A stretch of 64,000 bases of DNA from NCBI RefSeq assembly GCF_000802205.1, contig NZ_CP012850.1, positions 3,366,707 through 3,430,706 on the forward strand, read 5' to 3'. The position numbers and the translations under genes were made by a program. Source of the stretch: Candidatus Nitrosocosmicus oleophilus (GTDB lineage: Archaea; Thermoproteota; Nitrososphaeria; Nitrososphaerales; Nitrososphaeraceae). Every line of letters starts with the position of its first letter. Position 1 is the first letter of the stretch. This document shows, piece by piece, positions 1-64,000 of the stretch. The notes below the pieces were generated by a model. It worked only from the letters and a program-made list of their open reading frames with translations. It made no database searches and was not told the DNA's origin.

Positions 1-96
1 CGGGACTTTGCAAAAGAAGCATTTGGATTAGATTTTTCAAAAGGACCTCCACCTCCTCTAAACGAGTTGCTAGTTGACTGGCATAAAGATAAGTAA
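1..96 (+). CDS. C-terminal end of an unidentified protein (5' truncated by window)
   Basis: An open frame runs from base 1 to a TAA at 94-96 and encodes about 31 residues ending LLVDWHKDK. The fragment carries a proline run (KGPPPPLNE) and no recognisable domain. Its start lies outside the window, so neither length nor function can be judged. It reads in the same direction as the small gene at 362, from which it is separated by about 265 bp of AT-rich DNA. Confidence 0.5.
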   Translation, partial: RDFAKEAFGLDFSKGPPPPLNELLVDWHKDK

Positions 97-297
97 ATAG
101 AAAGGTATTTTGGATTTCAATCTTTCGTCTATCCGAAGTATCAAGGATGAATTGCTTAGTATGAATTCTAAATGTCAGTCGATTAGTTTTAGAAGCTACT
201 AATAATTTGACTTATGTATGATTGAATGATATCAAAATATTAGGTTATTAAAAATACAACTTCGTTTAAATCCCGATACAATAAGAAAGAAGAATAA

Positions 298-318
298 AGT
301 GTGGGATTTGAATACCGG
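298..318. repeat. Degenerate tRNA-Gly T-arm-like fragment
   Basis: The sequence around GTGGGATTTGAATACC matches the tRNA-Gly 3'-end fragments found later (GCGGGATTTGAACCC core) at most positions. It is preceded at about 258-276 by a reverse-oriented piece containing TTTAAATCCCG. It looks like a decayed outer copy of the tRNA-derived repeat family described at 2793, 4049, 5349, 11381 and 19879. The match is short and could be chance. Confidence 0.3.
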
Positions 319-361
319 TTAGTAAATATCTTAATATCAATTGGGTGAAAGTTATACAACT

Positions 362-670
362 ATGCCCAGATTCTTGTTCCAGCCAGATCCCATAGATGAT
401 TATGGATTTAATCCAATCCCTATCGACATTCACATGGGAATAATTAAGATTCCAACCGAAGAAATACTTGATGATTTTGGGATAAATACTACTGAGTCAG
501 TGATTGTAGGAACTGATAGATATGAAGTTCTAAACAGGTTACAAACAGCATTTGCCAGGGAATTTGAAAGATATGGAAAGTTAAAGAAGTCAGATATTCG
601 ACCTATGGATTATAAAACTAAACAAGCTTGGACTAGGATTAGAAGACATATCAAGAAAGAACCTAATTAA
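362..670 (+). CDS. Small conserved-looking protein of unknown function, 102 aa
   Basis: I do not recognise a family. The protein starts MPRFLFQPDPIDDYG, is soluble with no signal peptide, and has a strongly basic C-terminus (RIRRHIKKEPN). An upstream TTG at 341 is in frame, but the AT-rich element TAAATATCTT near 322-331 is better placed for the ATG at 362. A second copy, disabled by a stop codon and a frameshift, lies at 6982-7256 on the same strand with long blocks of identity (IIKIPTEEILDDFGINTTE). The existence of a related copy supports this as a real gene family. Function is unknown; a nucleic-acid role is only a guess from the basic tail. Confidence 0.6.
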   Translation: MPRFLFQPDPIDDYGFNPIPIDIHMGIIKIPTEEILDDFGINTTESVIVGTDRYEVLNRLQTAFAREFERYGKLKKSDIRPMDYKTKQAWTRIRRHIKKEPN

Positions 671-796
671 GGATTCTACATATATGTACAAATTCCAAGT
701 CATCCTCGTTTCCAAATAATATAATTGTCTGAAATATTTTATGAGAAAATAAAAGGTTTATTTCTAGCCTATTTAACGTTCCCTATGCAGTTATAT

Positions 797-1324
797 TTAT
801 CTCCAATGCCACATAAGAAATTCCCCGGTTCCATTTTTGTCGACATGGTCCTTATACACCCCCACTGAATTACTCAAAGAGGAGAGATTACCCGTAGCAA
901 CATCATCAAAAATAGCAATTCCGTTGCTATCATAACCACCACCTACATGATAGTTGGCAATTGCATAAAAGGTATAAGTTGCTATATCTTTATTATCAGT
1001 AACATACTTTGTGTTTCCTTGCAGATAAGATGTGTCGGTATCTCTGAAGGTTTCAGTCACATTCACATCAGCAGTTATATCTAATGTGCCATTAATTATT
1101 CCCTTGCCTGAAAAGCTTTCGGAAGCATTATTGTTTGTCATATTCAGTTTCCCTAGCTCAGTTTGATAATGTTCAACAAAAAATGGGTTTCCCAAATCAT
1201 TATTTTTAGACAGGTCGGTATTATCAAGGGCATGAGCATATTGTGTACCCATGAAAATAGTAGATACAATTACAAATCCCAAAAGCAATAATGAAACATT
1301 CTTAAATGTATATTGATATTTCAT
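797..1324 (-). CDS. Exported protein of unknown function, about 175 aa
   Basis: The N-terminus has a basic start (MKYQYTFKN), one hydrophobic segment of about 20 residues and a likely signal cleavage region (YAHALDNTD), so the protein is probably secreted or anchored outside the cell. The mature part is Asn/Thr/Ser-rich with several N-glycosylation sequons, as expected for an archaeal surface protein. No catalytic motif is recognised. An ATG three codons upstream (1333) is an alternative start. The downstream side (1334-2215) is largely non-coding with one decayed fragment. Confidence 0.55.
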   Translation of the reverse strand: MKYQYTFKNVSLLLLGFVIVSTIFMGTQYAHALDNTDLSKNNDLGNPFFVEHYQTELGKLNMTNNNASESFSGKGIINGTLDITADVNVTETFRDTDTSYLQGNTKYVTDNKDIATYTFYAIANYHVGGGYDSNGIAIFDDVATGNLSSLSNSVGVYKDHVDKNGTGEFLMWHWR

Positions 1325-1551
1325 GTTAATCATTTTATATCTTTAGATTATTAATATTGCGGTGTATTTCAAATTTGAAGACACTCATATATTATCATAA
1401 AAAAGGAGTAATTTCTATCCATTATACTTTCTATTAGAGATGTTCATTGCAATGCTGTTATCTTGGGTCATTGACTGTCTATATAAGATTGGAGGGTCAA
1501 AGTATGTCTTTGCAGCCCCCATTGTACATGAGTATGATTACCAGAATGCTC

Positions 1552-1707
1552 TTAATCTTGAATGTTGATGTTGTTTTCTGAGCAGTGTATACCTTCAATA
1601 GTATTAACTACAGTTGTTTTGACGTTATATGTCTGGCTATCCACCCATTGTTCGTTTGTAACCACCATCTCAAACACAAGGTTGTCCTGTGACACTGTGC
1701 TAAAATC
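1552..1707 (-). pseudogene. C-terminal remnant of a lost gene (about 51 codons, no start)
   Basis: On the minus strand a frame ending in TAA at 1552-1554 reads LVFEMVVTNEQWVDSQTYNV and ends NNINIQD. It has protein-like composition but is closed upstream by a stop and has no start codon. It is probably the 3' end of a decayed exported-protein gene. The rest of the 880-bp interval between 1334 and 2215 shows no reading frame I would defend. Confidence 0.35.
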
Positions 1708-2215
1708 CTCGATATTTAATTATCGAATGATTAGCTAAAGTTGGCTCATTTTTGGGATCAAACTCCCCCGTTATAGAAGAAAAGAAGGAAGTGTGAAATT
1801 CGGGATCAGAATTCTCTATACTCTAACAGCCAACATGCATTACGCCTTAAAATGCGCACAATTTATTCTATTAAGTTGTCTTTTTGCAGTAGTAGGTAGT
1901 AACTAAAGTGAATAAAGACTAGCAATACAAGGTGTTTTTAAACCCCTCATGTAAGTAGTGTCTAATCTCCAAAGTAATTCCATAGTGAGTCTTGTATAAT
2001 CTCTAGGTCCACACCGCTTATGCAAGACCCACCTTTCTAAAAATAGAAATCAAATAAATATAACAACTTTTTAATAAAATGGAATTTTGATACAATATAG
2101 TGGATGAAATAACTCTCAAGCAGTTAAGAGTCCAATTACTATCAACCAGAAACTACAGATGTTATTTTTGATTCTAATAAAATATTAGAAATGGGCTTTA
2201 GATTCTAGATTATCG

Positions 2216-2641
2216 CTAAAAAAGGTTTTTAATATCACAGTATCTTATGACACTCTTCCTGCAAAATTTACAAGATATTTTGCCGAATGACTCTCTTTCA
2301 ACTTCAAGAGGATATGGGTATATCTTATTACATTCTAAACTTGAACATCTAACAATCAAAGTTACGCGGTCGGCATTTGAAAGATTACTGTTTCTCTCTT
2401 TTTCCCATTTGTTACTTATGTCAAAGTCTAATATTGATTCAGCACATATTTGCTCAAATTTATCATCATTGGATGCGCTTTTCTCACTAATACCTTTATT
2501 ATTTTGGTTACTATGGTATTGAAAGCATTTAACAAGATAAGTATCAGTTTTTAGAAATTTTAAAACATCTTTATCAATCTAGGATTCGATATCCAATTTA
2601 AATTGCATTTTTACAAGTTGTAGTGCTTCTTTCTTTTTCAT
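2216..2641 (-). pseudogene. Zinc-ribbon-like protein gene with one premature stop (141 codons)
   Basis: Reading the minus strand from ATG at 2641 gives MKKKEALQLVKMQFKLDIES, then an in-frame TAG at codon 21 (2579-2581), then an uninterrupted 120-codon frame to TAG at 2216-2218. The second part contains CSSLECNKIYPY and later CKFCRKSVIRYC, two Cys pairs that could hold zinc. Codon use and composition look genuine and no ATG lies after the stop, so a single nonsense change seems to have disabled the gene. A sequencing error would give the same picture. A plus-strand frame over 2247-2522 is its antisense shadow. Confidence 0.55.
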
Positions 2642-2792
2642 GATTGATCCCTAAATCTAACATATCTTTACCTTGTGATGCTCTTAACCAAAAACCTGTT
2701 TTGAATTCATACATAGATTTATCGAATCAAGGGAGCAAATTTCCCGCACAAATTCAGGTACAAATCTAATGAATCCTCCAAAATTCGAATAG

Positions 2793-2823
2793 TGCGAAGT
2801 GCGGGATTTGAACCCGCGATCCC
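2793..2823 (-). repeat. tRNA-Gly 3'-end fragment (T arm plus acceptor), copy 1
   Basis: These 31 bp equal the 3' end of the intact tRNA-Gly at 21207-21281 (discriminator, acceptor 3' strand, full T stem-loop and variable bases), in the same minus orientation. No D arm or anticodon arm follows. The fragment sits about 70 bp before the promoter of the first exported alpha/beta hydrolase. Tyrosine-recombinase attachment sites typically use this part of a tRNA, but no integrase is visible in the window. Confidence 0.8.
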
Positions 2824-2894
2824 TTTATCTTTAGCTGTTGGTTATAGAGAGGGATAATTTGGCCAAGATAATCTTCTTACAACACTTCACCCTC

Positions 2895-2902
2895 TTTATA
2901 TA
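2895..2902 (+). promoter_or_regulatory. TATA box of hydrolase A
   Basis: TTTATATA lies in a stretch (CACCCTCTTTATATACT) conserved at all three paralogous hydrolases. The box centre is about 26 nt before the ATG at 2924, the expected spacing for leaderless archaeal transcription, and no Shine-Dalgarno motif precedes the ATG. Confidence 0.7.
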
Positions 2903-2923
2903 CTTCCTCGAGTGAAATTGCAT

Positions 2924-3961
2924 ATGTATAGTTATAGTAAGATAAGAAAAGATCATCTTTTCATGGTTGCAATAATATCAACTCTAATTTTCTCAAGTAT
3001 GACTATGGGCAATGGCTTTACTAATATAGTAAATGGTCAAACAAATACTACCCAAGCAAACTCCACCAATAATGTTACGGGCTTGGTAAATACACAATAC
3101 ATTCCAATTCAAAAAGTCCACGTTGGAGATATTGAAATGGCATACAAGATGTTTGGTAAAGGAGACCCTATTTTGCTTATCAGTCCTGCACAGGCCGATA
3201 TGAATTACTGGGAACCTTCCCTCATAGATACTCTTTCTGCAAATCACACGATAATTGTATTTGACAACCGCGGAGTTGGAAACACTTCCACTGGTATAAA
3301 GCCGTTCTCCATCCAACAATTTGCTAATGATACTGCTGGTTTACTAGACGCTCTGAAAATACAAAAGGCAGATGTTCTTGGCTATTCACTGGGTTCTTTC
3401 ATAGCTCAACAGCTTGCCGTTACACATCCAGACAAGGTTAACAGACTTGTGCTTATTGCTACAACATGTGGTGGAAAAGAGAGTATTCCTCCTAGTCCTG
3501 AACCTCAAAAAAGGGTTATTGATGTTATAAATAGAATTGCAAATGATACGCCTGTCACTTCGCAGGAAGTAAAAGCACTTCTGTCTGATGGCTTGGGATC
3601 AGGATGGCTCAAACTGCATCCCAATTTCCTTGAAACCATACCTATCCCAGAAGTAAAAGATCTGTTCCCTAGTATTACTCCTGATAATAATTTAAAGCAG
3701 TTCAAAGCAGCACTAGACTGGGAGGCATCTAATTGGAATGGGGTTTGCGATGAGCTTAGAAAAATATCAATACCAACACTGATCATAACTGGAACCGATG
3801 ATATAATCCCAACGCAAAATGCATTAATTATTGCAGGAAAGATCCCTGGAGCCTGGCTTATACAGATAAAAGATGCTGGCCATGCAATACCGATTCAATA
3901 TCCGGCGGAGGTTGCTGAGATATTAAATACATTTCTAACGACTACTAGCCCAAACAATTGA
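2924..3961 (+). CDS. Exported alpha/beta-fold hydrolase, paralog A (345 aa)
   Basis: This is a serine hydrolase of the alpha/beta superfamily with the nucleophile elbow GYSLGS (Ser about residue 155), an acid near GTDDI and a C-terminal catalytic His in DAGHAIP (about 320). The N-terminus is an export signal or anchor (FMVAIISTLIFSSMTMG) followed by an Asn/Thr-rich linker with glycosylation sequons, so it works outside the cell. The ATG at 2924 is chosen because the conserved TATA box is about 26 nt upstream; a GTG at 2912 would place the start too close. The usual HG oxyanion motif is replaced by SPAQAD, unlike its paralogs at 4234 and 20066, suggesting a different substrate or altered activity. 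The substrate is unknown. Confidence 0.8.
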   Translation: MYSYSKIRKDHLFMVAIISTLIFSSMTMGNGFTNIVNGQTNTTQANSTNNVTGLVNTQYIPIQKVHVGDIEMAYKMFGKGDPILLISPAQADMNYWEPSLIDTLSANHTIIVFDNRGVGNTSTGIKPFSIQQFANDTAGLLDALKIQKADVLGYSLGSFIAQQLAVTHPDKVNRLVLIATTCGGKESIPPSPEPQKRVIDVINRIANDTPVTSQEVKALLSDGLGSGWLKLHPNFLETIPIPEVKDLFPSITPDNNLKQFKAALDWEASNWNGVCDELRKISIPTLIITGTDDIIPTQNALIIAGKIPGAWLIQIKDAGHAIPIQYPAEVAEILNTFLTTTSPNN

Positions 3962-4024
3962 ACAGCCATTGAATGAAGCATTTGGTTATCTAATTAACTT
4001 ATCCTGATTAGATTGTAGACAAGG

Positions 4025-4079
4025 GGGTTCAAATCAATCTCAAAAAGGTGCGAAGTGCGGGATTTGAACCCGCGATCCC
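4025..4079. repeat. tRNA-Gly 3'-end fragment (copy 2) with upstream inverted T-arm
   Basis: The 31-bp tRNA-Gly 3' fragment lies at 4049-4079 (minus orientation). At 4025-4035 GGGTTCAAATC is the exact reverse complement of GATTTGAACCC at 4061-4071, giving an 11-bp inverted repeat with a 25-nt spacer. A further half copy follows (GTTCAAATCCCG, then CCGCGATCCC near 4130), so this unit holds a partly doubled fragment compared with copy 1. Confidence 0.75.
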
Positions 4080-4204
4080 TTCGCTTTATTGTAAAGTTCA
4101 AATCCCGAAAATAAAGAATGAGAATCCGCGATCCCTCTATCTTTAGTTATTGGTCACAGAGATGGATAATTTGATCGATAGTGTTCACACAAGACTTCAC
4201 CCTC

Positions 4205-4212
4205 TTTATATA
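4205..4212 (+). promoter_or_regulatory. TATA box of hydrolase B
   Basis: TTTATATA sits in the same conserved context as at 2895 and 20037, centred 26 nt before the ATG at 4234. This spacing implies a leaderless transcript and rules out the longer frame that opens at 4150, because that frame would contain the promoter. Confidence 0.7.
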
Positions 4213-4233
4213 CTCCGTCGAGTGACAGTGGTT

Positions 4234-5265
4234 ATGAATAATAGTAGACAGGTAAGAAAAGGCTATCTTTTCATTATAGTATTCATTTCTGCTATAATTT
4301 TCTCAAGTATGACTATGGGCAATGGCTTTACTAATACAGTGAACGGTCAAACAAATGCTACTCAGGCCAATTCAAGCAATACTAACAATTTGGTAAATAC
4401 ACAAGACATCCCATTAGAAAAAGTCCGTGTTGGAGATATTGAAATGGCATATAAAATGTTTGGTAAAGGTGATCCCTTGATACTTCACAATGGTGCTTCT
4501 GATAACATGGATGCTTGGGATCCAGCCCTTCTCACTAGGCTAGCATCAAATCACACAGTAATTATTTTTGATAGTCGTGGAATCGGAAATACCACTGCAG
4601 GGACCGAGCCATATTCTATACAATTACTTGGTAATGATACTGCTGGTTTAATGGATGCTTTGAAAATACAAAAAGCAAACGTTCTTGGATATTCTTTGGG
4701 TACATACATAACGCAACAATTTGCAATTACGCATCCTGATAAGGTTAGTAGTATTATACTTATTGCTGGTTCCTGTGGTGGGAAAGATGGTATACCTCGA
4801 CCTGCTGAGTTTGACAAATTACAAGCAGATATTGTAAACAAAACCCAAAATAATATACCTGTATCTCAGGATGAACTGAAGTCGCTTGTAACGGCCTCAT
4901 TAGGACCGGGTTGGATAAAACTACACCCAGAATCTGCAGCGATTCCAGAAAACATTACATTCCAGCAAATGAAACCTAGTGTTTCACCTGAAACATTGAA
5001 TAATCAGAAGAACGCTGGATTTGCTTGGGTGGCTTCCGACTGGAATGGTGCTTGTGACGACCTTGCAAAGATAAACAAGCCTCTGTTAGTTATAGCAGGA
5101 ACAGACGATAATCTCTACGTCCCGCATGAAAACTCTTTGGTCATTGCAAATAAAGTTCCAGGAGCCTGGCTAGTACAGATAAAAGATGCTAGTCATGCCG
5201 TTCCTGATCAATATCCAGAGGAAGTCGGTAAAATAATAGAAACATTCTTGTCGACTATAAAGTAA
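4234..5265 (+). CDS. Exported alpha/beta-fold hydrolase, paralog B (343 aa)
   Basis: Closely related to the genes at 2924 and 20066: signal segment (YLFIIVFISAIIFSS), Asn/Thr-rich linker, nucleophile motif GYSLGT, acid region AGTDDN and catalytic His in DASHAVP. The region before the nucleophile (LILHNGASDNMDAW) differs from both paralogs in the oxyanion loop. The start follows the leaderless promoter rule. It is flanked on both sides by tRNA-Gly 3' fragments (4049 and 5349), so gene plus fragment form a repeated unit. Expected location is the cell surface; the substrate cannot be read from sequence. Confidence 0.8.
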   Translation: MNNSRQVRKGYLFIIVFISAIIFSSMTMGNGFTNTVNGQTNATQANSSNTNNLVNTQDIPLEKVRVGDIEMAYKMFGKGDPLILHNGASDNMDAWDPALLTRLASNHTVIIFDSRGIGNTTAGTEPYSIQLLGNDTAGLMDALKIQKANVLGYSLGTYITQQFAITHPDKVSSIILIAGSCGGKDGIPRPAEFDKLQADIVNKTQNNIPVSQDELKSLVTASLGPGWIKLHPESAAIPENITFQQMKPSVSPETLNNQKNAGFAWVASDWNGACDDLAKINKPLLVIAGTDDNLYVPHENSLVIANKVPGAWLVQIKDASHAVPDQYPEEVGKIIETFLSTIK

Positions 5266-5324
5266 AGGTGACCAAGCAGGAAAGAAGAATCCGACATTAA
5301 TTTTTGTACACCATCTTGACAAGC

Positions 5325-5379
5325 GGGTTCAAATCAATCATAAAAAAGTGCGAAGTGCGGGATTTGAACCCGCGATCCC
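5325..5379. repeat. tRNA-Gly 3'-end fragment (copy 3) with inverted T-arm, no hydrolase after it
   Basis: GGGTTCAAATC at 5325-5335 and GATTTGAACCC at 5361-5371 have the same spacing as in copy 2. The 31-bp tRNA fragment is at 5349-5379. After it the unit decays: a TTGCTTTATTGTATGGTTC stretch resembles the other units, but no promoter or hydrolase follows. The DNA from 5400 to 5699 holds no gene I can support. This is either a broken unit or the place where foreign DNA interrupted the array. Confidence 0.75.
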
Positions 5380-5699
5380 TTTGCTTTATTGTATGGTTCA
5401 AATCCCAAAAATGAAAGAGGAAATCCAGTGATTCCATGTCCGCAACAATTCCTATATTATAACTAAGATATTAACTGAATATTGTCTTTGGTTGAACGTT
5501 CTTTCAAGAAATGTTATCTCTGTTTTTGAGGAATAACATAGAACGAAAGACAAAGGTAAAAGATCTTTCGGAGTATGATAAGCAGCCAAGGCCATATGCC
5601 GACTAATTCTTGTAACAAAATTCATTAAACTTTTACCACATTAATTATTTAATGTAAATTCTGGAGAATGCTTAACTATCTTTTATGGGGTTTCTTTTC

Positions 5700-6003
5700 A
5701 TGAAATTTGAAGCTAAGGTTATGATTCTATCCACTTTGTTGATTTTAATCTCAGTTAGTTTATCAAGTATCGGATATACATTTGCTCAATGAGGTGATTA
5801 TTTAGGTCAAAATGAAGATGCTAATGAAGCATCTCAAAGTAAATCAAGTTTCAGAAACTAATCAAAATAGTATGTGTGTATTGGATAAAAGCACATCTCT
5901 TAGTTGTAATAATTTATCAGGTCAGAGGATTGGTTCCGGTCAACAGGGTGAACCAGGACCAGGATCGCAGGTCAAGTTTGCCCGAGCAGGGCGAGGACCA
6001 TAA
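5700..6003 (+). pseudogene. Disrupted exported collagen-like protein gene
   Basis: An ATG at 5700 opens a clean signal peptide (MKFEAKVMILSTLLILIS ending TFAQ), but TGA follows at 5790-5792. The same frame continues GDYLGQNEDANEASQSK to another stop. A different frame then carries a Cys-containing stretch and a collagen-like GQQGEPGPGSQ segment to TAA at 6001-6003. One nonsense change and one frameshift would explain this. Gly-x-Pro-type exported proteins are known from soil Nitrososphaeria, so this is probably a decayed family member. Confidence 0.5.
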
Positions 6004-6123
6004 CAATCGAATATTTTCATCAATTAGTATGTCGAAAAGATTTACTTTGTCTTAAATTATTAGAGTATTAGAGTATTAGAATCTATGACAAAATCTCAAA
6101 TACTTCTACCATGTTAAATTATT

Positions 6124-6792
6124 ATGGATATTACAAATCATATCCAAAATAGTACAAATCCGTGGCATAAACAAATTACTAAACAAGGCCTTGTTAATTT
6201 AAAGATAGTATCGATTAGTATTATCGCAATACTACTAACCATTGTACTGATTTCAGGTTCAATAGTATCATCAAATGTTTTTGCAGCAAAAAGTCCCTCT
6301 CCAAGAGATGTTTGTAATGTATTTTCAGGTGGTACTTGTTCTTGTGGTAATAACATTGAGGACCTTACTGCAACATGTTGTACGGTTACGCCCGGTTCAA
6401 CTCCCGGAAATGATATAATGATATGTGAACGATGTTCTATCAACACTAATACTGGTGAAAATTATAACTGTGAAGTTAGTCGAAAATCGCCAACAACAGG
6501 TGAAACAAACTTTCCTAATAATGAAGGTATATTAGAACAACCGTCACAAAAACATAATCCAAAAGATAATGCCAAAGTTCCAAACAATAATGGGGTTATA
6601 GAACAAAATTCTATATTGTCTAACAATCCAACATCCAATCAAAACAATCCTAAACAATTACAGCAAACTAATAATGAACAATTAGCAAAAAGCAGTAACA
6701 ATAACAATAAAGATAATTCACCAACATCTCCTCCTTGCCCAAATAAAGGACCAATACCTCCTAACTGTACACTAAAACCTATCTTCAAGTAA
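6124..6792 (+). CDS. Exported cysteine-rich protein with Asn/Gln-rich tail (222 aa)
   Basis: The N-terminus has a transmembrane/signal segment (about residues 28-52, ending NVFAAKSPS). It is followed by a cysteine-rich module starting SPRDVCNVFSGGTCSCG with further CC, CERC and NCE cysteines, and then an Asn/Gln/Pro-rich low-complexity tail. The SPRDVC module recurs in the frameshifted gene at 7396-7861, and a related cysteine layout occurs at 7866-8372, so three paralogs cluster here. The disulfide-rich head and flexible tail suggest a secreted structural or binding protein. I do not recognise a named family. Confidence 0.65.
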   Translation: MDITNHIQNSTNPWHKQITKQGLVNLKIVSISIIAILLTIVLISGSIVSSNVFAAKSPSPRDVCNVFSGGTCSCGNNIEDLTATCCTVTPGSTPGNDIMICERCSINTNTGENYNCEVSRKSPTTGETNFPNNEGILEQPSQKHNPKDNAKVPNNNGVIEQNSILSNNPTSNQNNPKQLQQTNNEQLAKSSNNNNKDNSPTSPPCPNKGPIPPNCTLKPIFK

Positions 6793-6981
6793 TGGAGTTT
6801 TAAATCTATATTATGTTAAGACTGCCATTTTGCTAATGAGAGATGAATTAGAATTGAATTTTACGAAAAGTTTGAGTGATTGTATCCAATGATAAGTTGA
6901 ATGTTTAATTTTGGAGATGATTATGTTAATTTGCTCTCTTATCCCCCAACTACCTCTATATAATAAAAGTAATTCTCCATC

Positions 6982-7256
6982 GATGGCTACAAGTTTTATC
7001 CAATTCCAATAGATATACATTTGGGAATAATCAAAATCCCTACTGAAGAGATTTTAGATGATTTTGGGATAAACACTACTGAAACTGTGATAGTGGGAAC
7101 TGACAGACGAGATGTTCGTAATTAGTTACAAGAACACTTTGCAAGGGACTTTCTTAGATATGGTAAATTAAAGAACCAGAAATTAGACATCTGGACTACA
7201 AAACTAAACAAGGGTGGTCAAGGAAGAGAAGACATATCAAGACTGAGCCTAGTTGA
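6982..7256 (+). pseudogene. Disabled second copy of the small protein at 362
   Basis: The frame from about 6982 aligns with residues 13 onward of the gene at 362 (PIPIDIHLGIIKIPTEEILD), with TAG at 7123-7125 where the intact gene has an Arg codon. After GKLK a frameshift moves the rest (HLDYKTKQGW) to another frame, ending TGA at 7254-7256. No intact start was found. It is a clear non-functional paralog on the same strand 6.6 kb away. Confidence 0.7.
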
Positions 7257-7395
7257 GAAATTGAATCGTGGTCTTAAAATTCTAAATCAAACTCACTTTA
7301 ATAACATACAAATGTCCTTTCTGTTGTATCGATTTAATTAGGTGGAGTCTCTCTACCCTCTCATGATACACCATTCGACTCTACTACTGGTTTGA

Positions 7396-7861
7396 TCAGT
7401 TATTATCCTCATTAAATGTACCCGTTGTTGTAGTAGTATTATCGAAATTACTTCCTTTGTCAAAATTGTGTTCTCCTCCTCCTTCTTGTTCAAAGATTCC
7501 ACCTACAGTATTGTTATCTGGAAGATCTGTCTGGCTAGGGAATTTAATACTATCTTCTGGATGGCAATTAATATAGTCACCCGTTGTAAGATCTATATCA
7601 CATATATCACAATATTGGCGTCCAGAGTTATCATTAGTGCAACATCTTGCGTTACCTTCTGTAGTTAAAGAATCACACCGACATAGATATTGGTTAATTT
7701 TACATACATCTCTAGGTGATCTTTTTTTCTGCAAGGGCGCCCGATACCAAAGAACTTGAAATCAATCCGATAGTTATCATGATTGTTATAGTGACCGTCA
7801 TCATCGGTATCAGAGAATTATTTTGGGTTGGCTTAATTTTCCTGAAGGATTTCATTTTCAT
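7396..7861 (-). pseudogene. Exported cysteine-rich protein gene with a frameshift in an A7 run
   Basis: Minus-strand ATG at 7861 begins MKMKSFRKIKPTQNN, followed by a hydrophobic signal segment ending SGALAEK. The frame then breaks at a run of seven A (7722-7728). Removing one A joins it to SPRDVCKINQYLCRCD, a cysteine module like that at 6124, followed by CCTN, CDICD and a Thr/Asn-rich tail to the stop at 7396. The lesion could be a true frameshift, slippage-dependent expression or a homopolymer sequencing error. The gene directly follows the exported paralog at 7866 and is probably co-transcribed with it. Confidence 0.6.
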
Positions 7862-7865
7862 CAAC

Positions 7866-8372
7866 CTATTGATTGAATACTCCACCATTGTTGTTGGGGT
7901 CTATCCCTTTTGAATTGTCTTGATTGCTAGACTCACTATTATCGTTAAAGGTTCCACCTGTAGATGGGTCTATCCCTTTTGGAAGATCTGAGTTGCTTGA
8001 ACCATCATTATCACTTAAGACTCCGCCACTGTCTTTAGGATTGGTAGTATCACCGCCTTTGTCTTCTCTAACAGGATAAGCGGGTCCGCAGTTGCTCGGG
8101 GGGTGCGTATTGTCACATTTGGTACACCAGCCGTTAGTTGTACCAATTTCATGTGCACAACATACCACTTTACCTATTGTTCCACTATCTGGAATACGAC
8201 CGCAATTATAAGGAGTCATATTTCGTGCATCACTATGACCAACAATTGATGCACTTGTGAGGAGAATAATTGGAATCAAAACTATATTAAGATTGTTAAA
8301 AGAGTGGTTTGGGGAATTGTTAATTCCTTCATGTTTGGTGTCATCAAAAAGATAATATATAAATATTGCCAA
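7866..8372 (-). CDS. Exported cysteine-containing protein with repeated acidic tail (168 aa)
   Basis: A hydrophobic segment (NIVLIPIILLTSASIVG) suggests export. A small cysteine module follows (PYNCGRI, VVCCAHE, WCTKCDN, NCGPAYP). The tail repeats a unit of the type GIDPSTGGTFNDNS / GIDPNNNGGVFN and is rich in Asn, Ser, Asp and Gly. The layout matches the paralogs at 6124 and 7396. The start is uncertain: ATG at 8372 is the only in-frame ATG, yet an AT-rich TATA-like stretch lies inside the first codons. The function is not recognised. Confidence 0.6.
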   Translation of the reverse strand: MAIFIYYLFDDTKHEGINNSPNHSFNNLNIVLIPIILLTSASIVGHSDARNMTPYNCGRIPDSGTIGKVVCCAHEIGTTNGWCTKCDNTHPPSNCGPAYPVREDKGGDTTNPKDSGGVLSDNDGSSNSDLPKGIDPSTGGTFNDNSESSNQDNSKGIDPNNNGGVFNQ

Positions 8373-8704
8373 TTATTTGCAAAAACTCTAAGAATCTTAG
8401 AGTCGTAGAATTAATTGTCGTCTAGATCTTAGATATAATGCGATTCAATTTGTATATACAAGCTAATATGAAAGAAAGGTATGAGTATTATATCAAACTT
8501 TGTCCAACAGGTTATTTAGTTAATAAGTGATATATGCAATAAGAATACAATTATATTATCTGTTACTCCTTTACAATATTAATCGTCGAGTAGCTTTCGT
8601 CAAGCTACCTATTTTATTTGTGTTAAATCTGTTTAGTCAACTACAATACTATAATAAACGACAATTAATTGTCTTAGAGTATAAAACTTGGGAAAACAAT
8701 CACC

Positions 8705-9063
8705 TTAGATTGATTCTCTAATGCACCTCTCAATTTTATACTTGTGTTCCTCAAAATAGTTTACTATTCTTTTTACTGCATAGTTTGGCAATCTCATATT
8801 AGAGTTTAATAATGCTGATTCTACTTTATTTGATAATTCTAGAAAGTCATTAGGATAGTCTACATTACACTACTCTCATCGAGAAAGTCAATTTCCAAAT
8901 GGTCTTTGAAACCAATTATCTTATTAACTCCCACCTTTCGCATACCTGAATCAATTTTCAGAATAAATGATACATTATCAGGTGACATTTCTATCAACTC
9001 TTTGCTCAACATGTCTTGAGTAAAATCTTGGACGTAGTTCTTTGTTCTAATTAATACTCTACT
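8705..9063 (-). pseudogene. Frameshifted remnant of an unknown protein gene
   Basis: On the minus strand one frame reads NYVQDFTQDMLSKELIEMS and DSGMRKVGVNKIIGFKDHLE. A shift near 8860 leads into a second frame reading NDFLELSNKVESALLNSNMR and ending YKIERCIRESI at TAA 8705-8707. Both parts have ordinary protein composition but no start codon, and an upstream stop closes the first. I do not recognise the family. Confidence 0.4.
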
Positions 9064-9079
9064 AAGTCATCCAGGCAAA

Positions 9080-9262
9080 TTAGTGAAATACTATCGGCTT
9101 TAGGCCATGGGGTAAATTAGGTGCTGGTCCAATAGTTATTGTAGCACTACTTAACACTGATACGTCATCTGAACCAAAATTCCGTACATACATGTAATTG
9201 TTATTAGGATTATATTGGAAGCCGCTTGGAAAATCACCCACGTTAATGGTTTTAGTTACCGA
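9080..9262 (-). pseudogene. C-terminal remnant of a YVTN-type beta-propeller surface protein
   Basis: The minus strand encodes GDFPSGFQYNPNNNYMYVRN followed by FGSDDVSVLSSATI and ends PHGLKPIVFH at TAA 9080-9082. The pattern G-x-x-P-x-G-x-x-Y-N-P-x-N-x-x-M-Y-V is typical of the 40-residue YVTN propeller repeat of archaeal surface-layer proteins. Only about 1.5 repeats survive, with no start codon, so this is a relic of a larger gene. Confidence 0.55.
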
Positions 9263-9268
9263 AGTTGA

Positions 9269-10543
9269 TTGACTTTTATTCTAACAATCATTGTTTGTTT
9301 ATATATAGCAGGTTTATTGCTATTGTTAATGCTTTTAATAAGATTTAAGCGAAAACCCTTGATAGTTTTAGGTATATTTTTTGGTATTTTCTTAATTTTG
9401 TCAGCATATTTATCGTCGTTTGGTTCATCTGTATTTCAAAATGCGTTGGCACAGTCTGATATTCAAACGGTCAAATATAGAAACCTAACACTAGATCTTG
9501 GTAACGGAATAACTACTAATGCTCAGTTATCTTACCCCGCCATAGGTAAAGGCCCATTCCCAGCGGTGTTACTTATTCCTGGCTCAGGTGCGGTAGACAT
9601 GAATGAAACCTTGACTATAGATACTAAACCATTCTGGCAGATATCTCAATATCTTTCCGAGAGGGGATTTGCGGTACTAAAGTTTGATAAAAGAGGTGTA
9701 GGTGAAAGTTTTACTATTTTAAACCCAAATGTATGGGGAAATAATACCGTCAATGATCAAATTCAAGATAGCAAAAAAGCCTTGAATGTTCTCGTACAGC
9801 AGCCTGAAGTAGATCCAAATAGGATAAGCATAATTGGTCATAGCGAAGGTACATTGTATGCTCCAAGAGTAGCAGTGGATAATTCGACAAAGGTAAGCAA
9901 CATTATACTTATGGGTGTCCTAGCTCAAAACCCTTTAAAAGATGTAGAGTACTATCAAGACGTTTCATTGCCATTGGAATACGCTATGCAAGTATTAGAT
10001 AGTAATAACACGGGATTGATATCCGTAGGACAAATAGTAACAGATTCTTTATTAAAGAACTTTTTATTACCTTCTTCTCTTTTGCATACTAATGATACCA
10101 AAGAGATAACTAATGCGTTAATGAAGGAATTTGGTAGTAGTGGGTTCATAAATATTGATGAACAACTTAAACCCTTTCTGATAAAGGGGTACGAAAACAT
10201 AACAGCATTTAATTTGCTAAAATGCGATACTACTGGAGTATGTCCGATCCTATGGAAGTCTTTAGCTGATATGCCAACGAATTTGAGCTTTATTGGTAAC
10301 GTATCTAACTCTACTGGCATTCTAATACTTAATGGAGAAAATGATGCTCAAACACCAGTTCAACAAGCATTTTTATTGCATCAGAAGCTTAATGAAGTAA
10401 ATCATACTGATCACACATTAATGACTTACACCGAACTAGGACATGTTTTTTATCCATCATCAAAATGGCAAACAGTGGTAGGACCTATTCAACCTAATGT
10501 TTTGGCAGATCTATATTCATGGTTGGAGTTACACTCAAGATAA
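9269..10543 (+). CDS. Membrane-anchored alpha/beta hydrolase of the dienelactone-hydrolase/BAAT type (424 aa)
   Basis: Two hydrophobic stretches at the N-terminus (about residues 1-25 and 30-55) precede an extracellular hydrolase domain. The nucleophile motif is GHSEG, the oxyanion region is LLIPGSGAVDMNE, the acid lies near LNGENDAQTP and the catalytic His in ELGHVFYP. This is the architecture of exported acyl-hydrolases acting on esters or peptides. It is not a close copy of the three tRNA-linked hydrolases. The frame opens at TTG 9269; a later start inside the first hydrophobic stretch is possible. It overlaps the edge of the propeller relic on the other strand. Confidence 0.75.
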   Translation: MTFILTIIVCLYIAGLLLLLMLLIRFKRKPLIVLGIFFGIFLILSAYLSSFGSSVFQNALAQSDIQTVKYRNLTLDLGNGITTNAQLSYPAIGKGPFPAVLLIPGSGAVDMNETLTIDTKPFWQISQYLSERGFAVLKFDKRGVGESFTILNPNVWGNNTVNDQIQDSKKALNVLVQQPEVDPNRISIIGHSEGTLYAPRVAVDNSTKVSNIILMGVLAQNPLKDVEYYQDVSLPLEYAMQVLDSNNTGLISVGQIVTDSLLKNFLLPSSLLHTNDTKEITNALMKEFGSSGFINIDEQLKPFLIKGYENITAFNLLKCDTTGVCPILWKSLADMPTNLSFIGNVSNSTGILILNGENDAQTPVQQAFLLHQKLNEVNHTDHTLMTYTELGHVFYPSSKWQTVVGPIQPNVLADLYSWLELHSR

Positions 10544-10891
10544 GCTCGTTTCAATTTTGTCTATTTTTAATGCATCTATTCATTAATAATGGCACAAAAC
10601 AAATTATCGAAACTTCTGCTGGTTCGATCCTTGCTCGGGATCACGGATGAACCGCTCTATTTGAACCCGAGATTTTACAGATTATTAAAAATCAACAATT
10701 AAGGATTATGTAGATTAGTTGAGTGTTTAATTTGCTAACCTAAAGAAAGTCTTTTTGAAGCAATAAAGATCTTCGGTAAAATGAAGGACTAATCGAATCA
10801 ATATTTTTCAACCGATTCTCTGGAATACTAAGATACATAAAAAAGTATGAAAATTTGTATAGGTTATAATTCCTATATTTATTTCAATAAA
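10544..10891. other. Intergenic stretch, nothing supported
   Basis: AT-rich DNA without a defensible frame. A short T-arm-like string (CTGGTTCGATCC) and a TATTTGAACCCGAGAT stretch occur at 10619-10673 but do not fold into a tRNA by eye. They may be further decayed tRNA-derived fragments. Confidence 0.4.
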
Positions 10892-11179
10892 TCAAGGGCA
10901 TCCGCCACCATTCAAGACACCAGCCAATTCACCAGGTTTTAGTTTTTCTCCACAAATGGCGTTTCCTACATTTCCAATACCTAGTCGAGGTTCATCCTGC
11001 TCTGAGGCATGTTCTCCCATCTGACCAGATTTACCAAGTTCTGAGGCACCTTTTCCAAATCCATTAGGATTATCTTGTTTTGCTGCTGATACGCTGCTAA
11101 AACCGGTTGAAATCATTGCGGTCATCAATAATCCAATTGATGCTACAATGGTAATCATTGCCAATCCATGATAATTCAT
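10892..11179 (-). CDS. Small exported protein of unknown function (95 aa)
   Basis: A signal peptide is clear (MITIVASIGLLMTAMISTG with a likely cut after VSAA). The mature part is Gly/Glu/Lys-rich (GFGKGASELGKSGQMGEHAS), with two cysteines near the C-terminus (NAICGEK, GGGCP) that could form a disulfide. The ATG at 11179 fits the signal peptide, although an internal ATG eight codons later would also work. It stands alone, flanked by about 200-350 bp of AT-rich DNA on either side. The function is not recognised. Confidence 0.6.
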   Translation of the reverse strand: MNYHGLAMITIVASIGLLMTAMISTGFSSVSAAKQDNPNGFGKGASELGKSGQMGEHASEQDEPRLGIGNVGNAICGEKLKPGELAGVLNGGGCP

Positions 11180-11380
11180 TAACTTTTCATGAATAAAAGA
11201 ATATATAAACTTATATTAAATATTCAGAAAATTGTATTTATATTAAAAGTATGACATTATAATTTAACTTTTATTGAATTATCAAATTTATTTTAATTAA
11301 ATATTAAAAGAATAGAGATAGATGTGTAGTTCATTGAAGTAACAATTCTACCTGGTTTTATTAAATCCATAAACAAAAGG

Positions 11381-11441
11381 TGCGAAGTGCGGGATTTGAA
11401 CCCGCACTTCGTTTACCTTAACCAGGCTGGGCCAACCTCGC
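11381..11441 (-). pseudogene. tRNA-Gly pseudogene lacking the anticodon arm
   Basis: The segment matches the intact tRNA-Gly at 21207-21281 at both ends: the acceptor/T-arm (GATTTGAACCC core) and the 5' half with D arm (AGGCTGGGCCAACCTCGC). The anticodon arm and variable region are replaced by about 8 bases, so it cannot make a tRNA. Homology continues past the tRNA into the neighbouring gene, which shows that a chromosomal block was copied, not just an attachment core. Confidence 0.8.
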
Positions 11442-11490
11442 TTGAAATAAAATTAATCAAGCGGTATTAATAACTTAATGCTGTGCACTG

Positions 11491-11573
11491 CTACTTGCAA
11501 CTATTCCATATTTTCCCTTGTCTAAAGGCAATTTTTCTAGCAGAACTAATATCACGAATTCCACCTCTTTCCA
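11491..11573 (-). pseudogene. 3' end fragment of the RNase H-fold gene at 21329
   Basis: The last 25 or so codons are duplicated: RGGIRDISSARKIAFRQGK followed by IWNSCK and TAG at 11491-11493. One residue differs from the intact gene. Spacing to the tRNA pseudogene matches the original locus. The remnant stops abruptly at about 11573, the breakpoint of the duplication. Confidence 0.75.
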
Positions 11574-11698
11574 AAAATAGAACTGTAGATAGATATAGAC
11601 CCCTAGCTCCCAAATCTATTTAATTTTTCAAGGGACTAATTATTACATGTGGCTGAAAATGGAACTCATAATGTGAATACCCAATTAGTCAAATCATG

Positions 11699-13141
11699 TT
11701 AATACATTAGCATAAGAAAACCATATAGAACAATTGTTCCTATTCCCAGAGTTATTAACATAAATGGAAATCCTATTTTTATCCACCTCGTAAAAGAAAT
11801 ATAATGTCCAAATTTTGCACTTAATGCTATTGCTACTACCCCTGCACTAGATCCTATTAAAGTCCCATTTCCTCCTAGGTCGGCTCCCAATGCAAGGGCC
11901 CACCACAATGGGCTAAATTGAAAACCACTTTCAGGACCAAACGAATCTGCAATCGTTGGATCTCCATTTAGTGAATGAACAAGAGGAATCATGGTAGTTG
12001 TAAGGGGGATATTGTCCACAAAGGCGCTAGTAATGCCTGACATCCAAATAACCATGACAAAGGTAATCCAAGGATCTCCACCAGTTATATCAATAGCCAT
12101 GTTTGCAAGAATTGTTATTAATCCAGCATGTACTGCAACCCCTACTATAACGAATAAACCTATAAAGAATAGCAAGGTAGCCCAATCAACTTCATGTAGG
12201 ATTTTTTCTGGTGGTACTCTGCTGACTATTAATAATATTGCAGCTCCTCCAATTGCTATTATTGACACTTCTAAATGAGTAATAGTTTGTAAAGAAAATA
12301 GGATAATTACTCCGACTAACACAATCAAGCATTTTACAAGCAATCCTTTATGGTGAATCAATATTGCATTTTCGTCTCTATGCATTAGTTCTTGAATATC
12401 TTCTTGCTGCTCTAATTTCTGTTCACCTTTTAACTCTCTCTTGAAGAAGATTTTTATTAACAGTAAGGAAAATCCGAAGATGATTGCAATTGTTGGTCCC
12501 ATGTATTTCAAAAAGGAGTTAAAGTCTATTCCAGCAGCCGAACCAATCAAAATATTGGGAGGATCTCCAATTAATGTGGCAGCACCACCAATATTTGAAA
12601 CCAAAACTTGAGCTATTATGAATGGTATAGGGTGTATTCCTAACGTTCTTGTAATAGAAAGCGTAACAGGAACCATGAGTAATATGGTAGTAACATTATC
12701 AACAAACATTGATGCAACAGAAGTAAAAGTGCATAACAATAACATCAAGATCCAGACATTCCCTTTACTTATTTTCCCCAATTTTATACCAACCTGATGG
12801 AAAACGCCTGTTTCTCCCAATATTGCCACCATTATCATCATACCAAGTAAAAGACCGATGGTGTTAAAGTCAATAGATTCTATTACAAAATCAAGACTTT
12901 CTTCAGCAAGAAAAGAACCTAATGCAATTGCCAAGATAATAGAAACGATAGCTGCAAACATTGCAATGACTGTTCTATGAATAATATCTAGTCCAAGGAG
13001 GACATAAATGGCGATCATAATTATAGTGATGCCAGCTAAGATAGGAGTAACACTTTTTTCAAACACTAAAAGAGGAATAGTAAAAATTAATACAATGTAA
13101 ATCACAATTAGGAGTATACCTAGAAAATATTTCTTCTGCAA
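11699..13141 (-). CDS. ArsB/NhaD-type ion transporter (480 aa)
   Basis: This is a polytopic membrane protein with about 11-12 hydrophobic segments of the ion-transporter superfamily that includes ArsB, NhaD and CitM. Diagnostic parts are the internally repeated helix-hairpin motifs: SMFVDNVTTILLMVPVT with NIGGAATLIGDPPNILIGS in the first half, and SAFVDNIPLTTTMIPL with GADLGGNGTLIGSSAG in the second half. The family moves arsenite, Na+/H+ or dicarboxylates; the sequence alone does not decide. No arsR or arsenate reductase gene lies nearby, so arsenic resistance is not supported. Length matches the family. The gene is flanked by the duplicated tRNA block. Confidence 0.85.
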   Translation of the reverse strand: MQKKYFLGILLIVIYIVLIFTIPLLVFEKSVTPILAGITIIMIAIYVLLGLDIIHRTVIAMFAAIVSIILAIALGSFLAEESLDFVIESIDFNTIGLLLGMMIMVAILGETGVFHQVGIKLGKISKGNVWILMLLLCTFTSVASMFVDNVTTILLMVPVTLSITRTLGIHPIPFIIAQVLVSNIGGAATLIGDPPNILIGSAAGIDFNSFLKYMGPTIAIIFGFSLLLIKIFFKRELKGEQKLEQQEDIQELMHRDENAILIHHKGLLVKCLIVLVGVIILFSLQTITHLEVSIIAIGGAAILLIVSRVPPEKILHEVDWATLLFFIGLFVIVGVAVHAGLITILANMAIDITGGDPWITFVMVIWMSGITSAFVDNIPLTTTMIPLVHSLNGDPTIADSFGPESGFQFSPLWWALALGADLGGNGTLIGSSAGVVAIALSAKFGHYISFTRWIKIGFPFMLITLGIGTIVLYGFLMLMY

Positions 13142-13581
13142 TTATTACACCCATTTGGTTAAAGAAGTCCTATATATAGGGATTAGTTCAAAAATAATAA
13201 AAGTCATCGAATTATGGTGGTAAGACATAATAGACCTTCTGAAACCTTCCTTAGTACGCTTCCCGTTCCTTTACCTTTAGAATAATCATAGGGTACAAGT
13301 ATCTTTTTGATTTGCAAGTTATAATTTCACATATATCAGCTGGACTTATTATTATAGATTAGCTTAAAATGTAACTATGTCGTTTTAGATCCTCACAACA
13401 CAACTATTAATGTCTAGAACGAATAAAATTTGCGGTTTTCTTATTTCTGTTCGCAATTAAAATTATAAATTATTAAATCTCACAACTAAACTCTATTACA
13501 TCTTTCTAACAAGTAAAGAAATGATTGTTAATGTTGTATGCTCCCTCGTACTTTTCTTTTCAATTCGATCAAAAAATCCTA
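13142..13581. other. Intergenic stretch, nothing supported
   Basis: About 440 bp of AT-rich DNA between two minus-strand genes. It should contain the promoter of the transporter gene, but I see no frame or structured element I would defend. Confidence 0.4.
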
Positions 13582-14628
13582 TCATTTCACACCCATATCC
13601 ATGGTCATATTCATATTACCATTCATCGCTTCCGATCCATTTTTGGAGGGAATTAACGAGAATGTCATCATTCCATTCGTATTGTTGCTATTATTTTTCA
13701 AATAATCGTTTGCTATTTGAAGGACCACCGGTTTAGTCATCATAAAGTGTACCACGTCTTTTGTTTGATTGTTCCCATCAACCATCAAAACATTAGTCAC
13801 GTCTTTGCCGTTTGCAACTCCCCTATAAGCACCGTCGGCTGACAGTACACTAGGTTTTGGAACTTCCACTTCTTGATGAACAAATACGGCATTCTTTGGA
13901 TCATTTAGTCTTTTAAGATCATAACTAAAAGGCATTGTGAAATTAATCGAGTTTGCTGCCTTATCGTGTGTAATATTACCTATCTCATCATAGTATGAAA
14001 GAACTTTGGTGGGTATGATCTTACCATCTATATCCAAATTGGCGTTTTTTGCCGCTCCAATACTAAGCCAACTATTAAATTCAGGTTGCTGATCGTCAGG
14101 AATAATAGTACGAGAGTAGTCCACAGTGACTATTCTAACAATAAAATTATACAACCCACCGTCTATAAATATTGGTCCAGAAGCTACCACAGGAGAATTC
14201 GCTCTGCTAGAATATGCATTAAGTATTGGATCTAATTCACCATAGACAGATATTTGATTCTGGTTTTTAGGTTGCATCTCTATATACAAATCACCATCAG
14301 GATTAAAGAACCAGTCAGACAACAAAGTTTTTCCGTCTTTTTGAATTGTAATAAAATAAGTTACCTCTTTGAATGTTTGATTTGTCTTAGAATCAAATAG
14401 CTTGAATTCAACAGTTGGTTTTTGGGCTTGATTCTTGATTGTTTCTGTGGTTACTATCGGAGGATTCATTTTTATCAGCAGATCAGCTGCTCGGTCACCC
14501 AAAGATGCGGATAATTGTTCCATGAATAATCCATCACCAAAAGCATGATCTATCTTAAGCAAATTCCCATTCGTTACCATTCCAAATAAGAAAATGATGA
14601 TTATAATATAGGAAATGACGACCTTCAC
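13582..14628 (-). CDS. Exported protein with Met-rich C-terminus (348 aa)
   Basis: An N-terminal hydrophobic segment (VISYIIIIIFLFGMVTNG) indicates export. The body is beta-rich by composition (VTYFITIQKDGKTLLSDWF, FIDGGLYNFIVRIVTVDYS), like an extracellular immunoglobulin-like fold, and the protein ends in a methionine-rich tail (EAMNGNMNMTMDMGVK) of a kind that can bind copper(I). The next gene in the same direction (14803) is a cupredoxin, so a role in extracytoplasmic copper handling is a reasonable inference. The family itself is not recognised. Confidence 0.65.
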   Translation of the reverse strand: MKVVISYIIIIIFLFGMVTNGNLLKIDHAFGDGLFMEQLSASLGDRAADLLIKMNPPIVTTETIKNQAQKPTVEFKLFDSKTNQTFKEVTYFITIQKDGKTLLSDWFFNPDGDLYIEMQPKNQNQISVYGELDPILNAYSSRANSPVVASGPIFIDGGLYNFIVRIVTVDYSRTIIPDDQQPEFNSWLSIGAAKNANLDIDGKIIPTKVLSYYDEIGNITHDKAANSINFTMPFSYDLKRLNDPKNAVFVHQEVEVPKPSVLSADGAYRGVANGKDVTNVLMVDGNNQTKDVVHFMMTKPVVLQIANDYLKNNSNNTNGMMTFSLIPSKNGSEAMNGNMNMTMDMGVK

Positions 14629-14802
14629 AATACGTATAATTGATGGAATAATGTATTTAAGATGTATTTTACCTTATTTTGAGCATGAACATCGAAGAAA
14701 ATTGGCATTATGACATAAGATGATTGCGACAAGGGAAGTAGAAGTCTGGATAAGTGTTTTGATTACCTTATATGCGTAAATTTCTGATATTTAAAAAGTC
14801 TA

Positions 14803-15789
14803 TCAGATCTTTTTCTTTCTATACAATATTATTATGGTAACAAGAAATAGGGGCAGCACAATTATAATGGCATATACAAAGTATACAAGGTTTAGTGGAG
14901 ACAGTAAGCTAAAAGAACTGTTTGATACATTTTGTATCTCTTTTGAGGTATTATATGGATTTTTGTAGACTGTGGTACCAAACTGTACAAATGAGCTTTT
15001 ATTATCTGCACTTTCGATCTTTATTATAGTCGGTCCTGTGGAATTGAAGGCAAAAGTTTGAGAAGAAGAACCAACTTGTGCTATATCAGATGTTCTATAG
15101 ATTTCAGTATTATTCTGCAGGATCACAAAATTATACGGCCAAAGATGCATTCTGGTGTTTTGTGGATATTCGAAAAAATCCATTAGGAAATTTACGGGCA
15201 CATTTGTAGTTATGGAGGAAGGCGCCCATGAAAGCCCTATCTCTACTTTATCATTGTCTGTGAAGTTATACAGAGGAAAATCGGCAATCTTTTTTTGGAA
15301 TTCATCGACCGCGTAAGAAGGAACATTTGTATTATTACCTTGAACACGAACTATGCCTTCCATCCAAGGATGTACCGTACAAAAATAATGATATATTCCA
15401 GATTGATTAAATTTTATGGATGTGGTTTTATCTGGACCGAATAATCCACTATCAAATAAACCATCAGGCTTACCTTTGGAATTTGATAATAAGCTGTTTA
15501 ATCCGCCACCTGTACCGCTTGTCACAGTATGAGATTCCGTATCATTGTTAGTCCATATTATAGTGTCATTCACATCTACAGTGATTTCTCTTGGATCGTA
15601 CCATTGTTTGGGAGTTAGATTTGTAATATCAACCTCGGGATTTGCAGAGCCCTTCGGTATTGTAATTATCATGTCTTTGGATTGTTGTCCTTGACCATAT
15701 GAAAAGAACGGTTCATCGCTGGTGTTATATGACCATCCAATACTAACAACAATTAATAAAATAACACCAAAAAGAACACAAGTTTTCAT
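14803..15789 (-). CDS. Membrane-anchored cupredoxin (plastocyanin-like) protein (328 aa)
   Basis: Domains in order: signal peptide (residues 1-20), a blue-copper domain (about 50-150), a second beta-rich region (about 170-280), and a C-terminal transmembrane helix followed by YRKKKI. Type 1 copper ligands are visible: His in ESHTVTSG, and Cys, His and Met in YFCTVHPWMEG. Ammonia-oxidising archaea use many such exported cupredoxins as copper-based electron carriers. The C-terminal helix would keep this one at the outer face of the membrane. It lies 174 bp upstream of the Met-rich exported protein and reads in the same direction, so the two may be co-expressed. Confidence 0.85.
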   Translation of the reverse strand: MKTCVLFGVILLIVVSIGWSYNTSDEPFFSYGQGQQSKDMIITIPKGSANPEVDITNLTPKQWYDPREITVDVNDTIIWTNNDTESHTVTSGTGGGLNSLLSNSKGKPDGLFDSGLFGPDKTTSIKFNQSGIYHYFCTVHPWMEGIVRVQGNNTNVPSYAVDEFQKKIADFPLYNFTDNDKVEIGLSWAPSSITTNVPVNFLMDFFEYPQNTRMHLWPYNFVILQNNTEIYRTSDIAQVGSSSQTFAFNSTGPTIIKIESADNKSSFVQFGTTVYKNPYNTSKEIQNVSNSSFSLLSPLNLVYFVYAIIIVLPLFLVTIIILYRKKKI

Positions 15790-16022
15790 ATTGTCATCCT
15801 ATTTCAATCATTACTTATAATATGTGTAGCCAACTAATCAATCACAATACTCAATTGGGGTCTGTTAGATACTTATAATTTCTTTAAATTATTATTCATG
15901 TAGGAATGTTCGTCACGTCATGAACTATCTCTATTCTAAAATATTAAAATTCATGTTCGTTGTGTTTTACCAAAAGAACATCCAGTCTAACATCTTTATA
16001 ACCTTTAATGTATAGTCTCAAT

Positions 16023-16895
16023 ATGGCTACGACACTTAATAACGGTAGTCGTCTATTTGGAGAAATTGAAAATATAAGAATTTCTGATATTCATTTACCA
16101 TCTAATAACCTGAGAATTTCAAATAGTCTAAATATTGAAAAAATAGCAAATTCGATTAGGCAACATGGACTTTTGCACCCGCTTGTAGTAAAACCAAGGT
16201 CAAATCATTTTGAAATAGTAGCTGGGTACAGAAGGTTTCTGGCATGCAAATCTTTACACTGGAAGAAAATCCCTTGTCATATTGCCAATTTAGACGATAT
16301 GCAAACATTTGAAGTCGCAATGGTCGAAAATATACGTCGAAAATCATTCACGCCTCTTGAAGAAGCAAACGCGTTTAAAATATATGTTTCTGATAAAGGT
16401 TGGGGAGGTGTAACAGATTTATCCAATAGAATAGGCAGAAGTCCGAGCTCAATAATCAGGAGAATTGGACTTCTTGATTTACCCGAAGATGTACTAGATA
16501 GTATTAAGAGGTCAGAGTTAAGCCCAAGTACTGCTGCGGAGTTATTTCGGGTCAAAGATCCAATAAAGCAGTCTCACTTAGCAAAACTTGTCGCCCGTCA
16601 GCATTTAACTACAAAAAAAGTAAGAAGAATTGTAAGTAATGACTTGTTATCAAATAATCCATCAGATTCTGAAACACGAAGCCAACTACGAGCATTTGAT
16701 AAATCAATAATTGTATTAAGGGTTGCTTTAAATAAAATAGCCACCATCATGGATGAGGAAAATAAAGATGATTTGTTAATTCAGGAACTACTCCTATACC
16801 AGAGAAACATACTTCATAATCAAATAGGGATTCTCTTAAAATGTAAAAAGAAGTATGAAAAGAAAATATTGCGGTACCGCAATCATATTAAATAA
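16023..16895 (+). CDS. ParB/Spo0J-family protein (290 aa)
   Basis: The N-terminal ParB/sulfiredoxin-like domain carries the C-motifs typical of the family: GLLHPLVVKP, GYRRFLACKSL (box with the CTP-binding Arg residues) and VAMVENIRRKSFTPLEEA. A helix-turn-helix region follows (LSNRIGRSPSSIIRRIGLL). The last 80 residues are basic and partly helical. ATG 16023 is preferred because CTTTATAAC lies about 26 nt before it, giving a leaderless start; ATG 16008 is in frame too. No ParA gene is adjacent. It may act in chromosome or plasmid segregation, or as a DNA-bound regulator. Confidence 0.85.
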   Translation: MATTLNNGSRLFGEIENIRISDIHLPSNNLRISNSLNIEKIANSIRQHGLLHPLVVKPRSNHFEIVAGYRRFLACKSLHWKKIPCHIANLDDMQTFEVAMVENIRRKSFTPLEEANAFKIYVSDKGWGGVTDLSNRIGRSPSSIIRRIGLLDLPEDVLDSIKRSELSPSTAAELFRVKDPIKQSHLAKLVARQHLTTKKVRRIVSNDLLSNNPSDSETRSQLRAFDKSIIVLRVALNKIATIMDEENKDDLLIQELLLYQRNILHNQIGILLKCKKKYEKKILRYRNHIK

Positions 16896-17346
16896 TATAT
16901 TTAATCATCAGTCGTTGTCCTATGAATGTATGATTGTGATTGTGTTAAAGTTTTGGAAATCTCATTCAAATATTCTATGATGGATTTAACATTTTATTTA
17001 TGGGATAATCCCTTATATAAGTAACAATATTTCATTTATAGAAATGGAACAATGACTGGGCTTAGTCAAATGATTTTATCCTTCTTAATAAAGGATTCAA
17101 TATCTTCGACATTCTACCTATAGCTTTGCACTATTCTTAACTAGTTTTTTGAAAAAGAGATGGATTAAAGATGACAAACTGGATGCACAATAACTTCCCA
17201 CAGTTCGGATCAATCAAATAAAGATGATACTTGCTAGTCTTTTGTCAATTTAGTGAATTTGACACGGCTAAAAGATTGGTTAACAGATAATCATGATTTG
17301 CAGCTCCACTTCAAATCTACTATTTTTTATCAATCTGATCCATTCA
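16896..17346. other. Intergenic stretch, nothing supported
   Basis: About 450 bp of AT-rich DNA between the convergent parB-like and chaB-like genes. I see no reliable frame, RNA fold or parS-like palindrome in it by eye. Confidence 0.35.
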
Positions 17347-17607
17347 TCAATCATCTTTCTTAACCCATTCATCACCCTTTTTCTCGTATTCCTTTTTTAC
17401 AGCAGACCATGCTACCTTGTGGGCGACTTCTTCAGCAGACACCTTTTTACCTTCTCTTCTTTTATCTGGATCTTTATATTCTTTAATTGCACTGGCATGA
17501 GCTTTTTTGAATATATGTTGTGCGTGTTTTGGCAAGTCATCTATTCTTTTCTCTGTTGCTTCTGATAATCCACTATCATCATTATTTTTCCTATTAGCCA
17601 TATTCAT
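17347..17607 (-). CDS. ChaB-like small basic protein (about 86 aa)
   Basis: The protein matches the ChaB pattern: LPKHAQHIFKKAHASAIKEY near the N-terminus, then AEEVAHKVAWSAVKKEYEKK and a charged end (WVKKDD). ChaB was named for a link with a cation antiporter in E. coli; its biochemical role is not settled. The frame runs further upstream, but the hydrophobic extension is unlike the family and AT-rich, so the ATG at 17607 (or 17601, MANRKNND) is preferred. It is monocistronic here. Confidence 0.7.
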   Translation of the reverse strand: MNMANRKNNDDSGLSEATEKRIDDLPKHAQHIFKKAHASAIKEYKDPDKRREGKKVSAEEVAHKVAWSAVKKEYEKKGDEWVKKDD

Positions 17608-17901
17608 TACTGGATAAAAAAAGATAAAAACGGCATCAAAAAAAATAACCTTTTGTGTAGATCTATCTATAAAAATTAACAGCATGGGAAAATGAGATAA
17701 TCACATGCACTAATGCATTAGCATTAGAAATTCATTTAGAAAATAGGTACCAATTGCCAAAGTTATTAGCATGAATGGATTATATTTCAATAAATCTCTA
17801 TTTGTCTGGAATTATTAAGATCATCGTTTAGTAATGTCTTAGTCGAGATTTCGATTCGTTTACCAAAGATTATTTCATTACCATCAACTAACACTTGTTA
17901 G

Positions 17902-18000
17902 ATGACCGGTTCAGTTACACTAAGAACACCGTTTATGATACGAAAGTTTGACAAAATTGATGATTTTATAAAGATAATTTTTCCAGACATCGAATCATAA
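17902..18000 (+). CDS. Possible 32-aa peptide or N-terminal relic
   Basis: A frame from ATG 17902 to TAA 17998-18000 reads MTGSVTLRTPFMIRKFDKID and ends FPDIES. It is followed at once by an ATG that soon hits a stop, and then by the open but startless stretch at 18033-18266. The pieces may be parts of one decayed gene. Evidence that the peptide itself is made is weak. Confidence 0.2.
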   Translation: MTGSVTLRTPFMIRKFDKIDDFIKIIFPDIES

Positions 18001-18032
18001 ATGAAGAAACAATTACTATCAAATATGCATAG

Positions 18033-18266
18033 GTCCAATTAGACACTAAGTTATATTCTGAATTAGAAAGGAATCTCAAACTGTTTATTGTTAAAATATA
18101 CACCAAGGATCTTGATAATTATATTAGAAAAGAAACAAGACATGCTAGCAAAGAAGATATAAAAGATTCGCTTCTATCAACTATTTCAATTACTCTGAAC
18201 GTTCGTGATGAATCTAGTCGAAAGTTAAGTAAAAATGCTATTTATTTTCGCTTAGAAAGATCATAA
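18033..18266 (+). pseudogene. C-terminal relic of an unknown gene
   Basis: A 77-codon open frame without a start codon reads LDTKLYSELERNLKLFIVKI and ends KNAIYFRLERS at TAA 18264-18266. Its composition is protein-like (charged, helical), and a stop lies just upstream. It is probably the remains of a gene that extended into 17900-18030. The rest of 17608-18434 shows no supported feature. Confidence 0.35.
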
Positions 18267-18434
18267 ATAATACCAAATTATGCTCTACTAACCAGTAATG
18301 GATCCTTACTGGTATTCAATAAGATTAGTGTAACAATAAAACTTGAAAATACGTCAATTGGATTGAGAAAAGCACAAACAAACGCATGCAACAGAATATG
18401 TTCATCTTAAATAGTTTTATGTAAAGGTTACATC

Positions 18435-18935
18435 ATGCCGATAGATCCAGAATTTCCAAAAAATCATCAAGTGATCGGAAAGCATTCAACTTCAGATGGA
18501 GATTATCTTCATTTGGTGTGGGGTCCAGGAAGGTCAGATGCAGAATCGTCAACAAATAAAGAAGTTCAGGAAGCATACAAAGCCAGAGGAGAGGAATATG
18601 TCCCATTGGGTGTTCATGGCACATTTGTAGCAGTAGATTGGGACTCGTGTATCTCGGATGGAGCTTGTATAGAAGCCTGTCCCGTACAAGTCTATCAATG
18701 GTATAGGTCAGAACAAGATGTTCCAGCCATAGAGATGGCAAACGCCACAAGTGAAGGGACTGGGGATGATCACAGCAGGGAAGGAAGAAAAGATTATACT
18801 GATAAACCAGATCCTATCAGAGAGAAGGCATGTATATGGTGTATGGCCTGCGTGACTGTATGTCCTACGACTTCCATCAAAGTCGATGAGGCGAACCTGC
18901 CAATTCATGAGGAGGAAGCAAAGAAATTTTCCTAG
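18435..18935 (+). CDS. Zinc-type 7Fe ferredoxin (166 aa)
   Basis: Two iron-sulfur motifs are visible. CISDGACIEACP has Asp in place of the second Cys, as in [3Fe-4S] sites. CIWCMACVTVCP is a complete [4Fe-4S] motif. The long N-terminal part contains His residues (NHQVIGKHSTSDGDYLHL, GVHGTFVAVDW) in the arrangement of the zinc-binding extension of Sulfolobus-type ferredoxins. Such proteins carry electrons for 2-oxoacid oxidoreductases and related enzymes in the cytoplasm. The length exceeds the Sulfolobus protein because of an insertion between the two motifs (about residues 96-130). It stands as a single gene. Confidence 0.9.
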   Translation: MPIDPEFPKNHQVIGKHSTSDGDYLHLVWGPGRSDAESSTNKEVQEAYKARGEEYVPLGVHGTFVAVDWDSCISDGACIEACPVQVYQWYRSEQDVPAIEMANATSEGTGDDHSREGRKDYTDKPDPIREKACIWCMACVTVCPTTSIKVDEANLPIHEEEAKKFS

Positions 18936-19310
18936 GTATATCTTGGCTAAATAAAGACTGAAAGAAAAGTTTCTACTCATCAGCAATTGGTACTCATCGA
19001 TTAAAGTCTACCACTATTGGTTAACTATTCATTTATTTACTTTAACATCTCGTTTTCAGAAAAACAAGATACACCTATATTAACAGTCTTTATTATTCAT
19101 AGTCAGTATCCAAATTAGAAACGATAATACTGTATGTTACTTTATTAAATATCGATAATTAATCGCGGCCCTTAGGCCCCTAATGTCATACTATATTATA
19201 ATATTGATTACATCCGTTTGCAAATAAACACATCATCTTTATATCTGGCCCCTCTTAACATATGATTGCCTTTGAATAGCAAGGTTGCATAGCTTACTTA
19301 CTCGGTGAGA

Positions 19311-19356
19311 ATAGTAACGGTCTATATTTCCTTGGTTGGGTAGAAACCGTTACTAT
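19311..19356. other. 11-bp inverted repeat in a gene-free stretch
   Basis: ATAGTAACGGT at 19311-19321 and ACCGTTACTAT at 19346-19356 are exact reverse complements with a 24-nt spacer. The pair could be an RNA hairpin or a dimer-binding DNA site. The surrounding 18987-19853 has no protein gene I can support. Confidence 0.45.
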
Positions 19357-19702
19357 CCTTCTTCAGTATACTCAATTAATACACTATAATGTTCCCCATT
19401 TATCCCAGACTTATCTACATATTTATTTGACGAAAAGTGTATTTTATATTCATTAACATTCTTAAAGAATTCATTCACTTGTTTGTTTTCTGATTCGATT
19501 TAATTGTCTTTTCTTTCATTATATTCCATACTGTCAAAGTAGCAATATATGAAACTGCTGTCATAACTATTTGTATACTGACTGGTCATCTAGGCATGTA
19601 CGATATGTGGAACCAACACAAATCCTAGACTTGCTCTATGGTTATTGCTTTAAATATAAAGGTTATTTGGTCGTTATCAACAAAATGACTGATACCACAT
19701 AA

Positions 19703-19764
19703 TGCGTGGCCCTAAAGATGGATAAAGGCCACGCACAGGTACAACGAGTCCGGATTAAGGACTC
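19703..19764. ncRNA. Possible structured RNA with two adjacent hairpins
   Basis: TGCGTGGCC (19703-19711) pairs with GGCCACGCA (19727-19735), nine bp with a 15-nt loop. Ten bases later GAGTCC (19746-19751) pairs with GGACTC (19759-19764) around a 7-nt loop. The stems are far more GC-rich than the surrounding DNA, as expected for a stable RNA in an AT-rich genome. Strand and function are unknown. It could equally be a decayed tRNA-like element. Confidence 0.35.
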
Positions 19765-19853
19765 CTAACTTGGTCAATGCATCTACTACAATAAACCTGA
19801 AGACAGTCCACTATCTTCTAGTGCCTAAATTGTAAACATAATTGTAAACATTC

Positions 19854-19909
19854 GGGTTCAAATCAATCTCAAAAGAAGTGCGAAGTGCGGGATTTGAACC
19901 CGCGATCCC
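19854..19909. repeat. tRNA-Gly 3'-end fragment (copy 5) with upstream inverted T-arm
   Basis: GGGTTCAAATC at 19854-19864 is inverted relative to GATTTGAACCC at 19891-19901. The 31-bp tRNA fragment spans 19879-19909. The following bases (CGCTGTATTGTAAAGTTC and a second CCGCGATCCC near 19960) match the unit at 4049, including the doubled half copy. The unit leads into hydrolase C. Confidence 0.75.
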
Positions 19910-20036
19910 TTCGCTGTATTGTAAAGTTCAAATCCCGATAATAAAGAATGAGAACCCGCGATCCCTTTATCTATAGTTATTGATTATAGAGAGGGATAAT
20001 TTGACCAAGATAGTCTTCACACAAGACTTCACCCTC

Positions 20037-20044
20037 TTTATATA
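20037..20044 (+). promoter_or_regulatory. TATA box of hydrolase C
   Basis: TTTATATA in the conserved CACCCTCTTTATATACTCC context, centred 26 nt before ATG 20066. It is the third instance of the same promoter cassette (others at 2895 and 4205). Confidence 0.7.
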
Positions 20045-20065
20045 CTCCCTCGAGTGAATTTGGTT

Positions 20066-21106
20066 ATGAATAATAATAGACAGATAAGAAAAGGCTATCT
20101 TTTCATTATAGTATTCATTTCTACTATAATTTTCTCAAGTACAAGTATGATTAACGGCTTTACTAATACAGTTAACGGTCAAACAAATGCTACTCAGGCC
20201 AACTCCACTAATAATGTTACCAATTTGGTAAATACACAAGACATTCCAGTTGAAAAAGTCCGTGTTGGAGATATTGAAATGGCGTACAAGATGTTTGGTA
20301 AAGGTGACCCTATTTTGCTTATTCAGGGTGTTGGTGGGTCTATGGATAGTTGGGAACCATCTATTTTAAGAGACCTATCCTCAAATCATACTGTAATAAT
20401 ATTGGATAATCGTGGAGTTGGAAATACAACAACTGGTACAAAACAATTCTCAATTCAGCAATTTGCAAATGATACTGCTGGTTTACTTGACGGTCTGAAG
20501 ATTCAAAAAGCAAACGTTCTTGGGTATTCTATGGGTTCACTTATAGCTCAGCAGTTTGTTCTTACTCATCCTGAGAAGGTCGACAGACTTGTACTTATTG
20601 CTTCAACATGTGGTGGAAAAGATAATGTACCTAATAGCCCTGAAGTTTTAGAACTGGCTAAAAAGCTCCTAAGTAGTGTTGTAAATAACACTTCAATAGA
20701 ACCACAGGAAGTAAAAGCGGCTGTAGCTCTCAGCTACGGACCAACATGGATCAAACTTCATCCCGATATCCTTGAAAGCATTCCCACAAACGCCAAAGAT
20801 TTGCTACTTTCTGGTATGGGTCCTGATACTTATATACAACAGGAGAAAATAACACAAAACTGGAAGTCAACCAACTGGAGTGGCGTATGTAGTCAGCTTC
20901 CAAATATAGCCAAACCTACCTTGGTAATAACTGGAACTGAAGATGTTACTATACCAGCTGCTAATTCTTTAATTATTGCGGAAAAAATCCCTGGAGCATG
21001 GCTTGTACAGATGAAAAATGCAGGTCATCAAATTACGTCACAATATCCGGATGAGATTGGTAAAATATTAAATACATTTCTATCGACTACTAGCCCAAAC
21101 AATTGA
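20066..21106 (+). CDS. Exported alpha/beta-fold hydrolase, paralog C (346 aa)
   Basis: The layout is the same as at 2924 and 4234: signal segment (GYLFIIVFISTIIFSS), Asn/Thr-rich sequon-bearing linker, nucleophile motif GYSMGS, acid near GTEDV and His in NAGHQIT. The oxyanion region LIQGVGGSMDSW is the most canonical of the three. The C-terminus TTSPNN and the 3' flank are nearly the same as in paralog A, so A and C share a recent common unit. The gene ends 100 bp from the intact tRNA-Gly and reads towards it. Confidence 0.8.
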   Translation: MNNNRQIRKGYLFIIVFISTIIFSSTSMINGFTNTVNGQTNATQANSTNNVTNLVNTQDIPVEKVRVGDIEMAYKMFGKGDPILLIQGVGGSMDSWEPSILRDLSSNHTVIILDNRGVGNTTTGTKQFSIQQFANDTAGLLDGLKIQKANVLGYSMGSLIAQQFVLTHPEKVDRLVLIASTCGGKDNVPNSPEVLELAKKLLSSVVNNTSIEPQEVKAAVALSYGPTWIKLHPDILESIPTNAKDLLLSGMGPDTYIQQEKITQNWKSTNWSGVCSQLPNIAKPTLVITGTEDVTIPAANSLIIAEKIPGAWLVQMKNAGHQITSQYPDEIGKILNTFLSTTSPNN

Positions 21107-21206
21107 CTAGCCATTGAATGAAGCATTTGGCTATCTAATTAACTTATCCTGATTACAATGTAGACAAAGGGGTTCAAATCCTCTATTTATACATAGAAAT
21201 TAGAAG

Positions 21207-21281
21207 TGCGAAGTGCGGGATTTGAACCCGCGATCCCGAGCTTGGGAAGCTCGTACCTTAACCAGGCTGGGCCAACCTCGC
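21207..21281 (-). tRNA. tRNA-Gly (anticodon CCC)
   Basis: A 75-nt cloverleaf reads on the minus strand. Acceptor GCGAGGT pairs with ACTTCGC (one G-U); D arm GGCCCAGCCTGGTTAAGG; anticodon stem CGAGC/GCTCG with loop TTCCCAA gives anticodon CCC; T stem GCGGG/CCCGC with loop TTCAAAT; discriminator A. CCA is not encoded and there is no intron. Fragments of this gene's 3' end are scattered through the preceding 18 kb. A GGGTTCAAATC string at 21170-21180 is inverted relative to its own T arm. Confidence 0.95.
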
Positions 21282-21328
21282 CTGAAATAAAATTAACCGC
21301 ACGGTATTAATAACTTAATGCTGTGCTG

Positions 21329-21979
21329 CTACTTGCAACTATTCCATATTTTCCCCTTTCTAAAAGCAATTTTTCTAGCAGAGCTAATATCACGGATCCC
21401 ACCACGGTTTTTTTCCGTACCTTGCCTTATGGAGGTCCCATATTCGTCTACAATTTCAATAACTACCTCGTCTTTGAAATACGATTTTAGAATCCCGGCT
21501 ATTTGATGAGAAAGAGCCAGGCTTCCATCACCAATTCTAACTATTTTAGTAGGAGACTCGATTGATGATAATACAAAACTGATTTTTTCAACTGTGGAAC
21601 TAACCGAGGACAAAATTATTCTATCTAATTCGAAATAGCAGTACAGGATAGAAATACCAATCCTTTTTCCAGGATCTACTCCGATTATCAATTGTTCTTT
21701 AGAGGGACCAAAGTAGCCCATGCAATTTTGTAGAATTTTTGCTTTTATAGACAGAGGAAATTCTTCTAATTGGGTATCCAAATACATGTTATCCCTATTT
21801 ACGATTTTGGATTCATCAAAGGTTGTAATTATAACTTTCCCAGTTGATAGGGCCGCTTCTTCAGGTGATAACGACAAAAAGCGTAAGTCAAGCGACTTTA
21901 AAACATTTGTTATTTTATAATAGGAACGGCCTGATACTGTTGCAACAATAACTGGTGGACAACTTGTTAAGTTGAACAT
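21329..21979 (-). CDS. RNase H-fold (RuvC/YqgF-like) protein (216 aa)
   Basis: The central motif IIGVDPGKRIGISIL matches the first beta-strand and catalytic Asp of RuvC/YqgF-type RNase H folds. A later strand-helix region (IVRIGDGSLALSHQIAGIL) and an acidic IVDEYGTS motif could supply further acidic residues. The N-terminal 90 residues contain no recognised domain. It may act on nucleic acids, but catalysis is inferred only from the fold. The last 25 codons are duplicated at 11491-11573 next to a tRNA-Gly pseudogene. It lies 48 bp from the tRNA and reads in the same direction. Confidence 0.65.
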   Translation of the reverse strand: MFNLTSCPPVIVATVSGRSYYKITNVLKSLDLRFLSLSPEEAALSTGKVIITTFDESKIVNRDNMYLDTQLEEFPLSIKAKILQNCMGYFGPSKEQLIIGVDPGKRIGISILYCYFELDRIILSSVSSTVEKISFVLSSIESPTKIVRIGDGSLALSHQIAGILKSYFKDEVVIEIVDEYGTSIRQGTEKNRGGIRDISSARKIAFRKGKIWNSCK

Positions 21980-22295
21980 TTCTATTGCTACTTTAGCGTG
22001 ATGTTATAAGCCTATTAAAGATTACGTATAATTTTCTGGCAATCAAAATGCAAGAATTACAAATTTTGAATGATCCAAATCCAACAGTAATCACAAGATG
22101 ACTTTCCTCATGCTAATGTGCAGATTCATAAAGCGGTGAGATTTAAATAATAAAAGCAACATTTTACATGCAATGTTACGAAAATCATTCAAATATCATA
22201 ATAATTTCCTATAATTTTCAAATAATTATTAAATCTTTAAAAATATAGTATGTCTTTTCGTATCCTTATCTATTGGATAAAAGAGAATGTACTTG

Positions 22296-22634
22296 CTAAA
22301 CTGTCAAATTAAGTATAGCTTGTGCAAGATCGCCCTTCGTATCTGTCAAAGCAACGATCGCTTTTTCTTTTGAGACATTTGCCTGTTGCATAACCAAAAC
22401 AATATCTTCTTCCTTAAAAGAAGGAACATCCCTGTTAGTCTCTTCGATATCTGTAGCAATAACCTGAAAAATAGTACTATCTTTGCCTTTCATTTCAACA
22501 ACCTGGGGTTTTTTAAGAAATATTTCTTTCATATCGGTTCTTATAATAACTTCCTCCACCGAACCCAAGTCTTTCATATCTAAACCCATTCGGTCAAGCA
22601 TTCTGCGCATATCTCTATTGCCCGATCGCATCAT
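22296..22634 (-). CDS. nac: Nascent polypeptide-associated complex protein, archaeal alpha-NAC (112 aa)
   Basis: The N-terminus MMRSGNRDMRRMLDRMGLDM and the NAC core (VEEVIIRTDMKEIFLKKPQV, then TIFQVIATD) are typical, followed by a C-terminal UBA domain (EEDIVLVMQQANVSKEKAIV). Archaeal NAC forms a homodimer that binds nascent chains at the ribosome exit. The length is normal. It follows the PUA-domain gene (22643) by 8 bp on the same strand, so the two are co-transcribed and linked to translation. Confidence 0.95.
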   Translation of the reverse strand: MMRSGNRDMRRMLDRMGLDMKDLGSVEEVIIRTDMKEIFLKKPQVVEMKGKDSTIFQVIATDIEETNRDVPSFKEEDIVLVMQQANVSKEKAIVALTDTKGDLAQAILNLTV

Positions 22635-22642
22635 AGAAATCC

Positions 22643-23158
22643 CTAAGTACTTCTGCTTTTTATTCCTTCTCTAATTTTTATTCCTATGCCACGGATATGT
22701 GAGCCCATATTATGATCAGCAATATCATCTAATGACTGTAAATAGTATGAAAAAGGCAACAAAGATCGACCCACAGCTAGAACGGATTGATTTTTGTCTA
22801 TTACTGCAACATCCGACCCGCTTTTAACGTTCTCACCACATTTTAACACATGCTTTACGAATAGGGATCTACCTTCGGATACGAAAGGGATGGCATCTTC
22901 AATAGGCACAACACAATTAGATTGATACCCCTCTTGTTTTAGGAAAAGATTGGCACCTTCAATAGTTAATGCAATTCCCCCATCAGTTCGAAAGGTTCCG
23001 ATTAATTTTCCATCTATGCTAAAACTCTTGATTTTCCCAGTTTTTCTAGAATATTCAAGCTCTAAATCTTCTGGGAGAATTGAGCTGATCCCCCTTCCAA
23101 AGAGAAAATCCACATGAGAGCATATTTTCTGATACGGATCTAGAAATAGCTTTTGCAA
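22643..23158 (-). CDS. PUA-domain RNA-binding protein (171 aa)
   Basis: The C-terminal half holds a PUA domain (SEGRSLFVKHVLKCGENV, then DVAVIDKNQSVLAVGRSLL), an RNA-binding module of archaeosine transglycosylases and related proteins. The N-terminal half (FGRGISSILPEDLELEYS; GTFRTDGGIALTIEGANLF) resembles the domain that precedes PUA in archaeosine-type tRNA-guanine transglycosylases. It lacks the catalytic TIM barrel, so it may be a stand-alone RNA-binding subunit or a partner in tRNA modification. It sits just upstream of NAC. Confidence 0.75.
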   Translation of the reverse strand: MQKLFLDPYQKICSHVDFLFGRGISSILPEDLELEYSRKTGKIKSFSIDGKLIGTFRTDGGIALTIEGANLFLKQEGYQSNCVVPIEDAIPFVSEGRSLFVKHVLKCGENVKSGSDVAVIDKNQSVLAVGRSLLPFSYYLQSLDDIADHNMGSHIRGIGIKIREGIKSRST

Positions 23159-24113
23159 TTAAACAACCTAACTATATATGTCAACAATAAAAACCATCTG
23201 AATTGCTAACTATTAAGGACCCTCGATACCATAGGGCATTATTTCGCCACTCAACAAATCACTCCTATAACTTGAAAATCATAAATATTTTAAAATTATT
23301 CATGATTTTTACAGTACTTGGATTAGAGTATGTAAAAATCTGTAATTAATGAGTGTTTTTTATGGTTTCTCTACTAATTCCATTATATCAAAAACTTAGT
23401 ACCGACTAATGAAGAGTTCAATTTTTGCTTGCTCTTTGCATATCGTATTTCAAGTCCAGGGAAACTAATGTTATATAAAGAGAATTCATTATAGGTACAC
23501 ACAGATATATTAACAAATTATGACAGCAATGGTATGTCAACGTATGCTTTTTGTTGTATATAGCAAAGAAAAAGGTCAGGCCTAGATAGGTAATATGTTA
23601 AACTATTAATAAATGACCAAAAGACTGACGGTTCAGACCTGTGTCTTGCTTTCATCATATCCTATATACAACATACAATTAGAGAATTTGAAGGTCGTTT
23701 GGAAGATAATTGCGGGCTAGTGAAACGGATGCCCTTATTCCAAATAGTCTTATGCCAAAATGTCTGAACTTATTGATACAGCCTATAAGGAGAGATAAAA
23801 CGAATATCAATTCCTCTGCTATTATGCCAAATCGTGTACTCTAAGACTCCTCTTGTATGCTCATGATTCTAAATGCACAATTGTTGGTGGGACAAACCCA
23901 GGGTTAAAGGAGATCATGTAGTTGCTAACGGGTCAATTTGGATGAGCCATGAACAGTCAAACTATTTTATGGTCCCATAAGCAAGGTCAAAATATGCTAG
24001 AAATCACAGTTGCCTACAATTTTCGTTAGTTGAGATATGTTTAGATCGGAATAATAAAGAGACGCAGTCACGGACAACAAATCCTAATAAATTAGACTCG
24101 ATTTATTACATAC
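23159..24113. other. Long intergenic stretch, no gene supported
   Basis: About 955 bp between divergent genes. All frames are short and the base composition is like other non-coding DNA here. I saw no tRNA, repeat or clear hairpin. Upstream promoters for the PUA/NAC pair and for MBF1 should lie at its ends. A small RNA cannot be excluded. Confidence 0.35.
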
Positions 24114-24629
24114 ATGGTTTCTTTTTGTGAATTATGCGGAAAACATACCGAGGTAAGCAAGAAAGTAATAATTGAGAAATCAATTATGAGCGTCTGTTTG
24201 TCTTGTTCAAAAAGAGGCAAACCAGTAGAATCCAATAGTATTTCAAAGAACATAGGTTCACCAAAAGTGACAAATCCTGTAGGATATTTATCCCCTAAGC
24301 CTACTTCTGGTCCACAGCAAGGTTCAAAGAATCTGTACGCCAGAAAAATAAGACCAGCTCCAAGAATTAAACCACCACCCCTAAAGAAAATCAACTGGGT
24401 TGATGAACTCATTCTTGATCCGGAATTTCCATCCTTAATAAGAAATGCCAGGAGTAAAAAAGGACTAACGCACGAACAACTTGGACAAAAAATTAACGAA
24501 AAAGTGACCCTCATAAAGAAAATTGAAACAGGTTCGATAAGGCCTGATGAGATTTTGGCAAAGAAACTTGAACGGTTTTTGGGAATAACACTATTCATAA
24601 ATCCCAATGAAGAGAATGTAGAAGAATAG
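24114..24629 (+). CDS. mbf1: Multiprotein bridging factor 1, archaeal type (171 aa)
   Basis: An N-terminal zinc ribbon (CELCGKH and CLSCSKRG) is joined by a Pro/Lys-rich linker to a C-terminal helix-turn-helix of the Cro/C1 type (IRNARSKKGLTHEQLGQKIN, VTLIKKIETGSIRP). This is the usual archaeal MBF1 layout. In archaea the protein associates with ribosomes as well as having a possible transcription role. It is followed 77 bp later by the Trm56 gene in the same direction. Confidence 0.92.
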   Translation: MVSFCELCGKHTEVSKKVIIEKSIMSVCLSCSKRGKPVESNSISKNIGSPKVTNPVGYLSPKPTSGPQQGSKNLYARKIRPAPRIKPPPLKKINWVDELILDPEFPSLIRNARSKKGLTHEQLGQKINEKVTLIKKIETGSIRPDEILAKKLERFLGITLFINPNEENVEE

Positions 24630-24706
24630 AATAGGATAATAAAAGCAACAAAAGCTAATCTTTTTATTCGATTTTAGTTGTCCATTAGGATTGAAAAGAT
24701 GATAGC

Positions 24707-25348
24707 ATGGTCGTGGCGGAGAGATATCTAAGAACTATGCCACTATCTGTAGCAGTACTTAGAATAGGACACAGACTTGTAAGAGATGACAGGACTACTA
24801 CTCACGCTGTATTGGTATCAAGGGCAATGGGAAGCGAAGTAATCTACATGACTGATGTGGATGATGAAATAAAGAAAACAATAGATAAGGTCAATAAACG
24901 ATGGGGAGGAGAAAATGAATTTAGACTTGAAATTATTGATAATTGGAAAAAGGTAATCAAAACATGGAAAGAAAATGGCGGTATAGTCGTTCATCTTACA
25001 ATGTATGGAGCACCCATCAATCAAAAAATAAGAGAGATCAAAGAATTAGATCAAAAAATATTAGTCGTAATAGGAGCAGAAAAGGTTCCAAAAGAGGTTT
25101 ATTTTCTTGCTGATTATAATATTGCAATTGGAAGTCAACCTCACTCAGAAATTGCTGCTTTAGCAATTTTTCTAGATAGAATATTTGATGGGAACCAGTT
25201 TAACAAGAGTTTTTTGGATGAAAAAATGAAAATCATACCTTCAGAGAGGGGGAAAAATGTGATGCAGAGGAATCAGGACTACCCAAGCAATAGTAATAGT
25301 AGTAGCATTTATTCTCGCCCTAAAAGAAATCAAAATAAGGATAGTTAA
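24707..25348 (+). CDS. trm56: tRNA (cytidine-56-2'-O)-methyltransferase (213 aa)
   Basis: This is a SPOUT-class methyltransferase that modifies C56 in the T loop of archaeal tRNAs. Typical parts are VLRIGHRLVRDDRTTTHAVL at the N-terminus, HLTMYGAPI in the middle and the knot region VIGAEKVPKEVY with IAIGSQPHSEIAALAIFLD. The last 40 residues are a charged, Asn/Ser-rich tail (SNSNSSSIYSRPKRNQNKDS) not needed for the fold. ATG 24737 (MPLSVAVLRIGH) is a possible shorter start. Confidence 0.93.
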   Translation: MVVAERYLRTMPLSVAVLRIGHRLVRDDRTTTHAVLVSRAMGSEVIYMTDVDDEIKKTIDKVNKRWGGENEFRLEIIDNWKKVIKTWKENGGIVVHLTMYGAPINQKIREIKELDQKILVVIGAEKVPKEVYFLADYNIAIGSQPHSEIAALAIFLDRIFDGNQFNKSFLDEKMKIIPSERGKNVMQRNQDYPSNSNSSSIYSRPKRNQNKDS

Positions 25349-25500
25349 GTATGCATACAGTCATCGCTAAAGGGACCAAATTGTACTCATCAAACCAGTA
25401 GAATATTAGATAACACTCATTAAAAGAGAATGGTCAATCGAATCTTATATAATTAAGTTATAATAAACAACACCACAAGAAATAAAAAAAACAGGATTAA

Positions 25501-25773
25501 ATGATAGAGTCAATGGGTGATACACAGCTTCGGGCAAAAAGAACCAGGATCAAAATATTGAGAGCTATTGTAAAGAAGAATGGATCCGCATGTTTTTCTG
25601 AAATCAGAACCATCACAGGTCTATCCACAGGATCTATCTATTATCACCTAGAAAGGATGAAAAATTATGTATTAAAGAATTCAAAATATTATGTCATAAC
25701 TAAAGAGGGAATGGATTTGTTGGTTGAAATAGACAAGAGAAAAGATTTCACATTATCAACAAAATTAATTTGA
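25501..25773 (+). CDS. Winged helix-turn-helix protein (90 aa)
   Basis: The small basic protein has a winged helix: TRIKILRAIVKKNGSACFSE, recognition region TGLSTGSIYYHLERMKNY and wing KNSKYYVITKEGMDLLVEI. This is the ArsR/MarR-like arrangement common in archaeal regulators. There is no effector domain and no partner gene; targets are unknown. It is separated from Trm56 by 150 bp and faces PurP. Confidence 0.8.
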   Translation: MIESMGDTQLRAKRTRIKILRAIVKKNGSACFSEIRTITGLSTGSIYYHLERMKNYVLKNSKYYVITKEGMDLLVEIDKRKDFTLSTKLI

Positions 25774-25850
25774 TTTAATATGACTACTTGATTTGATTGT
25801 ATGCAGGCATTTTCTTTTCTTGCATCCATCAGGTCATATTCTTGAAAAGA

Positions 25851-26924
25851 TCAAGTTGTAATTAAACCCATTTTAGATGATTCAATAGCCCTTTTTATTT
25901 CTAAGGAGATTCTCCGGCCCATACTCATTGGAGTCTCAAACAGCAAATCTGAATAAGGTGAACCCGAAACGTACAAGTTTGTTCCAGCTACAATGCGCGC
26001 TGAAAATTCAAATGCAATAAAATTAGCATTATTATCATAAACACCTTCAATGCAAAATGGTCCAGGCATTCCTGGGGGGACTAATCTTTTTGATGATTCA
26101 ACAAATCGTTCACCCATAGAGTAAACCTCAGGAAGCAAAGATTCTCTTAGTACGATTGGTATATTTCCTACAACAGTATAAGACGGCTCAATGTTAGAAG
26201 ATATTTGAAACTTTGATGGGATACGCCCTATCGCATCTATATCAGTTTCATAACGTCTGTCTATCCCCAATAACTCAAGCTCATTGGTGATAGGTGAATA
26301 AAAGTATTGTAAATAAACGGGGACTCCGTTAGCATATTTTTGTATAAACAGATTTTCCTCGGATCCTATTACTCGTGATTTTATGAGTTTTTGTGCTTGT
26401 TCTTCGAATCCCTTTTTATCAGTAACCAGGAAATATCCTTTTCCTCCAGCTGCTCCATGCAATTTCACTATACACAAGCCATCAATTTCATTCTTGGAGG
26501 GTATTTGAGTCGGAGATGGCAACTTTGATTCGTCCATTAATTGCTGCTTTAGCATCCTGTCTGATTCCCATCTTAGGATCCATTTATTACCAAATATAGG
26601 TATTCTAATACTCTCCAGTTCATCCATATTTAATGTAGAAATCAAGGTTCCATGAGGGATCAAGATTGGACTATACTTTTCAATTAGTTCATCTTGGAAA
26701 TTCTTATTTATGATTTCTTTAAAATTTTTGATCGATACAATATTGTCAATAAATTTGAACCTTTTGTACATATCAAATCGTTTTTCTTCACATACTAACA
26801 AGGTATTAAGACCTTCGTCTTTTGCTCCTTTTAATACCTGTAACGAGCAATGTGAGCCCAAAGTCATAACAGTTTGCTTATCAATACCTAAATCGAAGTT
26901 TCTTTTAGCAGTTTGATCATTCAT
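25851..26924 (-). CDS. purP: FAICAR synthetase PurP (357 aa)
   Basis: This is an ATP-grasp ligase that makes FAICAR from AICAR, formate and ATP in archaeal purine synthesis, replacing the formyl-THF step of PurH. Recognisable parts: GSHCSLQVLKGAKDEGL at the N-terminus, RWESDRMLKQQLMDES, the ATP-grasp segment CIVKLHGAAGGKGYFLVTD and the C-terminal GPFCIEGVYDNNANFIAFEF and SARIVAGTN. The length is normal for PurP. It converges with the winged-helix gene and starts about 190 bp from the divergent Nudix gene. Confidence 0.93.
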   Translation of the reverse strand: MNDQTAKRNFDLGIDKQTVMTLGSHCSLQVLKGAKDEGLNTLLVCEEKRFDMYKRFKFIDNIVSIKNFKEIINKNFQDELIEKYSPILIPHGTLISTLNMDELESIRIPIFGNKWILRWESDRMLKQQLMDESKLPSPTQIPSKNEIDGLCIVKLHGAAGGKGYFLVTDKKGFEEQAQKLIKSRVIGSEENLFIQKYANGVPVYLQYFYSPITNELELLGIDRRYETDIDAIGRIPSKFQISSNIEPSYTVVGNIPIVLRESLLPEVYSMGERFVESSKRLVPPGMPGPFCIEGVYDNNANFIAFEFSARIVAGTNLYVSGSPYSDLLFETPMSMGRRISLEIKRAIESSKMGLITT

Positions 26925-27114
26925 AGTTCATAACCCGATTAATAATTGAAATTCTATCGGAGATTAATTTTTTTGTTTCTCATCAAATCACGCAAAAAAA
27001 ATAGGATGATAATTGACACAATACAAACAAAAAGAAAGAATAGGAAAACGAAATGTGGTGACCAACAACACCATATAGACGCAATTAGTAAATATTGGTC
27101 AAAAATTACTTTTA

Positions 27115-27678
27115 ATGAGAATGTCTAAAGAAGGATATAGCGTCATAAGCAAAAAAGTGGTCCATGAAGGTCCTGTAAGATTAAGAATAGATACGTTCAA
27201 CTACAATGGAAAAGTCTTTAGAAAGGAGGTAGTTGAGCATAGTCCTTCTGTCGGAATAATACCCATCGTAAATAAAAAAGAGATTTTGTTAATTAAGCAA
27301 TTCAGACATGCCGTAAACAAATCTTTAATTGAAATACCTGCAGGCAAGATTGAAAATAATGAAATACCCTATGAAGCAGCAAGAAGGGAGTTAGCAGAAG
27401 AAACAGGATATTTAGGGGAGCTAAAACCGCTTACTCGGTGTTTTTTGGCACCAAGTTATGATACCGAATTAATGCATTTTTTCGTTGCAGAAAACATGTC
27501 TAAACTGGACGACCCAAAAAAAATGGATGAGGATGAAAATATTACTAGCTTTGTTGTTAAATTAAATGATGCCATAAAATATTGCTATGATGGAACAATT
27601 ATAGACTGTAAAACTGTTACAGCAATATTTCTCTATTATTTTGCTCTTGGCAATGAAAATGTATTTAAAAATAACTAG
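27115..27678 (+). CDS. Nudix hydrolase, ADP-ribose pyrophosphatase type (187 aa)
   Basis: The Nudix box is complete: G-x5-E-x7-REL-x-EE-x-G begins at GKIENNE and runs through AARRELAEETGY. Upstream IIPIVNKKEILLIKQFRHAV and downstream FLAPSYDTELMHFFVAENM fit the ADP-ribose diphosphatase subgroup. The enzyme would clear ADP-ribose or related nucleotide sugars in the cytoplasm. Its end overlaps the convergent PfkB gene by 14 bp. ATG 27121 is an alternative start. Confidence 0.88.
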   Translation: MRMSKEGYSVISKKVVHEGPVRLRIDTFNYNGKVFRKEVVEHSPSVGIIPIVNKKEILLIKQFRHAVNKSLIEIPAGKIENNEIPYEAARRELAEETGYLGELKPLTRCFLAPSYDTELMHFFVAENMSKLDDPKKMDEDENITSFVVKLNDAIKYCYDGTIIDCKTVTAIFLYYFALGNENVFKNN

Positions 27679-28846
27679 TTTTGATAAAATCAATAATTTC
27701 AGATAAAGAAGGGTTGTCACCAAATAGATTTCCTACATGGAGTGAGGATAATAAATTTGCAAAACAAATTTTCTCTATAGTTGTGAATCCATACAAGTGT
27801 CCAAAAATGAAACCGGCATCCCATGAATCTCCTGCTCCACTTACAATATCAATTTTGGATGGAACAATCGAATCTACAAATAACGATTCATGACCATCAG
27901 ATATTGCAGATCCCCTTGTTGTATGTATACATACTGTTAAATTAATAAAATTAGAAAGCAACTTTGCTGATTCGCAAAAGGCACTGGTATTATCAGGGTA
28001 TAAGTTGTTATCAAAGACCAAAAGATTACTATTTTTTTGACCCATTATGCTCTCTAATGCCTTAATTATCAGATTATATTCATTTTCATTAATACTTAGA
28101 AAATCTACTAAATTGGAACGATTTTCTAGTACATTAATGAATTCAAAACATCTCCTCTCAATATCAGCAGGATCCAGAAAATGAACTGATCTAGGGGAAT
28201 TTGTAAAGACATAGTCCAATAAGTCGGTTCCTCTTAGATTTGACGCCCAATTTGTCATTATCACAGCATCTGAAGATTGCAAGATCATATTCACTTCTTG
28301 TGATTCAATAAGTTCTGGACCAAAATTGTCGTTATCTCCTACATCACTTACCATCACGTTTGAGGGAGTGGAGGAGGAGGAGGAGGAAGTGGTTGATTTT
28401 GAAAATTCAAATACTGTTGATAATCCATGTTTTCCTTTTATGATATGAAGATTCACATTTTTTTTAAAGGGCAAAAATACAGATTGTAAGATAGCAGAAC
28501 CAATTTTATCTGCTATGGTAAATAGCTCTACATGAATATTGAGTTTTGCTAGACTATATGCCATATTAACTGCGTTACCACCTTTGATATCTAAACTAGA
28601 ATACCCTCGCATACTTCCACCTCTTGCAACAATCTTTTTTTGAATATCATTCATAAAAAGAGAATAGTCCGATACTTCGATAATCCTATCTACAAAAAAA
28701 TCGGGCAAAATGGTAACCTGAGGTTGATGATTCCCATCTTTCTTAATATCTAAAAGTTTGACAAGTAGATTTCTGAGTATATTATGAGTATGGGAATTCC
28801 CAAAAATCTGACTTGTCATAGTCTTGCGATTTTCTTCTTTAACCAT
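27665..28846 (-). CDS. PfkB-family sugar/nucleoside kinase (about 393 aa)
   Basis: The ribokinase-like fold shows the N-terminal substrate region (GSMRGYSSLDIKGGNAVNMA) and the C-terminal ATP/anion-hole motif SGAGDSWDAGFIFGH with the catalytic Asp. A Ser-rich insertion (KSTTSSSSSSTPS) lies near the middle. The frame extends about 68 codons further upstream (to 29050), but that part is Ser/Pro-rich without homology signals, so ATG 28846 or 28819 is preferred. The substrate cannot be assigned; adenosine, ribose or a fructose phosphate are all possible in this family. Confidence 0.85.
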   Translation of the reverse strand: MVKEENRKTMTSQIFGNSHTHNILRNLLVKLLDIKKDGNHQPQVTILPDFFVDRIIEVSDYSLFMNDIQKKIVARGGSMRGYSSLDIKGGNAVNMAYSLAKLNIHVELFTIADKIGSAILQSVFLPFKKNVNLHIIKGKHGLSTVFEFSKSTTSSSSSSTPSNVMVSDVGDNDNFGPELIESQEVNMILQSSDAVIMTNWASNLRGTDLLDYVFTNSPRSVHFLDPADIERRCFEFINVLENRSNLVDFLSINENEYNLIIKALESIMGQKNSNLLVFDNNLYPDNTSAFCESAKLLSNFINLTVCIHTTRGSAISDGHESLFVDSIVPSKIDIVSGAGDSWDAGFIFGHLYGFTTIEKICFANLLSSLHVGNLFGDNPSLSEIIDFIKTSYF

Positions 28847-29188
28847 TTTGTCAGGCGGTTTTGTGTTTTCTTTATGAGGGTTTTGATTGTGGTCGGGACG
28901 TAGAAAAGAATCATTATCCGTTGAAGAAAAAATTCTTTCTAAAGATTTTGATGAAAAAGACAAATGATAAAACGATGATGAGGGAGAGCAAGGAAATAGG
29001 TTAGGAGAATTGAGGATAGGAGAAGAGGATACAATAGTCCAAGGATTCACGGTATGAATTTTGAATGTTGATAAATATAATGGTATCAGAAAGACCTGAG
29101 AAATAAATAAAATAAAGCGACGGACATATTCAAAAAAAAATAATTAATCTTTTTTGTAATATAGGCAGATGGAACAGAATGGAATGGA

Positions 29189-30883
<1,695 letters not shown>

Positions 30884-30930
30884 GTTCTCATATCACCTTA
30901 ATAGAATGGTACAATTTTTCGATAAGCCCC

Positions 30931-30938
30931 TTTTATAG
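30931..30938 (-). promoter_or_regulatory. TATA box of the thermosome gene
   Basis: On the minus strand CCTATAAAAGG precedes the gene. A start about 26 nt downstream would give a leader of about 25 nt carrying a GGTGA motif near 30895, so this gene is likely translated with a Shine-Dalgarno contact. Confidence 0.5.
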
Positions 30939-31014
30939 GTTTCACAAATAAAATGCCAAAAAATGGGATATCAAGACCAACAAATAATTTATCAGAGCAA
31001 ACAGAATAATTCTT

Positions 31015-31440
31015 ATGGATTTTGAAATCAAATTAGGATCCGAAAATGAAAGGAGAATTAAAGTTAACCACAATCAGACTACCAGTTTTCTTTGGGAAGG
31101 TGAAAATGTTTTCTCGACACCGTCTATGATATCAGAAATGGAAGAAACCTGTAGACTATTATTAAAAGAACAATTTCTAAAGGTTGATTCAGAATGGGAT
31201 TCGGTAGGTACCGTTGTAGACATTAATCATACTGCTGCAACTCCTGTAGGGGCGGAGATAATTCTGAAAGCCGAAATCATAGGAGTGGATGGAAGAAGAG
31301 TTCAGTTCAAAGTATCTACAGAAGACAATTTAGAACAGATAGGGGAGGGAAAGCATGAAAGGTTCATAATCAATATTCCCAAATTCAAAGAAAAGTTCGA
31401 CTTGAAGGTAAAAAGACTAGATGAATTTCAAAAAAGATGA
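31015..31440 (+). CDS. Hotdog-fold acyl-CoA thioesterase, FlK-like (141 aa)
   Basis: The protein resembles the fluoroacetyl-CoA thioesterase (FlK) branch of hotdog proteins: VFSTPSMISEMEETCRLLL, then VGTVVDINHTAATPVGAEI. A Thr, a Glu and a His in these motifs correspond to the FlK catalytic triad. In other organisms such proteins hydrolyse short acyl-CoAs. The substrate here is unknown; fluoroacetate resistance should not be assumed. It is convergent with the heme O synthase gene. Confidence 0.8.
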   Translation: MDFEIKLGSENERRIKVNHNQTTSFLWEGENVFSTPSMISEMEETCRLLLKEQFLKVDSEWDSVGTVVDINHTAATPVGAEIILKAEIIGVDGRRVQFKVSTEDNLEQIGEGKHERFIINIPKFKEKFDLKVKRLDEFQKR

Positions 31441-31496
31441 GCAAACATCAATCCAGAGTTGATTTGTTGCGAGTTGGAAAAAAATAAGAAAGCATT

Positions 31497-32375
31497 CTAG
31501 TGAAAGAACGCATCTACCATAAAAGCAATAAATAATGCCGCCAAATATGGACTGCTAAATTTAAATACCAACCAAGAAGTTTTTTCACTTGGTTTTAGCA
31601 ATAACCACACAGACAAAATTATCATCACAATACCAAATACGGTAGCAGTCAAAAGATATATCAAACCAAATAGATTAAAGAAAAATGGCAGTACACTAAA
31701 TACAACCATCATCAAAGTTGTTAGTGCTATTATTCTCACAGATTTAGACTCGCTTGATACGACAGGAAGCATCGGGACATTGGCCTTTTTGTAATCCTCT
31801 TTTACGTGTAATGCCAAACTCCAGATGTGTGTAGGAATCCAGAAAAAGACAAGGCCGGCCATTGCAATACCTATTTCCACATGTTGAAATGTTATTGCTA
31901 TATAGCCAATCAATGCTGGGGCACCGCCAGAAAATCCACCCAATATAATATTAGATTGACTGGTTCGTTTTAGCCATTTACTGTATACTATGATGTTATC
32001 AAACAAGCCAAATGCCATTAACCCAAATGCCCATATGTTTATGAACCAAGAACAAACTAGAGAAACCCCTGCTAAAATGAGCCCAAAAACTAAAGCATTA
32101 CGTGGGGAAATTCTTCCTGAGGGAATCGGACGACCTTTTGTTCTCTCCATTATCGCGTCAATGTCTCTATCGTTATATCCCGTAAGTGTATCCGCAGCTG
32201 CAGAGCCTGCAGCTATTGCAAAGAACAATAAAGCCCAAGTCAGCCAACTGACCTGAACGTCAAATAACCAGGTTGCTGATACCGCAGCACCTATAGCTGT
32301 GAAAACAAGTAGATACCAAATTTTTGGTTTTGTCAGCTCGTAATAATTTTTAACTTGGTTACCAACTGTCTTCAT
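31497..32375 (-). CDS. ctaB: Protoheme IX farnesyltransferase (heme O synthase) (292 aa)
   Basis: This UbiA-superfamily membrane prenyltransferase has about nine hydrophobic helices. The first Asp-rich motif is in GYNDRDIDAIMERTKGRPIP, and the second loop has VKEDYKKANVPMLPVV. These match CtaB, which adds the farnesyl (or longer) chain to heme b for heme-copper oxidases. Aerobic ammonia oxidisers need it for their terminal oxidase. ATG 32375 is chosen over TTG 32387; either fits a TATA element near 32412. Confidence 0.92.
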   Translation of the reverse strand: MKTVGNQVKNYYELTKPKIWYLLVFTAIGAAVSATWLFDVQVSWLTWALLFFAIAAGSAAADTLTGYNDRDIDAIMERTKGRPIPSGRISPRNALVFGLILAGVSLVCSWFINIWAFGLMAFGLFDNIIVYSKWLKRTSQSNIILGGFSGGAPALIGYIAITFQHVEIGIAMAGLVFFWIPTHIWSLALHVKEDYKKANVPMLPVVSSESKSVRIIALTTLMMVVFSVLPFFFNLFGLIYLLTATVFGIVMIILSVWLLLKPSEKTSWLVFKFSSPYLAALFIAFMVDAFFH

Positions 32376-32451
32376 CTCTAAAACCAAATAGTCTATTAAC
32401 CTACCACCATATTATAAATAAAATAGTTATTTATATCTTGAGAGAATTTTT

Positions 32452-32913
32452 TTACTTAGGTACAGAATTTGATATTATTTCTCGTGAAGTCTTTCTCATC
32501 TCGATAAATGTTTCAGTTTTCTGTACTCCCTCGATCCTTCCCACTTTCTCAGATATGATTTGATGCATTTCATCTAGAGAACGAGCAGTCATGGTTACCA
32601 GCACGTCAAATCTTCCGGTAACTTCGGCAACTTCTCTGACCTCGGGAATCTTAAAAAGCTCTCCAAGCACATTATCCCTTAATTTAGAATCCATAGTAAT
32701 TCCAGTTAATGCTTTAACGTTAAAACCTAAGGCTTCATCATTTATTACAATTGTGAATTTCTTAATCAAACCTCTCTTGACAAGTCGCTTGATTCTGCTA
32801 TAGACCACAGAGGAATTGATATTGATTTTTTTTGAAAGCCTGGGAACCGATATGCTTGCATCTTTTGACAACTCGCTTAATATTTTGAGATCAAGATCGT
32901 CAATTCTTCCCAT
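32452..32913 (-). CDS. Lrp/AsnC-family transcription regulator (153 aa)
   Basis: An N-terminal helix-turn-helix (DDLDLKILSELSKDASISV, INSSVVYSRIKRLVKRGLI) is followed by the RAM ligand-binding domain (VLGELFKIPEVREVAEVTGR and FDVLVTMTARSLDEMHQII). This is the standard Lrp layout. It may sense an amino acid. Its neighbour aspartate-semialdehyde dehydrogenase makes a common precursor of Lys, Thr and Met, and both are on the minus strand, though direct regulation is only inferred. Confidence 0.92.
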   Translation of the reverse strand: MGRIDDLDLKILSELSKDASISVPRLSKKININSSVVYSRIKRLVKRGLIKKFTIVINDEALGFNVKALTGITMDSKLRDNVLGELFKIPEVREVAEVTGRFDVLVTMTARSLDEMHQIISEKVGRIEGVQKTETFIEMRKTSREIISNSVPK

Positions 32914-32998
32914 AATTTTCAAAATATACTATTTTTTCGTGGTTAATAAATGTATAATTTTTGTTTTTGTTATAAAGTTTGTTTATTTTTAAAAAAAT

Positions 32999-34081
32999 TT
33001 ATATAATTTTTTTTGTTTTGAACAACTCTGCCAGTAATACTGCTCCTTTTGCTGAACCCATTTTTTCATTGTGAGTCAATAAAACGTACTTTATTCCATT
33101 GTCAAACACGGAATCCTTTCGCAATCTACCAACCACTGTGGTCATACCATCATTGATTTCTCGGTCTACTCGTGGCTGAGGTCTTGTAGGATCATCATTG
33201 ACTACAATGTATTCTCGTGGAGCAGTAGGAAGTCTCTTTATTGATACATTGTCAGAAAATTCCATCATTTTCTTTTTAACTGACGATGGGTCTGCATTCT
33301 CGATTGTCTCTACAAAGACCACCTCGGTATGACCATCAGACACTGGTACCCTAGTACAGGTGCAACTGACCTTTACATCATTAACAGAGATTTCTTTAGA
33401 TTCATTATCATATTTGCCCAATATTTTTTTGGTTTCTATTTGTACTTTTTCTTCCTCTTTAGGAATGTATGGAATGACATTGTCTAATATATCCAAAGCA
33501 ATAACACCAGGGGACCTACCTGCTCCAGACAATGCTTGCATTGAGGTCATAAAAACACTTTTCACTCCAAAGCTATCTATCAAAGGTTTTAGAGTAATAG
33601 CGAGCCCAGTAGTAGTGCAATTGGGCATCGGGGCGATAAAGCCTTTCCATTGACGCTCCTCCTGCTGCTTTTTTAAAAGATCAGTGTGGTCATCATTGAT
33701 TCCAGGAATCAAAATTGGAACATCGTTTTCATATCTGAAAGCAGCAGCTGTACTAATAACAGGAACATGAGCTGCTAACTTTGGTTCGATTATTTGTGCG
33801 TCATCAGATTCCAGTGCAGTAAAAATCAAATCAAAATCCTTTGGATTTATGTCGTCAAATTTAGATATGGTCTTGTCTCTAACATATTCTGGGATTTGTT
33901 CTCGATTATGCCACTTTAGTATACCTGACTGAGGATCTCTGATTGCGTCCACATATTTTTTGCCAGCCGATCTTTCAGAAGAGACAATATGAGTTAAATT
34001 AAACCAAGGATGCTTGTCAAGTGCAACTACAAATTCCTGACCAACAGCACCAGTTGAACCGATTAACGCTACTTTTAACAT
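32999..34081 (-). CDS. asd: Aspartate-semialdehyde dehydrogenase, archaeal/fungal type (360 aa)
   Basis: The NADP-binding start (LKVALIGSTGAVGQEFVVAL), the catalytic Cys in APMPNCTTTGLAITLKPL and the C-terminal VRTP-like region (TRVPVSDGHTEVVFVETIE) identify the enzyme that reduces aspartyl phosphate. The length and the QALSGAGRSPGV segment fit the archaeal/fungal branch. It feeds threonine, methionine and possibly lysine synthesis. It is transcribed towards the Lrp gene. Confidence 0.95.
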   Translation of the reverse strand: MLKVALIGSTGAVGQEFVVALDKHPWFNLTHIVSSERSAGKKYVDAIRDPQSGILKWHNREQIPEYVRDKTISKFDDINPKDFDLIFTALESDDAQIIEPKLAAHVPVISTAAAFRYENDVPILIPGINDDHTDLLKKQQEERQWKGFIAPMPNCTTTGLAITLKPLIDSFGVKSVFMTSMQALSGAGRSPGVIALDILDNVIPYIPKEEEKVQIETKKILGKYDNESKEISVNDVKVSCTCTRVPVSDGHTEVVFVETIENADPSSVKKKMMEFSDNVSIKRLPTAPREYIVVNDDPTRPQPRVDREINDGMTTVVGRLRKDSVFDNGIKYVLLTHNEKMGSAKGAVLLAELFKTKKII

Positions 34082-34201
34082 ATTGAAATGGTTAGAAATA
34101 AAACAATTAATAATCCTTTTTAAAACGTAAAAAAACTAAGACTATTATACAATAGGTGAAAAGATCTTTTCATCCCAAAAAAAAAAATAAGAAATCATCT
34201 G

Positions 34202-35305
34202 ATTGAAACGACTTTACAACATTGTGCTCATGGTGGAATCTATTCTGTAAATAATCAAGAGAATATAAAAATAGATTTTAGTTCAAACATAAATCCTCTT
34301 GGAATTTCCAAGGAAGTTTCTGAAAAATTAAAAGCAAACATTAAACTCGCCTATTTTTATCCAGATCCAAAATGCTCTGAATTGAAAAAAAAGATAATAG
34401 AATATATCGATAGTGAAATCGATCTTGATGCAAATGAGAATTTAATAACGGGAAATGGCGCTACAGAATTAATACATTATTTCGCCGCTGCCTTTACCCG
34501 AAAAAAAACACTGATTCCAACACCCACCTTTTGTGAATATGAGCTTGCTGCAAAACGCAGGAAATCAAAATTAGTTTTTGTACCACCTCTTGACAATAAC
34601 TTTCAAATTGATTCAGATTCCATTGTAAAGCTAACAAATAATCCGGACAATGAAATAGGATCAGTATTCTTATGTAATCCAAATAATCCTACAGGAAAAT
34701 TTTTCAGAAAAGAAATATTAGAAATACTAGAAAAGATTGATAAAAAGATCCACATCCTTTTAGATGAATCCTTCATCGAATTTACCGATATCAAAAAGGA
34801 AAAAGACAATAACTATTTTATTAATCAAATAAGAGATTCCAATAATTTGGTGATCTTGAGATCGCTTACAAAAACATTCGGCCTAGCAGGTTTAAGAGTA
34901 GGCTATGCGCTATCAACCAAAGAGAATATTCAAAAATTAAATAACAACTTGATTAGCTGGAATGTAAATGGGTTAGCCCAGATTGCAGCCATAGAAGCAC
35001 TAAAAGACAAATCTTACATTAAAGCCGCAAGGAAAAACAACATTTATGAAAAGAAAAGAGTTTTCAAATTAATTAAAAAAAACAGAAAAATAAGGGCGAT
35101 CTCAACTGATGTCAATTTTTACTTGGTTGAAATACTAAATGAGAAAACATCCACAGAACTAACCAGCAAATTATTAACAAAGAACGGAATCCTCGTGAGA
35201 GATTGCAAGAGTTTTAGAAGTATGAATGACAAATTTATTAGAGTAGCCATCAAAACTCCAAAAGAGAATAATGTCCTTTTAGAATCGTTGGAAGAAGCAA
35301 TTTGA
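34202..35305 (+). CDS. cobD: Threonine-phosphate decarboxylase/HisC-like aminotransferase of B12 synthesis (about 367 aa)
   Basis: This PLP enzyme makes aminopropanol phosphate for the B12 nucleotide loop. The N-terminus (LQHCAHGGIYSVNN, IDFSSNINPLG, YFYPDPKCSELK) and the Lys-bearing motif RSLTKTFGLAGLRVGYAL are those of CobD/CobC. The coding frame clearly extends upstream of the first TTG (34382) to about 34202, but no ATG, GTG or TTG opens it. A GTG at 34156 would be in frame if the A11 run at 34177-34187 had one more A. The start is therefore unresolved. It overlaps cobQ by 4 bp. Confidence 0.85.
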   Translation: METTLQHCAHGGIYSVNNQENIKIDFSSNINPLGISKEVSEKLKANIKLAYFYPDPKCSELKKKIIEYIDSEIDLDANENLITGNGATELIHYFAAAFTRKKTLIPTPTFCEYELAAKRRKSKLVFVPPLDNNFQIDSDSIVKLTNNPDNEIGSVFLCNPNNPTGKFFRKEILEILEKIDKKIHILLDESFIEFTDIKKEKDNNYFINQIRDSNNLVILRSLTKTFGLAGLRVGYALSTKENIQKLNNNLISWNVNGLAQIAAIEALKDKSYIKAARKNNIYEKKRVFKLIKKNRKIRAISTDVNFYLVEILNEKTSTELTSKLLTKNGILVRDCKSFRSMNDKFIRVAIKTPKENNVLLESLEEAI

Positions 35306-36261
35306 AATCAAGGCTGTTAATGATTCAGGGGACGTCTTCGGGAGCTGGCAAAAGTATGCTTGTTACTGCACTGTGCAGAATTTTGACCAACAAGGGATTC
35401 AAAGTAGCTCCCTTCAAGTCCCAAAACATGTCCTCATTTACATATAAAATAGAAAATACAGATAAAGTGATAGCAAATGCTCAAGCGATTCAAGCTCTGG
35501 CATGTAGAGCAACTCCTGACTCTAACATGAATCCAATATTATTAAAACCCATAGGTAACAGCAAGAGCAGAATATATACAAACGGTGAATTCTTGTCGGT
35601 AATGGAAGCTAAAGATTACTATTCAGATTTTGTTCTCGATAAAGGTTTGAGAATAGCTTTAGACGCATTTGGAGAATTAAGAAGGAAATACGAAATAATA
35701 ATATTGGAAGGAGCAGGCTCACCTGCTGAAATAAATATACAAAAATATGACGTTGCCAACATGATTTTTGCAAAAAAAGTAAATGCACCAGTAATCTTGG
35801 TTTCAGATATTGAGCGTGGAGGATGTTTTGCTAGCATTTTAGGAACAATGATGCTGCTAAATCCATCACATCAACGATTAGTAAAAGGAATTATTATTAA
35901 CAAATTTCGTGGAGACAATACAATATTATTCCCCGCAATAAAAAAGATCGAGTCAAAAATATCAAAACCATTTTTAGGTATCATTCCTAAAATAGATCAC
36001 AATATACCTAAAGAGGACTCCCTTGACAGAGATAGCAATGACAATGAAATAAGGCAAGGTCAGAAGGAAAGGGAAAGAGAAAGGGAAAACAAAAACAAGA
36101 GAACATATCCACAGTCAATCAAGAAAAACGACAAGACAAACGATCATCAAGAGGCGACAGACCAGTCAGACATAGACATAGACAAAGAGATTAGTAGGTT
36201 TGCAGAAAAAGTAGAATCATCAATCAACATGGATCATATCCTAAAAAAAATAATTGGATAA
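35302..36261 (+). CDS. cobQ: Cobyric acid synthase CobQ without a visible glutaminase domain (319 aa)
   Basis: The dethiobiotin-synthetase-like domain is intact: MIQGTSSGAGKSMLVTALCR, FKSQNMSSFTYKI, EGAGSPAEINIQKYDVANM, SDIERGGCFASILGT and the closing IPKEDSLD. Usual CobQ proteins are about 480-500 aa and continue with a class I glutamine amidotransferase domain. Here only about 80 residues follow: a charged linker (RERERENKNKR) and RFAEKVESSINMDHILKK, which resembles the extreme C-terminus of CobQ. The protein amidates cobyrinate side chains; with no glutaminase it may use free ammonia or a separate subunit. It starts at TTG, overlapping cobD. Confidence 0.85.
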   Translation: MKSRLLMIQGTSSGAGKSMLVTALCRILTNKGFKVAPFKSQNMSSFTYKIENTDKVIANAQAIQALACRATPDSNMNPILLKPIGNSKSRIYTNGEFLSVMEAKDYYSDFVLDKGLRIALDAFGELRRKYEIIILEGAGSPAEINIQKYDVANMIFAKKVNAPVILVSDIERGGCFASILGTMMLLNPSHQRLVKGIIINKFRGDNTILFPAIKKIESKISKPFLGIIPKIDHNIPKEDSLDRDSNDNEIRQGQKERERERENKNKRTYPQSIKKNDKTNDHQEATDQSDIDIDKEISRFAEKVESSINMDHILKKIIG

Positions 36262-36273
36262 AAGAATCAAGCC

Positions 36274-37272
36274 ATGCCCCTTGAAATCGTAACAGAAATC
36301 ATATCAATCATATTTGTTGCGATTTTGATAGACATCATCTTAGGCGAACCACCAAATAGGATACACCCTGTTGTAATGATTGGCAGAATTATAAACTTCT
36401 TTACTAAAATGATAAAGAATGCTTCCAGATATAGGAAAGATAAAGACAATTTTGAAAAGGTAATGGGATCGATATTAGCAATAGGATTAACAGCCACGGT
36501 TAGTTTGGTAGTTTATTACGTTAGCATGCAATCACTTTTTTTGCTGGGTACCATTTTTTTTGTCATAGTGTCGGCAACATTGTTAAAAACAACATTTTCG
36601 ATAAGAGCTATGGACCATCATATCAAAGAGATCTTGGTGGAATTGGACAGAAATAATTTGGATGAAGCCCGCAGAAATTTATCAAAAATTGTCAGCAGAG
36701 ACACACAAAATCTATCAGAGGCCCGAATTATATCAGCTTGTATCGAATGTGTAGCTGAAAGCTTTGTCGATGGTATACTCTCGCCCCTATTCTATTATGG
36801 TCTTTTGAGCGTTCCAGGTTCTATGATGTATAGAACCATTAACACATTAGATTCCATGATCGGTTACAAGGATGAATATCATAATAAAGTGGGATGGATG
36901 TCAGCTAAACTTGATACCATAATAAATGCCATACCTGCACGATTATCACCGGTTTTTTTGATCGTCTCCATGATGGTTTCCGGGCAAGATTGGAAAAACT
37001 CCATTAAAATATGTAAAAGAGACTACCAAAATACCGAAAGTTTCAATGCAGGTGTACCTATGTCAATTATGGCTGGAGGATTGAATATTCAGTTAGAGAA
37101 GATTGATCATTATAAATTAGGAGATATGAAAGAACAACTTACTATCCAAAAATGCAAAACATCAATAAAAATAACCAAGATAGCGACACTGATATTTATA
37201 TTCAGTTTTTTAATTCCTATTATCATGATTTTGAACTATTTTGATTGGTGGACAATATTATTTGGTATTTAA
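36274..37272 (+). CDS. cbiB: Adenosylcobinamide-phosphate synthase CbiB (332 aa)
   Basis: This membrane protein attaches aminopropanol (phosphate) to adenosylcobyric acid. The N-terminal motif DIILGEPPNRIHPVVMIGRI is diagnostic. ISRDTQNLSEARIISACIE and VESFVDGILSPLFYY-like segments (here AESFVDGILSPLFYYGLL) and LDSMIGYKDEYHNKVGW follow, with about 4-5 hydrophobic segments. The length is normal. It follows cobQ by 12 bp and overlaps cobS by about 30 bp, in the order expected for successive pathway steps. Confidence 0.95.
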   Translation: MPLEIVTEIISIIFVAILIDIILGEPPNRIHPVVMIGRIINFFTKMIKNASRYRKDKDNFEKVMGSILAIGLTATVSLVVYYVSMQSLFLLGTIFFVIVSATLLKTTFSIRAMDHHIKEILVELDRNNLDEARRNLSKIVSRDTQNLSEARIISACIECVAESFVDGILSPLFYYGLLSVPGSMMYRTINTLDSMIGYKDEYHNKVGWMSAKLDTIINAIPARLSPVFLIVSMMVSGQDWKNSIKICKRDYQNTESFNAGVPMSIMAGGLNIQLEKIDHYKLGDMKEQLTIQKCKTSIKITKIATLIFIFSFLIPIIMILNYFDWWTILFGI

Positions 37273-38014
37273 GAGCATCCTAGAAATCATATCATTTTTA
37301 ACAATAATACCGATAGGAAAATTTGGTAAGAGTGACAGTTTAGATAATATTTCAAAAAAAATGTTCCTGTTCCCTTTTATTGGACTATTAATAGGACTTT
37401 TAACTATTCCTGTGGTATTAATTTCCTTTTATTTATTTAATCAATTTGTATCGGCATTCATAGTAACAATATTTATAATAGTCTTAACAGGCATCCATCA
37501 TACTGACGCCCTCGCAGATTTTGCCGATGGTATCATGGTAAGAGGAAACAAAGAAAAGAAATACAACGTAATGCATGACCCAAGAATTGGAGCAGCTGGA
37601 ACCGTAGCGATTTCAGGATATGTTATTGGAATGGTAATAGCAATTTCTTCAATCACAAGTTTGGATAGATTAATGGTTGCAATAATTCTCTCTGAAATCA
37701 TGTCGAAATATTCTATGGTATTGCAATCGCATTATTGTGAATCAGCTTGGGAGGGATATAGTTCATTGTTTACAAAAAATATGAAATCAAAAAAGAAAAT
37801 AGCAATAGCAACAATAATTACTATATTTTTGATAGTTTTGATCGTTTTGATTTCAAATATGAGTGTAATTGGATTACAAATATTTATTGTAGGAATTATT
37901 TGTTGCTTTATAGTCATTTATATTTCAAAAAAGAACTTCGGAGGAATTACTGGAGATGTAATGGGAGCGACAAATGAGCTAGTAAGACTGTGTTCACTCT
38001 TATCTTTGTCATGA
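37241..38014 (+). CDS. cobS: Adenosylcobinamide-GDP ribazoletransferase CobS (257 aa)
   Basis: This integral membrane enzyme joins GDP-cobinamide with alpha-ribazole (phosphate). The motif GIHHTDALADFADGIMVRGN with MHDPRIGAAGTVAI matches CobS, with about 6 hydrophobic segments. The frame opens at TTG 37241 inside cbiB. A TTG at 37262 would shorten the overlap and is equally plausible. It is the last gene of the tight cluster; cobY follows after a 300-bp gap. Confidence 0.93.
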   Translation: MIGGQYYLVFKSILEIISFLTIIPIGKFGKSDSLDNISKKMFLFPFIGLLIGLLTIPVVLISFYLFNQFVSAFIVTIFIIVLTGIHHTDALADFADGIMVRGNKEKKYNVMHDPRIGAAGTVAISGYVIGMVIAISSITSLDRLMVAIILSEIMSKYSMVLQSHYCESAWEGYSSLFTKNMKSKKKIAIATIITIFLIVLIVLISNMSVIGLQIFIVGIICCFIVIYISKKNFGGITGDVMGATNELVRLCSLLSLS

Positions 38015-38025
38015 AAATTTGAAAA

Positions 38026-38036
38026 TTTTTTTTGCA
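38026..38036 (+). terminator. T-rich stretch after the cobD-cobS cluster
   Basis: A run of eight T (AAATTTTTTTTGC) lies 12 bp after the cobS stop. Archaeal termination often relies on such U tracts without a hairpin. The next gene (cobY) starts about 320 bp later and must have its own promoter. Confidence 0.35.
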
Positions 38037-38359
38037 GATCAAAATACAGGTGGATTCTATAAATAAAATAAGAGAATAAAACTCTAGCCAATATTTATTT
38101 TATTAAATCTAATACAGGAAAGCATATGTAGATAGTAATATTTAGATCAACTACAATCCATCGAATAAGGATATGCATGAAGTGGAAATTTAACGAATTA
38201 AAAATATAATAAATGGATGGATTTATTAGTTACCTGAAAAAATATCAAGATAGTAAGAATAATAAAATTAACTGGGAATTCAATGAAAGAGTGTCATGAT
38301 TATGGAGCAAATTTTATTAGTTGTTAAATCAACAAAATCAAATTGACAAAAAAAGAGAA

Positions 38360-39034
38360 ATGATTAGTTGCGTTCTAATGTGTGGAGGAAAAGGAAGTAG
38401 ACTAAATACAGATCCAACAGTCAAAGTAGAAAAACCACTATTAGAATTAAAGAATAGATCACTGATAGAACATATGATAGATGCAGTACAGAATTCAAAA
38501 AAGAAATTCAAGATATATGCTGCAGTGAGTAAGAATACAGAAAAAACAAAAGACTTCCTAAAAAGTAGATACAGTAATGATATAACACTGATAGAGACAA
38601 CTGGTAGCGGATTTTCAAATGATTACCTAGTAGTACTCCAATTCTTCAAAGATAAGGAAAACAAAGAAAAAAATAGAATTCAAGATTTTGGTAATAATAA
38701 AATTTTGTTTTTACCTATTGATCTTCCGTTGATATCATCCAAAACCATAGACGAAATCACAGATTTGTATCAGAGTAGTCCCAGTATCGCAATAGTGGTA
38801 GACAAGAATTTGTTTGTTCAGAATAATTTCATTCCCTCACCTTTCGTAACAGAAATGAGTAAAGTTGATTATTGTTACACTGGGATTTCGGTATTAGATT
38901 TTCATACTATTACAGCATTGGAGCAAATAGACCAAATCAGAGAAGTACCAATGATAATGAATAACCTGGAATTGGTTTATAACATAAACACTGTTGGCGA
39001 CTTGAAAAAAGCAGAAAAATTTATTGGATTGTAA
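38360..39034 (+). CDS. cobY: GTP:adenosylcobinamide-phosphate guanylyltransferase CobY (224 aa)
   Basis: The nucleotidyltransferase signature LMCGGKGSRLNTD at the N-terminus, EKPLLELKNRSLIEHM and LFLPIDLPLISSKTIDEI match CobY, the archaeal non-orthologous replacement of CobU. The frame starts 13 codons earlier at TTG 38321, but ATG 38360 puts the motif at the usual place. A charged stretch (KDKENKEKNRIQ) interrupts the middle. Together with cobD, cobQ, cbiB and cobS it completes the late B12 steps. Confidence 0.9.
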   Translation: MISCVLMCGGKGSRLNTDPTVKVEKPLLELKNRSLIEHMIDAVQNSKKKFKIYAAVSKNTEKTKDFLKSRYSNDITLIETTGSGFSNDYLVVLQFFKDKENKEKNRIQDFGNNKILFLPIDLPLISSKTIDEITDLYQSSPSIAIVVDKNLFVQNNFIPSPFVTEMSKVDYCYTGISVLDFHTITALEQIDQIREVPMIMNNLELVYNINTVGDLKKAEKFIGL

Positions 39035-39058
39035 GTTTGTTGCCATCATCAAGCATGA

Positions 39059-39262
39059 TTAATCCAAAGTTTCCAAAATATTGCCCAATATTTCAGCCTG
39101 GCCGCCGGTATTTATCAATAGTTCAGCATTACAAGACGGACATGATATAGGTTTTGTACTGAAAGTATACAGGACTTTAATATTTTTGCATGAATCGCAT
39201 TCAACTTTTACAAAGTGACTACGAGGTTTTGGGATCATAATGTTATGTTTTTTCACAATCAT
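39059..39262 (-). CDS. rps27e: Ribosomal protein S27e (67 aa)
   Basis: This is a small zinc-ribbon ribosomal protein: PRSHFVKVECDSCKNIKVLY followed by SCPSCNAELL, giving CxxC pairs. The C-terminus ILGNILETLD is as in archaeal S27e. It lies 9 bp after L44e on the same strand, the standard archaeal order, where eIF2-alpha often follows; here cobY converges instead. Confidence 0.95.
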   Translation of the reverse strand: MIVKKHNIMIPKPRSHFVKVECDSCKNIKVLYTFSTKPISCPSCNAELLINTGGQAEILGNILETLD

Positions 39263-39271
39263 TCACTCCAA

Positions 39272-39550
39272 CTAAGCTTGGATCTCCAATTTCCTAATTC
39301 GCATCCCCTGTTTCATCGTCTTTCTTTGACAAGTTTTGCAAGTATATCTCAGGGTTACTTTTTTAGTAGTCTTTGCAGTCCTTTTTAATTCAGGGAATTT
39401 TTGGCCACCATAGCCTTTTTTATCTTCTGCGTGACGCCTGGCACCCTGAGCGCCTTTTCTATCTTTACCCTTTTTATAAGTAGAAACAGCTTGAGTAGTA
39501 TGAGTTTTACATTTTGGACAAAATTTGCGCAGCTCTTTCTGCATCTTCAT
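39272..39550 (-). CDS. rpl44e: Ribosomal protein L44e (92 aa)
   Basis: The basic zinc-binding protein shows KFCPKCKTHTTQAVSTYKKG at the N-terminus and RYTCKTCQRKTMKQGMRIRK at the C-terminus, with four Cys for one zinc. The length and the GGQKFPELKRTAKTTKK segment are typical. It forms an operon with S27e. The first two codons offer alternative ATGs (MKMQ). Confidence 0.97.
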   Translation of the reverse strand: MKMQKELRKFCPKCKTHTTQAVSTYKKGKDRKGAQGARRHAEDKKGYGGQKFPELKRTAKTTKKVTLRYTCKTCQRKTMKQGMRIRKLEIQA

Positions 39551-39724
39551 ATATAAAATCAGTTCGATAGGGTAATTTAAAGTAAATATACATATCTAAT
39601 TAGAATCCACGATTTGGCAAGTAAACTAAAAAGATTATGTCCGTTTACAAGATAAATGCGTAATATATCGATTGCTTCCTGTTCAACAATGTCGTATTGA
39701 GAACAAATTACAAGGCATACAAAC

Positions 39725-39732
39725 CTTATATA
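39725..39732 (+). promoter_or_regulatory. TATA box before the 40-aa membrane protein
   Basis: CTTATATA is centred 26 nt before ATG 39755 (context AAACCTTATATACATCC). The exact leaderless spacing is the main reason to believe the small gene is expressed. Confidence 0.6.
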
Positions 39733-39754
39733 CATCCATGATCTATAACCCTCA

Positions 39755-39877
39755 ATGTTGCAGTTCTTACAAGTTGTGATAAACCCTGAAGCTTTTGGAG
39801 TTTGGGTACCGTTAGCAGTCGGTTTAGGGATCGGTCTAGTTTATGCAATCGCATCAATGGCCAGAAGGGCTAGATAA
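39755..39877 (+). CDS. Very small membrane protein (40 aa)
   Basis: The frame from ATG 39755 to TAA 39875-39877 begins MLQFLQVVINPEAFGVWVPL, continues with a helix-forming stretch AVGLGIGLVYAIASMA and ends with the basic RRAR. This is a single membrane-spanning helix with a positive-inside end. A well-placed TATA box supports expression. It lies between L44e (divergent) and nep1 (convergent). The length is too short for most gene callers. The function is unknown; subunit of a membrane complex or regulator are possibilities. Confidence 0.6.
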   Translation: MLQFLQVVINPEAFGVWVPLAVGLGIGLVYAIASMARRAR

Positions 39878-39892
39878 GCCCATAAAATTTTT

Positions 39893-40579
39893 TTAGACTA
39901 GAATATTTTTTTCAAATTCATATAATAATCGAGAGATAACTATCTGGGATTCTAATCCCATGTCTGAGACGGATAACTTTTTGTCAAAATAGGATTCAAT
40001 GTTTTTGGAAAAATGTCCCTTTGGGAAGCCGCCTATAACAACACATCCATTTGAATATGAGGCCAGATCAGCACCTATCGATTCAAGGCGCTTAAAAGTA
40101 CCAGTAGTTGAAAAACCCAAAACTATTTCAGGCTTAACAAACACCTTTAGTAGATCTCCAAAATTAGTATTAGGTCGAAGTTCTAATAACAACTGTCCGT
40201 CTTCTGAAACTATTTTCTTATCTCTAAAAAGATTTAACATCAGACCCTCGAATCGAAAATAAGACTTGGGAAATCTCACATTCTTCCCTACTAAAATAAC
40301 GTTGTTATCAAACGTATGAATAAACACCCTAAGATGGTTTTGTATGTATAGAGGCGTAGCTAATGCATTAAGCAATGCAATGTGAAGAATATCAGGCCTC
40401 CCCCTCTTATAATCCTCATCCAATTTAGCAGACATCATAGCAAAATGGTGGAGAGATCTGTCTAACAAGATTTCTTCTGGCTTTTTTCCACTATTACGGA
40501 TTTTTTTAAGGGATTGATGTTTGAAAACATTGATAGGTATAATTTCAAGAGAAGTATCTGCTATGATCAAATTTAACAA
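39893..40579 (-). CDS. nep1: Ribosome biogenesis methyltransferase Nep1/Emg1 (228 aa)
   Basis: This SPOUT methyltransferase makes N1-methylpseudouridine in helix 35 of 16S rRNA. Typical parts are LLNLIIADTSLEIIP at the N-terminus, LLDRSLHHFAMMSAKLD, RGRPDILHIALLNALATPLY, VRFPKSYFRFEGLM and the knot region VVIGGFPKGHFS. TTG 40579 is chosen as start because the family begins here and a TATA-like ATTATATATC lies about 40 nt upstream, inside the longer ATG-started frame. It is divergent from rnp4. Confidence 0.92.
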   Translation of the reverse strand: MLNLIIADTSLEIIPINVFKHQSLKKIRNSGKKPEEILLDRSLHHFAMMSAKLDEDYKRGRPDILHIALLNALATPLYIQNHLRVFIHTFDNNVILVGKNVRFPKSYFRFEGLMLNLFRDKKIVSEDGQLLLELRPNTNFGDLLKVFVKPEIVLGFSTTGTFKRLESIGADLASYSNGCVVIGGFPKGHFSKNIESYFDKKLSVSDMGLESQIVISRLLYEFEKNILV

Positions 40580-40662
40580 ATGATACGGATTTAAGGGGAA
40601 ATAATCATTATTTAAAGATATATAATGCAACAAACAGCAAGTCAATCACAAAAAGGTATGTC

Positions 40663-40971
40663 ATGAAGAAGAGTGCATTAAAACAAATAGCAATGCAAAG
40701 AGTAAAGATTTTGATTGATAGAGCACTATATTCAAGAGATGAATTCTCTGATCACCATATTGTAATTGCTAAAAAAATTATCCTAAAGTATAAACTAAAA
40801 ATACCTTTTGAATATAAGATTCTTTTTTGTAAGCATTGTAAAAAATTTATCATTCCAGGTAGGGATTCAATCATTAGGACAGGTAGATCGAATACAAAGG
40901 CATTAAGGATAACCTGCAAACTATGTGGCCACACTTATAGAAAAATTATTGAAAAACCCAACCAAACCTGA
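40663..40971 (+). CDS. rnp4: RNase P protein component 4, Rpr2/Rpp21 family (102 aa)
   Basis: An N-terminal helical region (LKQIAMQRVKILIDRALYSR) precedes a zinc ribbon with FCKHCKKFIIPG and CKLCGHTYRKI, four Cys as in archaeal Rpp21. It partners Rpp29 on the specificity side of RNase P during tRNA 5' maturation. The intergenic DNA with nep1 must hold both promoters. Confidence 0.92.
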   Translation: MKKSALKQIAMQRVKILIDRALYSRDEFSDHHIVIAKKIILKYKLKIPFEYKILFCKHCKKFIIPGRDSIIRTGRSNTKALRITCKLCGHTYRKIIEKPNQT

Positions 40972-40973
40972 TA

Positions 40974-40985
40974 TTTTATTTTTTT
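40974..40985 (+). terminator. T-rich stretch after rnp4
   Basis: TTTTATTTTTTTGGG follows the rnp4 stop within a few bases, a plausible archaeal U-tract terminator before the rps19e gene 75 bp on. Confidence 0.3.
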
Positions 40986-41056
40986 GGGTATGCAGCTAGC
41001 AAGATAAAGAATAAGGATTATAAGGGAAAATTAATGAAAGAAATTTGTAATATTAA

Positions 41057-41509
41057 ATGGCAAAGGTTTTTGATGTTCCAGCAGATGACTTGATATCAAA
41101 ATTATCAGATCAACTTAAAAAAGATAAGAAAATAAATCCACCAGAATGGGCCAGTTATGTAAAAACCGGTACTCATGCAGAAAAAATTCCTCAAAACAGA
41201 GACTGGTGGTATACCAGATGTGCATCTTTAGTAAGAAAGGTGTACTTACATGGCCCAATAGGAATATCGGATTTAAAAAGTTATTATGGAGGAAGAAAAA
41301 GAATCGGATATAATTTAGATCACCATAAAGATGCCGGTGGCGCAATCATTAGAAATGCCTTACAACAATTAGAAGCTTCAGGATATGTAGAAAAAAAGAG
41401 CAAAGGCAGATCAATATCAAGCGAAGGTATGAAAAGAGTTGACAGACTAGCCACTGAAATTTTCAAAGAGATATCTAAACTTAATAAAGATTTAGAAAGA
41501 TACGCATAG
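41057..41509 (+). CDS. rps19e: Ribosomal protein S19e (150 aa)
   Basis: The protein is diagnostic: KVFDVPADDLISKLSDQL, PPEWASYVKTGTHAEKIPQN and DWWYTRCASLVRKVYLHGPI with the RKRIGYNLDHHKDAGGAIIR motif. The length is normal. It is followed after 10 bp by the PDCD5-like gene, the common archaeal pair. Confidence 0.97.
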   Translation: MAKVFDVPADDLISKLSDQLKKDKKINPPEWASYVKTGTHAEKIPQNRDWWYTRCASLVRKVYLHGPIGISDLKSYYGGRKRIGYNLDHHKDAGGAIIRNALQQLEASGYVEKKSKGRSISSEGMKRVDRLATEIFKEISKLNKDLERYA

Positions 41510-41519
41510 AGGATCTGGC

Positions 41520-41816
41520 ATGTCTGGGCCCCCCCCACAATCTCATCAGCCTTCTGATGATGAAATTAGAAGGCAACAGGCTGAAGCTGAGGCAATGAAG
41601 CAAAAAGCCCTATCTATGTTATTGGATGTCGAGGCAAGACAAAGACTTATGAATGTGAAGATGGTCAAGCCAGAACTTGCTTCAGCTGTTGAAAATTACC
41701 TATTAAATGCAGCTACTACTGGAAGATTAAACAGAGCAATAACAGACGATGAATTAAAACAAATACTTTCTACAATTCAACAACCAAAAAGGGACTTTAA
41801 AATCAATAGAAGATAA
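41520..41816 (+). CDS. PDCD5-related DNA-binding protein (98 aa)
   Basis: A helical core (QKALSMLLDVEARQRLMNVK, VKPELASAVENYLLNAATTG, ITDDELKQILSTIQ) matches the archaeal TFAR19/PDCD5 family. The N-terminus is low complexity (MSGPPPQSHQPSDDEIRRQQ), encoded by a C-rich run at 41528-41536. The family binds nucleic acid; its role in archaea is poorly known. It is co-transcribed with S19e. Confidence 0.9.
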   Translation: MSGPPPQSHQPSDDEIRRQQAEAEAMKQKALSMLLDVEARQRLMNVKMVKPELASAVENYLLNAATTGRLNRAITDDELKQILSTIQQPKRDFKINRR

Positions 41817-41926
41817 CGTAAGATTTGTAATAAATTCTATATTTTTTGTTTAGGTTTTAAAGGTTATTATTTAGTAACCTCTGGTTTTGAGTTAACTATA
41901 TTAAGCTTTTAAAATATCTTCTCCCC

Positions 41927-42976
41927 ATGAAGGCAGCTGTATTTAGAGAGTATAACAAAGATCCTACTAAAGTAGTAAAAATTGAAGACATCGACGTACC
42001 AAAAATAAAAGCAAATGAAGTTTTGATAAAAGTTGAGTCGGCATCTTATAATTATAACGACTTATGGGCAATATGGGGAGAGCCGGTTAAAACACCGCTT
42101 CCTCACATATCAGGAAGTGATGTTGCAGGAACGGTAGTTGAGATAGGAGAGGATGTATCAAAGTTCAAGGTTGGCGACAGAGTCGTATCTCATTCTAATA
42201 TGAGCTGTAGAATATGTGAACAATGTACAGCAGGAAGAGAGTATGATTGTAAAGATAGAAACATATGGGGATTTCAAACAGGTCCACTGTGGGGAGGTTT
42301 TGCTCAATACACACACCTGCCAGAAGTAAATGTGGCAAAACTACCAGAAAATGTCTCATTTGAGGATGCTGCGGCCATTTCAATGGTAGGAATGACAGCA
42401 TGGCACATGCTTGTTGGACGGGCAAGAATAATTCCAGGTCAAACGGTATTGATAATGGGTGGAACAAGTGGTGTAGGAATGGCAGGTATTCAAATAGCAA
42501 AGTTGTATAATTGTAATGTCATTGCTACAGCAGGAAATCAACAAAAAATGGATAAATGTCTGGAACTTGGCGCAGACAACGTTGTAAACCATAGAGAGGC
42601 TGATTGGAATAAAAAAGTAAGAGAAATTACCAAGAAAGAAGGTGTAGATGTGGTGTTTGAGCACATTGGAAAAAACGTTTTCCCTCAAGAAGTTAGCCTG
42701 TTAAAAATGGGAGGCACACTCGTTGCTACAGGAGCTACAACAGGCTATGATTCCACCTTAGATTTGAGATTCTTATTCTTCAAAGGTACCAACTTGCTTG
42801 GTTCCACTCAAGGGACAAAAGCAGAATTAGAGCAGGTAATTTACTGGGTAAGCAAAAATAAAATAAAGCCCCTTATTGCCACTACATTGCCTTTTTCAAA
42901 TATGGTGGAAGGTCATGTAATGATGGCTGGGGCCGAACAAATAGGAAAGATATTAACCACTCCCCAAAAACTTTAA
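41927..42976 (+). CDS. Zinc-containing MDR alcohol dehydrogenase/quinone reductase-type protein (349 aa)
   Basis: This is a medium-chain dehydrogenase: catalytic-domain HISGSDVAGTVVEIGEDV, structural-zinc loop with four Cys (SCRICEQCTAGREYDC) and Rossmann motif LIMGGTSGVGMAGIQIAKL. The structural-zinc lobe is present, while the catalytic-zinc ligands are not obvious. Its relatives include enoyl-CoA reductases such as acryloyl-CoA reductase of the 3-hydroxypropionate/4-hydroxybutyrate cycle, so a role in carbon fixation is possible but unproven. A TATA-like ACTATATTAA is centred about 27 nt before the ATG. It is followed by a CitE-like gene 33 bp on. Confidence 0.85.
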   Translation: MKAAVFREYNKDPTKVVKIEDIDVPKIKANEVLIKVESASYNYNDLWAIWGEPVKTPLPHISGSDVAGTVVEIGEDVSKFKVGDRVVSHSNMSCRICEQCTAGREYDCKDRNIWGFQTGPLWGGFAQYTHLPEVNVAKLPENVSFEDAAAISMVGMTAWHMLVGRARIIPGQTVLIMGGTSGVGMAGIQIAKLYNCNVIATAGNQQKMDKCLELGADNVVNHREADWNKKVREITKKEGVDVVFEHIGKNVFPQEVSLLKMGGTLVATGATTGYDSTLDLRFLFFKGTNLLGSTQGTKAELEQVIYWVSKNKIKPLIATTLPFSNMVEGHVMMAGAEQIGKILTTPQKL

Positions 42977-42984
42977 TTTTTTTA
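42977..42984 (+). terminator. T-rich stretch after the MDR gene
   Basis: TTTTTTTATAT directly follows the stop codon. It may terminate the transcript, but the CitE-like GTG start lies only 33 bp on, so read-through or a TATA role is equally likely. Confidence 0.25.
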
Positions 42985-43009
42985 TATCCAGTTGTAAATA
43001 CTGGTAATT

Positions 43010-43885
43010 GTGGGAAGATCAAGAAGTCTAATCTTTATTCCTGGAAATAATCAGAGATTTTTAGAAAAGTCTAGAACAATAAATTCAGACATAATATGTT
43101 ATGATTTAGAAGATTCTGTACCTCAAGAAGAAAAAGAGACTGCAAGAGAAAGTGTAAGAAGCGCAATTCAAACGATTAACAAGATTGATGATGCTAATAA
43201 GGAGCGAATCCTGGCGGTAAGAATCAATTCTCCAACATCAGATCAGATGGTTACGGATTTGAAAAAAGTAATTACCCCAGGAATTGATGCAATTGTAATT
43301 CCAAAGGTAGATGATGACAAACAAATAGCAGAAATTTCAAGAATAATTGAAAAAGAAGAGAACGCAAAAAACATTCAAAGTGGGATCATTAAAATAATTC
43401 CTTCAATTGAATCTGCGTTAGGAGTAGTTAACGCATATAATATAGCTAAATCAGATCAAAGAATTACCACTTTGGTATTTGGTATTTTTGATTTCTTACA
43501 CGACATGAAAATTGATAATCAGGATATAGAAACTATTACTAGTTTCATGTATGGTCGGGCAAAAGTACCTGTAGATGCCAGAGCTGCAGGCATAGACTCT
43601 ATTGATTCCATCTGGCAAGACATTCATGATCATAATGGCTTGATAAAAGATCTTGATCTAGGTAAAAAGATGGGTTATAATGGAAAATGCATCATTCATC
43701 CATCCCAAATTGAGCATGTACACAATGCATTTAGTGCTTCAACCCAGGATATCGAATGGGCAAAGAAAGTAGTACAAGCCTTAGACAGCGCGAAAAACAA
43801 TAACACAGGTGCAGTAAAGTTAGAAGGAAAGATGATAGACGCGGTACATTACAAACAGGCTAAAAGAATTTTAGACTCGATGTAA
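43010..43885 (+). CDS. CitE-like (HpcH/HpaI family) CoA lyase (291 aa)
   Basis: This TIM-barrel lyase has the N-terminal RSLIFIPGNNQRFLEKSRT, the acidic metal loop CYDLEDSVPQEEKETAR, the Arg-bearing LAVRINSPTSD, the Glu of IIPSIESALGVVNAYNIA and the C-terminal GYNGKCIIHPSQIEHVHNAF. The family cleaves or forms malyl-, citramalyl- or beta-methylmalyl-CoA. It starts at GTG. With the adjacent MDR gene it may serve CoA-ester metabolism; the exact substrate is open. Confidence 0.9.
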   Translation: MGRSRSLIFIPGNNQRFLEKSRTINSDIICYDLEDSVPQEEKETARESVRSAIQTINKIDDANKERILAVRINSPTSDQMVTDLKKVITPGIDAIVIPKVDDDKQIAEISRIIEKEENAKNIQSGIIKIIPSIESALGVVNAYNIAKSDQRITTLVFGIFDFLHDMKIDNQDIETITSFMYGRAKVPVDARAAGIDSIDSIWQDIHDHNGLIKDLDLGKKMGYNGKCIIHPSQIEHVHNAFSASTQDIEWAKKVVQALDSAKNNNTGAVKLEGKMIDAVHYKQAKRILDSM

Positions 43886-43965
43886 AAAGCAATAAATCAA
43901 GATCATCAGAGCTCTGATGATGGATCTCAACAATCTTCAAATTATATTTTAGTTTATTACCAAGT

Positions 43966-44622
43966 GTGTTTACCGGAATTACAGAATATTTAGGTGAAAT
44001 TGAAAACATCAAAAAAAACAAAAGTAAAAAGACTAAAAAGAACGAAATTAAAGCAAATCACCACACTGAAATTACCCTAGCTTTACCAGAATCAAAAGAT
44101 ATCAAAATTGGAGATAGTGTGTCAATAAATGGAGTATGTCTGACTGTTTCAAAGTTAAATCATGCCAAAGCCACTTTTCAAGTCATCGATGAAACCATCA
44201 ATAGGACTAATTTTGTCGATTTAAAGATAGGAGACAAAGTAAATGTCGAAAGGAGCCTAAGCATTGGAGGTAAATTGGAAGGACACTTTGTTCTAGGGCA
44301 CATAGATGGCATAGGCAGAATCAAAAAATTAGAAAGAGGGAGCTTTGGAAGTAGAATTAAGATAGAAATATTAAACAAAGATTTATTGCCTCTTATTGCA
44401 CAAAAGGGCTCTATAGCAATAGACGGAATAAGTCTTACTGTCGTAACCGTTAGAAAAAGTATCGTTGAAATAGCACTGATCCCTCATACTTTGGAGAACA
44501 CAACACTGGGAATCAAAAAGACAGGGGATGCGGTTAACATAGAAGTAGACATTTTGTCAAGATATATATCCAATATCTACCAATTTTCTGGTAACAACAA
44601 GAAAAATAGTAAGATATATTAA
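43966..44622 (+). CDS. ribE: Riboflavin synthase, bacterial/eukaryotic trimeric type (218 aa)
   Basis: The two lumazine-binding repeats are visible. The first has MFTGITEYLGEIENIKK and GDSVSINGVCLTVSKL; the second has EGHFVLGHIDGIGRI and KGSIAIDGISLTVVTV. The enzyme dismutates two lumazines to riboflavin. Most archaea instead use the unrelated RibC-type synthase, so this form was probably acquired from bacteria. A Lys-rich insertion (NIKKNKSKKTKKNEIKANHH) lies in repeat 1. It starts at GTG and is first of the riboflavin operon. Confidence 0.95.
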   Translation: MFTGITEYLGEIENIKKNKSKKTKKNEIKANHHTEITLALPESKDIKIGDSVSINGVCLTVSKLNHAKATFQVIDETINRTNFVDLKIGDKVNVERSLSIGGKLEGHFVLGHIDGIGRIKKLERGSFGSRIKIEILNKDLLPLIAQKGSIAIDGISLTVVTVRKSIVEIALIPHTLENTTLGIKKTGDAVNIEVDILSRYISNIYQFSGNNKKNSKIY

Positions 44623-44645
44623 CATTAAAGTATAAAAAAATATAA

Positions 44646-45359
44646 TTGACAAGGATATCTGAAGCCATAACTTCTTTAAAAAATGGAAACTTTGTTTTGA
44701 TTCATGATGATGATGGTCGTGAAGATGAAGTTGACATGGTTGTATCTTCTAAAAACATATCTCCGAAACATATTGCTACGATGAGAAAGGATGCTGGTGG
44801 GTTGATCTGCACTGCAATATCAAAGGAAATAGCCACAAAATTGGGGTTACCATTTATTTATGATGTACTAAATATTTTTGGACCCACGAATCAAACCATT
44901 TCTTCTATTAATAGTAACAGCTCACCATATGGTGACAGACCATCTTTTTCTATTACGCTAAACCACATTAACACTTACACTGGGATAACTGATCGAGACA
45001 GGGCTTTAACCATTTCATCACTAGCAAATATTTGTGATGATTTGAGCGATTATCAGAAGGATCAGAAAGCCACGATTGAAAAGTTCCGAAGCAACTTTAG
45101 GACACCCGGACACGTACCTATATTAATTTCTTCAAAAGGATTACTTAATGAAAGAAAAGGACACACAGAGATGTCAATCTTCCTTACAAAAATTGCCAAT
45201 ATGACAAACGTCACAACTATTTGTGAGATGTTAGATCCTCACAGTTACAAAGCCCTATCATATAAAGATGCAGTCGAATATGCAAAGGAAAACAATCTAG
45301 TAATCATAGAGGCAAAAGATTTGATAACATATGCAGAATCATTTGAAAAACAAAGATGA
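44646..45359 (+). CDS. ribB: 3,4-dihydroxy-2-butanone 4-phosphate synthase (237 aa)
   Basis: Motifs: FVLIHDDDGREDEVDMVVSS (acidic metal site), MRKDAGGLICTAI, TGITDRDRALTI and FRTPGHVPILISSKGLLNE, GHTEMSIFL. The enzyme makes the four-carbon unit for lumazine from ribulose 5-phosphate. It starts at TTG and has no fused GTP cyclohydrolase II. Its stop overlaps the ribH start by 4 bp, showing translational coupling. Confidence 0.95.
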   Translation: MTRISEAITSLKNGNFVLIHDDDGREDEVDMVVSSKNISPKHIATMRKDAGGLICTAISKEIATKLGLPFIYDVLNIFGPTNQTISSINSNSSPYGDRPSFSITLNHINTYTGITDRDRALTISSLANICDDLSDYQKDQKATIEKFRSNFRTPGHVPILISSKGLLNERKGHTEMSIFLTKIANMTNVTTICEMLDPHSYKALSYKDAVEYAKENNLVIIEAKDLITYAESFEKQR

Positions 45360-45814
45360 AAATAAGAATTGGGATTGTCGTATCAGAATTTAACAATGAA
45401 ATAACCCTTGCCATGCTAAGTGAGGCTAAGAAATATGCAAAGGAATTTTCATCAAAAATAACCTATGTTTGTTTTGTTCCTGGAGTATTTGATATGCCCA
45501 TTTTGGTACAAGAGATTCTTAAAAAAAAGGACGTTGACGCAGTTGTGACCCTGGGGGCAATAATAAAAGGCGATACCAGTCATGACAGAGTAATAGCAAA
45601 CAGCACAGCCAAGTTACTTTGCGAACTTTCATTAAGATATAACAAGCCAATATCCTTGGGGATCACTGGACCAGATATGACATTTGAGCAAGCCGAAGCA
45701 AGAATAATTCCCACATCTCATCATGCAGTTTATACTGCCATTGAGATGGCAAAGAGACTAAGAAAAATAAGAAATAATAAAATGAAAAACAACGATATAA
45801 AAATAGTAGATTAG
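45356..45814 (+). CDS. ribH: 6,7-dimethyl-8-ribityllumazine synthase (152 aa)
   Basis: Family motifs: GIVVSEFNNEITLAMLSEA, FVPGVFDMPILVQEIL, VVTLGAIIKGDTSHDRVIA (catalytic His in TSHD) and SLGITGPDMTFEQAEARI. It condenses the RibB product with the pyrimidine to form lumazine, usually as an icosahedral or pentameric assembly. It lies between ribB and the GTP cyclohydrolase gene, which follows after 1 bp. Confidence 0.95.
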   Translation: MKIRIGIVVSEFNNEITLAMLSEAKKYAKEFSSKITYVCFVPGVFDMPILVQEILKKKDVDAVVTLGAIIKGDTSHDRVIANSTAKLLCELSLRYNKPISLGITGPDMTFEQAEARIIPTSHHAVYTAIEMAKRLRKIRNNKMKNNDIKIVD

Positions 45815-45815
45815 A

Positions 45816-46613
45816 GTGGTTTGTCAATTAACAGTAATAAAATTAGAGGGTTATGGTGCATGGACCCTAACCCTAGGCAGTGACAGAGAATATGCATTAC
45901 AGATTCTACAGTCAAAAATGTATGCAGATTTGCAAGAATGTTTTTCTGCTAAAAACGGATTAGTATTTTCCAACCGATTTGATGAGTTTATTGCAGTGAC
46001 AAATCAAATAAGCTTACACGATCATAAAGAAATCCATGACAGACTTTCGAAAAAAAATGAAGGCATAAAGATATCAATGACGATAGGAACTGGAAAAACT
46101 CCACTAGAAGCTGACAAGGCAATACAAGACATAAAAAGGGATACAAAAAACATGATTTTTCCAAATATTTATGGTCTACAAGAAAATTGCAATGTAAATG
46201 AGGGCCAACAAATTAATGAACTAGAAAATCATAGTAACCAAAATGACGTGAAAATATTACATATAGACGTCAATGGTTCTACCTCAATAGCAAAAAATCT
46301 TTCAACCTATGAAATCACAAATTTAATAGTAAGGTTATATCTAGCAATATCAAATTCATTCCTCAAAGAAGAAAGTTTAACTTTCTTTTTGGGTGGAGAT
46401 AATTTCATGATTGTTGCAAAAAACAATATTCAAATAAAAAAAGTAATAGAAATAGTTAATTTTTTAACAAGTTCGACTGGAATTAAGCTTAATTGTGGTG
46501 TAGGAAATGGCATTAACGCAAGAAGTGCTGCAGAAATGGCAACCAAATCACTGGATTCAATAAGAGCCTACAGAAAAAGCGGAAAAATAATAAATGTTTT
46601 TGAATCGAATTGA
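45816..46613 (+). CDS. arfA: GTP cyclohydrolase III (265 aa)
   Basis: This archaeal enzyme opens GTP to the formylated pyrimidine FAPy. It matches the family at the N-terminus (LTVIKLEGYGAWTLTLGSDR, LQILQSKMYADLQECFSAKN, GLVFSNRFDEFIAVTN) and at the C-terminal cyclase-like half (ILHIDVNGSTSIAKNLSTYE, TFFLGGDNFMIVAKN). FAPy must then lose formate in a step done by ArfB in methanogens. GTG start. Its stop overlaps the amidohydrolase start by 4 bp. Confidence 0.92.
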   Translation: MVCQLTVIKLEGYGAWTLTLGSDREYALQILQSKMYADLQECFSAKNGLVFSNRFDEFIAVTNQISLHDHKEIHDRLSKKNEGIKISMTIGTGKTPLEADKAIQDIKRDTKNMIFPNIYGLQENCNVNEGQQINELENHSNQNDVKILHIDVNGSTSIAKNLSTYEITNLIVRLYLAISNSFLKEESLTFFLGGDNFMIVAKNNIQIKKVIEIVNFLTSSTGIKLNCGVGNGINARSAAEMATKSLDSIRAYRKSGKIINVFESN

Positions 46614-48007
46614 AAAAATCATTAATAAAAAATGCCGACCTTTTGTTTGGTAAGGAACTACAAATAGTTCAGAATGGATCTATACTAATTAACGAACATG
46701 GAACAATTGAAGATTTATTCACTTCCGAAAAAAGGCTAGAAAAAAAAGACACTACAACAAGCAATTCAGTCAATAAAAATAACAAAATAGACATTATCGA
46801 TGCAGAGGGCTTTATTCTCCTACCAGGATTAATAAATTCTCATGTTCACATAGGAGACTCCATAGGAAAAGACATCTCAGCTAGTTCGGATTTAAATCAA
46901 AGAATCCATCCGCAGTATGGTATTAAAAAGACAATACTCGAAAAAACTCCAAGTTCTCAGTTAATGCAAATGATTAGAAATGCGGCTATGTCAATGCTGC
47001 ATAAGGGAATAACTACCTTTGTGGATTTCAGAGAAGGAGGACTAGAAGGTATAAGCCTGATACAAAATGCTGTAGAAAATATACCCATAAAGAAGATCGT
47101 ACTAGGAAGGATTGATTTTAATGCAAATTATAAGGATGAAAATACTTCCCCCAGGTCTCTAAAAAATGGTAAAGATACAGTGACAAAGAGTCAAATCATA
47201 AAGAAGTCGAACCTGATAGAAGAAAATGATATTATTAATCAAGGTAGTAAAATAATTGAGAAATGTGATGGCTTTGGCATTAGTGGTGCAAACGAACATA
47301 CTGATGAAATGTTACGATTGTATAATAAAATAATTTTAAAATATCAGCAAGAACGAGAAGAAGAACGAGAACGAGAAAAAACTGAATTGAATGGTCATAG
47401 GAAGGAGCCAGTGGTAGCAATACATGCTGCGGAGGCCGAAACAGCAGTAATGGAATCTGTAAAAAAGTACAAAAAGACTGAAATTGAAAGAACCGTTAAT
47501 ACGTTAAATCCTGACATATACATTCATGTTACCAATCCATCCAGCTCGGACCTGCAATTATTATATCAGAACAATAAGAAAATAGTCATTTGCCCCAGAG
47601 CCAATGGAGTGCTTGGCACAGGTTTTGCACCAATAAGAAAAATGTTAGAATATGATTTTGAACTAGGTATCGGAACGGATAATGTTATGCTTAATTCTCC
47701 AGATATGTTTAGAGAAATGGATTTTCTCATAAAGAGTCAAAGAGCTGTTGAAAAGAATACCAGGTTTCTAGATGCAAAGAAGGTACTAAAAATGGCTACA
47801 GTAAACGGTGGTAAAATTTTTAACTTAAATATAGGAAGTATTGAAAAGGGATTCCAAGCAGATTTGCTTTTTATTGATAAATATGATTTAGATCTATATC
47901 CAATTCATGATCCTCACATGTCAATTGTACAGAGATGCACCGAGAGACAACTAAAAGCGGTTATGATTGATGGTAATTTTGTATTGGAAAAAACATCAAT
48001 AAGATAA
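46610..48007 (+). CDS. Amidohydrolase in the riboflavin operon (465 aa)
   Basis: This is a metal-dependent amidohydrolase of the cytosine/guanine deaminase-like group. Metal-site motifs: LLPGLINSHVHIGDSIG (HxH), a His in VVAIHAAEAETAV, a His in YIHVTNPSSSDL and an Asp in ELGIGTDNVMLNSPDM. A charged insertion (QQEREEERERE) lies near residue 250. It overlaps GTP cyclohydrolase III by 4 bp and precedes the ArfC-type reductase by 15 bp, so it is part of the pathway operon. Candidate roles are removal of the formyl group of FAPy (in place of ArfB) or the pyrimidine deamination for which no archaeal enzyme is established. Starts at TTG. Confidence 0.85.
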   Translation: MKKSLIKNADLLFGKELQIVQNGSILINEHGTIEDLFTSEKRLEKKDTTTSNSVNKNNKIDIIDAEGFILLPGLINSHVHIGDSIGKDISASSDLNQRIHPQYGIKKTILEKTPSSQLMQMIRNAAMSMLHKGITTFVDFREGGLEGISLIQNAVENIPIKKIVLGRIDFNANYKDENTSPRSLKNGKDTVTKSQIIKKSNLIEENDIINQGSKIIEKCDGFGISGANEHTDEMLRLYNKIILKYQQEREEEREREKTELNGHRKEPVVAIHAAEAETAVMESVKKYKKTEIERTVNTLNPDIYIHVTNPSSSDLQLLYQNNKKIVICPRANGVLGTGFAPIRKMLEYDFELGIGTDNVMLNSPDMFREMDFLIKSQRAVEKNTRFLDAKKVLKMATVNGGKIFNLNIGSIEKGFQADLLFIDKYDLDLYPIHDPHMSIVQRCTERQLKAVMIDGNFVLEKTSIR

Positions 48008-48022
48008 AGGTTTCAGCGACGA

Positions 48023-48739
48023 ATGAAAATAATACTAAATGCGGCTACTAGTATTGATGGAAAAATCGCAACTGTTAATGGCGATACAAAAATTTCATCG
48101 GTATTGGATCTCAAACGTGTTCATGGATTAAGAAGAGAAACAGATGTAATTTTGGTAGGTATTTCGACTGTTATTAACGACGATCCATTATTGACAATAC
48201 GATATGGTATGAATAAAAAGGGTACTAAAAACCCTATTCGCATAATAATAGATAGCAAAGCTAGAATCCCTCTACATTCCAAAATTGTAAAAACAGCAAA
48301 TCAAATTGAAACCAGGTTGGTGGTAACCTCAAAAGCCCCATCTAAGAATTTGAAAAAATTGGAGGAAAGAGGTCTTAAAATAATTGTGTTAGACCAAGGA
48401 ACAAAAGAGGATAGAGAGAATAGAGAGAATAAGAGAAAAGACAATAGAGAAAAGGTGGATTTGAAAAAATTATTTAATCAACTAGAAAAGGAGGGTATAT
48501 CAAATGTCTTAGTCGAAGGTGGAGGGGAGATAAACTGGTCTATTATTAAAGACAACTTGTTTGATGAGATGATAATCACGATATCTCCACTAATAATTGG
48601 TGGGAAAAGGGCGATATCACTAGTGGGTGGAGAAGGTTACAAGACAATAAATGAAAGTGTAAAAATAAAGTTGTCACGAATACAAAAAAAAAGTAATGGT
48701 GAAATAATACTATATTATAAAAATATCAAAACAAATTAA
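48023..48739 (+). CDS. arfC: Diaminopyrimidine reductase of riboflavin synthesis, RibD C-domain/ArfC type (238 aa)
   Basis: The reductase fold is clear: MKIILNAATSIDGKIATVNG, RRETDVILVGISTVINDDPL, a middle strand ILVEGGG-like segment (here NVLVEGGGEINWSIIKDN) and LIIGGKRAISLVGGEG. It reduces the ribosyl chain to ribityl with NADPH. The deaminase domain of bacterial RibD is absent. A charged low-complexity insertion (EDRENRENKRKDNREK) lies near residue 135. It is last in the operon; TFE converges with 7 bp between stops. Confidence 0.92.
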   Translation: MKIILNAATSIDGKIATVNGDTKISSVLDLKRVHGLRRETDVILVGISTVINDDPLLTIRYGMNKKGTKNPIRIIIDSKARIPLHSKIVKTANQIETRLVVTSKAPSKNLKKLEERGLKIIVLDQGTKEDRENRENKRKDNREKVDLKKLFNQLEKEGISNVLVEGGGEINWSIIKDNLFDEMIITISPLIIGGKRAISLVGGEGYKTINESVKIKLSRIQKKSNGEIILYYKNIKTN

Positions 48740-48746
48740 GAAATTG

Positions 48747-49262
48747 TCATTTTACGGAATCTGTACTAAGTTGTTCTATCTTATACCTTAAAGCATCTTT
48801 CAATTTGCTGTTATCCACCATATTCAATGGTTCTTTACAATTAGGACATTTAAAGAATAACTCTATTGCATAGTCAAATTTTATTCTATCACAAGCAGAA
48901 TTACCGCAATAGTAAAATTCGGATGATTCTTCATATTCAAGTCTATTTTGCAATCTTTCCAATATTTTCTTTTTCTGATTGTCAATAAAATTATCTACAT
49001 TGTCTCTCTTTGCTCTCCATCGATACACAAACCATCCCTTTTTCTCATCTTTAACGCGGATACCCGTTATCAAAGCTTTTCCAAAAAGATCATATAGAAC
49101 TTTTCGAATAATATTTATTCGAAGACCTGTTGCAATAGCTATTTCTTCGTCAGTTGAATCTTCAGTTTTTAACAGTGCTTTGGCAACATGATGATATTCT
49201 TCCCCTCCTATTAGAGATGCAATTTTTACAAAAGGATCTTCACTACTGTCAACACTTCGCAT
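48747..49262 (-). CDS. tfe: Transcription factor E, alpha subunit (171 aa)
   Basis: The N-terminal winged helix (YHHVAKALLKTEDSTDEEIA, LRINIIRKVLYDLFGKALIT) and the C-terminal zinc ribbon (CGNSACDRI and FKCPNCKEPLNMV) identify TFE-alpha, which helps open promoters with RNA polymerase. The first ribbon pair is spaced CX4C. The length is normal. Confidence 0.93.
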   Translation of the reverse strand: MRSVDSSEDPFVKIASLIGGEEYHHVAKALLKTEDSTDEEIAIATGLRINIIRKVLYDLFGKALITGIRVKDEKKGWFVYRWRAKRDNVDNFIDNQKKKILERLQNRLEYEESSEFYYCGNSACDRIKFDYAIELFFKCPNCKEPLNMVDNSKLKDALRYKIEQLSTDSVK

Positions 49263-49787
49263 AAAGATATACTATAATAGCGTGACTAAATGATATATAG
49301 TTTTCCTAATAGTTTCCAGAAATCCAGGGTTTTCACAAACTATCCGTTAGTTTTTGATCGAATTTTTATGTGCTATGACTAATATCATAATTTATCCATA
49401 TTGAACAGGTCATATTGATGTCAGTATGTCAAATCTGCAATAAGTACTAGTGGAGAATTTACAGACAATGGTACAAAAACATGAGTTTGGACCCAGTATC
49501 CTATACACTGTCTTTTGCTTTTCCAAATGCCTATCAGATTTTTTGAGCCAATCGATTTGAACCTTCAACCTGGACTATCCAAAATACCAAACATATCATT
49601 CCAAAGTCAAATAGAAGAGAACTAGGTATAGAGGGATAGAAAGATTCGGTATGATATTTTTTGATATTAGATTGTCATTGATTCCTGGTGTGAAATGCTA
49701 GTGGTATTATAGGCCATAATAGGGGTCAATATCTGATCAAGCCAGGAGTTAAAATTAACAAAACAAGTAACAGAAGATAAACCAACA
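49263..49787. other. Intergenic stretch before the satellite, nothing supported
   Basis: AT-rich DNA with only short frames. It should carry the promoter of the minus-strand TFE gene at its left end. No tRNA or hairpin was seen. Confidence 0.35.
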
Positions 49788-50066
49788 AACTACAACTACA
49801 ACTACAACTACAACTACAACTACAACTACAACTACAACTACAACTACAACTACAACTACAACTACAACTACAACTACAACTACAACTACAACTACAACTA
49901 CAACTACAACTACAACTACAACTACAACTACAACTACAACTACAACTACAACTACAACTACAACTACAACTACAACTACAACTACAACTACAACTACAAC
50001 TACAACTACAACTACAACTACAACTACAACTACAACTACAACTACAACTACAACTACAACTACAAC
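49788..50066 (+). repeat. Perfect hexanucleotide satellite (ACAACT)n, about 46 copies
   Basis: The 6-bp unit repeats without any visible error for about 279 bp, ending in a short variant tail of ACAAGA units. Flanks are non-coding. In one frame it would encode poly-Thr, but no start codon precedes it, and the complementary strand has stops in one frame. Perfection over 46 units points to recent expansion by slippage. Confidence 0.9.
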
Positions 50067-50288
50067 AAGAACAAGAACAACTCCTTACTCACTTTCCCAA
50101 TACAAATATGTGACCTACACCCGTAAAAACTGACAATCCAGAGAAACAAGATAGAAGGAATGAGATACTACCCTGCTCTTAAAAGGTATCACCCTGAACA
50201 CTATTTTGATGAATCTAAAAAAGAGAATACAAAAATTCGGTGAGGATAGTTCTTAATTCAATCTCTATTCATCTATTACAACATAATC

Positions 50289-51170
50289 TCATTTGGAGTT
50301 TAGCTCCTCCAAAAACTGGTAGATTACTGAGTAGTCTTTATTTTTTCTATCATCACTATTGTTAGCTGCCCTAAAAAGCTGCTGCGATAAGGAGGTCATT
50401 GGCAGGAACAAACGTAAATCTTGTGATGCATCCATCATTAAATCGATATCTTTTAACATGTTTTTTAGGAAAAAAGAAGGTGAATAATCGTTATTTATCA
50501 TCATTTGACCTTTCCTTTCACTAATTCCGGTTTTAAGCTTTGTAAGATTAAGAATTTGTAAATAAAGATTTGGATCTATTCCACTATGTTTAGCCAAAAT
50601 TAATCCCTCAGACAAGGACAATGTAATTATGGCTATATTTAGATTAAGTGCCAATTTTATAGAATTAGAAACTCCATTGATTTGGCCAACATAAAATACG
50701 TGTTTGGAAATTTTTTCTAAAACATGACGGATTTCTTTAAAAGAGTTTTCATTTCCTGAAACAAGAGAAATAAGTTCCCCCTTTTTTGCGTCATTGGGAC
50801 CACCCATCACTGGAGTGCTCAGGAACGTAAATCCGCTCCGCTCCCCTACAAGATTTGAACAGTACAAAGATTGATCAGAATTAACGGTTGTACAATCCGC
50901 AATGATTAATTCCTTGTTACTACATTTCATTACACCATTATTCTGAAACAGGATTTCTTTTAATGATTCAAAATTAGTAACACAGGTTATTATTAAATCG
51001 CTTTTTTCGGCCAAGGTTCGGGCATCCCTAAATATTTTTGCGCCCTTGTCCTGGAAATATGTGAGTTTGGCTTTATTCCTACCGTAAACATTCACTTTGG
51101 TGTCTAATTCTATTAATCGTTCTATTATTCCAGTACCTAACATGCCAGATCCAATTACACCAATCGCCAT
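50289..51170 (-). CDS. 3-hydroxyisobutyrate dehydrogenase-like NAD(P) oxidoreductase (293 aa)
   Basis: The beta-hydroxyacid dehydrogenase layout is visible: Rossmann start MAIGVIGSGMLGTGIIERL, substrate motif FLSTPVMGGPNDAKKGELIS, catalytic Lys in SNSIKLALNLNIAIITLSL (SxKLxxN) and a C-terminal helical domain. Relatives reduce succinic semialdehyde, glyoxylate or 3-hydroxyisobutyrate. Succinic semialdehyde reduction is a step of the autotrophic cycle in this group, so that role deserves testing. ATG 51170 is chosen as the Rossmann fold starts there; the frame extends to 51236. Confidence 0.85.
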   Translation of the reverse strand: MAIGVIGSGMLGTGIIERLIELDTKVNVYGRNKAKLTYFQDKGAKIFRDARTLAEKSDLIITCVTNFESLKEILFQNNGVMKCSNKELIIADCTTVNSDQSLYCSNLVGERSGFTFLSTPVMGGPNDAKKGELISLVSGNENSFKEIRHVLEKISKHVFYVGQINGVSNSIKLALNLNIAIITLSLSEGLILAKHSGIDPNLYLQILNLTKLKTGISERKGQMMINNDYSPSFFLKNMLKDIDLMMDASQDLRLFLPMTSLSQQLFRAANNSDDRKNKDYSVIYQFLEELNSK

Positions 51171-51279
51171 ATCGCTCTTTAGTGACACAATCTTTGAGCA
51201 TATTAGAACAGTTTTAAATGTATATGCAATTTCCAAATGAGAAGAATAAAATAGATACGAATTGGATCACACATATAAC

Positions 51280-51729
51280 ATGACTTTTACATTATTAATT
51301 GGTAATAACTTTATATCAAATAGTCCAAGAAGCATAAGGTATAACGAAAAATCTTTGTTTAAATTAGAACAAATATCAGACTCACATAATCCTTCTATTT
51401 CGGTTAATATAGTTGATCTCAACAATAAAAAGATAATTGAAGTAGTAGAGAACGTATGCAAGTATTGTTCTCCAGATCTGATAATGAAAAAATCAGATCT
51501 TGAACATGTTTTGATTGTTGATAAAGAAGGTGAAATAGTATTTGAATCCAGAATACTAGATAAAAAAACAATTCTTGTAAGTGGTATTTTTTACGTTGAT
51601 GATCTAAAACTCACAATTACACAAAACTATATTATTCTCCCGACCCAAAAGTGGATAATGCATGATAAGGTCGATGCAAATAATAAAGACATAAACATTA
51701 CAAATGAAGGAATAAGAACATCTTCCTGA
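51280..51729 (+). CDS. Protein of unknown function (149 aa)
   Basis: The protein is soluble by composition, starts MTFTLLIGNNFISNSPRSIR and has a pair of Cys in VENVCKYCSPDLIMKKSD. The middle part (EHVLIVDKEGEIVFESRILD) looks beta-rich. No family is recognised. The frame opens slightly earlier at TTG 51262. It is divergent from the HIBADH-like gene with about 110 bp between the starts. Confidence 0.5.
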   Translation: MTFTLLIGNNFISNSPRSIRYNEKSLFKLEQISDSHNPSISVNIVDLNNKKIIEVVENVCKYCSPDLIMKKSDLEHVLIVDKEGEIVFESRILDKKTILVSGIFYVDDLKLTITQNYIILPTQKWIMHDKVDANNKDINITNEGIRTSS

Positions 51730-51782
51730 TAATATCAATAATAATGCCTGCAATCATGACGAAAATAAGAATTGATCATTAG

Positions 51783-52169
51783 CTATCCACGCTTTTCCTT
51801 GTCAACAATCCAATTGCCCGATTTTCTTTTAAGAATCAATGTCCCAACGTATTTTCCACTGCTATAGACTTTACAAAATTCTTGGCTCATTCCAAAAAAT
51901 GCCTCAACGATATTATGTTTTTTATGATATCCAGCCTCAATTACCTTGATATTTAATTTTGTACTTGATTTTTTTATGACGTTTCGGGCTATGCTCCAAT
52001 CACCACTCCATTCCACCAAATCAAAATCTCCAAAATTTAAGGTATGTATTTGATTTTTTGTAATAGAAATTTTAAACGATTTGTTGTTTTTAACGACAAA
52101 TTCATTTATCCATTTGATTGCTGCATCACCCTTTCCCTTTTCTATCCCAAAATTATCCGCACTAGCCAA
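51783..52169 (-). CDS. Protein of unknown function (128 aa)
   Basis: A small basic protein with no signal peptide. Recognisable features are an alpha/beta composition (GDAAIKWINEFVVKNNKSFK, FGDFDLVEWSGDWSIARNVI) and a C-terminal beta-rich end (GTLILKRKSGNWIVDKEKRG). The function is not recognised. It converges with the gene at 51280 with 53 bp between stops. The 355 bp upstream (52170-52524) hold nothing I can support. Confidence 0.5.
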   Translation of the reverse strand: MASADNFGIEKGKGDAAIKWINEFVVKNNKSFKISITKNQIHTLNFGDFDLVEWSGDWSIARNVIKKSSTKLNIKVIEAGYHKKHNIVEAFFGMSQEFCKVYSSGKYVGTLILKRKSGNWIVDKEKRG

Positions 52170-52524
52170 AAAATATCAATTTATAGTAGCATGGTTCTCT
52201 ATAAATATATAAAAAAGACAAAAAATAGAAAATATGTAGTATAAAATATCAAACAAGTTTGCATACGACGTCTTTATAAATTTTCAGGACTATTTTCACT
52301 GTATCAAAGGAAAGAAGTACCTAAATCAATCCAGGGTTGTTCAGTATCATGAACGCTTTTTGCTTCAATCATAATAATCCACTCTGTTCCAGCATAGACA
52401 TATAGAATTCATTAATTGACCAGATCAGTCAAGTCATATCATTACTAGGTAAAAAAATCACACAGATAATAGATAAATAGTTCATTAATTAAGGTATTTA
52501 TGAAAGGCATTAACGTAAAATAAA

Positions 52525-53385
52525 TTGGCAAACGAATCAAGTTATAAAAAAACATTAAAGTATCTAATAATTTTGATGGTTTTGAGCATTATAGTTGTCG
52601 ATTTATCTATAATATTAATTCCCGATGAACACTTTCAACATGCGGTTGCGATAATTAGTCTTAATATAGCAGGTGCTACTGCAACGGGTTTGGGAATAAT
52701 CGCGGTTGTAAGACATGGAATTTCCGGTAGTCACGGAAAATCTTACTTGTTCTTAACTATTGGTATTGCATTGTGGTTTGCAGCAGACTTGGGAATATTG
52801 TACTCTTATTTTGTCTTACACGTAGACGAATTTGAGCGTATAACTGTATTAGATATGCTATGGTACAGTGGATACCTGTTTCTTATTCTTCATTTGATAT
52901 CCATTATTAGAACAATAAGGATTAGAAACTTGTCTGTAACCATTACAATTATTTCTGCAATTATCATAGGGTCTGTTATTGTCAATTTTGGTGACTTCCT
53001 ACCTTTACGAAAATCCTTCATAGTTGGTGGGGAGATTGATGTCGCAGAAATAAATGATGAATTGTCAAACTTTGCAGTTACTATACTATACCCAATTTTA
53101 GATTTATGTTTAATTGTTCCCTCGATAATCATATTATCTAATATATATAGAGACTATCAACATTCGGTACCTTGGGTACTCGCTTCGTTATCGTTACTGG
53201 TAAATGCTATAGCAGATACAGGCTATACAATTGATTACTTAAACGGTTCAGCATCTGCTTTACCCTGGGACTTATTTTACATTGCTGATTTTATAATTAT
53301 GTCTGGTGCTCTTTATTGGTATAACAAATATCATATTACTGATCATATTTCAAAAAAGAATAAAAGAAATGAATTCATCAATTAG
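52525..53385 (+). CDS. Multi-pass membrane protein, about 8 helices (286 aa)
   Basis: Hydrophobic segments occupy most of the protein (for example LIILMVLSIIVVDLSIILI, YLFLTIGIALWFAADLGIL, YLFLILHLISIIRTIRI). Conserved-looking aromatic motifs (ALWFAADLGILYSYF, DMLWYSGYLF) resemble 7TM sensor domains that precede signalling modules, but no kinase or cyclase domain follows. It may be a stand-alone sensor. Starts at TTG 52525. It is followed directly by the CCTTCA repeat tract. Confidence 0.6.
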   Translation: MANESSYKKTLKYLIILMVLSIIVVDLSIILIPDEHFQHAVAIISLNIAGATATGLGIIAVVRHGISGSHGKSYLFLTIGIALWFAADLGILYSYFVLHVDEFERITVLDMLWYSGYLFLILHLISIIRTIRIRNLSVTITIISAIIIGSVIVNFGDFLPLRKSFIVGGEIDVAEINDELSNFAVTILYPILDLCLIVPSIIILSNIYRDYQHSVPWVLASLSLLVNAIADTGYTIDYLNGSASALPWDLFYIADFIIMSGALYWYNKYHITDHISKKNKRNEFIN

Positions 53386-53394
53386 GACGGTTAC

Positions 53395-53478
53395 CCTTCA
53401 CCTTCACCTTCACCTTCACCTTCACCTTCACCTTCACCTTCACCTTCACCTATGCCTATGCCTATGCCTATGCCTATG
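53395..53478 (+). repeat. Tandem CCTTCA (9 copies) followed by CCTATG (5 copies)
   Basis: Two adjoining perfect hexanucleotide tracts begin 9 bp after the preceding stop codon. The tracts give His/Leu or Gly/Glu dipeptide frames that I consider artefacts. This is one of several simple repeats in the right half of the window. Confidence 0.85.
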
Positions 53479-53534
53479 CCTACTCCTGCACTTGCACCTT
53501 CAACAACAGCTAAAGAACGGATAATTATCATTCG

Positions 53535-53720
53535 CTAGCCATTATCAGGCTGTGAGTCACTATTTTCTTCCTCAGACTTATCTTCGTCATCGTCTTCGTC
53601 TTCAAAATCTATATCATTTTCCTCTTCCTCTTCCTCCTCTTCCTCTATATCACGCTCGTCGTCTTGTAGTTCATGGGTCTCGTCTTTGATTTCATCCCTT
53701 TCGGCCTCTTGATTACTCAT
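53535..53720 (-). CDS. Small very acidic protein (61 aa)
   Basis: From ATG 53720 the frame reads MSNQEAERDEIKDETHELQD, followed by long Glu/Asp runs and ending SQPDNG. No fold is expected; it would be disordered and strongly negative, like acidic tails that bind basic proteins. Encoded partly by TCTTCC-type repeats, so it may be an expanded simple repeat that happens to be open. Expression is unproven. Confidence 0.4.
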   Translation of the reverse strand: MSNQEAERDEIKDETHELQDDERDIEEEEEEEEENDIDFEDEDDDEDKSEEENSDSQPDNG

Positions 53721-53802
53721 ACAGTCGAAACCTACTATACACAAATGGTATAAAAATTTTGAATCATTTGTCGATTTAATATATATGGATTATCGTAACG
53801 GA

Positions 53803-54597
53803 TTATCTGCACAATGTTTCAGGTATACTTATAGAGCAAGTATTATTTGAAATTGAATTATCGATTTCGTTAAATTTACCTCCATTTCCTATGTTGATGT
53901 CTACACCAAAGCTTCTTGTAAAATGATTTGAATTAATGGTAGTATTTGTACTTTTGGTATCAACAAAGATTCCGTTTAAGCTGCTGGATATAAGATTATC
54001 TTTTATTGAATTATCATGAGAACCAAACAAAGAAATAGAAGAAATATCGTTAGAATCAAACGCATTATTAGAAATCACAGAATCATCGATAGTGTAAAAC
54101 TTTAGCCCGGCAGTATTAGTATAGAACCGATTATTATCTACAAGAATTCCTGAAGAATTCGCAACATAAATGGAAATTTCATTCCCTGTGAAATTTACTG
54201 TAGATATATCAACATTTTTGGAGCTATTTATGTAAACTCCAATTTGGAAATGTCCAACTGTTCCATTTCCTTCTAAAGTAACATTTTCTTTATTTGAAAT
54301 CAAAACGCCAGTATAAGGATTCAAGTAACCTGAACCTAAAATAGAAAAGTTATTTAAATTAATAACAGTATTATTGGTATTTATTGCTACACCGTTCTGA
54401 AAATCAGAATCTAAAGACTCGTTTAGTGTATAAAACTTGCCAACATATGAAGCACACTTAAATAGACTCGCATCGGGACCCATATTCTGACCACTAGCAA
54501 GTTCAGGTTCTATCTCAACTTCAACATACCACAGAATAAATAATAGTGCAAAGACAACTGTAAAAGTGTGAAATATACAATTCCTTAGCATAAACAC
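53803..54597 (-). CDS. Exported right-handed beta-helix (NosD-like) protein (264 aa)
   Basis: A signal segment (FHTFTVVFALLFILWYVEV) is followed by parallel beta-helix repeats rich in Asn (NTVINLNNFSILGSG, NVTLEGNGTVGHFQIGVYIN, SGILVDNNRFYTNTAGLKFY, SSISLFGSHDNSIKDNLISS). Such coils are typical of NosD/pectate-lyase-like surface proteins that bind carbohydrate or metal partners. No catalytic residue set is evident. It is probably a surface protein. Confidence 0.75.
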   Translation of the reverse strand: MFMLRNCIFHTFTVVFALLFILWYVEVEIEPELASGQNMGPDASLFKCASYVGKFYTLNESLDSDFQNGVAINTNNTVINLNNFSILGSGYLNPYTGVLISNKENVTLEGNGTVGHFQIGVYINSSKNVDISTVNFTGNEISIYVANSSGILVDNNRFYTNTAGLKFYTIDDSVISNNAFDSNDISSISLFGSHDNSIKDNLISSSLNGIFVDTKSTNTTINSNHFTRSFGVDINIGNGGKFNEIDNSISNNTCSISIPETLCR

Positions 54598-54773
54598 ACA
54601 ATTGATTGATAGATCTGTTTTATTTATTTAGCCTTTGGCATCACACGACTCACGACTCATTAGATAACAGTACAGGTAGGAGTGCGACTCTTATGATCAT
54701 ATAATCTTCGATAATAATAAGACGTCATTCAAAAAAGTTCAGACATGAAATATTTAATATTAAAAGAATGTCT

Positions 54774-55493
54774 TTATATGATATAAGGGCCATTGACTTT
54801 GAGCCATCTTATTTTAATTTTATAATCACTCATATGGTCTGATACTATTTTCCAGAATCGCTTAGAATGATTTCTTTCAATAAGGTGACTTAGTTCATGT
54901 AATACCACATACTCAATTACGTCGAGAGGAGCCTTTAAAAGATGGATATTAAGATTTATGATATTACGATATGTCGCACTGCCCCACCTACTTTTCAATT
55001 TTTTTAGCAATATTTTCTTAGGTGACACATTTAGAAGTTTAGAATACTTTACAATTATTGGACTAATAATTGGATAAGCCATGTCAGTTAACCATTGTTC
55101 ATAGATGCGCTTTACGTTCCTTCTATTTGTGTAAATAACAAACCCATCATTAGTAAAATTCAACAGATTCGAATTGTGACCAATAATCCTTAATCCATAG
55201 TTCTTTCCAAGATACGGTAAAGTAGAATTATTTTGATAGACCGGTATGTTAATTGATGCATCTGGATTGTCTTGTTCTTTGATTTTTTGAAATATCCACT
55301 TTGCCTTTTTGCTTACGAGAGACTCGATTTCTTTCAGGGATGATGATGTTGAAGTTCGTACTGACACATTACCATATTCAATCAATATTTCGTTAGTTTT
55401 TCTTCTTCTTTGAGACCGAATTATTTGAAATTCTAAAACACTGTTGTCATAAATAATTTTATGTTTGTGGTTGAATGAAGATTGTGCAATCAT
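54774..55493 (-). CDS. YgjP/SprT-like zinc metalloprotease-fold protein (239 aa)
   Basis: The C-terminal motif YVVLHELSHLIERNHSKRFW (HExxH-type with a third His, here HELSH...H) and the preceding LKKLKSRWGSATYRNIINLN are those of the YgjP/DUF45 family. The N-terminal part carries RSQRRRKTNEILIEYGNVSV as in the family. Some members cleave proteins crosslinked to DNA, others have been proposed to act on UTP. It stands alone upstream of the polymerase gene. Confidence 0.85.
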   Translation of the reverse strand: MIAQSSFNHKHKIIYDNSVLEFQIIRSQRRRKTNEILIEYGNVSVRTSTSSSLKEIESLVSKKAKWIFQKIKEQDNPDASINIPVYQNNSTLPYLGKNYGLRIIGHNSNLLNFTNDGFVIYTNRRNVKRIYEQWLTDMAYPIISPIIVKYSKLLNVSPKKILLKKLKSRWGSATYRNIINLNIHLLKAPLDVIEYVVLHELSHLIERNHSKRFWKIVSDHMSDYKIKIRWLKVNGPYII

Positions 55494-55669
55494 AAATATT
55501 GGCTAATAATAATTAGAAGGCTGTTTTTATAAATTTAAGGGTGTATAGAATGTTAATATCAATCCAGCATTTGAGGCAAAAAATAAGATATTTCTTACTG
55601 TTTATCTATTTAGAGTTTTCCTAAAAATGACAGAACAGTCAAAATGTGATTAAAATATCAATAAAAACA

Positions 55670-57736
55670 TTAAACGAAATCCATTATGGATTTTTGAGGA
55701 TTTTTTCCATCTCTATCTATTTTTGACAGATTGGACACTTTAATGCCAAGTTTTCTTACATACATCGAATTTACATCAAAGCTACCAGTAGTATGGATAC
55801 CTCCTTTGCTAAACTCTTCGGAGCTGTCGTCATCATCATCAAGACTGAATCTGTTCAATAATGTCCCCATAACAGAGGTTATACTTTCTTTATCCTTTTT
55901 ATATGATGAAAAGGTAATTTCTCTAGTTTCAATTGAAAAATTCGTCCTAACCAACTTAATTCCAACAGTTTTAAACTCGTATCCTTTTCTTCTGACACGT
56001 TCATGAATATCATCAGCCATATCATTAACAAGAATATTTAGAATATCTTTTTTACCAATTAGGGGTTTTAACAAAGTCTCCTCCGTACTTAAGGACAGGT
56101 TGTTTTCTCTGGGTATAACGGGTTCATTCTCTTTGCCATTTGCTATCTGCCACATCCACAATGCTTGTCTTTTCCCAAATTTATCAGACAGTTTTTGGAT
56201 ATTCGAATTAGATAATTGTCCTATGGTCTCAATCCCCATGTCTTTAAGTGTACGGGTGGTTTTTGTTCCGATTCCAGATATTCTATCTACTGCCAGTGTG
56301 GACAAAAACGTTAGAGTATCTGGAGGATAAACGATAGTGAGACCATCTGGTTTCTGAAAATCAGATGCAATCTTTGAAACTGACTTGTTTGATGCAACCC
56401 CAATTGAACAGATTAGTCCATTACACTGTACCCTGATAGAATCCTTAATATTTAATGCAAATTCCCGGATTGAATAACCTTCCTGGATGTGGTATTTCCT
56501 TGAAGAATTGTCAAGCGTATTTTTCAATTTTTTCTGTTCGACTGGATCATCTCCCGAAAAATTCTGTTTTTGATACTGCAAAATTTTTTTGGTGCAATCA
56601 ATGTATGCTTCATCGATACTGGTTTGTTCCAATGAATCAGCATATTCCTCCAATAGTCTCATTACCTGCTGAGAGACTGAATTGTAGTAATCTTTGTCTA
56701 CAGGCTTTAGTATAAGGTTAGGACACAACTCCTTGGCTTTTGATAAAGACATTGCAGATCTAACGCCAAATTTTCGAGCTTCGTATGAACAAGAGGCAAC
56801 GGCTCCTCTGGTTATCAAGCTGGTTTCTCTTTCGGGAGTCATTATTACTGCATGGGCCTTACCTTTAAGAGAAGGGTCTCTCAGTTCTTCACAGGCTGGA
56901 AAAAAAGCATTCATGTCAATGTGCAAGATAATTTTTCCGGGCCAGATTTGAGTAGTAGGGGAAGGTTTTTGTGAATCTTTTGATGAATTAACACTTTTGG
57001 GTTTAGGAAATATCAAATTTTGAATCAGATGAACCGAGGAAGGGTTGCGGAGTACAATAATTGAATAGTCAATAACATTGTGGACATATTTTGGATAACC
57101 TGTTTCCTTCTCCTTTTGCTTTATCAGATTTATCCATCTCATAGCTCGGTCATTATTGATAGAAGCATTATCAAGATTAAGGAAAATGAAATTAGAAGTA
57201 ACGGCTGGATAGTAATGTCGATATCCCGAATGTGACCAAGCAAAAGATGAGTTATGTCTTCTTAAAATATTGTACGTTAATTCTTGGTACCATGTATTAT
57301 TTATCCCAAAATCAACAGCCACAGAAAAACCGTGATAAGTAACTTTACGCAGTATTTCCTCTAACCATGCACGTCCAGTATTTTGTAATGATACTTGAGG
57401 TGGTGGTGATAATAAGATTACAAGAATTTTTTCTTTTAACACCTGTAAATCTTCCAAAAACTTTCCAAGTGATTCAGATTGTCCTGATGTTATGGTTTGG
57501 TTAATAAGATTTTGCGGAATTTTTATGGTGAATCGAAAATCATCCGAAGTTTCATTCGCCCATTTTTTTAGAGCAATAGAGCCTGGAGGAAACAAGCTCT
57601 TTCCGAGATCAAGATGTACAAAATTGAAAAGTTTAGAATAATACGAAAGGTAATGCATGGAATCCAATTCAGCAGGATAAAAATTCTTGGCCCATTCTGG
57701 GCTCTTCCATCCGCTGCAACCTACATAGTATTTCAA
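55670..57736 (-). CDS. DUF72-DNA polymerase IV fusion protein (688 aa)
   Basis: Two modules are joined. Residues 1-240 form a DUF72 TIM-barrel-like domain (MKYYVGCSGWKSPEWAKNFY, FRFTIKIPQNL). After a Lys/Ser/Pro linker, residues 267-688 form a Y-family translesion polymerase: IILHIDMNAFFPACEELRD (metal Asp, steric-gate Phe), RGAVASCSYEARKFGVRSAM, QTSIDEAYIDCT (SIDE motif), the helix-hairpin-helix VDRISGIGTKTTRTLKDMGI and a little-finger domain. The second Asp of the usual MDAFF is Asn. The end QKSIMDFV resembles a PCNA-interaction box. DUF72 function is unknown; the fusion suggests a link with lesion bypass. Confidence 0.88.
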   Translation of the reverse strand: MKYYVGCSGWKSPEWAKNFYPAELDSMHYLSYYSKLFNFVHLDLGKSLFPPGSIALKKWANETSDDFRFTIKIPQNLINQTITSGQSESLGKFLEDLQVLKEKILVILLSPPPQVSLQNTGRAWLEEILRKVTYHGFSVAVDFGINNTWYQELTYNILRRHNSSFAWSHSGYRHYYPAVTSNFIFLNLDNASINNDRAMRWINLIKQKEKETGYPKYVHNVIDYSIIVLRNPSSVHLIQNLIFPKPKSVNSSKDSQKPSPTTQIWPGKIILHIDMNAFFPACEELRDPSLKGKAHAVIMTPERETSLITRGAVASCSYEARKFGVRSAMSLSKAKELCPNLILKPVDKDYYNSVSQQVMRLLEEYADSLEQTSIDEAYIDCTKKILQYQKQNFSGDDPVEQKKLKNTLDNSSRKYHIQEGYSIREFALNIKDSIRVQCNGLICSIGVASNKSVSKIASDFQKPDGLTIVYPPDTLTFLSTLAVDRISGIGTKTTRTLKDMGIETIGQLSNSNIQKLSDKFGKRQALWMWQIANGKENEPVIPRENNLSLSTEETLLKPLIGKKDILNILVNDMADDIHERVRRKGYEFKTVGIKLVRTNFSIETREITFSSYKKDKESITSVMGTLLNRFSLDDDDDSSEEFSKGGIHTTGSFDVNSMYVRKLGIKVSNLSKIDRDGKNPQKSIMDFV

Positions 57737-57903
57737 TTTCCCTTTCTCTATTTCTTTTCTGATCTACCAAGATTAATCTTACTTTCTTTAACCAGGAATC
57801 CCATGTTTAAAATCCCAAGAGAAATTATGAACGGTTGATAGATCACGTTGAAGCTAAAGATTGGAAGTGAAAGGATTGGTAGCCGGCTTTAGATTAGAGA
57901 TGG

Positions 57904-57952
57904 TGGAGGAGTTGTAGGGAGGGAGGGAGGGAGGGAGGGAGGAGTTGTAGGA
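57904..57952 (+). other. G-rich tract, possible G-quadruplex, flanked by a direct repeat
   Basis: Six GGGA units lie within 57917-57942. The 12-bp string GGAGGAGTTGTA occurs on both sides (about 57905 and 57941). At least four G3 runs with one-base loops could fold as a G-quadruplex. It lies in the gene-free interval 57737-58260, about 320 bp upstream of the repeat-protein gene at 58261. Confidence 0.6.
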
Positions 57953-58260
57953 ATGTGAGAACCAGGCAAGAGACGGATGAGGAACAATAACCAGTGTCAG
58001 AGTAATTATTCAAAAATGAGAATAGGCTTTTGACAAATGTAACAAAAAAATTGGCCGTGCTATGATAACTAAAAAAGGTTGCTAATCTGGACAGTAAATA
58101 TGAGACTCGGACAGTATTTTCCTTATCTGTGTAAAAACTTGATTAAGATATTATAATAATAGAATTATTTAGTATTATTATGATATATAAATAAGTTATA
58201 TACAAATCTTTAAAAATAGTAATATTATATATTATTGTTTAAAAATATACGGGTAAAAGT

Positions 58261-58839
58261 TTGCAGATTAAGCATCGTTTAAAAACATCTGTAATGATAT
58301 CAACGATTTTACTACTAGCTGTAACCTCATTTTCTTTCTTAGGATCAATGGAACAAAGTGCATATGGAAAAAAGGATTTTGATCAATCTCAAGATAATAA
58401 ACAAAACTCAAACTGCGAGGCAGGAGAGGATAACAACAATTCATGCAATAACATAAGCATATCCAAACATGATGGTGGTAATGACGGAGGAAATCAGGTT
58501 CAAGTATCTAAACAAAACTCAAACTGCGAGGCAGGAGAGGATAACAACAATTCATGCAATAACATAAGCATATCCAAACATGATGGTGGTAATGACGGAG
58601 GAAATCAGGTTCAAGTATCTAAACAAAACTCAAACTGCGAGGCAGGAGAGGATAACAACAATTCATGCAATAACATAAGCATATCCAAACATGATGGTGG
58701 TAATGACGGAGGAAATCAGGTTCAAGTATCTAAACAAAACTCAAACTGCGAGGCAGGAGAGGATAACAACAATTCATGCAATAACTTTGACCTTAAAGAA
58801 ATGATTAGTGATAGACTTAAAATGTTAAAACAAACTTGA
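58261..58839 (+). CDS. Exported Asn-rich repeat protein (192 aa)
   Basis: A signal peptide (VMISTILLLAVTSFSFLGSM with a likely cut near SAYGK) is followed by three complete and one partial copy of a 37-residue unit beginning KQNSNCEAGEDNNNSCNN and continuing ISISKHDGGNDGGNQVQVS. Each unit has two Cys, allowing one disulfide per repeat. The copies are identical even at DNA level as far as read. The end (FDLKEMISDRLKMLKQT) is helical. A repetitive extracellular structural or adhesive protein is likely. The frame starts at TTG 58261; ATG 58294 would shorten the signal. Confidence 0.7.
   Translation: MQIKHRLKTSVMISTILLLAVTSFSFLGSMEQSAYGKKDFDQSQDNKQNSNCEAGEDNNNSCNNISISKHDGGNDGGNQVQVSKQNSNCEAGEDNNNSCNNISISKHDGGNDGGNQVQVSKQNSNCEAGEDNNNSCNNISISKHDGGNDGGNQVQVSKQNSNCEAGEDNNNSCNNFDLKEMISDRLKMLKQT
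58399..58785 (+). repeat. 111-bp perfect coding tandem repeat (3 full + 1 partial copy)
   Basis: Units begin at 58399, 58510, 58621 and 58732. The first three are identical; the fourth matches for about 54 bp, ending after the SCNN codons. Exact identity, including synonymous sites, implies recent duplication or ongoing homogenisation. Confidence 0.9.
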
Positions 58840-58887
58840 ACAGGTATTCGTTCTTTTGATTTGTTTATGATATATTATTTTTGAATT

Positions 58888-59433
58888 CTATTTTTGATAA
58901 TTTTCAGATCTCCAAAGATATTCGTAGCCATGAGTGTAAATATCGATTATGTTTCCAAACGGATCTTCACACGATACTACCTTGAAAGGTTTTCCGTTCG
59001 TTAACTCCCATATTTGAGTTCTCTGTTTACCACCATTGTCAACAATCCTTTCTGTGGTTTCTTCGATATTGGGATCAGTTATGCAAATATGAAAGAAACC
59101 GGTCTTCCAATACTCAAAATTGTCCTCCCTTTTCTCTTCTTTAGGTTCAATGAATTGAAAAACTTCGAACCCAATTTGATTCCCAAAGCTTAAGTGAGCA
59201 ATCTTTAGTTTCTTAAAGTCCTTGCCAAAAACATCTTGAAAAATCTTCCCTATGTGAGTGTCGTCCGCAACGGCTTCGAAAATTGGCTTTACAACATTAA
59301 AACCTAAAACTGCTGTGTACCACGCTATTACTTCGTCAATATTAGTCACACTTACGGCAATGTGGTTTAAATTACTAGGATAAGGATATAATTTTGATTT
59401 ATTGGCGGGTATTTCATTGGAAGGCAAGGTCAT
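58888..59433 (-). CDS. VOC-superfamily (glyoxalase/dioxygenase-fold) protein (181 aa)
   Basis: The paired beta-alpha-beta-beta-beta modules are visible: LNHIAVSVTNIDEVIAWYTA and VLGFNVVKP in the first, FFHICITDPNIEETTERIVD and CEDPFGNIIDIYTHGYEYL in the second. A His and a Glu in each half (HIAVS, IGFEVFQF; HICIT, IIDIY) could bind a metal. The family includes glyoxalase I, lactoylglutathione-like lyases and antibiotic-resistance proteins; the substrate is not assignable. Length is typical. Confidence 0.85.
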   Translation of the reverse strand: MTLPSNEIPANKSKLYPYPSNLNHIAVSVTNIDEVIAWYTAVLGFNVVKPIFEAVADDTHIGKIFQDVFGKDFKKLKIAHLSFGNQIGFEVFQFIEPKEEKREDNFEYWKTGFFHICITDPNIEETTERIVDNGGKQRTQIWELTNGKPFKVVSCEDPFGNIIDIYTHGYEYLWRSENYQK

Positions 59434-60018
59434 TATTATAGCAAATATTTTTCCCCATTGTTTAAATTTGTTGCTGAGTAGATTAAATTCTCCATTATAC
59501 GCTATTCAAAGACATTCCTGGTGGGAACATACCTTCATTAATTCTAAATCATTTTTGCAATTTCATAAAATTTTTGACATATTAGTTGCATGATGCATCC
59601 TTGCGATCCTCCATCGATTTGATATGATTAGGGTACACACCTTACGCTATAAGACTGCCATTCAATGATAAAACTAATTGATCTTCTAAATTAGTTTCCA
59701 CAATCAGTTTTTTATAGAAACGGCATAATCACATTTGTGGCCATAACACTACATTTGTTTCTTAACAAGAATAATGTTAGAATGTATTTAGGCTTTATGA
59801 CCTGATATTTCAAAAACCTCATCAAATATCAAATATATAATGTGAAAGAAGGCATCATCATTCTAGTCCTTCGCATTTAGTAATAAAAAGCTCCAAACAT
59901 TTCATCTAATCCTGTCTTATTAGTATTGTTGGCATAATATTGAAAAAGAGTTTATTACTATGTGGAAAAAAATATAGCTACCGCTTATGGGTAACACTAG
60001 TTCATATCAGATTAGATA
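59434..60018. other. Intergenic stretch, nothing supported
   Basis: About 585 bp with low-quality frames only. A plus-strand frame over 59402-59593 overlaps the VOC gene start and has no protein-like features. No tRNA or strong hairpin was seen by eye. Confidence 0.35.
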
Positions 60019-60309
60019 TTAGGCGCTATTTTTTTCGTCGTTAATTAATTCCGTTGAGATAGTTATCTTACCATCTATCTTCCACTTTGCACCCCCGAGT
60101 TGTCGACCATCAGGGCCGTAAGCTTTTGGGATCTCGATTTCCAAATTATCAAAAGAGTAAGTAACTTGCAAATCCTTGCCGGTCAATTTGTCTATGATTC
60201 TTGAAATTAATTCAGACCATTCTGAAATGTGATCATCAGATGAGTGCTTCGATCGGTCAGAATTCTTATTTGCATTCTCATTTCCACTATTATTAGAAAG
60301 TTCGCTCAT
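60019..60309 (-). CDS. Small protein of unknown function (96 aa)
   Basis: A disordered N-terminal third (SELSNNSGNENANKNSDRSK) is followed by a compact-looking domain (EWSELISRIIDKLTGKDLQV, then LEIEIPKAYGPDGRQLGGAK and WKIDGKITISTELI). It resembles small cytoplasmic proteins of beta-rich composition; I do not recognise a family. A start at ATG 60309 is the only good one. The gene is isolated. Confidence 0.55.
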   Translation of the reverse strand: MSELSNNSGNENANKNSDRSKHSSDDHISEWSELISRIIDKLTGKDLQVTYSFDNLEIEIPKAYGPDGRQLGGAKWKIDGKITISTELINDEKNSA

Positions 60310-60524
60310 ATCTATTCATACTTATTAAGCTTTAAATAGATATCACTACAGGGCGACGTTCACAATCTAGTAGCCCCATTTTTGGTTGTTTTAAAATTAA
60401 GGGAAAAGTAGTCTTTTTGATTTTTGAAAGACAATAATCGATGGAATTTGGAGTTCAAATCAACAAGCGCATCATATGATCATAACGAAATATAGAGGTG
60501 ATGTATGATGTAAATTTTGCCTAA

Positions 60525-62219
60525 TCAACTGGCCGTACTAGAAGCATTTATCATTTGTTCACGTGTAAGTCTTACTGGTAATACTCTGCCCGGTTTCGAT
60601 TGGTATGATGGAATTCCTAATCCTATAGCAATCAATGTTTCCTTTTGTTTAGAATGAGGAGAGAAAAATTCAGTCACTTCATTATCATAAAAAGTGGAAC
60701 CTGATGCTCCCAAGCCACTAGAATAAGATAAAAGATAAATTTTTCCTGCAGTAATTCCTGCTTCCATCTGTACGGCTCTGTAACCCCTATTACCCAATAT
60801 ATCAAGTACATGTTTTAGATCAGTCATCATAAATATCACAACACTTGCATCTGCAAAAAGAGATTGATCTAAGCAAAGATGACCGGAGATATTATGACCA
60901 GGCTTATACCTTATCAAATCTATAGAATTATTCCTTGGATTAAAAAAATATCCACCCTTTTTAAGCCCATCAACTGAATTAACTACAAGATATAAATCAA
61001 TAAAACTATCTGAATCATTTTTGTAATCCATCGGAATTCCTTTTGTTGAATTCAAAAGAATATTAGATAAAGTCAAAAAAGAGATAGGTAGTCTTGAAAA
61101 TTGTCTTGTAGAACCCCTTTTTAAAATGGTGTTTCCAATATCAGGGCCATTGTCATCCACAAATGGCTTGGGCAAAGAATATTGTCTCAAAGTACCAGGA
61201 TTAGAATTATCTTTTTTATCTAGTTTGTCAACCTCTCCATTCCTCTTGTGACTAATCCACTTGGACACCTGAGCACTGTCGAATAATTTAGAGCTGTTGT
61301 AAGCTTTCCAAATTTCAGGATAATCAATTTCTTCTGACGAAAGGGGGTAAACTTTTGGAGCAGGTGAATCAAGAATCTTTTCGTGCATTGATTGCTCTTG
61401 GCTAGTATTGTTTTTCATCGAGTCTACATCAAGGGCTGCAATCAATATAGAAGCCTCCTTTTGATCGTCTAGTCCCAGTAATCTGTTAAGTTGGTCGTCC
61501 ATAAATCCCATGATTAATCTGGGATAAAGATGCATGGAACCAGCAACGGCCAGTAGGTTAGAAACTATAACCCCAGCGTCCCAGAACCAATGCCTATACG
61601 ATCGTGACTGATACTTCCATGCATTTCTCCATGCATAAGACGTAAATATTAAGGATACAGGAGATGTTGTAACATCGGTATTGTTACCAGCAATAGGTCC
61701 TAGTAAGTTTCTATGGTCACCTTTATGAATAGCAATAAGACTAAATTCACCCGGATTAAAATGATACACCCCTGCGTCTAACTCAGAACCTAGACCTTTA
61801 GTAACCACATAGATTTCTATTGGATAAAGAGCTCCTGTTGCAGAAGCAGCACGCATATAATAATCAACAGAATTAAAACGCATCACGCGTGTTATACCAC
61901 AGGAATAAAACAACAGGGATGACAGATCAGATAATGTAGTAATTTTAGAAACATCCTTTGATGAGGATAATGAAGAAGTAATTTGGATCTTGTTATCAAG
62001 TGACTCATTGTCGATTGATAAATTACTTACTGCTGTAATAGCATTCAACGTGGGATGAGGAAAATCTATTGGAAGAGGAAAAGAGGGTAGATCTTTATAT
62101 ACTTTAAAGGGTTTGGGTCGATTGCTCCAATCCAGATAGTAATTTGAATTCATGACACTAAATTCAGAATGCTTTGTCATTTCATGATAGTTAATTGAAT
62201 ACAAGATATCATTATTCAT
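60525..62219 (-). CDS. Twin nitroreductase-domain protein, SagB/ThcOx-like (564 aa)
   Basis: Two nitroreductase-fold halves are present. The first includes RAASATGALYPIEIYVVTKG and AGVYHFNPGEFSLIAIHKGD; the second includes GNTILKRGSTRQFSRLPISF and GYRAVQMEAGITAGKIYLLS with ASGSTFYDNEVTEFF. FMN-dependent SagB/ThcOx enzymes oxidise azolines in peptide natural products, but stand-alone homologs also occur. No YcaO, cyclodehydratase or precursor peptide is in view, so another oxidation is likely. The nearest neighbour is the histidine kinase. Confidence 0.82.
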   Translation of the reverse strand: MNNDILYSINYHEMTKHSEFSVMNSNYYLDWSNRPKPFKVYKDLPSFPLPIDFPHPTLNAITAVSNLSIDNESLDNKIQITSSLSSSKDVSKITTLSDLSSLLFYSCGITRVMRFNSVDYYMRAASATGALYPIEIYVVTKGLGSELDAGVYHFNPGEFSLIAIHKGDHRNLLGPIAGNNTDVTTSPVSLIFTSYAWRNAWKYQSRSYRHWFWDAGVIVSNLLAVAGSMHLYPRLIMGFMDDQLNRLLGLDDQKEASILIAALDVDSMKNNTSQEQSMHEKILDSPAPKVYPLSSEEIDYPEIWKAYNSSKLFDSAQVSKWISHKRNGEVDKLDKKDNSNPGTLRQYSLPKPFVDDNGPDIGNTILKRGSTRQFSRLPISFLTLSNILLNSTKGIPMDYKNDSDSFIDLYLVVNSVDGLKKGGYFFNPRNNSIDLIRYKPGHNISGHLCLDQSLFADASVVIFMMTDLKHVLDILGNRGYRAVQMEAGITAGKIYLLSYSSGLGASGSTFYDNEVTEFFSPHSKQKETLIAIGLGIPSYQSKPGRVLPVRLTREQMINASSTAS

Positions 62220-62426
62220 ATGTTAAAAAGTTTAACAATAACAGCATATTTAAGTTAGAAAATACAAATGATAAATTCAAAATTCGACCAGACCACCAAC
62301 ATTCCTGTTTGCTCTCTCGAGATACTTCATAAATAAAATAAAAGGCAAGATATCAAATTTTCTAAAAGAATGGTTAAAGTACAATGATACTAATCGTGAA
62401 TACGCTTCCCTACTTCAAATACAAAC

Positions 62427-64000
62427 TCATACTAGAGGAAGTATAAATGAAACAGTTGATCCTTGTCCATCAGTATTATTCTGGGCCCAAATTAAACCAC
62501 CATGAGACTCTATAATATATTTTGAAACATACAATCCTAAACCTATGTGATTATCAACTGTAGAGACAAATTTGTTAAATAGCTTTGAAAGAACATATTT
62601 ATCTATTCCTTTTCCATCATCCTTTATTTGGACCAAAATGAATTTGTCATTTTCGTGGTTGTCATCATGCTTTTCTAAACTTTTGTAGTCATGACTTTTA
62701 ATTTGGTTTATTTCGCCTAGATAATGTCTATCCACTACAATAATTTGTGCTGTAATCGTACCAATGGATTGAATGAATTCCACCGAATTATTGAACAGAT
62801 TTGTCAGCACTTCATAAATTCGAATTCTATCTACATCGGCCCTTACCGATTTCTCAGAACTTTCAGATACCTCAAATTGAATATTCTTATTTTTGAAATT
62901 ATCATCTGTTTTAATAACATACCTATAATCGTTTACTGCTTCAGAAACTATATCATAAATGTTGCATACTTCTTTATTTAGATTGAAAGTGGTATTGTCT
63001 ATTTTAGCAACATTTAGTATGTTCATTACGATAGAGTTTAATCTATTAGCGTTTCGTATAATAGAATCAAAATAATGTTTGTAGTATTGACCACCCTCCT
63101 CATTGTTATCAATATCTATCGTTGCCATCTCCGAATATCCCAATATTGCTTGTGTAGGAGTTCGTAACTCATGAGCTATAGTATCAATCAAATTCCTTTG
63201 CATTATGTCTTGGATATACAGTCTCTCTGCTAATTCTGCTCTACCCCATTGTACATCAAACAACAATTTGTATTTATTGATAGAGTCTAATTGAGTGGTA
63301 TAAAAATAAGAATAATCGTCTTTATGAATAACATCGTTTGATGGATGTTTATCATTAAGGTGAGGATTTACAATGAGCAGATGATATTTATCTACGATTA
63401 GGATCAATGATTCAAGATCGATATCATCGCCTCTTGGTAAAGGCCTAAACAAAAAGTTCGACTCCTCTTGTTGTTCCATTGTGCCTAATTCTAAAATTAT
63501 ATGTTTTAATTGATTTGACTGCAGTACTGAAAGAGGGGGAATAATGAATTTGACTTTTATCTTGTTTTTTAAAACCACATTTTTTAAGAGCCCAAAAAGA
63601 TCTTTTGATATAAAGTTATTGCTCCCCCACAAGGTAGAAGTATAGAACAAGACTTCATGTTTTGATGAATTTATTAATTTTTCAACAAACTGTTTTATGC
63701 CCTTCTTGTCAACTTCACGCATAGCATCGGCCAGATCAATATCAGTTTGTAGACGTTGTATTTTCTTTGTTGTGTCTATCCCAAAATACCATAGCTGTTC
63801 AAATATTAACTTGTATTGTTCTATTATTCCGCTATTTTTATTAATAACAGAATTCAAGACGTCGCTTAGCAAGTCATTGCCATTATTGGATTTGTGAAGA
63901 AACACGCAGGCTGACTCATTGACCATAAACTTTAAATTCAAATTGTCAACATGGCGTATATCTGCAAATGTTAAAAGTTCTTTTATCTCGCGTACATTAG
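62427..64000 (-). CDS. Sensor histidine kinase (5' end beyond window; at least 523 aa)
   Basis: The frame is open to the window edge and the visible upstream part (EIKELLTFADIRHVDNLNLK) is typical of the N-terminal region of Nitrososphaera-type kinases, so the ATG at 63941 is probably internal. The sensory part (about 200 residues) has no membrane helix. The phospho-acceptor H box is IAHELRTPTQAILGYSEMA, followed by the N region and ATP-binding DDGKGIDKYVLSKLFNKF with GLGLYVSKYIIESHGGLIW. A cytoplasmic kinase of two-component signalling is likely. The response regulator is not in view. Confidence 0.9.
   Translation of the reverse strand, partial: NVREIKELLTFADIRHVDNLNLKFMVNESACVFLHKSNNGNDLLSDVLNSVINKNSGIIEQYKLIFEQLWYFGIDTTKKIQRLQTDIDLADAMREVDKKGIKQFVEKLINSSKHEVLFYTSTLWGSNNFISKDLFGLLKNVVLKNKIKVKFIIPPLSVLQSNQLKHIILELGTMEQQEESNFLFRPLPRGDDIDLESLILIVDKYHLLIVNPHLNDKHPSNDVIHKDDYSYFYTTQLDSINKYKLLFDVQWGRAELAERLYIQDIMQRNLIDTIAHELRTPTQAILGYSEMATIDIDNNEEGGQYYKHYFDSIIRNANRLNSIVMNILNVAKIDNTTFNLNKEVCNIYDIVSEAVNDYRYVIKTDDNFKNKNIQFEVSESSEKSVRADVDRIRIYEVLTNLFNNSVEFIQSIGTITAQIIVVDRHYLGEINQIKSHDYKSLEKHDDNHENDKFILVQIKDDGKGIDKYVLSKLFNKFVSTVDNHIGLGLYVSKYIIESHGGLIWAQNNTDGQGSTVSFILPLV

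What the first reader, a model, noticed from the sequence alone, without database searches (positions are those of the whole stretch)
2793..21281. tRNA-Gly 3'-end fragments act as junctions of a dispersed hydrolase array
One intact tRNA-Gly(CCC) at 21207-21281 has at least four partial copies (2793, 4049, 5349, 19879) of the same 31-bp 3' end in the same orientation, plus a larger damaged copy at 11381. Three fragments are followed by the same leaderless promoter and a paralogous exported hydrolase. The 3' flanks of hydrolases A and C are also alike, so the repeating unit is fragment + promoter + hydrolase + flank. The material between 5.4 and 19.8 kb looks like an insertion into the array. 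tRNA 3' ends are classic recombinase targets, yet no integrase is present. This may be a tRNA-anchored gene amplification system.
Basis: partly seen in the sequence, partly recalled or inferred. Interest (0 to 1): 0.85.

Follow-up and report, generated by a model that had tools for sequence, protein, structure and literature searches.

The report
tRNA-anchored gene-cassette array in archaea
In one genus of ammonia-oxidizing archaea, a tRNA gene is followed by a run of small, mostly single-gene DNA cassettes separated by copies of that tRNA's end; the cassettes were likely inserted, lost and reshuffled by a virus-type integrase whose gene lies at the same tRNA in sister species but was not found in this genome.

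Summary
tRNA-Gly(CCC) (21206-21281, minus strand) has 32-36 bp perfect copies of its 3' end at 2791, 4047, 5347 and 19877, a damaged larger copy at 11379, and more copies outside the window. A whole-genome pattern search gives 13 matches (tRNA included), all in one orientation within 70 kb on the tRNA's 3' side. Copies were seen in 13 of 15 genomes of the genus; among the listed matches in 55 other genomes of the family, only one doubtful MAG shows a series. The copies separate cassettes: 27 of 39 short intervals hold exactly one ORF of 100 aa or more. The exported hydrolase is only one of several recurring families. Cross-species alignments end at the copies far more often than chance; one 1.3-kb cassette is present or absent between species; cassettes A and C stand in swapped order. 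An SSV-type integrase, intact or decayed, lies at this tRNA or an array fragment in 6 sister genomes, not in this one. In one genome an array lies inside another integrated element. Best reading: repeated integration in the tRNA T-arm, giving an integrase-less, integron-like array; a new variant of tandem island accretion. Trans-mobilization of mini-cassettes is inferred, not shown.

The parts
21206..21281 (-). intact tRNA-Gly(CCC): anchor and presumed attB (T-arm); the array lies on its 3' side (lower coordinates)
   Evidence: 3' side differs between genomes while the 5' side is conserved
19877..19909 (+). tRNA-Gly 3'-end fragment, 33/33, left border of cassette C
19877..21204 (+). cassette C: fragment + inverted T-arm + TATA-like box + exported alpha/beta hydrolase (ORF from 20054 or 20066 to 21106)
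   Evidence: 91% identical to a cassette of G012 that lies in another context; Pfam Abhydrolase_1
2791..2823 (+). tRNA-Gly 3'-end fragment, 33/33, left border of cassette A
2791..4046 (+). cassette A: fragment + TATA-like box + hydrolase (ORF from 2912 or 2924 to 3961); lacks the ~54-bp micro-insert of B and C
   Evidence: 90% identical to a G012 cassette
4047..4079 (+). tRNA-Gly 3'-end fragment, 32/33, left border of cassette B
4047..5346 (+). cassette B: fragment + micro-insert + TATA-like box + hydrolase (ATG about 4234 to 5265)
5347..5379 (+). tRNA-Gly 3'-end fragment, 33/33, right border of B and left border of the next segment
11379..11565 (+). damaged copy of the tRNA-Gly locus: 3' end + palindrome in place of the anticodon arm + 5' end + 5' flank; a similar copy is in G002
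17913..19157 (+). ferredoxin cassette relic (ferredoxin ORF 18435-18935), 92% identical to part of a fragment-bounded cassette of G005
9269..10543 (+). second hydrolase family (fam4), a recurring cassette family in other species
291..323 (+). degenerate tRNA-Gly 3'-end fragment, 20/33
10644..10676 (+). degenerate fragment, 20/33, perhaps of a second repeat class
21329..21979 (-). conserved gene on the 5' side of the tRNA (DUF460 match below its cut-off): the fixed flank of the locus
   Evidence: same family beside the tRNA in 13 contigs; 5' side conserved; Pfam

Best explanation
The fragments are most likely attachment-site scars left by repeated site-specific integration into the T-arm of tRNA-Gly(CCC), probably by an SSV-type tyrosine integrase, and the DNA between them is a set of likely mobile cassettes, mostly of one gene, that would move in trans. 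Shown: in this genome the fragments lie only on the 3' side of the tRNA and in one orientation; their left edge is the tRNA 3' end; alignments between cassettes of different contexts end at fragments far above chance; one cassette is present in one species and absent in another between two fragments; cassette order differs between species; a PF16795 integrase or its relic lies at this tRNA, or at an array fragment, in six sister genomes. Inferred: each insertion gives the tRNA a new 3' end and leaves the former one as a fragment on the far side of the cassette, so that a fragment was a working tRNA end until the next insertion; the crossover lies in or next to the T-loop (GGGATTTGAACCC); mini-cassettes without integrase are excised and inserted by the integrase of a helper element; in the window genome the array is now without its own integrase.
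For: (1) Own genome: 13 forward (tRNA included), 0 reverse, 0 control, all within 70 kb on the 3' side; inverted double T-arm pattern: 4 palindromic sites, all in the array region, control 0. (2) Of 78 pairs among 13 tRNA loci, the 5' side aligns (score >200) in 63 and the 3' side in 1; ungapped identity runs 0-2 nt past the tRNA 3' end in 63 of 78. (3) In 66 non-tRNA fragments conservation begins at the tRNA 3' end and falls after the T-stem. (4) Right ends of alignments fall at +10..+45 of a fragment in both sequences in 36 of 286 cases; 200 shifted controls, mean 0.02, max 1. (5) Filled and empty site: a 1301-bp hydrolase cassette in G002 is absent in G012; the left junction aligns at 133 of 144 bases, the right side for about 97 bp before it diverges. 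(6) A 51-bp micro-insert sits exactly in the fragment in one of two near-identical stretches of G014. (7) Cassettes A and C are 90% and 91% identical to G012 cassettes that stand in the opposite order. (8) 27 of 39 intervals up to 3 kb hold exactly one ORF of 100 aa or more; ORF orientation in these intervals is constant in most recurring families (fam2 9/9, fam8 6/6, fam5 6/6 in one genome, fam4 4/4, fam13 3/3). (9) Integrase: 8 places at 48% identity or more in 15 genomes, 5 at tRNA-Gly(CCC) and 2 at an array fragment; SSV-type by Pfam, a source's own name and, weakly, fold. (10) The same search with tRNA-Ala(CGC) shows no series of 3'-end copies in the same 15 genomes. (11) A 21.6-kb segment between 54-bp tRNA-Glu repeats in G004 contains a second array.
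Against: The own genome has no match to the tRNA-Gly integrase, so recombination here cannot be shown to go on now. Among alignments of 85% identity or more only 2 of 24 right ends and 0 of 25 left ends sit at fragments in both sequences; most alignments end elsewhere. The alignments are not independent (the same cassettes recur). Mismatches in the fragment's left half rise only moderately with distance from the tRNA (rho 0.41, p 0.016, n 35; own genome alone rho 0.47, p 0.056, n 17). Of all 54 intervals, 15 are longer than 3 kb. Hydrolase cassette E looks chimeric (its border matches one G002 cassette, its gene another), which points to homologous recombination too. fam0 occurs in both orientations; fam4 and fam8 have one reversed member each outside the short intervals. 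One integrase relic of 51% identity (G003 355198) lies near another tRNA-like 3' end.
Confidence: 0.72

Rival explanations
1. Tandem duplication and deletion by homologous recombination: once one element had left a fragment beside a hydrolase, host recombination between fragments and paralogous hydrolases amplified and rearranged the array; no cassette mobility. (The rivals can act beside the best explanation, so the odds do not add to one.)
For: A and B are neighbours and paralogous; the units A and C align over 1293 columns at 77%; E looks chimeric; no cognate integrase in this genome; duplication plus deletion could give the C-A order of G012; the missing G012 cassette is a paralogue (79%) of its neighbour.
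Against: Unrelated genes stand in the same kind of unit; fragments are 32-33/33 identical between units whose genes differ by dS 0.67-1.26; precise 51-bp insert; 3' side of the tRNA differs between species in 77 of 78 pairs.
Confidence: 0.17
2. Decay of large integrated elements: several ~18-20 kb plasmid- or virus-like elements inserted at the tRNA one after the other and shrank by deletion; the small units are left-overs, never mobile by themselves.
For: G002 has an 18.4-kb segment between a tRNA copy and the tRNA with a primase-helicase and the integrase; G003 has a 19.1-kb interval that holds an integrase relic; G001 a 2.2-kb interval with an integrase relic.
Against: Small units recur with the same gene, orientation and similar size in different contexts; purifying selection on A and C (omega 0.31, 0.32).
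Confidence: 0.3
3. The fragments are kept as functional elements (terminators, insulators or RNA-processing sites) of the genes beside them.
For: Near-perfect conservation of several copies; T-arm hairpins and flanking inverted T-arms.
Against: They lie beside genes on either strand; many are decayed; tRNA-Ala gives no such set; the right half varies.
Confidence: 0.06

Closest known systems
Dehalococcoides ssrA genomic islands and cis-mobilizable elements by accretion (PMC3146451; passages and section 5 read)
   Same: tandem units downstream of one RNA gene, bounded by direct repeats of its 3' end (20 bp), within 100 kb; insertion in the T-loop; 15 of 31 islands without an integration module; paralogous enzyme genes (rdhA) as cargo
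   Different: there a bacterial tmRNA and a serine recombinase (DsiB); here an archaeal tRNA-Gly and an SSV-type tyrosine integrase, units often of one ORF (39 of 54 intervals up to 3 kb, 27 of these with one ORF), seen in 13 of 15 genomes of a genus
Integrons and integrase-less CALINs, also reported in Archaea (PMC9668308; passages read)
   Same: runs of mostly single-gene cassettes between same-strand recombination sites; arrays without integrase
   Different: site is a tRNA T-arm, not attC; the integrase is SSV-type (PF16795); the anchor is a working tRNA gene; cassette genes lie on both strands and the hydrolases carry their own TATA-like box
Thaumarchaeal integrated mobile elements (PMC6563490; start of abstract, passages, section 7 read)
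   Same: 3'-end tRNA integration by tyrosine integrases is usual in this phylum (39 of 68 sites in tRNA genes)
   Different: that survey describes mostly multigene elements (its cryptic elements 2.6-98 kb); the main text has no 'tRNA-Gly' and names the Nitrosocosmicus strain MY3 once, for IS5 copies; its supplements were not seen
Additive genomic island at tRNA-Lys, and tycheposons, in Methylophilaceae (PMC10872708; passages read)
   Different: bacterial; no single-gene cassette structure described in the passages read
SSV1-type archaeal integrase
   Same: PF16795 domain; best solved folds are XerA and the SSV integrase catalytic domain (E 0.006, none at 0.001 or better)
   Different: the gene stays whole after integration (open frames whose called start lies 127-181 bp from the tRNA or fragment), so not the suicidal type

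Membership tests
tRNA/tmRNA-targeted tandem accretion (ssrA-GI / CIME type) | same-orientation repeats of the RNA gene's 3' end, only downstream of it | tested here: met
   own genome; sister contigs were oriented by their fragments, so only those with several count
tRNA/tmRNA-targeted tandem accretion (ssrA-GI / CIME type) | target gene stays intact; its 3' side is variable, its 5' side conserved | tested here: met
tRNA/tmRNA-targeted tandem accretion (ssrA-GI / CIME type) | presence/absence breakpoints lie within the repeat | tested here: met
   (far above chance overall; 2 of 24 and 0 of 25 in the alignments of 85% identity or more)
tRNA/tmRNA-targeted tandem accretion (ssrA-GI / CIME type) | cognate integrase in at least some units at the site | tested here: met
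   met in six sister genomes, not in the window genome
tRNA/tmRNA-targeted tandem accretion (ssrA-GI / CIME type) | excised circular form | not testable with these tools
   needs reads or PCR
Integron | IntI-type integrase with the array | tested here: not met
   site integrase is PF16795 SSV-type; the only PF00589 protein of the own genome lies by tRNA-Ser(GCT), 0.9 Mb away; no IntI-specific model was run
Integron | attC sites with GTTRRRY cores (definition recalled) | tested here: not met
   repeat core is GTTCAAATCC, which breaks GTTRRRY; only the sequence was compared
Integron | mostly single-gene cassettes, same-strand sites | tested here: met
   27 of 39 short intervals with one ORF of 100 aa or more
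Integron | promoterless cassettes read from one promoter | tested here: not met
   families on both strands; the window's hydrolases have their own TATA-like box; no transcript data
SSV-type (PF16795) integrase | catalytic domain | tested here: met
   34.1 bits, cut-off 27; PHROG integrase; folds 4a8e, 3uxu, 3vcf at E 0.006-0.024, none at 0.001 or better; conserved R, K, R, H, Y columns (their role is recalled)
SSV-type (PF16795) integrase | suicidal: gene split by integration | tested here: not met
   whole open frames beside tRNA or fragment in G002, G012 and G013

The most novel reading that the evidence does not exclude
An archaeal counterpart of the integron that arose independently: a working tRNA gene is the insertion platform, its T-arm is the recombination site, a virus-type integrase is the enzyme, and single-gene cassettes, many with their own promoter, are captured, stored, reordered, and shipped as whole arrays inside other integrative elements.
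Probability: 0.4. Interest if true: 0.85.

Novelty: new variant of a known kind. Interest (0 to 1): 0.62.

Why it matters
If right, a genus of soil ammonia oxidizers keeps a gene-capture locus at one tRNA, comparable in architecture to integrons but built from other parts. It would give a direct route by which these archaea collect exported hydrolases, ferredoxins and other single genes, and it makes a question testable: can an archaeal virus-type integrase move minimal cassettes in trans? It also leaves fossils of tRNA 3' ends that may help to order insertion events. The general principle (tandem accretion at an RNA gene) is known, which limits the surprise.

Tried and rejected
Considered and set aside. 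(a) Dispersed transposable repeat: rejected, since in this genome the matches lie on one strand and near the tRNA. (b) Tyrosine integrases of the PF00589 group as the enzyme: the only one in the own genome lies by tRNA-Ser(GCT); G006 and G014 have none yet have fragments. An integrase N-terminal relic 3' of tRNA-Gly in G010 lies beside what looks like a tRNA-Ser 3' end, so it is no evidence for a tRNA-Gly enzyme; a PF00589-type stretch lies about 9 kb from a fragment in G009, not followed up. (c) Serine recombinases, as in Dehalococcoides: one PF00239 match in each of 13 of 15 genomes; in the three one-contig genomes (G000, G003, G004) it lies about 0.5 Mb or more from the tRNA-Gly locus or array, in the others on another contig than the tRNA-Gly. 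(d) Viral carriers: the one hit of the 22-mer in viral contigs lies in a tRNA-His of a contig with 28 tRNAs; no hydrolase relative was confirmed in viral contigs. (e) PDB sequence search with the integrase gave no recombinase. (f) A 22/33 match near a G007 integrase (L120): inconclusive. (g) No paper describing this array was seen in the listings; term searches in the main text of PMC6563490, PMC8371274, PMC11559005 and PMC7603488 did not bring it up. The library is open-access only and no supplements were seen.

Controls: reversed pattern, shifted fragments, random positions, tRNA-Ala. Selection effects: fragments were chosen by similarity to the 33-mer, so conservation inside it is partly circular; the left edge is not. 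The scan covered fetched contigs only, and each sister contig was oriented by its fragments. ORFs are mechanical calls. The counts include the three G059 contigs. That the window itself is N. oleophilus MY3 is recalled from genome size, not shown. G059 is assigned to another genus but has fragments; I did not test whether it is a mixed MAG. Several fetched stretches were not analysed further (among them L012, L108, L169, L170, L216).


Full report
WHAT WAS CLAIMED.

CHECK. The tRNA is tRNA-Gly(CCC), 21206-21281, minus strand. BLAST against the own genome shows the four perfect copies, the gapped one at 11380, and a further perfect one outside the window. The window is the end of a single 3.43 Mb contig, G000:C1:3366707-3430706. 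A pattern search with up to three mismatches over the whole genome gives 13 forward matches (the tRNA included) and 0 reverse, and 0 for the reversed control pattern; all lie between 3318617 and 3387934, on the 3' side of the tRNA. A looser scan of the fetched 3300000-3430706 region (one 1000-base stretch left as N) finds 18 same-strand copies, counting the tRNA, and no opposite-strand copy. The hydrolases are alpha/beta hydrolases (Abhydrolase_1, E 6.6e-30 for C); the nearest solved relatives by sequence are esterases (Esterase 1 and Est1, E 2.6e-43). A fourth full copy lies upstream of the window, and a truncated end of a fifth near genome 3362300 (read).

THE GENUS. A search with the tRNA and its 5' neighbour over 15 genomes of the genus finds the locus in all 15. 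In fetched contigs, fragments other than the tRNA itself occur in 13 of the 15; none was seen in the stretches fetched of G008 and G010. G059 is a 4 Mb MAG and may be mixed, which I did not test. Exact 32-mers in the named collection give 24 stretches: several titled Nitrosocosmicus show extra fragments, and nine titled Nitrososphaera, Nitrososphaeraceae, Nitrososphaerales or Thaumarchaeota show the tRNA alone in the up to 8 kb held. As a control, tRNA-Ala(CGC) searched over the same 15 genomes shows no series of 3'-end copies: besides whole tRNAs there are two partial copies of its 5' part (G004, G011), isolated short 3'-part matches that look like other tRNAs, and cross-matches to the tRNA-Gly copies.

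THE SITE. Thirteen tRNA contigs give 78 pairs. The 5' side aligns well in 63 and the 3' side in 1, and ungapped identity past the tRNA 3' end runs 0-2 nt in 63. So the 3' side differs almost everywhere and the break is at the tRNA end. The profile of 66 non-tRNA fragments starts at the tRNA 3' end, is highest at ATTTGAA of the T-loop, and drops after the T-stem. Fragments were chosen by similarity, so the inner conservation is partly built in; the sharp left edge is not. After GAACC many fragments change, as expected if the right half belongs to the incoming DNA (inference). Inverted T-arm motifs lie within 45 nt upstream of 28 of 66 fragments (random positions 1.2%) and downstream of 22 of 66 (1.5%). 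Their role is unknown.

CASSETTES. Between neighbouring fragments I counted 54 intervals; 39 are up to 3 kb, and of these 27 hold exactly one ORF of 100 aa or more, 5 none, 7 two to four. Recurring families keep their orientation in these intervals: fam2 (the window's hydrolase) 9 of 9, fam8 6 of 6 ORFs, fam5 6 of 6 (one genome), fam4 4 of 4, fam13 3 of 3, fam11 and fam34 2 of 2 each; fam0 is mixed. Outside these intervals fam4 and fam8 each have one reversed member. Of ten array-family proteins tried, Pfam names few (a right-handed beta helix, a response regulator, a transposase domain, and a sub-cut-off match).

MOVEMENT. Alignments of 250 bp or more end at +10..+45 of a fragment in both partners in 36 of 286 right ends, against a mean of 0.02 and a maximum of 1 in 200 shifted controls; left ends at -5..+35 in 8 of 288 against a mean of 0.03. 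These alignments are not independent, and at 85% identity or more only 2 of 24 right ends and 0 of 25 left ends qualify. The clearest case is a filled and an empty site: G002 has two hydrolase cassettes, G012 has one, and the missing one spans fragment to fragment (1301 bp); the left junction aligns at 133 of 144 bases and the right side for about 97 bp before it diverges. The missing cassette is a paralogue (79%) of its neighbour, so loss by homologous recombination is possible too. In G014 two near-identical stretches differ by a 51-bp insert lying exactly in the fragment. Cassette A (90%) and cassette C (91%) of the window have orthologous cassettes in G012, where C' precedes A' directly; in the window A comes first and C lies beside the tRNA. 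The tree puts A with A' and C with C' at starred support (100/100 and 100/99), so A and C split before these species did. Both genes are under purifying selection (omega 0.31 and 0.32), and the fragments stay 32-33/33 while A-C and A-B have dS 0.67 and 1.26. Under the model a fragment was the working tRNA end until the next insertion, so young copies should be perfect. Decay of the left half with distance is in the expected direction but moderate (rho 0.41, p 0.016, n 35).

THE ENZYME. PF00589 gives one integrase in the own genome, by tRNA-Ser(GCT). PF16795 gives hits in 13 of 15 genomes, four of them directly at tRNA-Gly(CCC) and one at an array fragment. One such protein, from N. arcticus, was searched over the genus: 8 places at 48% identity or more, counting the pieces of one pseudogene as one place. 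Five lie at tRNA-Gly(CCC): open frames in G002, G012, G013 and G006 (the last cut by a contig end) and a relic in G001. Two lie at an array fragment: an open frame in G013 and a relic in G003, about 1.1 kb short of the tRNA. One short relic in G003 lies near another tRNA-like 3' end. Of six more distant relatives (36-39%) three lie by tRNA-Ala(CGC) (G003, G009, G011); ARAGORN shows no tRNA in the stretches of the other three. The own genome has none of this subfamily at E <= 0.001; it has three PF16795 matches of another kind, two of them about 0.5 and 0.8 kb from a tRNA-Glu-like 3' end. The protein is an SSV1-type integrase by Pfam, PHROGs and a source's own name; the AlphaFold model of a G013 member (mean pLDDT 78.9, pTM 0.53) finds XerA and SSV integrase first, at E 0.006 with none at 0.001 or better, a weak but consistent match.

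CARRIERS. G002 has an 18.4-kb segment between a damaged tRNA copy and the tRNA, with this integrase and a primase-helicase (Prim-Pol, D5_N): a candidate full element. In G004, about 440 kb from the tRNA-Gly, a 21.6-kb segment lies between perfect 54-bp repeats of the 3' part of tRNA-Glu(CTC), with a PF16795 match inside its right end; it contains a second run of tRNA-Gly-type fragments and cassettes. So a whole array can sit as cargo in another integrated element. That arrays travel this way is inference.

HOW IT PROBABLY WORKS. An element or a mini-cassette circle with a T-arm site recombines with the tRNA T-arm. The tRNA gets its 3' end from the incoming DNA and the old end is left beyond the cassette as a fragment. 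Repetition gives a same-strand series with the youngest unit next to the tRNA. Units without integrase depend on a helper in trans. Homologous recombination between similar cassettes adds to the shuffling (cassette E looks chimeric). All of this paragraph is inference. Integration at the tRNA as such I hold at about 0.85; that the mini-cassettes are mobile units by themselves at about 0.6.

WHAT IS KNOWN. Dehalococcoides ssrA islands are the nearest: tandem units bounded by 20-bp ssrA repeats, insertion in the T-loop, 15 of 31 without an integration module (PMC3146451, passages and section 5). Integrons with integrase-less arrays exist in Archaea (PMC9668308, passages), but the site and enzyme here differ. 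Thaumarchaeal elements commonly use tRNA 3' ends (PMC6563490, section 7). I found no description of this array in the searches named in Tried and rejected. Hence: a new variant of a known kind.

Noticed in passing
window 4018-4130, 5318-5420, 19845-19960: Inverted T-arm copies flank fragments on both sides and give a three-part inverted arrangement; single-strand folding is better than shuffles (z -2.2 to -3.8). Seen at 28 of 66 fragments upstream and 22 of 66 downstream.
   Followed up: partly
window 11379-11565; G002_C2 oriented 20577: Both genomes hold a damaged second tRNA-Gly locus in which the anticodon arm is replaced by a palindrome of the acceptor and T-stem sequence; tRNA 5' flank included.
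   Followed up: partly
L073 and L178 (G004 1385151-1406844): 21.6-kb segment between 54-bp tRNA-Glu(CTC) repeats with an SSV-type integrase match, carrying a second tRNA-Gly-type cassette array as cargo.
   Followed up: partly
window 17913-19157: Ferredoxin region 92% identical to part of a fragment-bounded two-gene cassette of G005 (91% to G059), but without its own borders here.
   Followed up: partly
window 16008-16895: ParB-like protein (ParB_N and HTH_ParB) within the 5.4-19.9 kb segment, possibly from a plasmid-like element.
   Followed up: no
L084 (G010), 3' of tRNA-Gly: Decayed integrase N-terminus beside what looks like a tRNA-Ser 3' end, shortly after tRNA-Gly.
   Followed up: partly
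L083 (G009:C16), oriented 4087-5360: PF00589-type integrase stretch about 9 kb from a tRNA-Gly fragment.
   Followed up: no
L110 (G034:C6): Several pieces of the middle or 5' part of a tRNA-Gly-like gene on one contig of another genus; ARAGORN finds no tRNA there.
   Followed up: no
L107 2354-2959: ORF with an IS240-type transposase domain (PF13610) in the far part of the array region.
   Followed up: no
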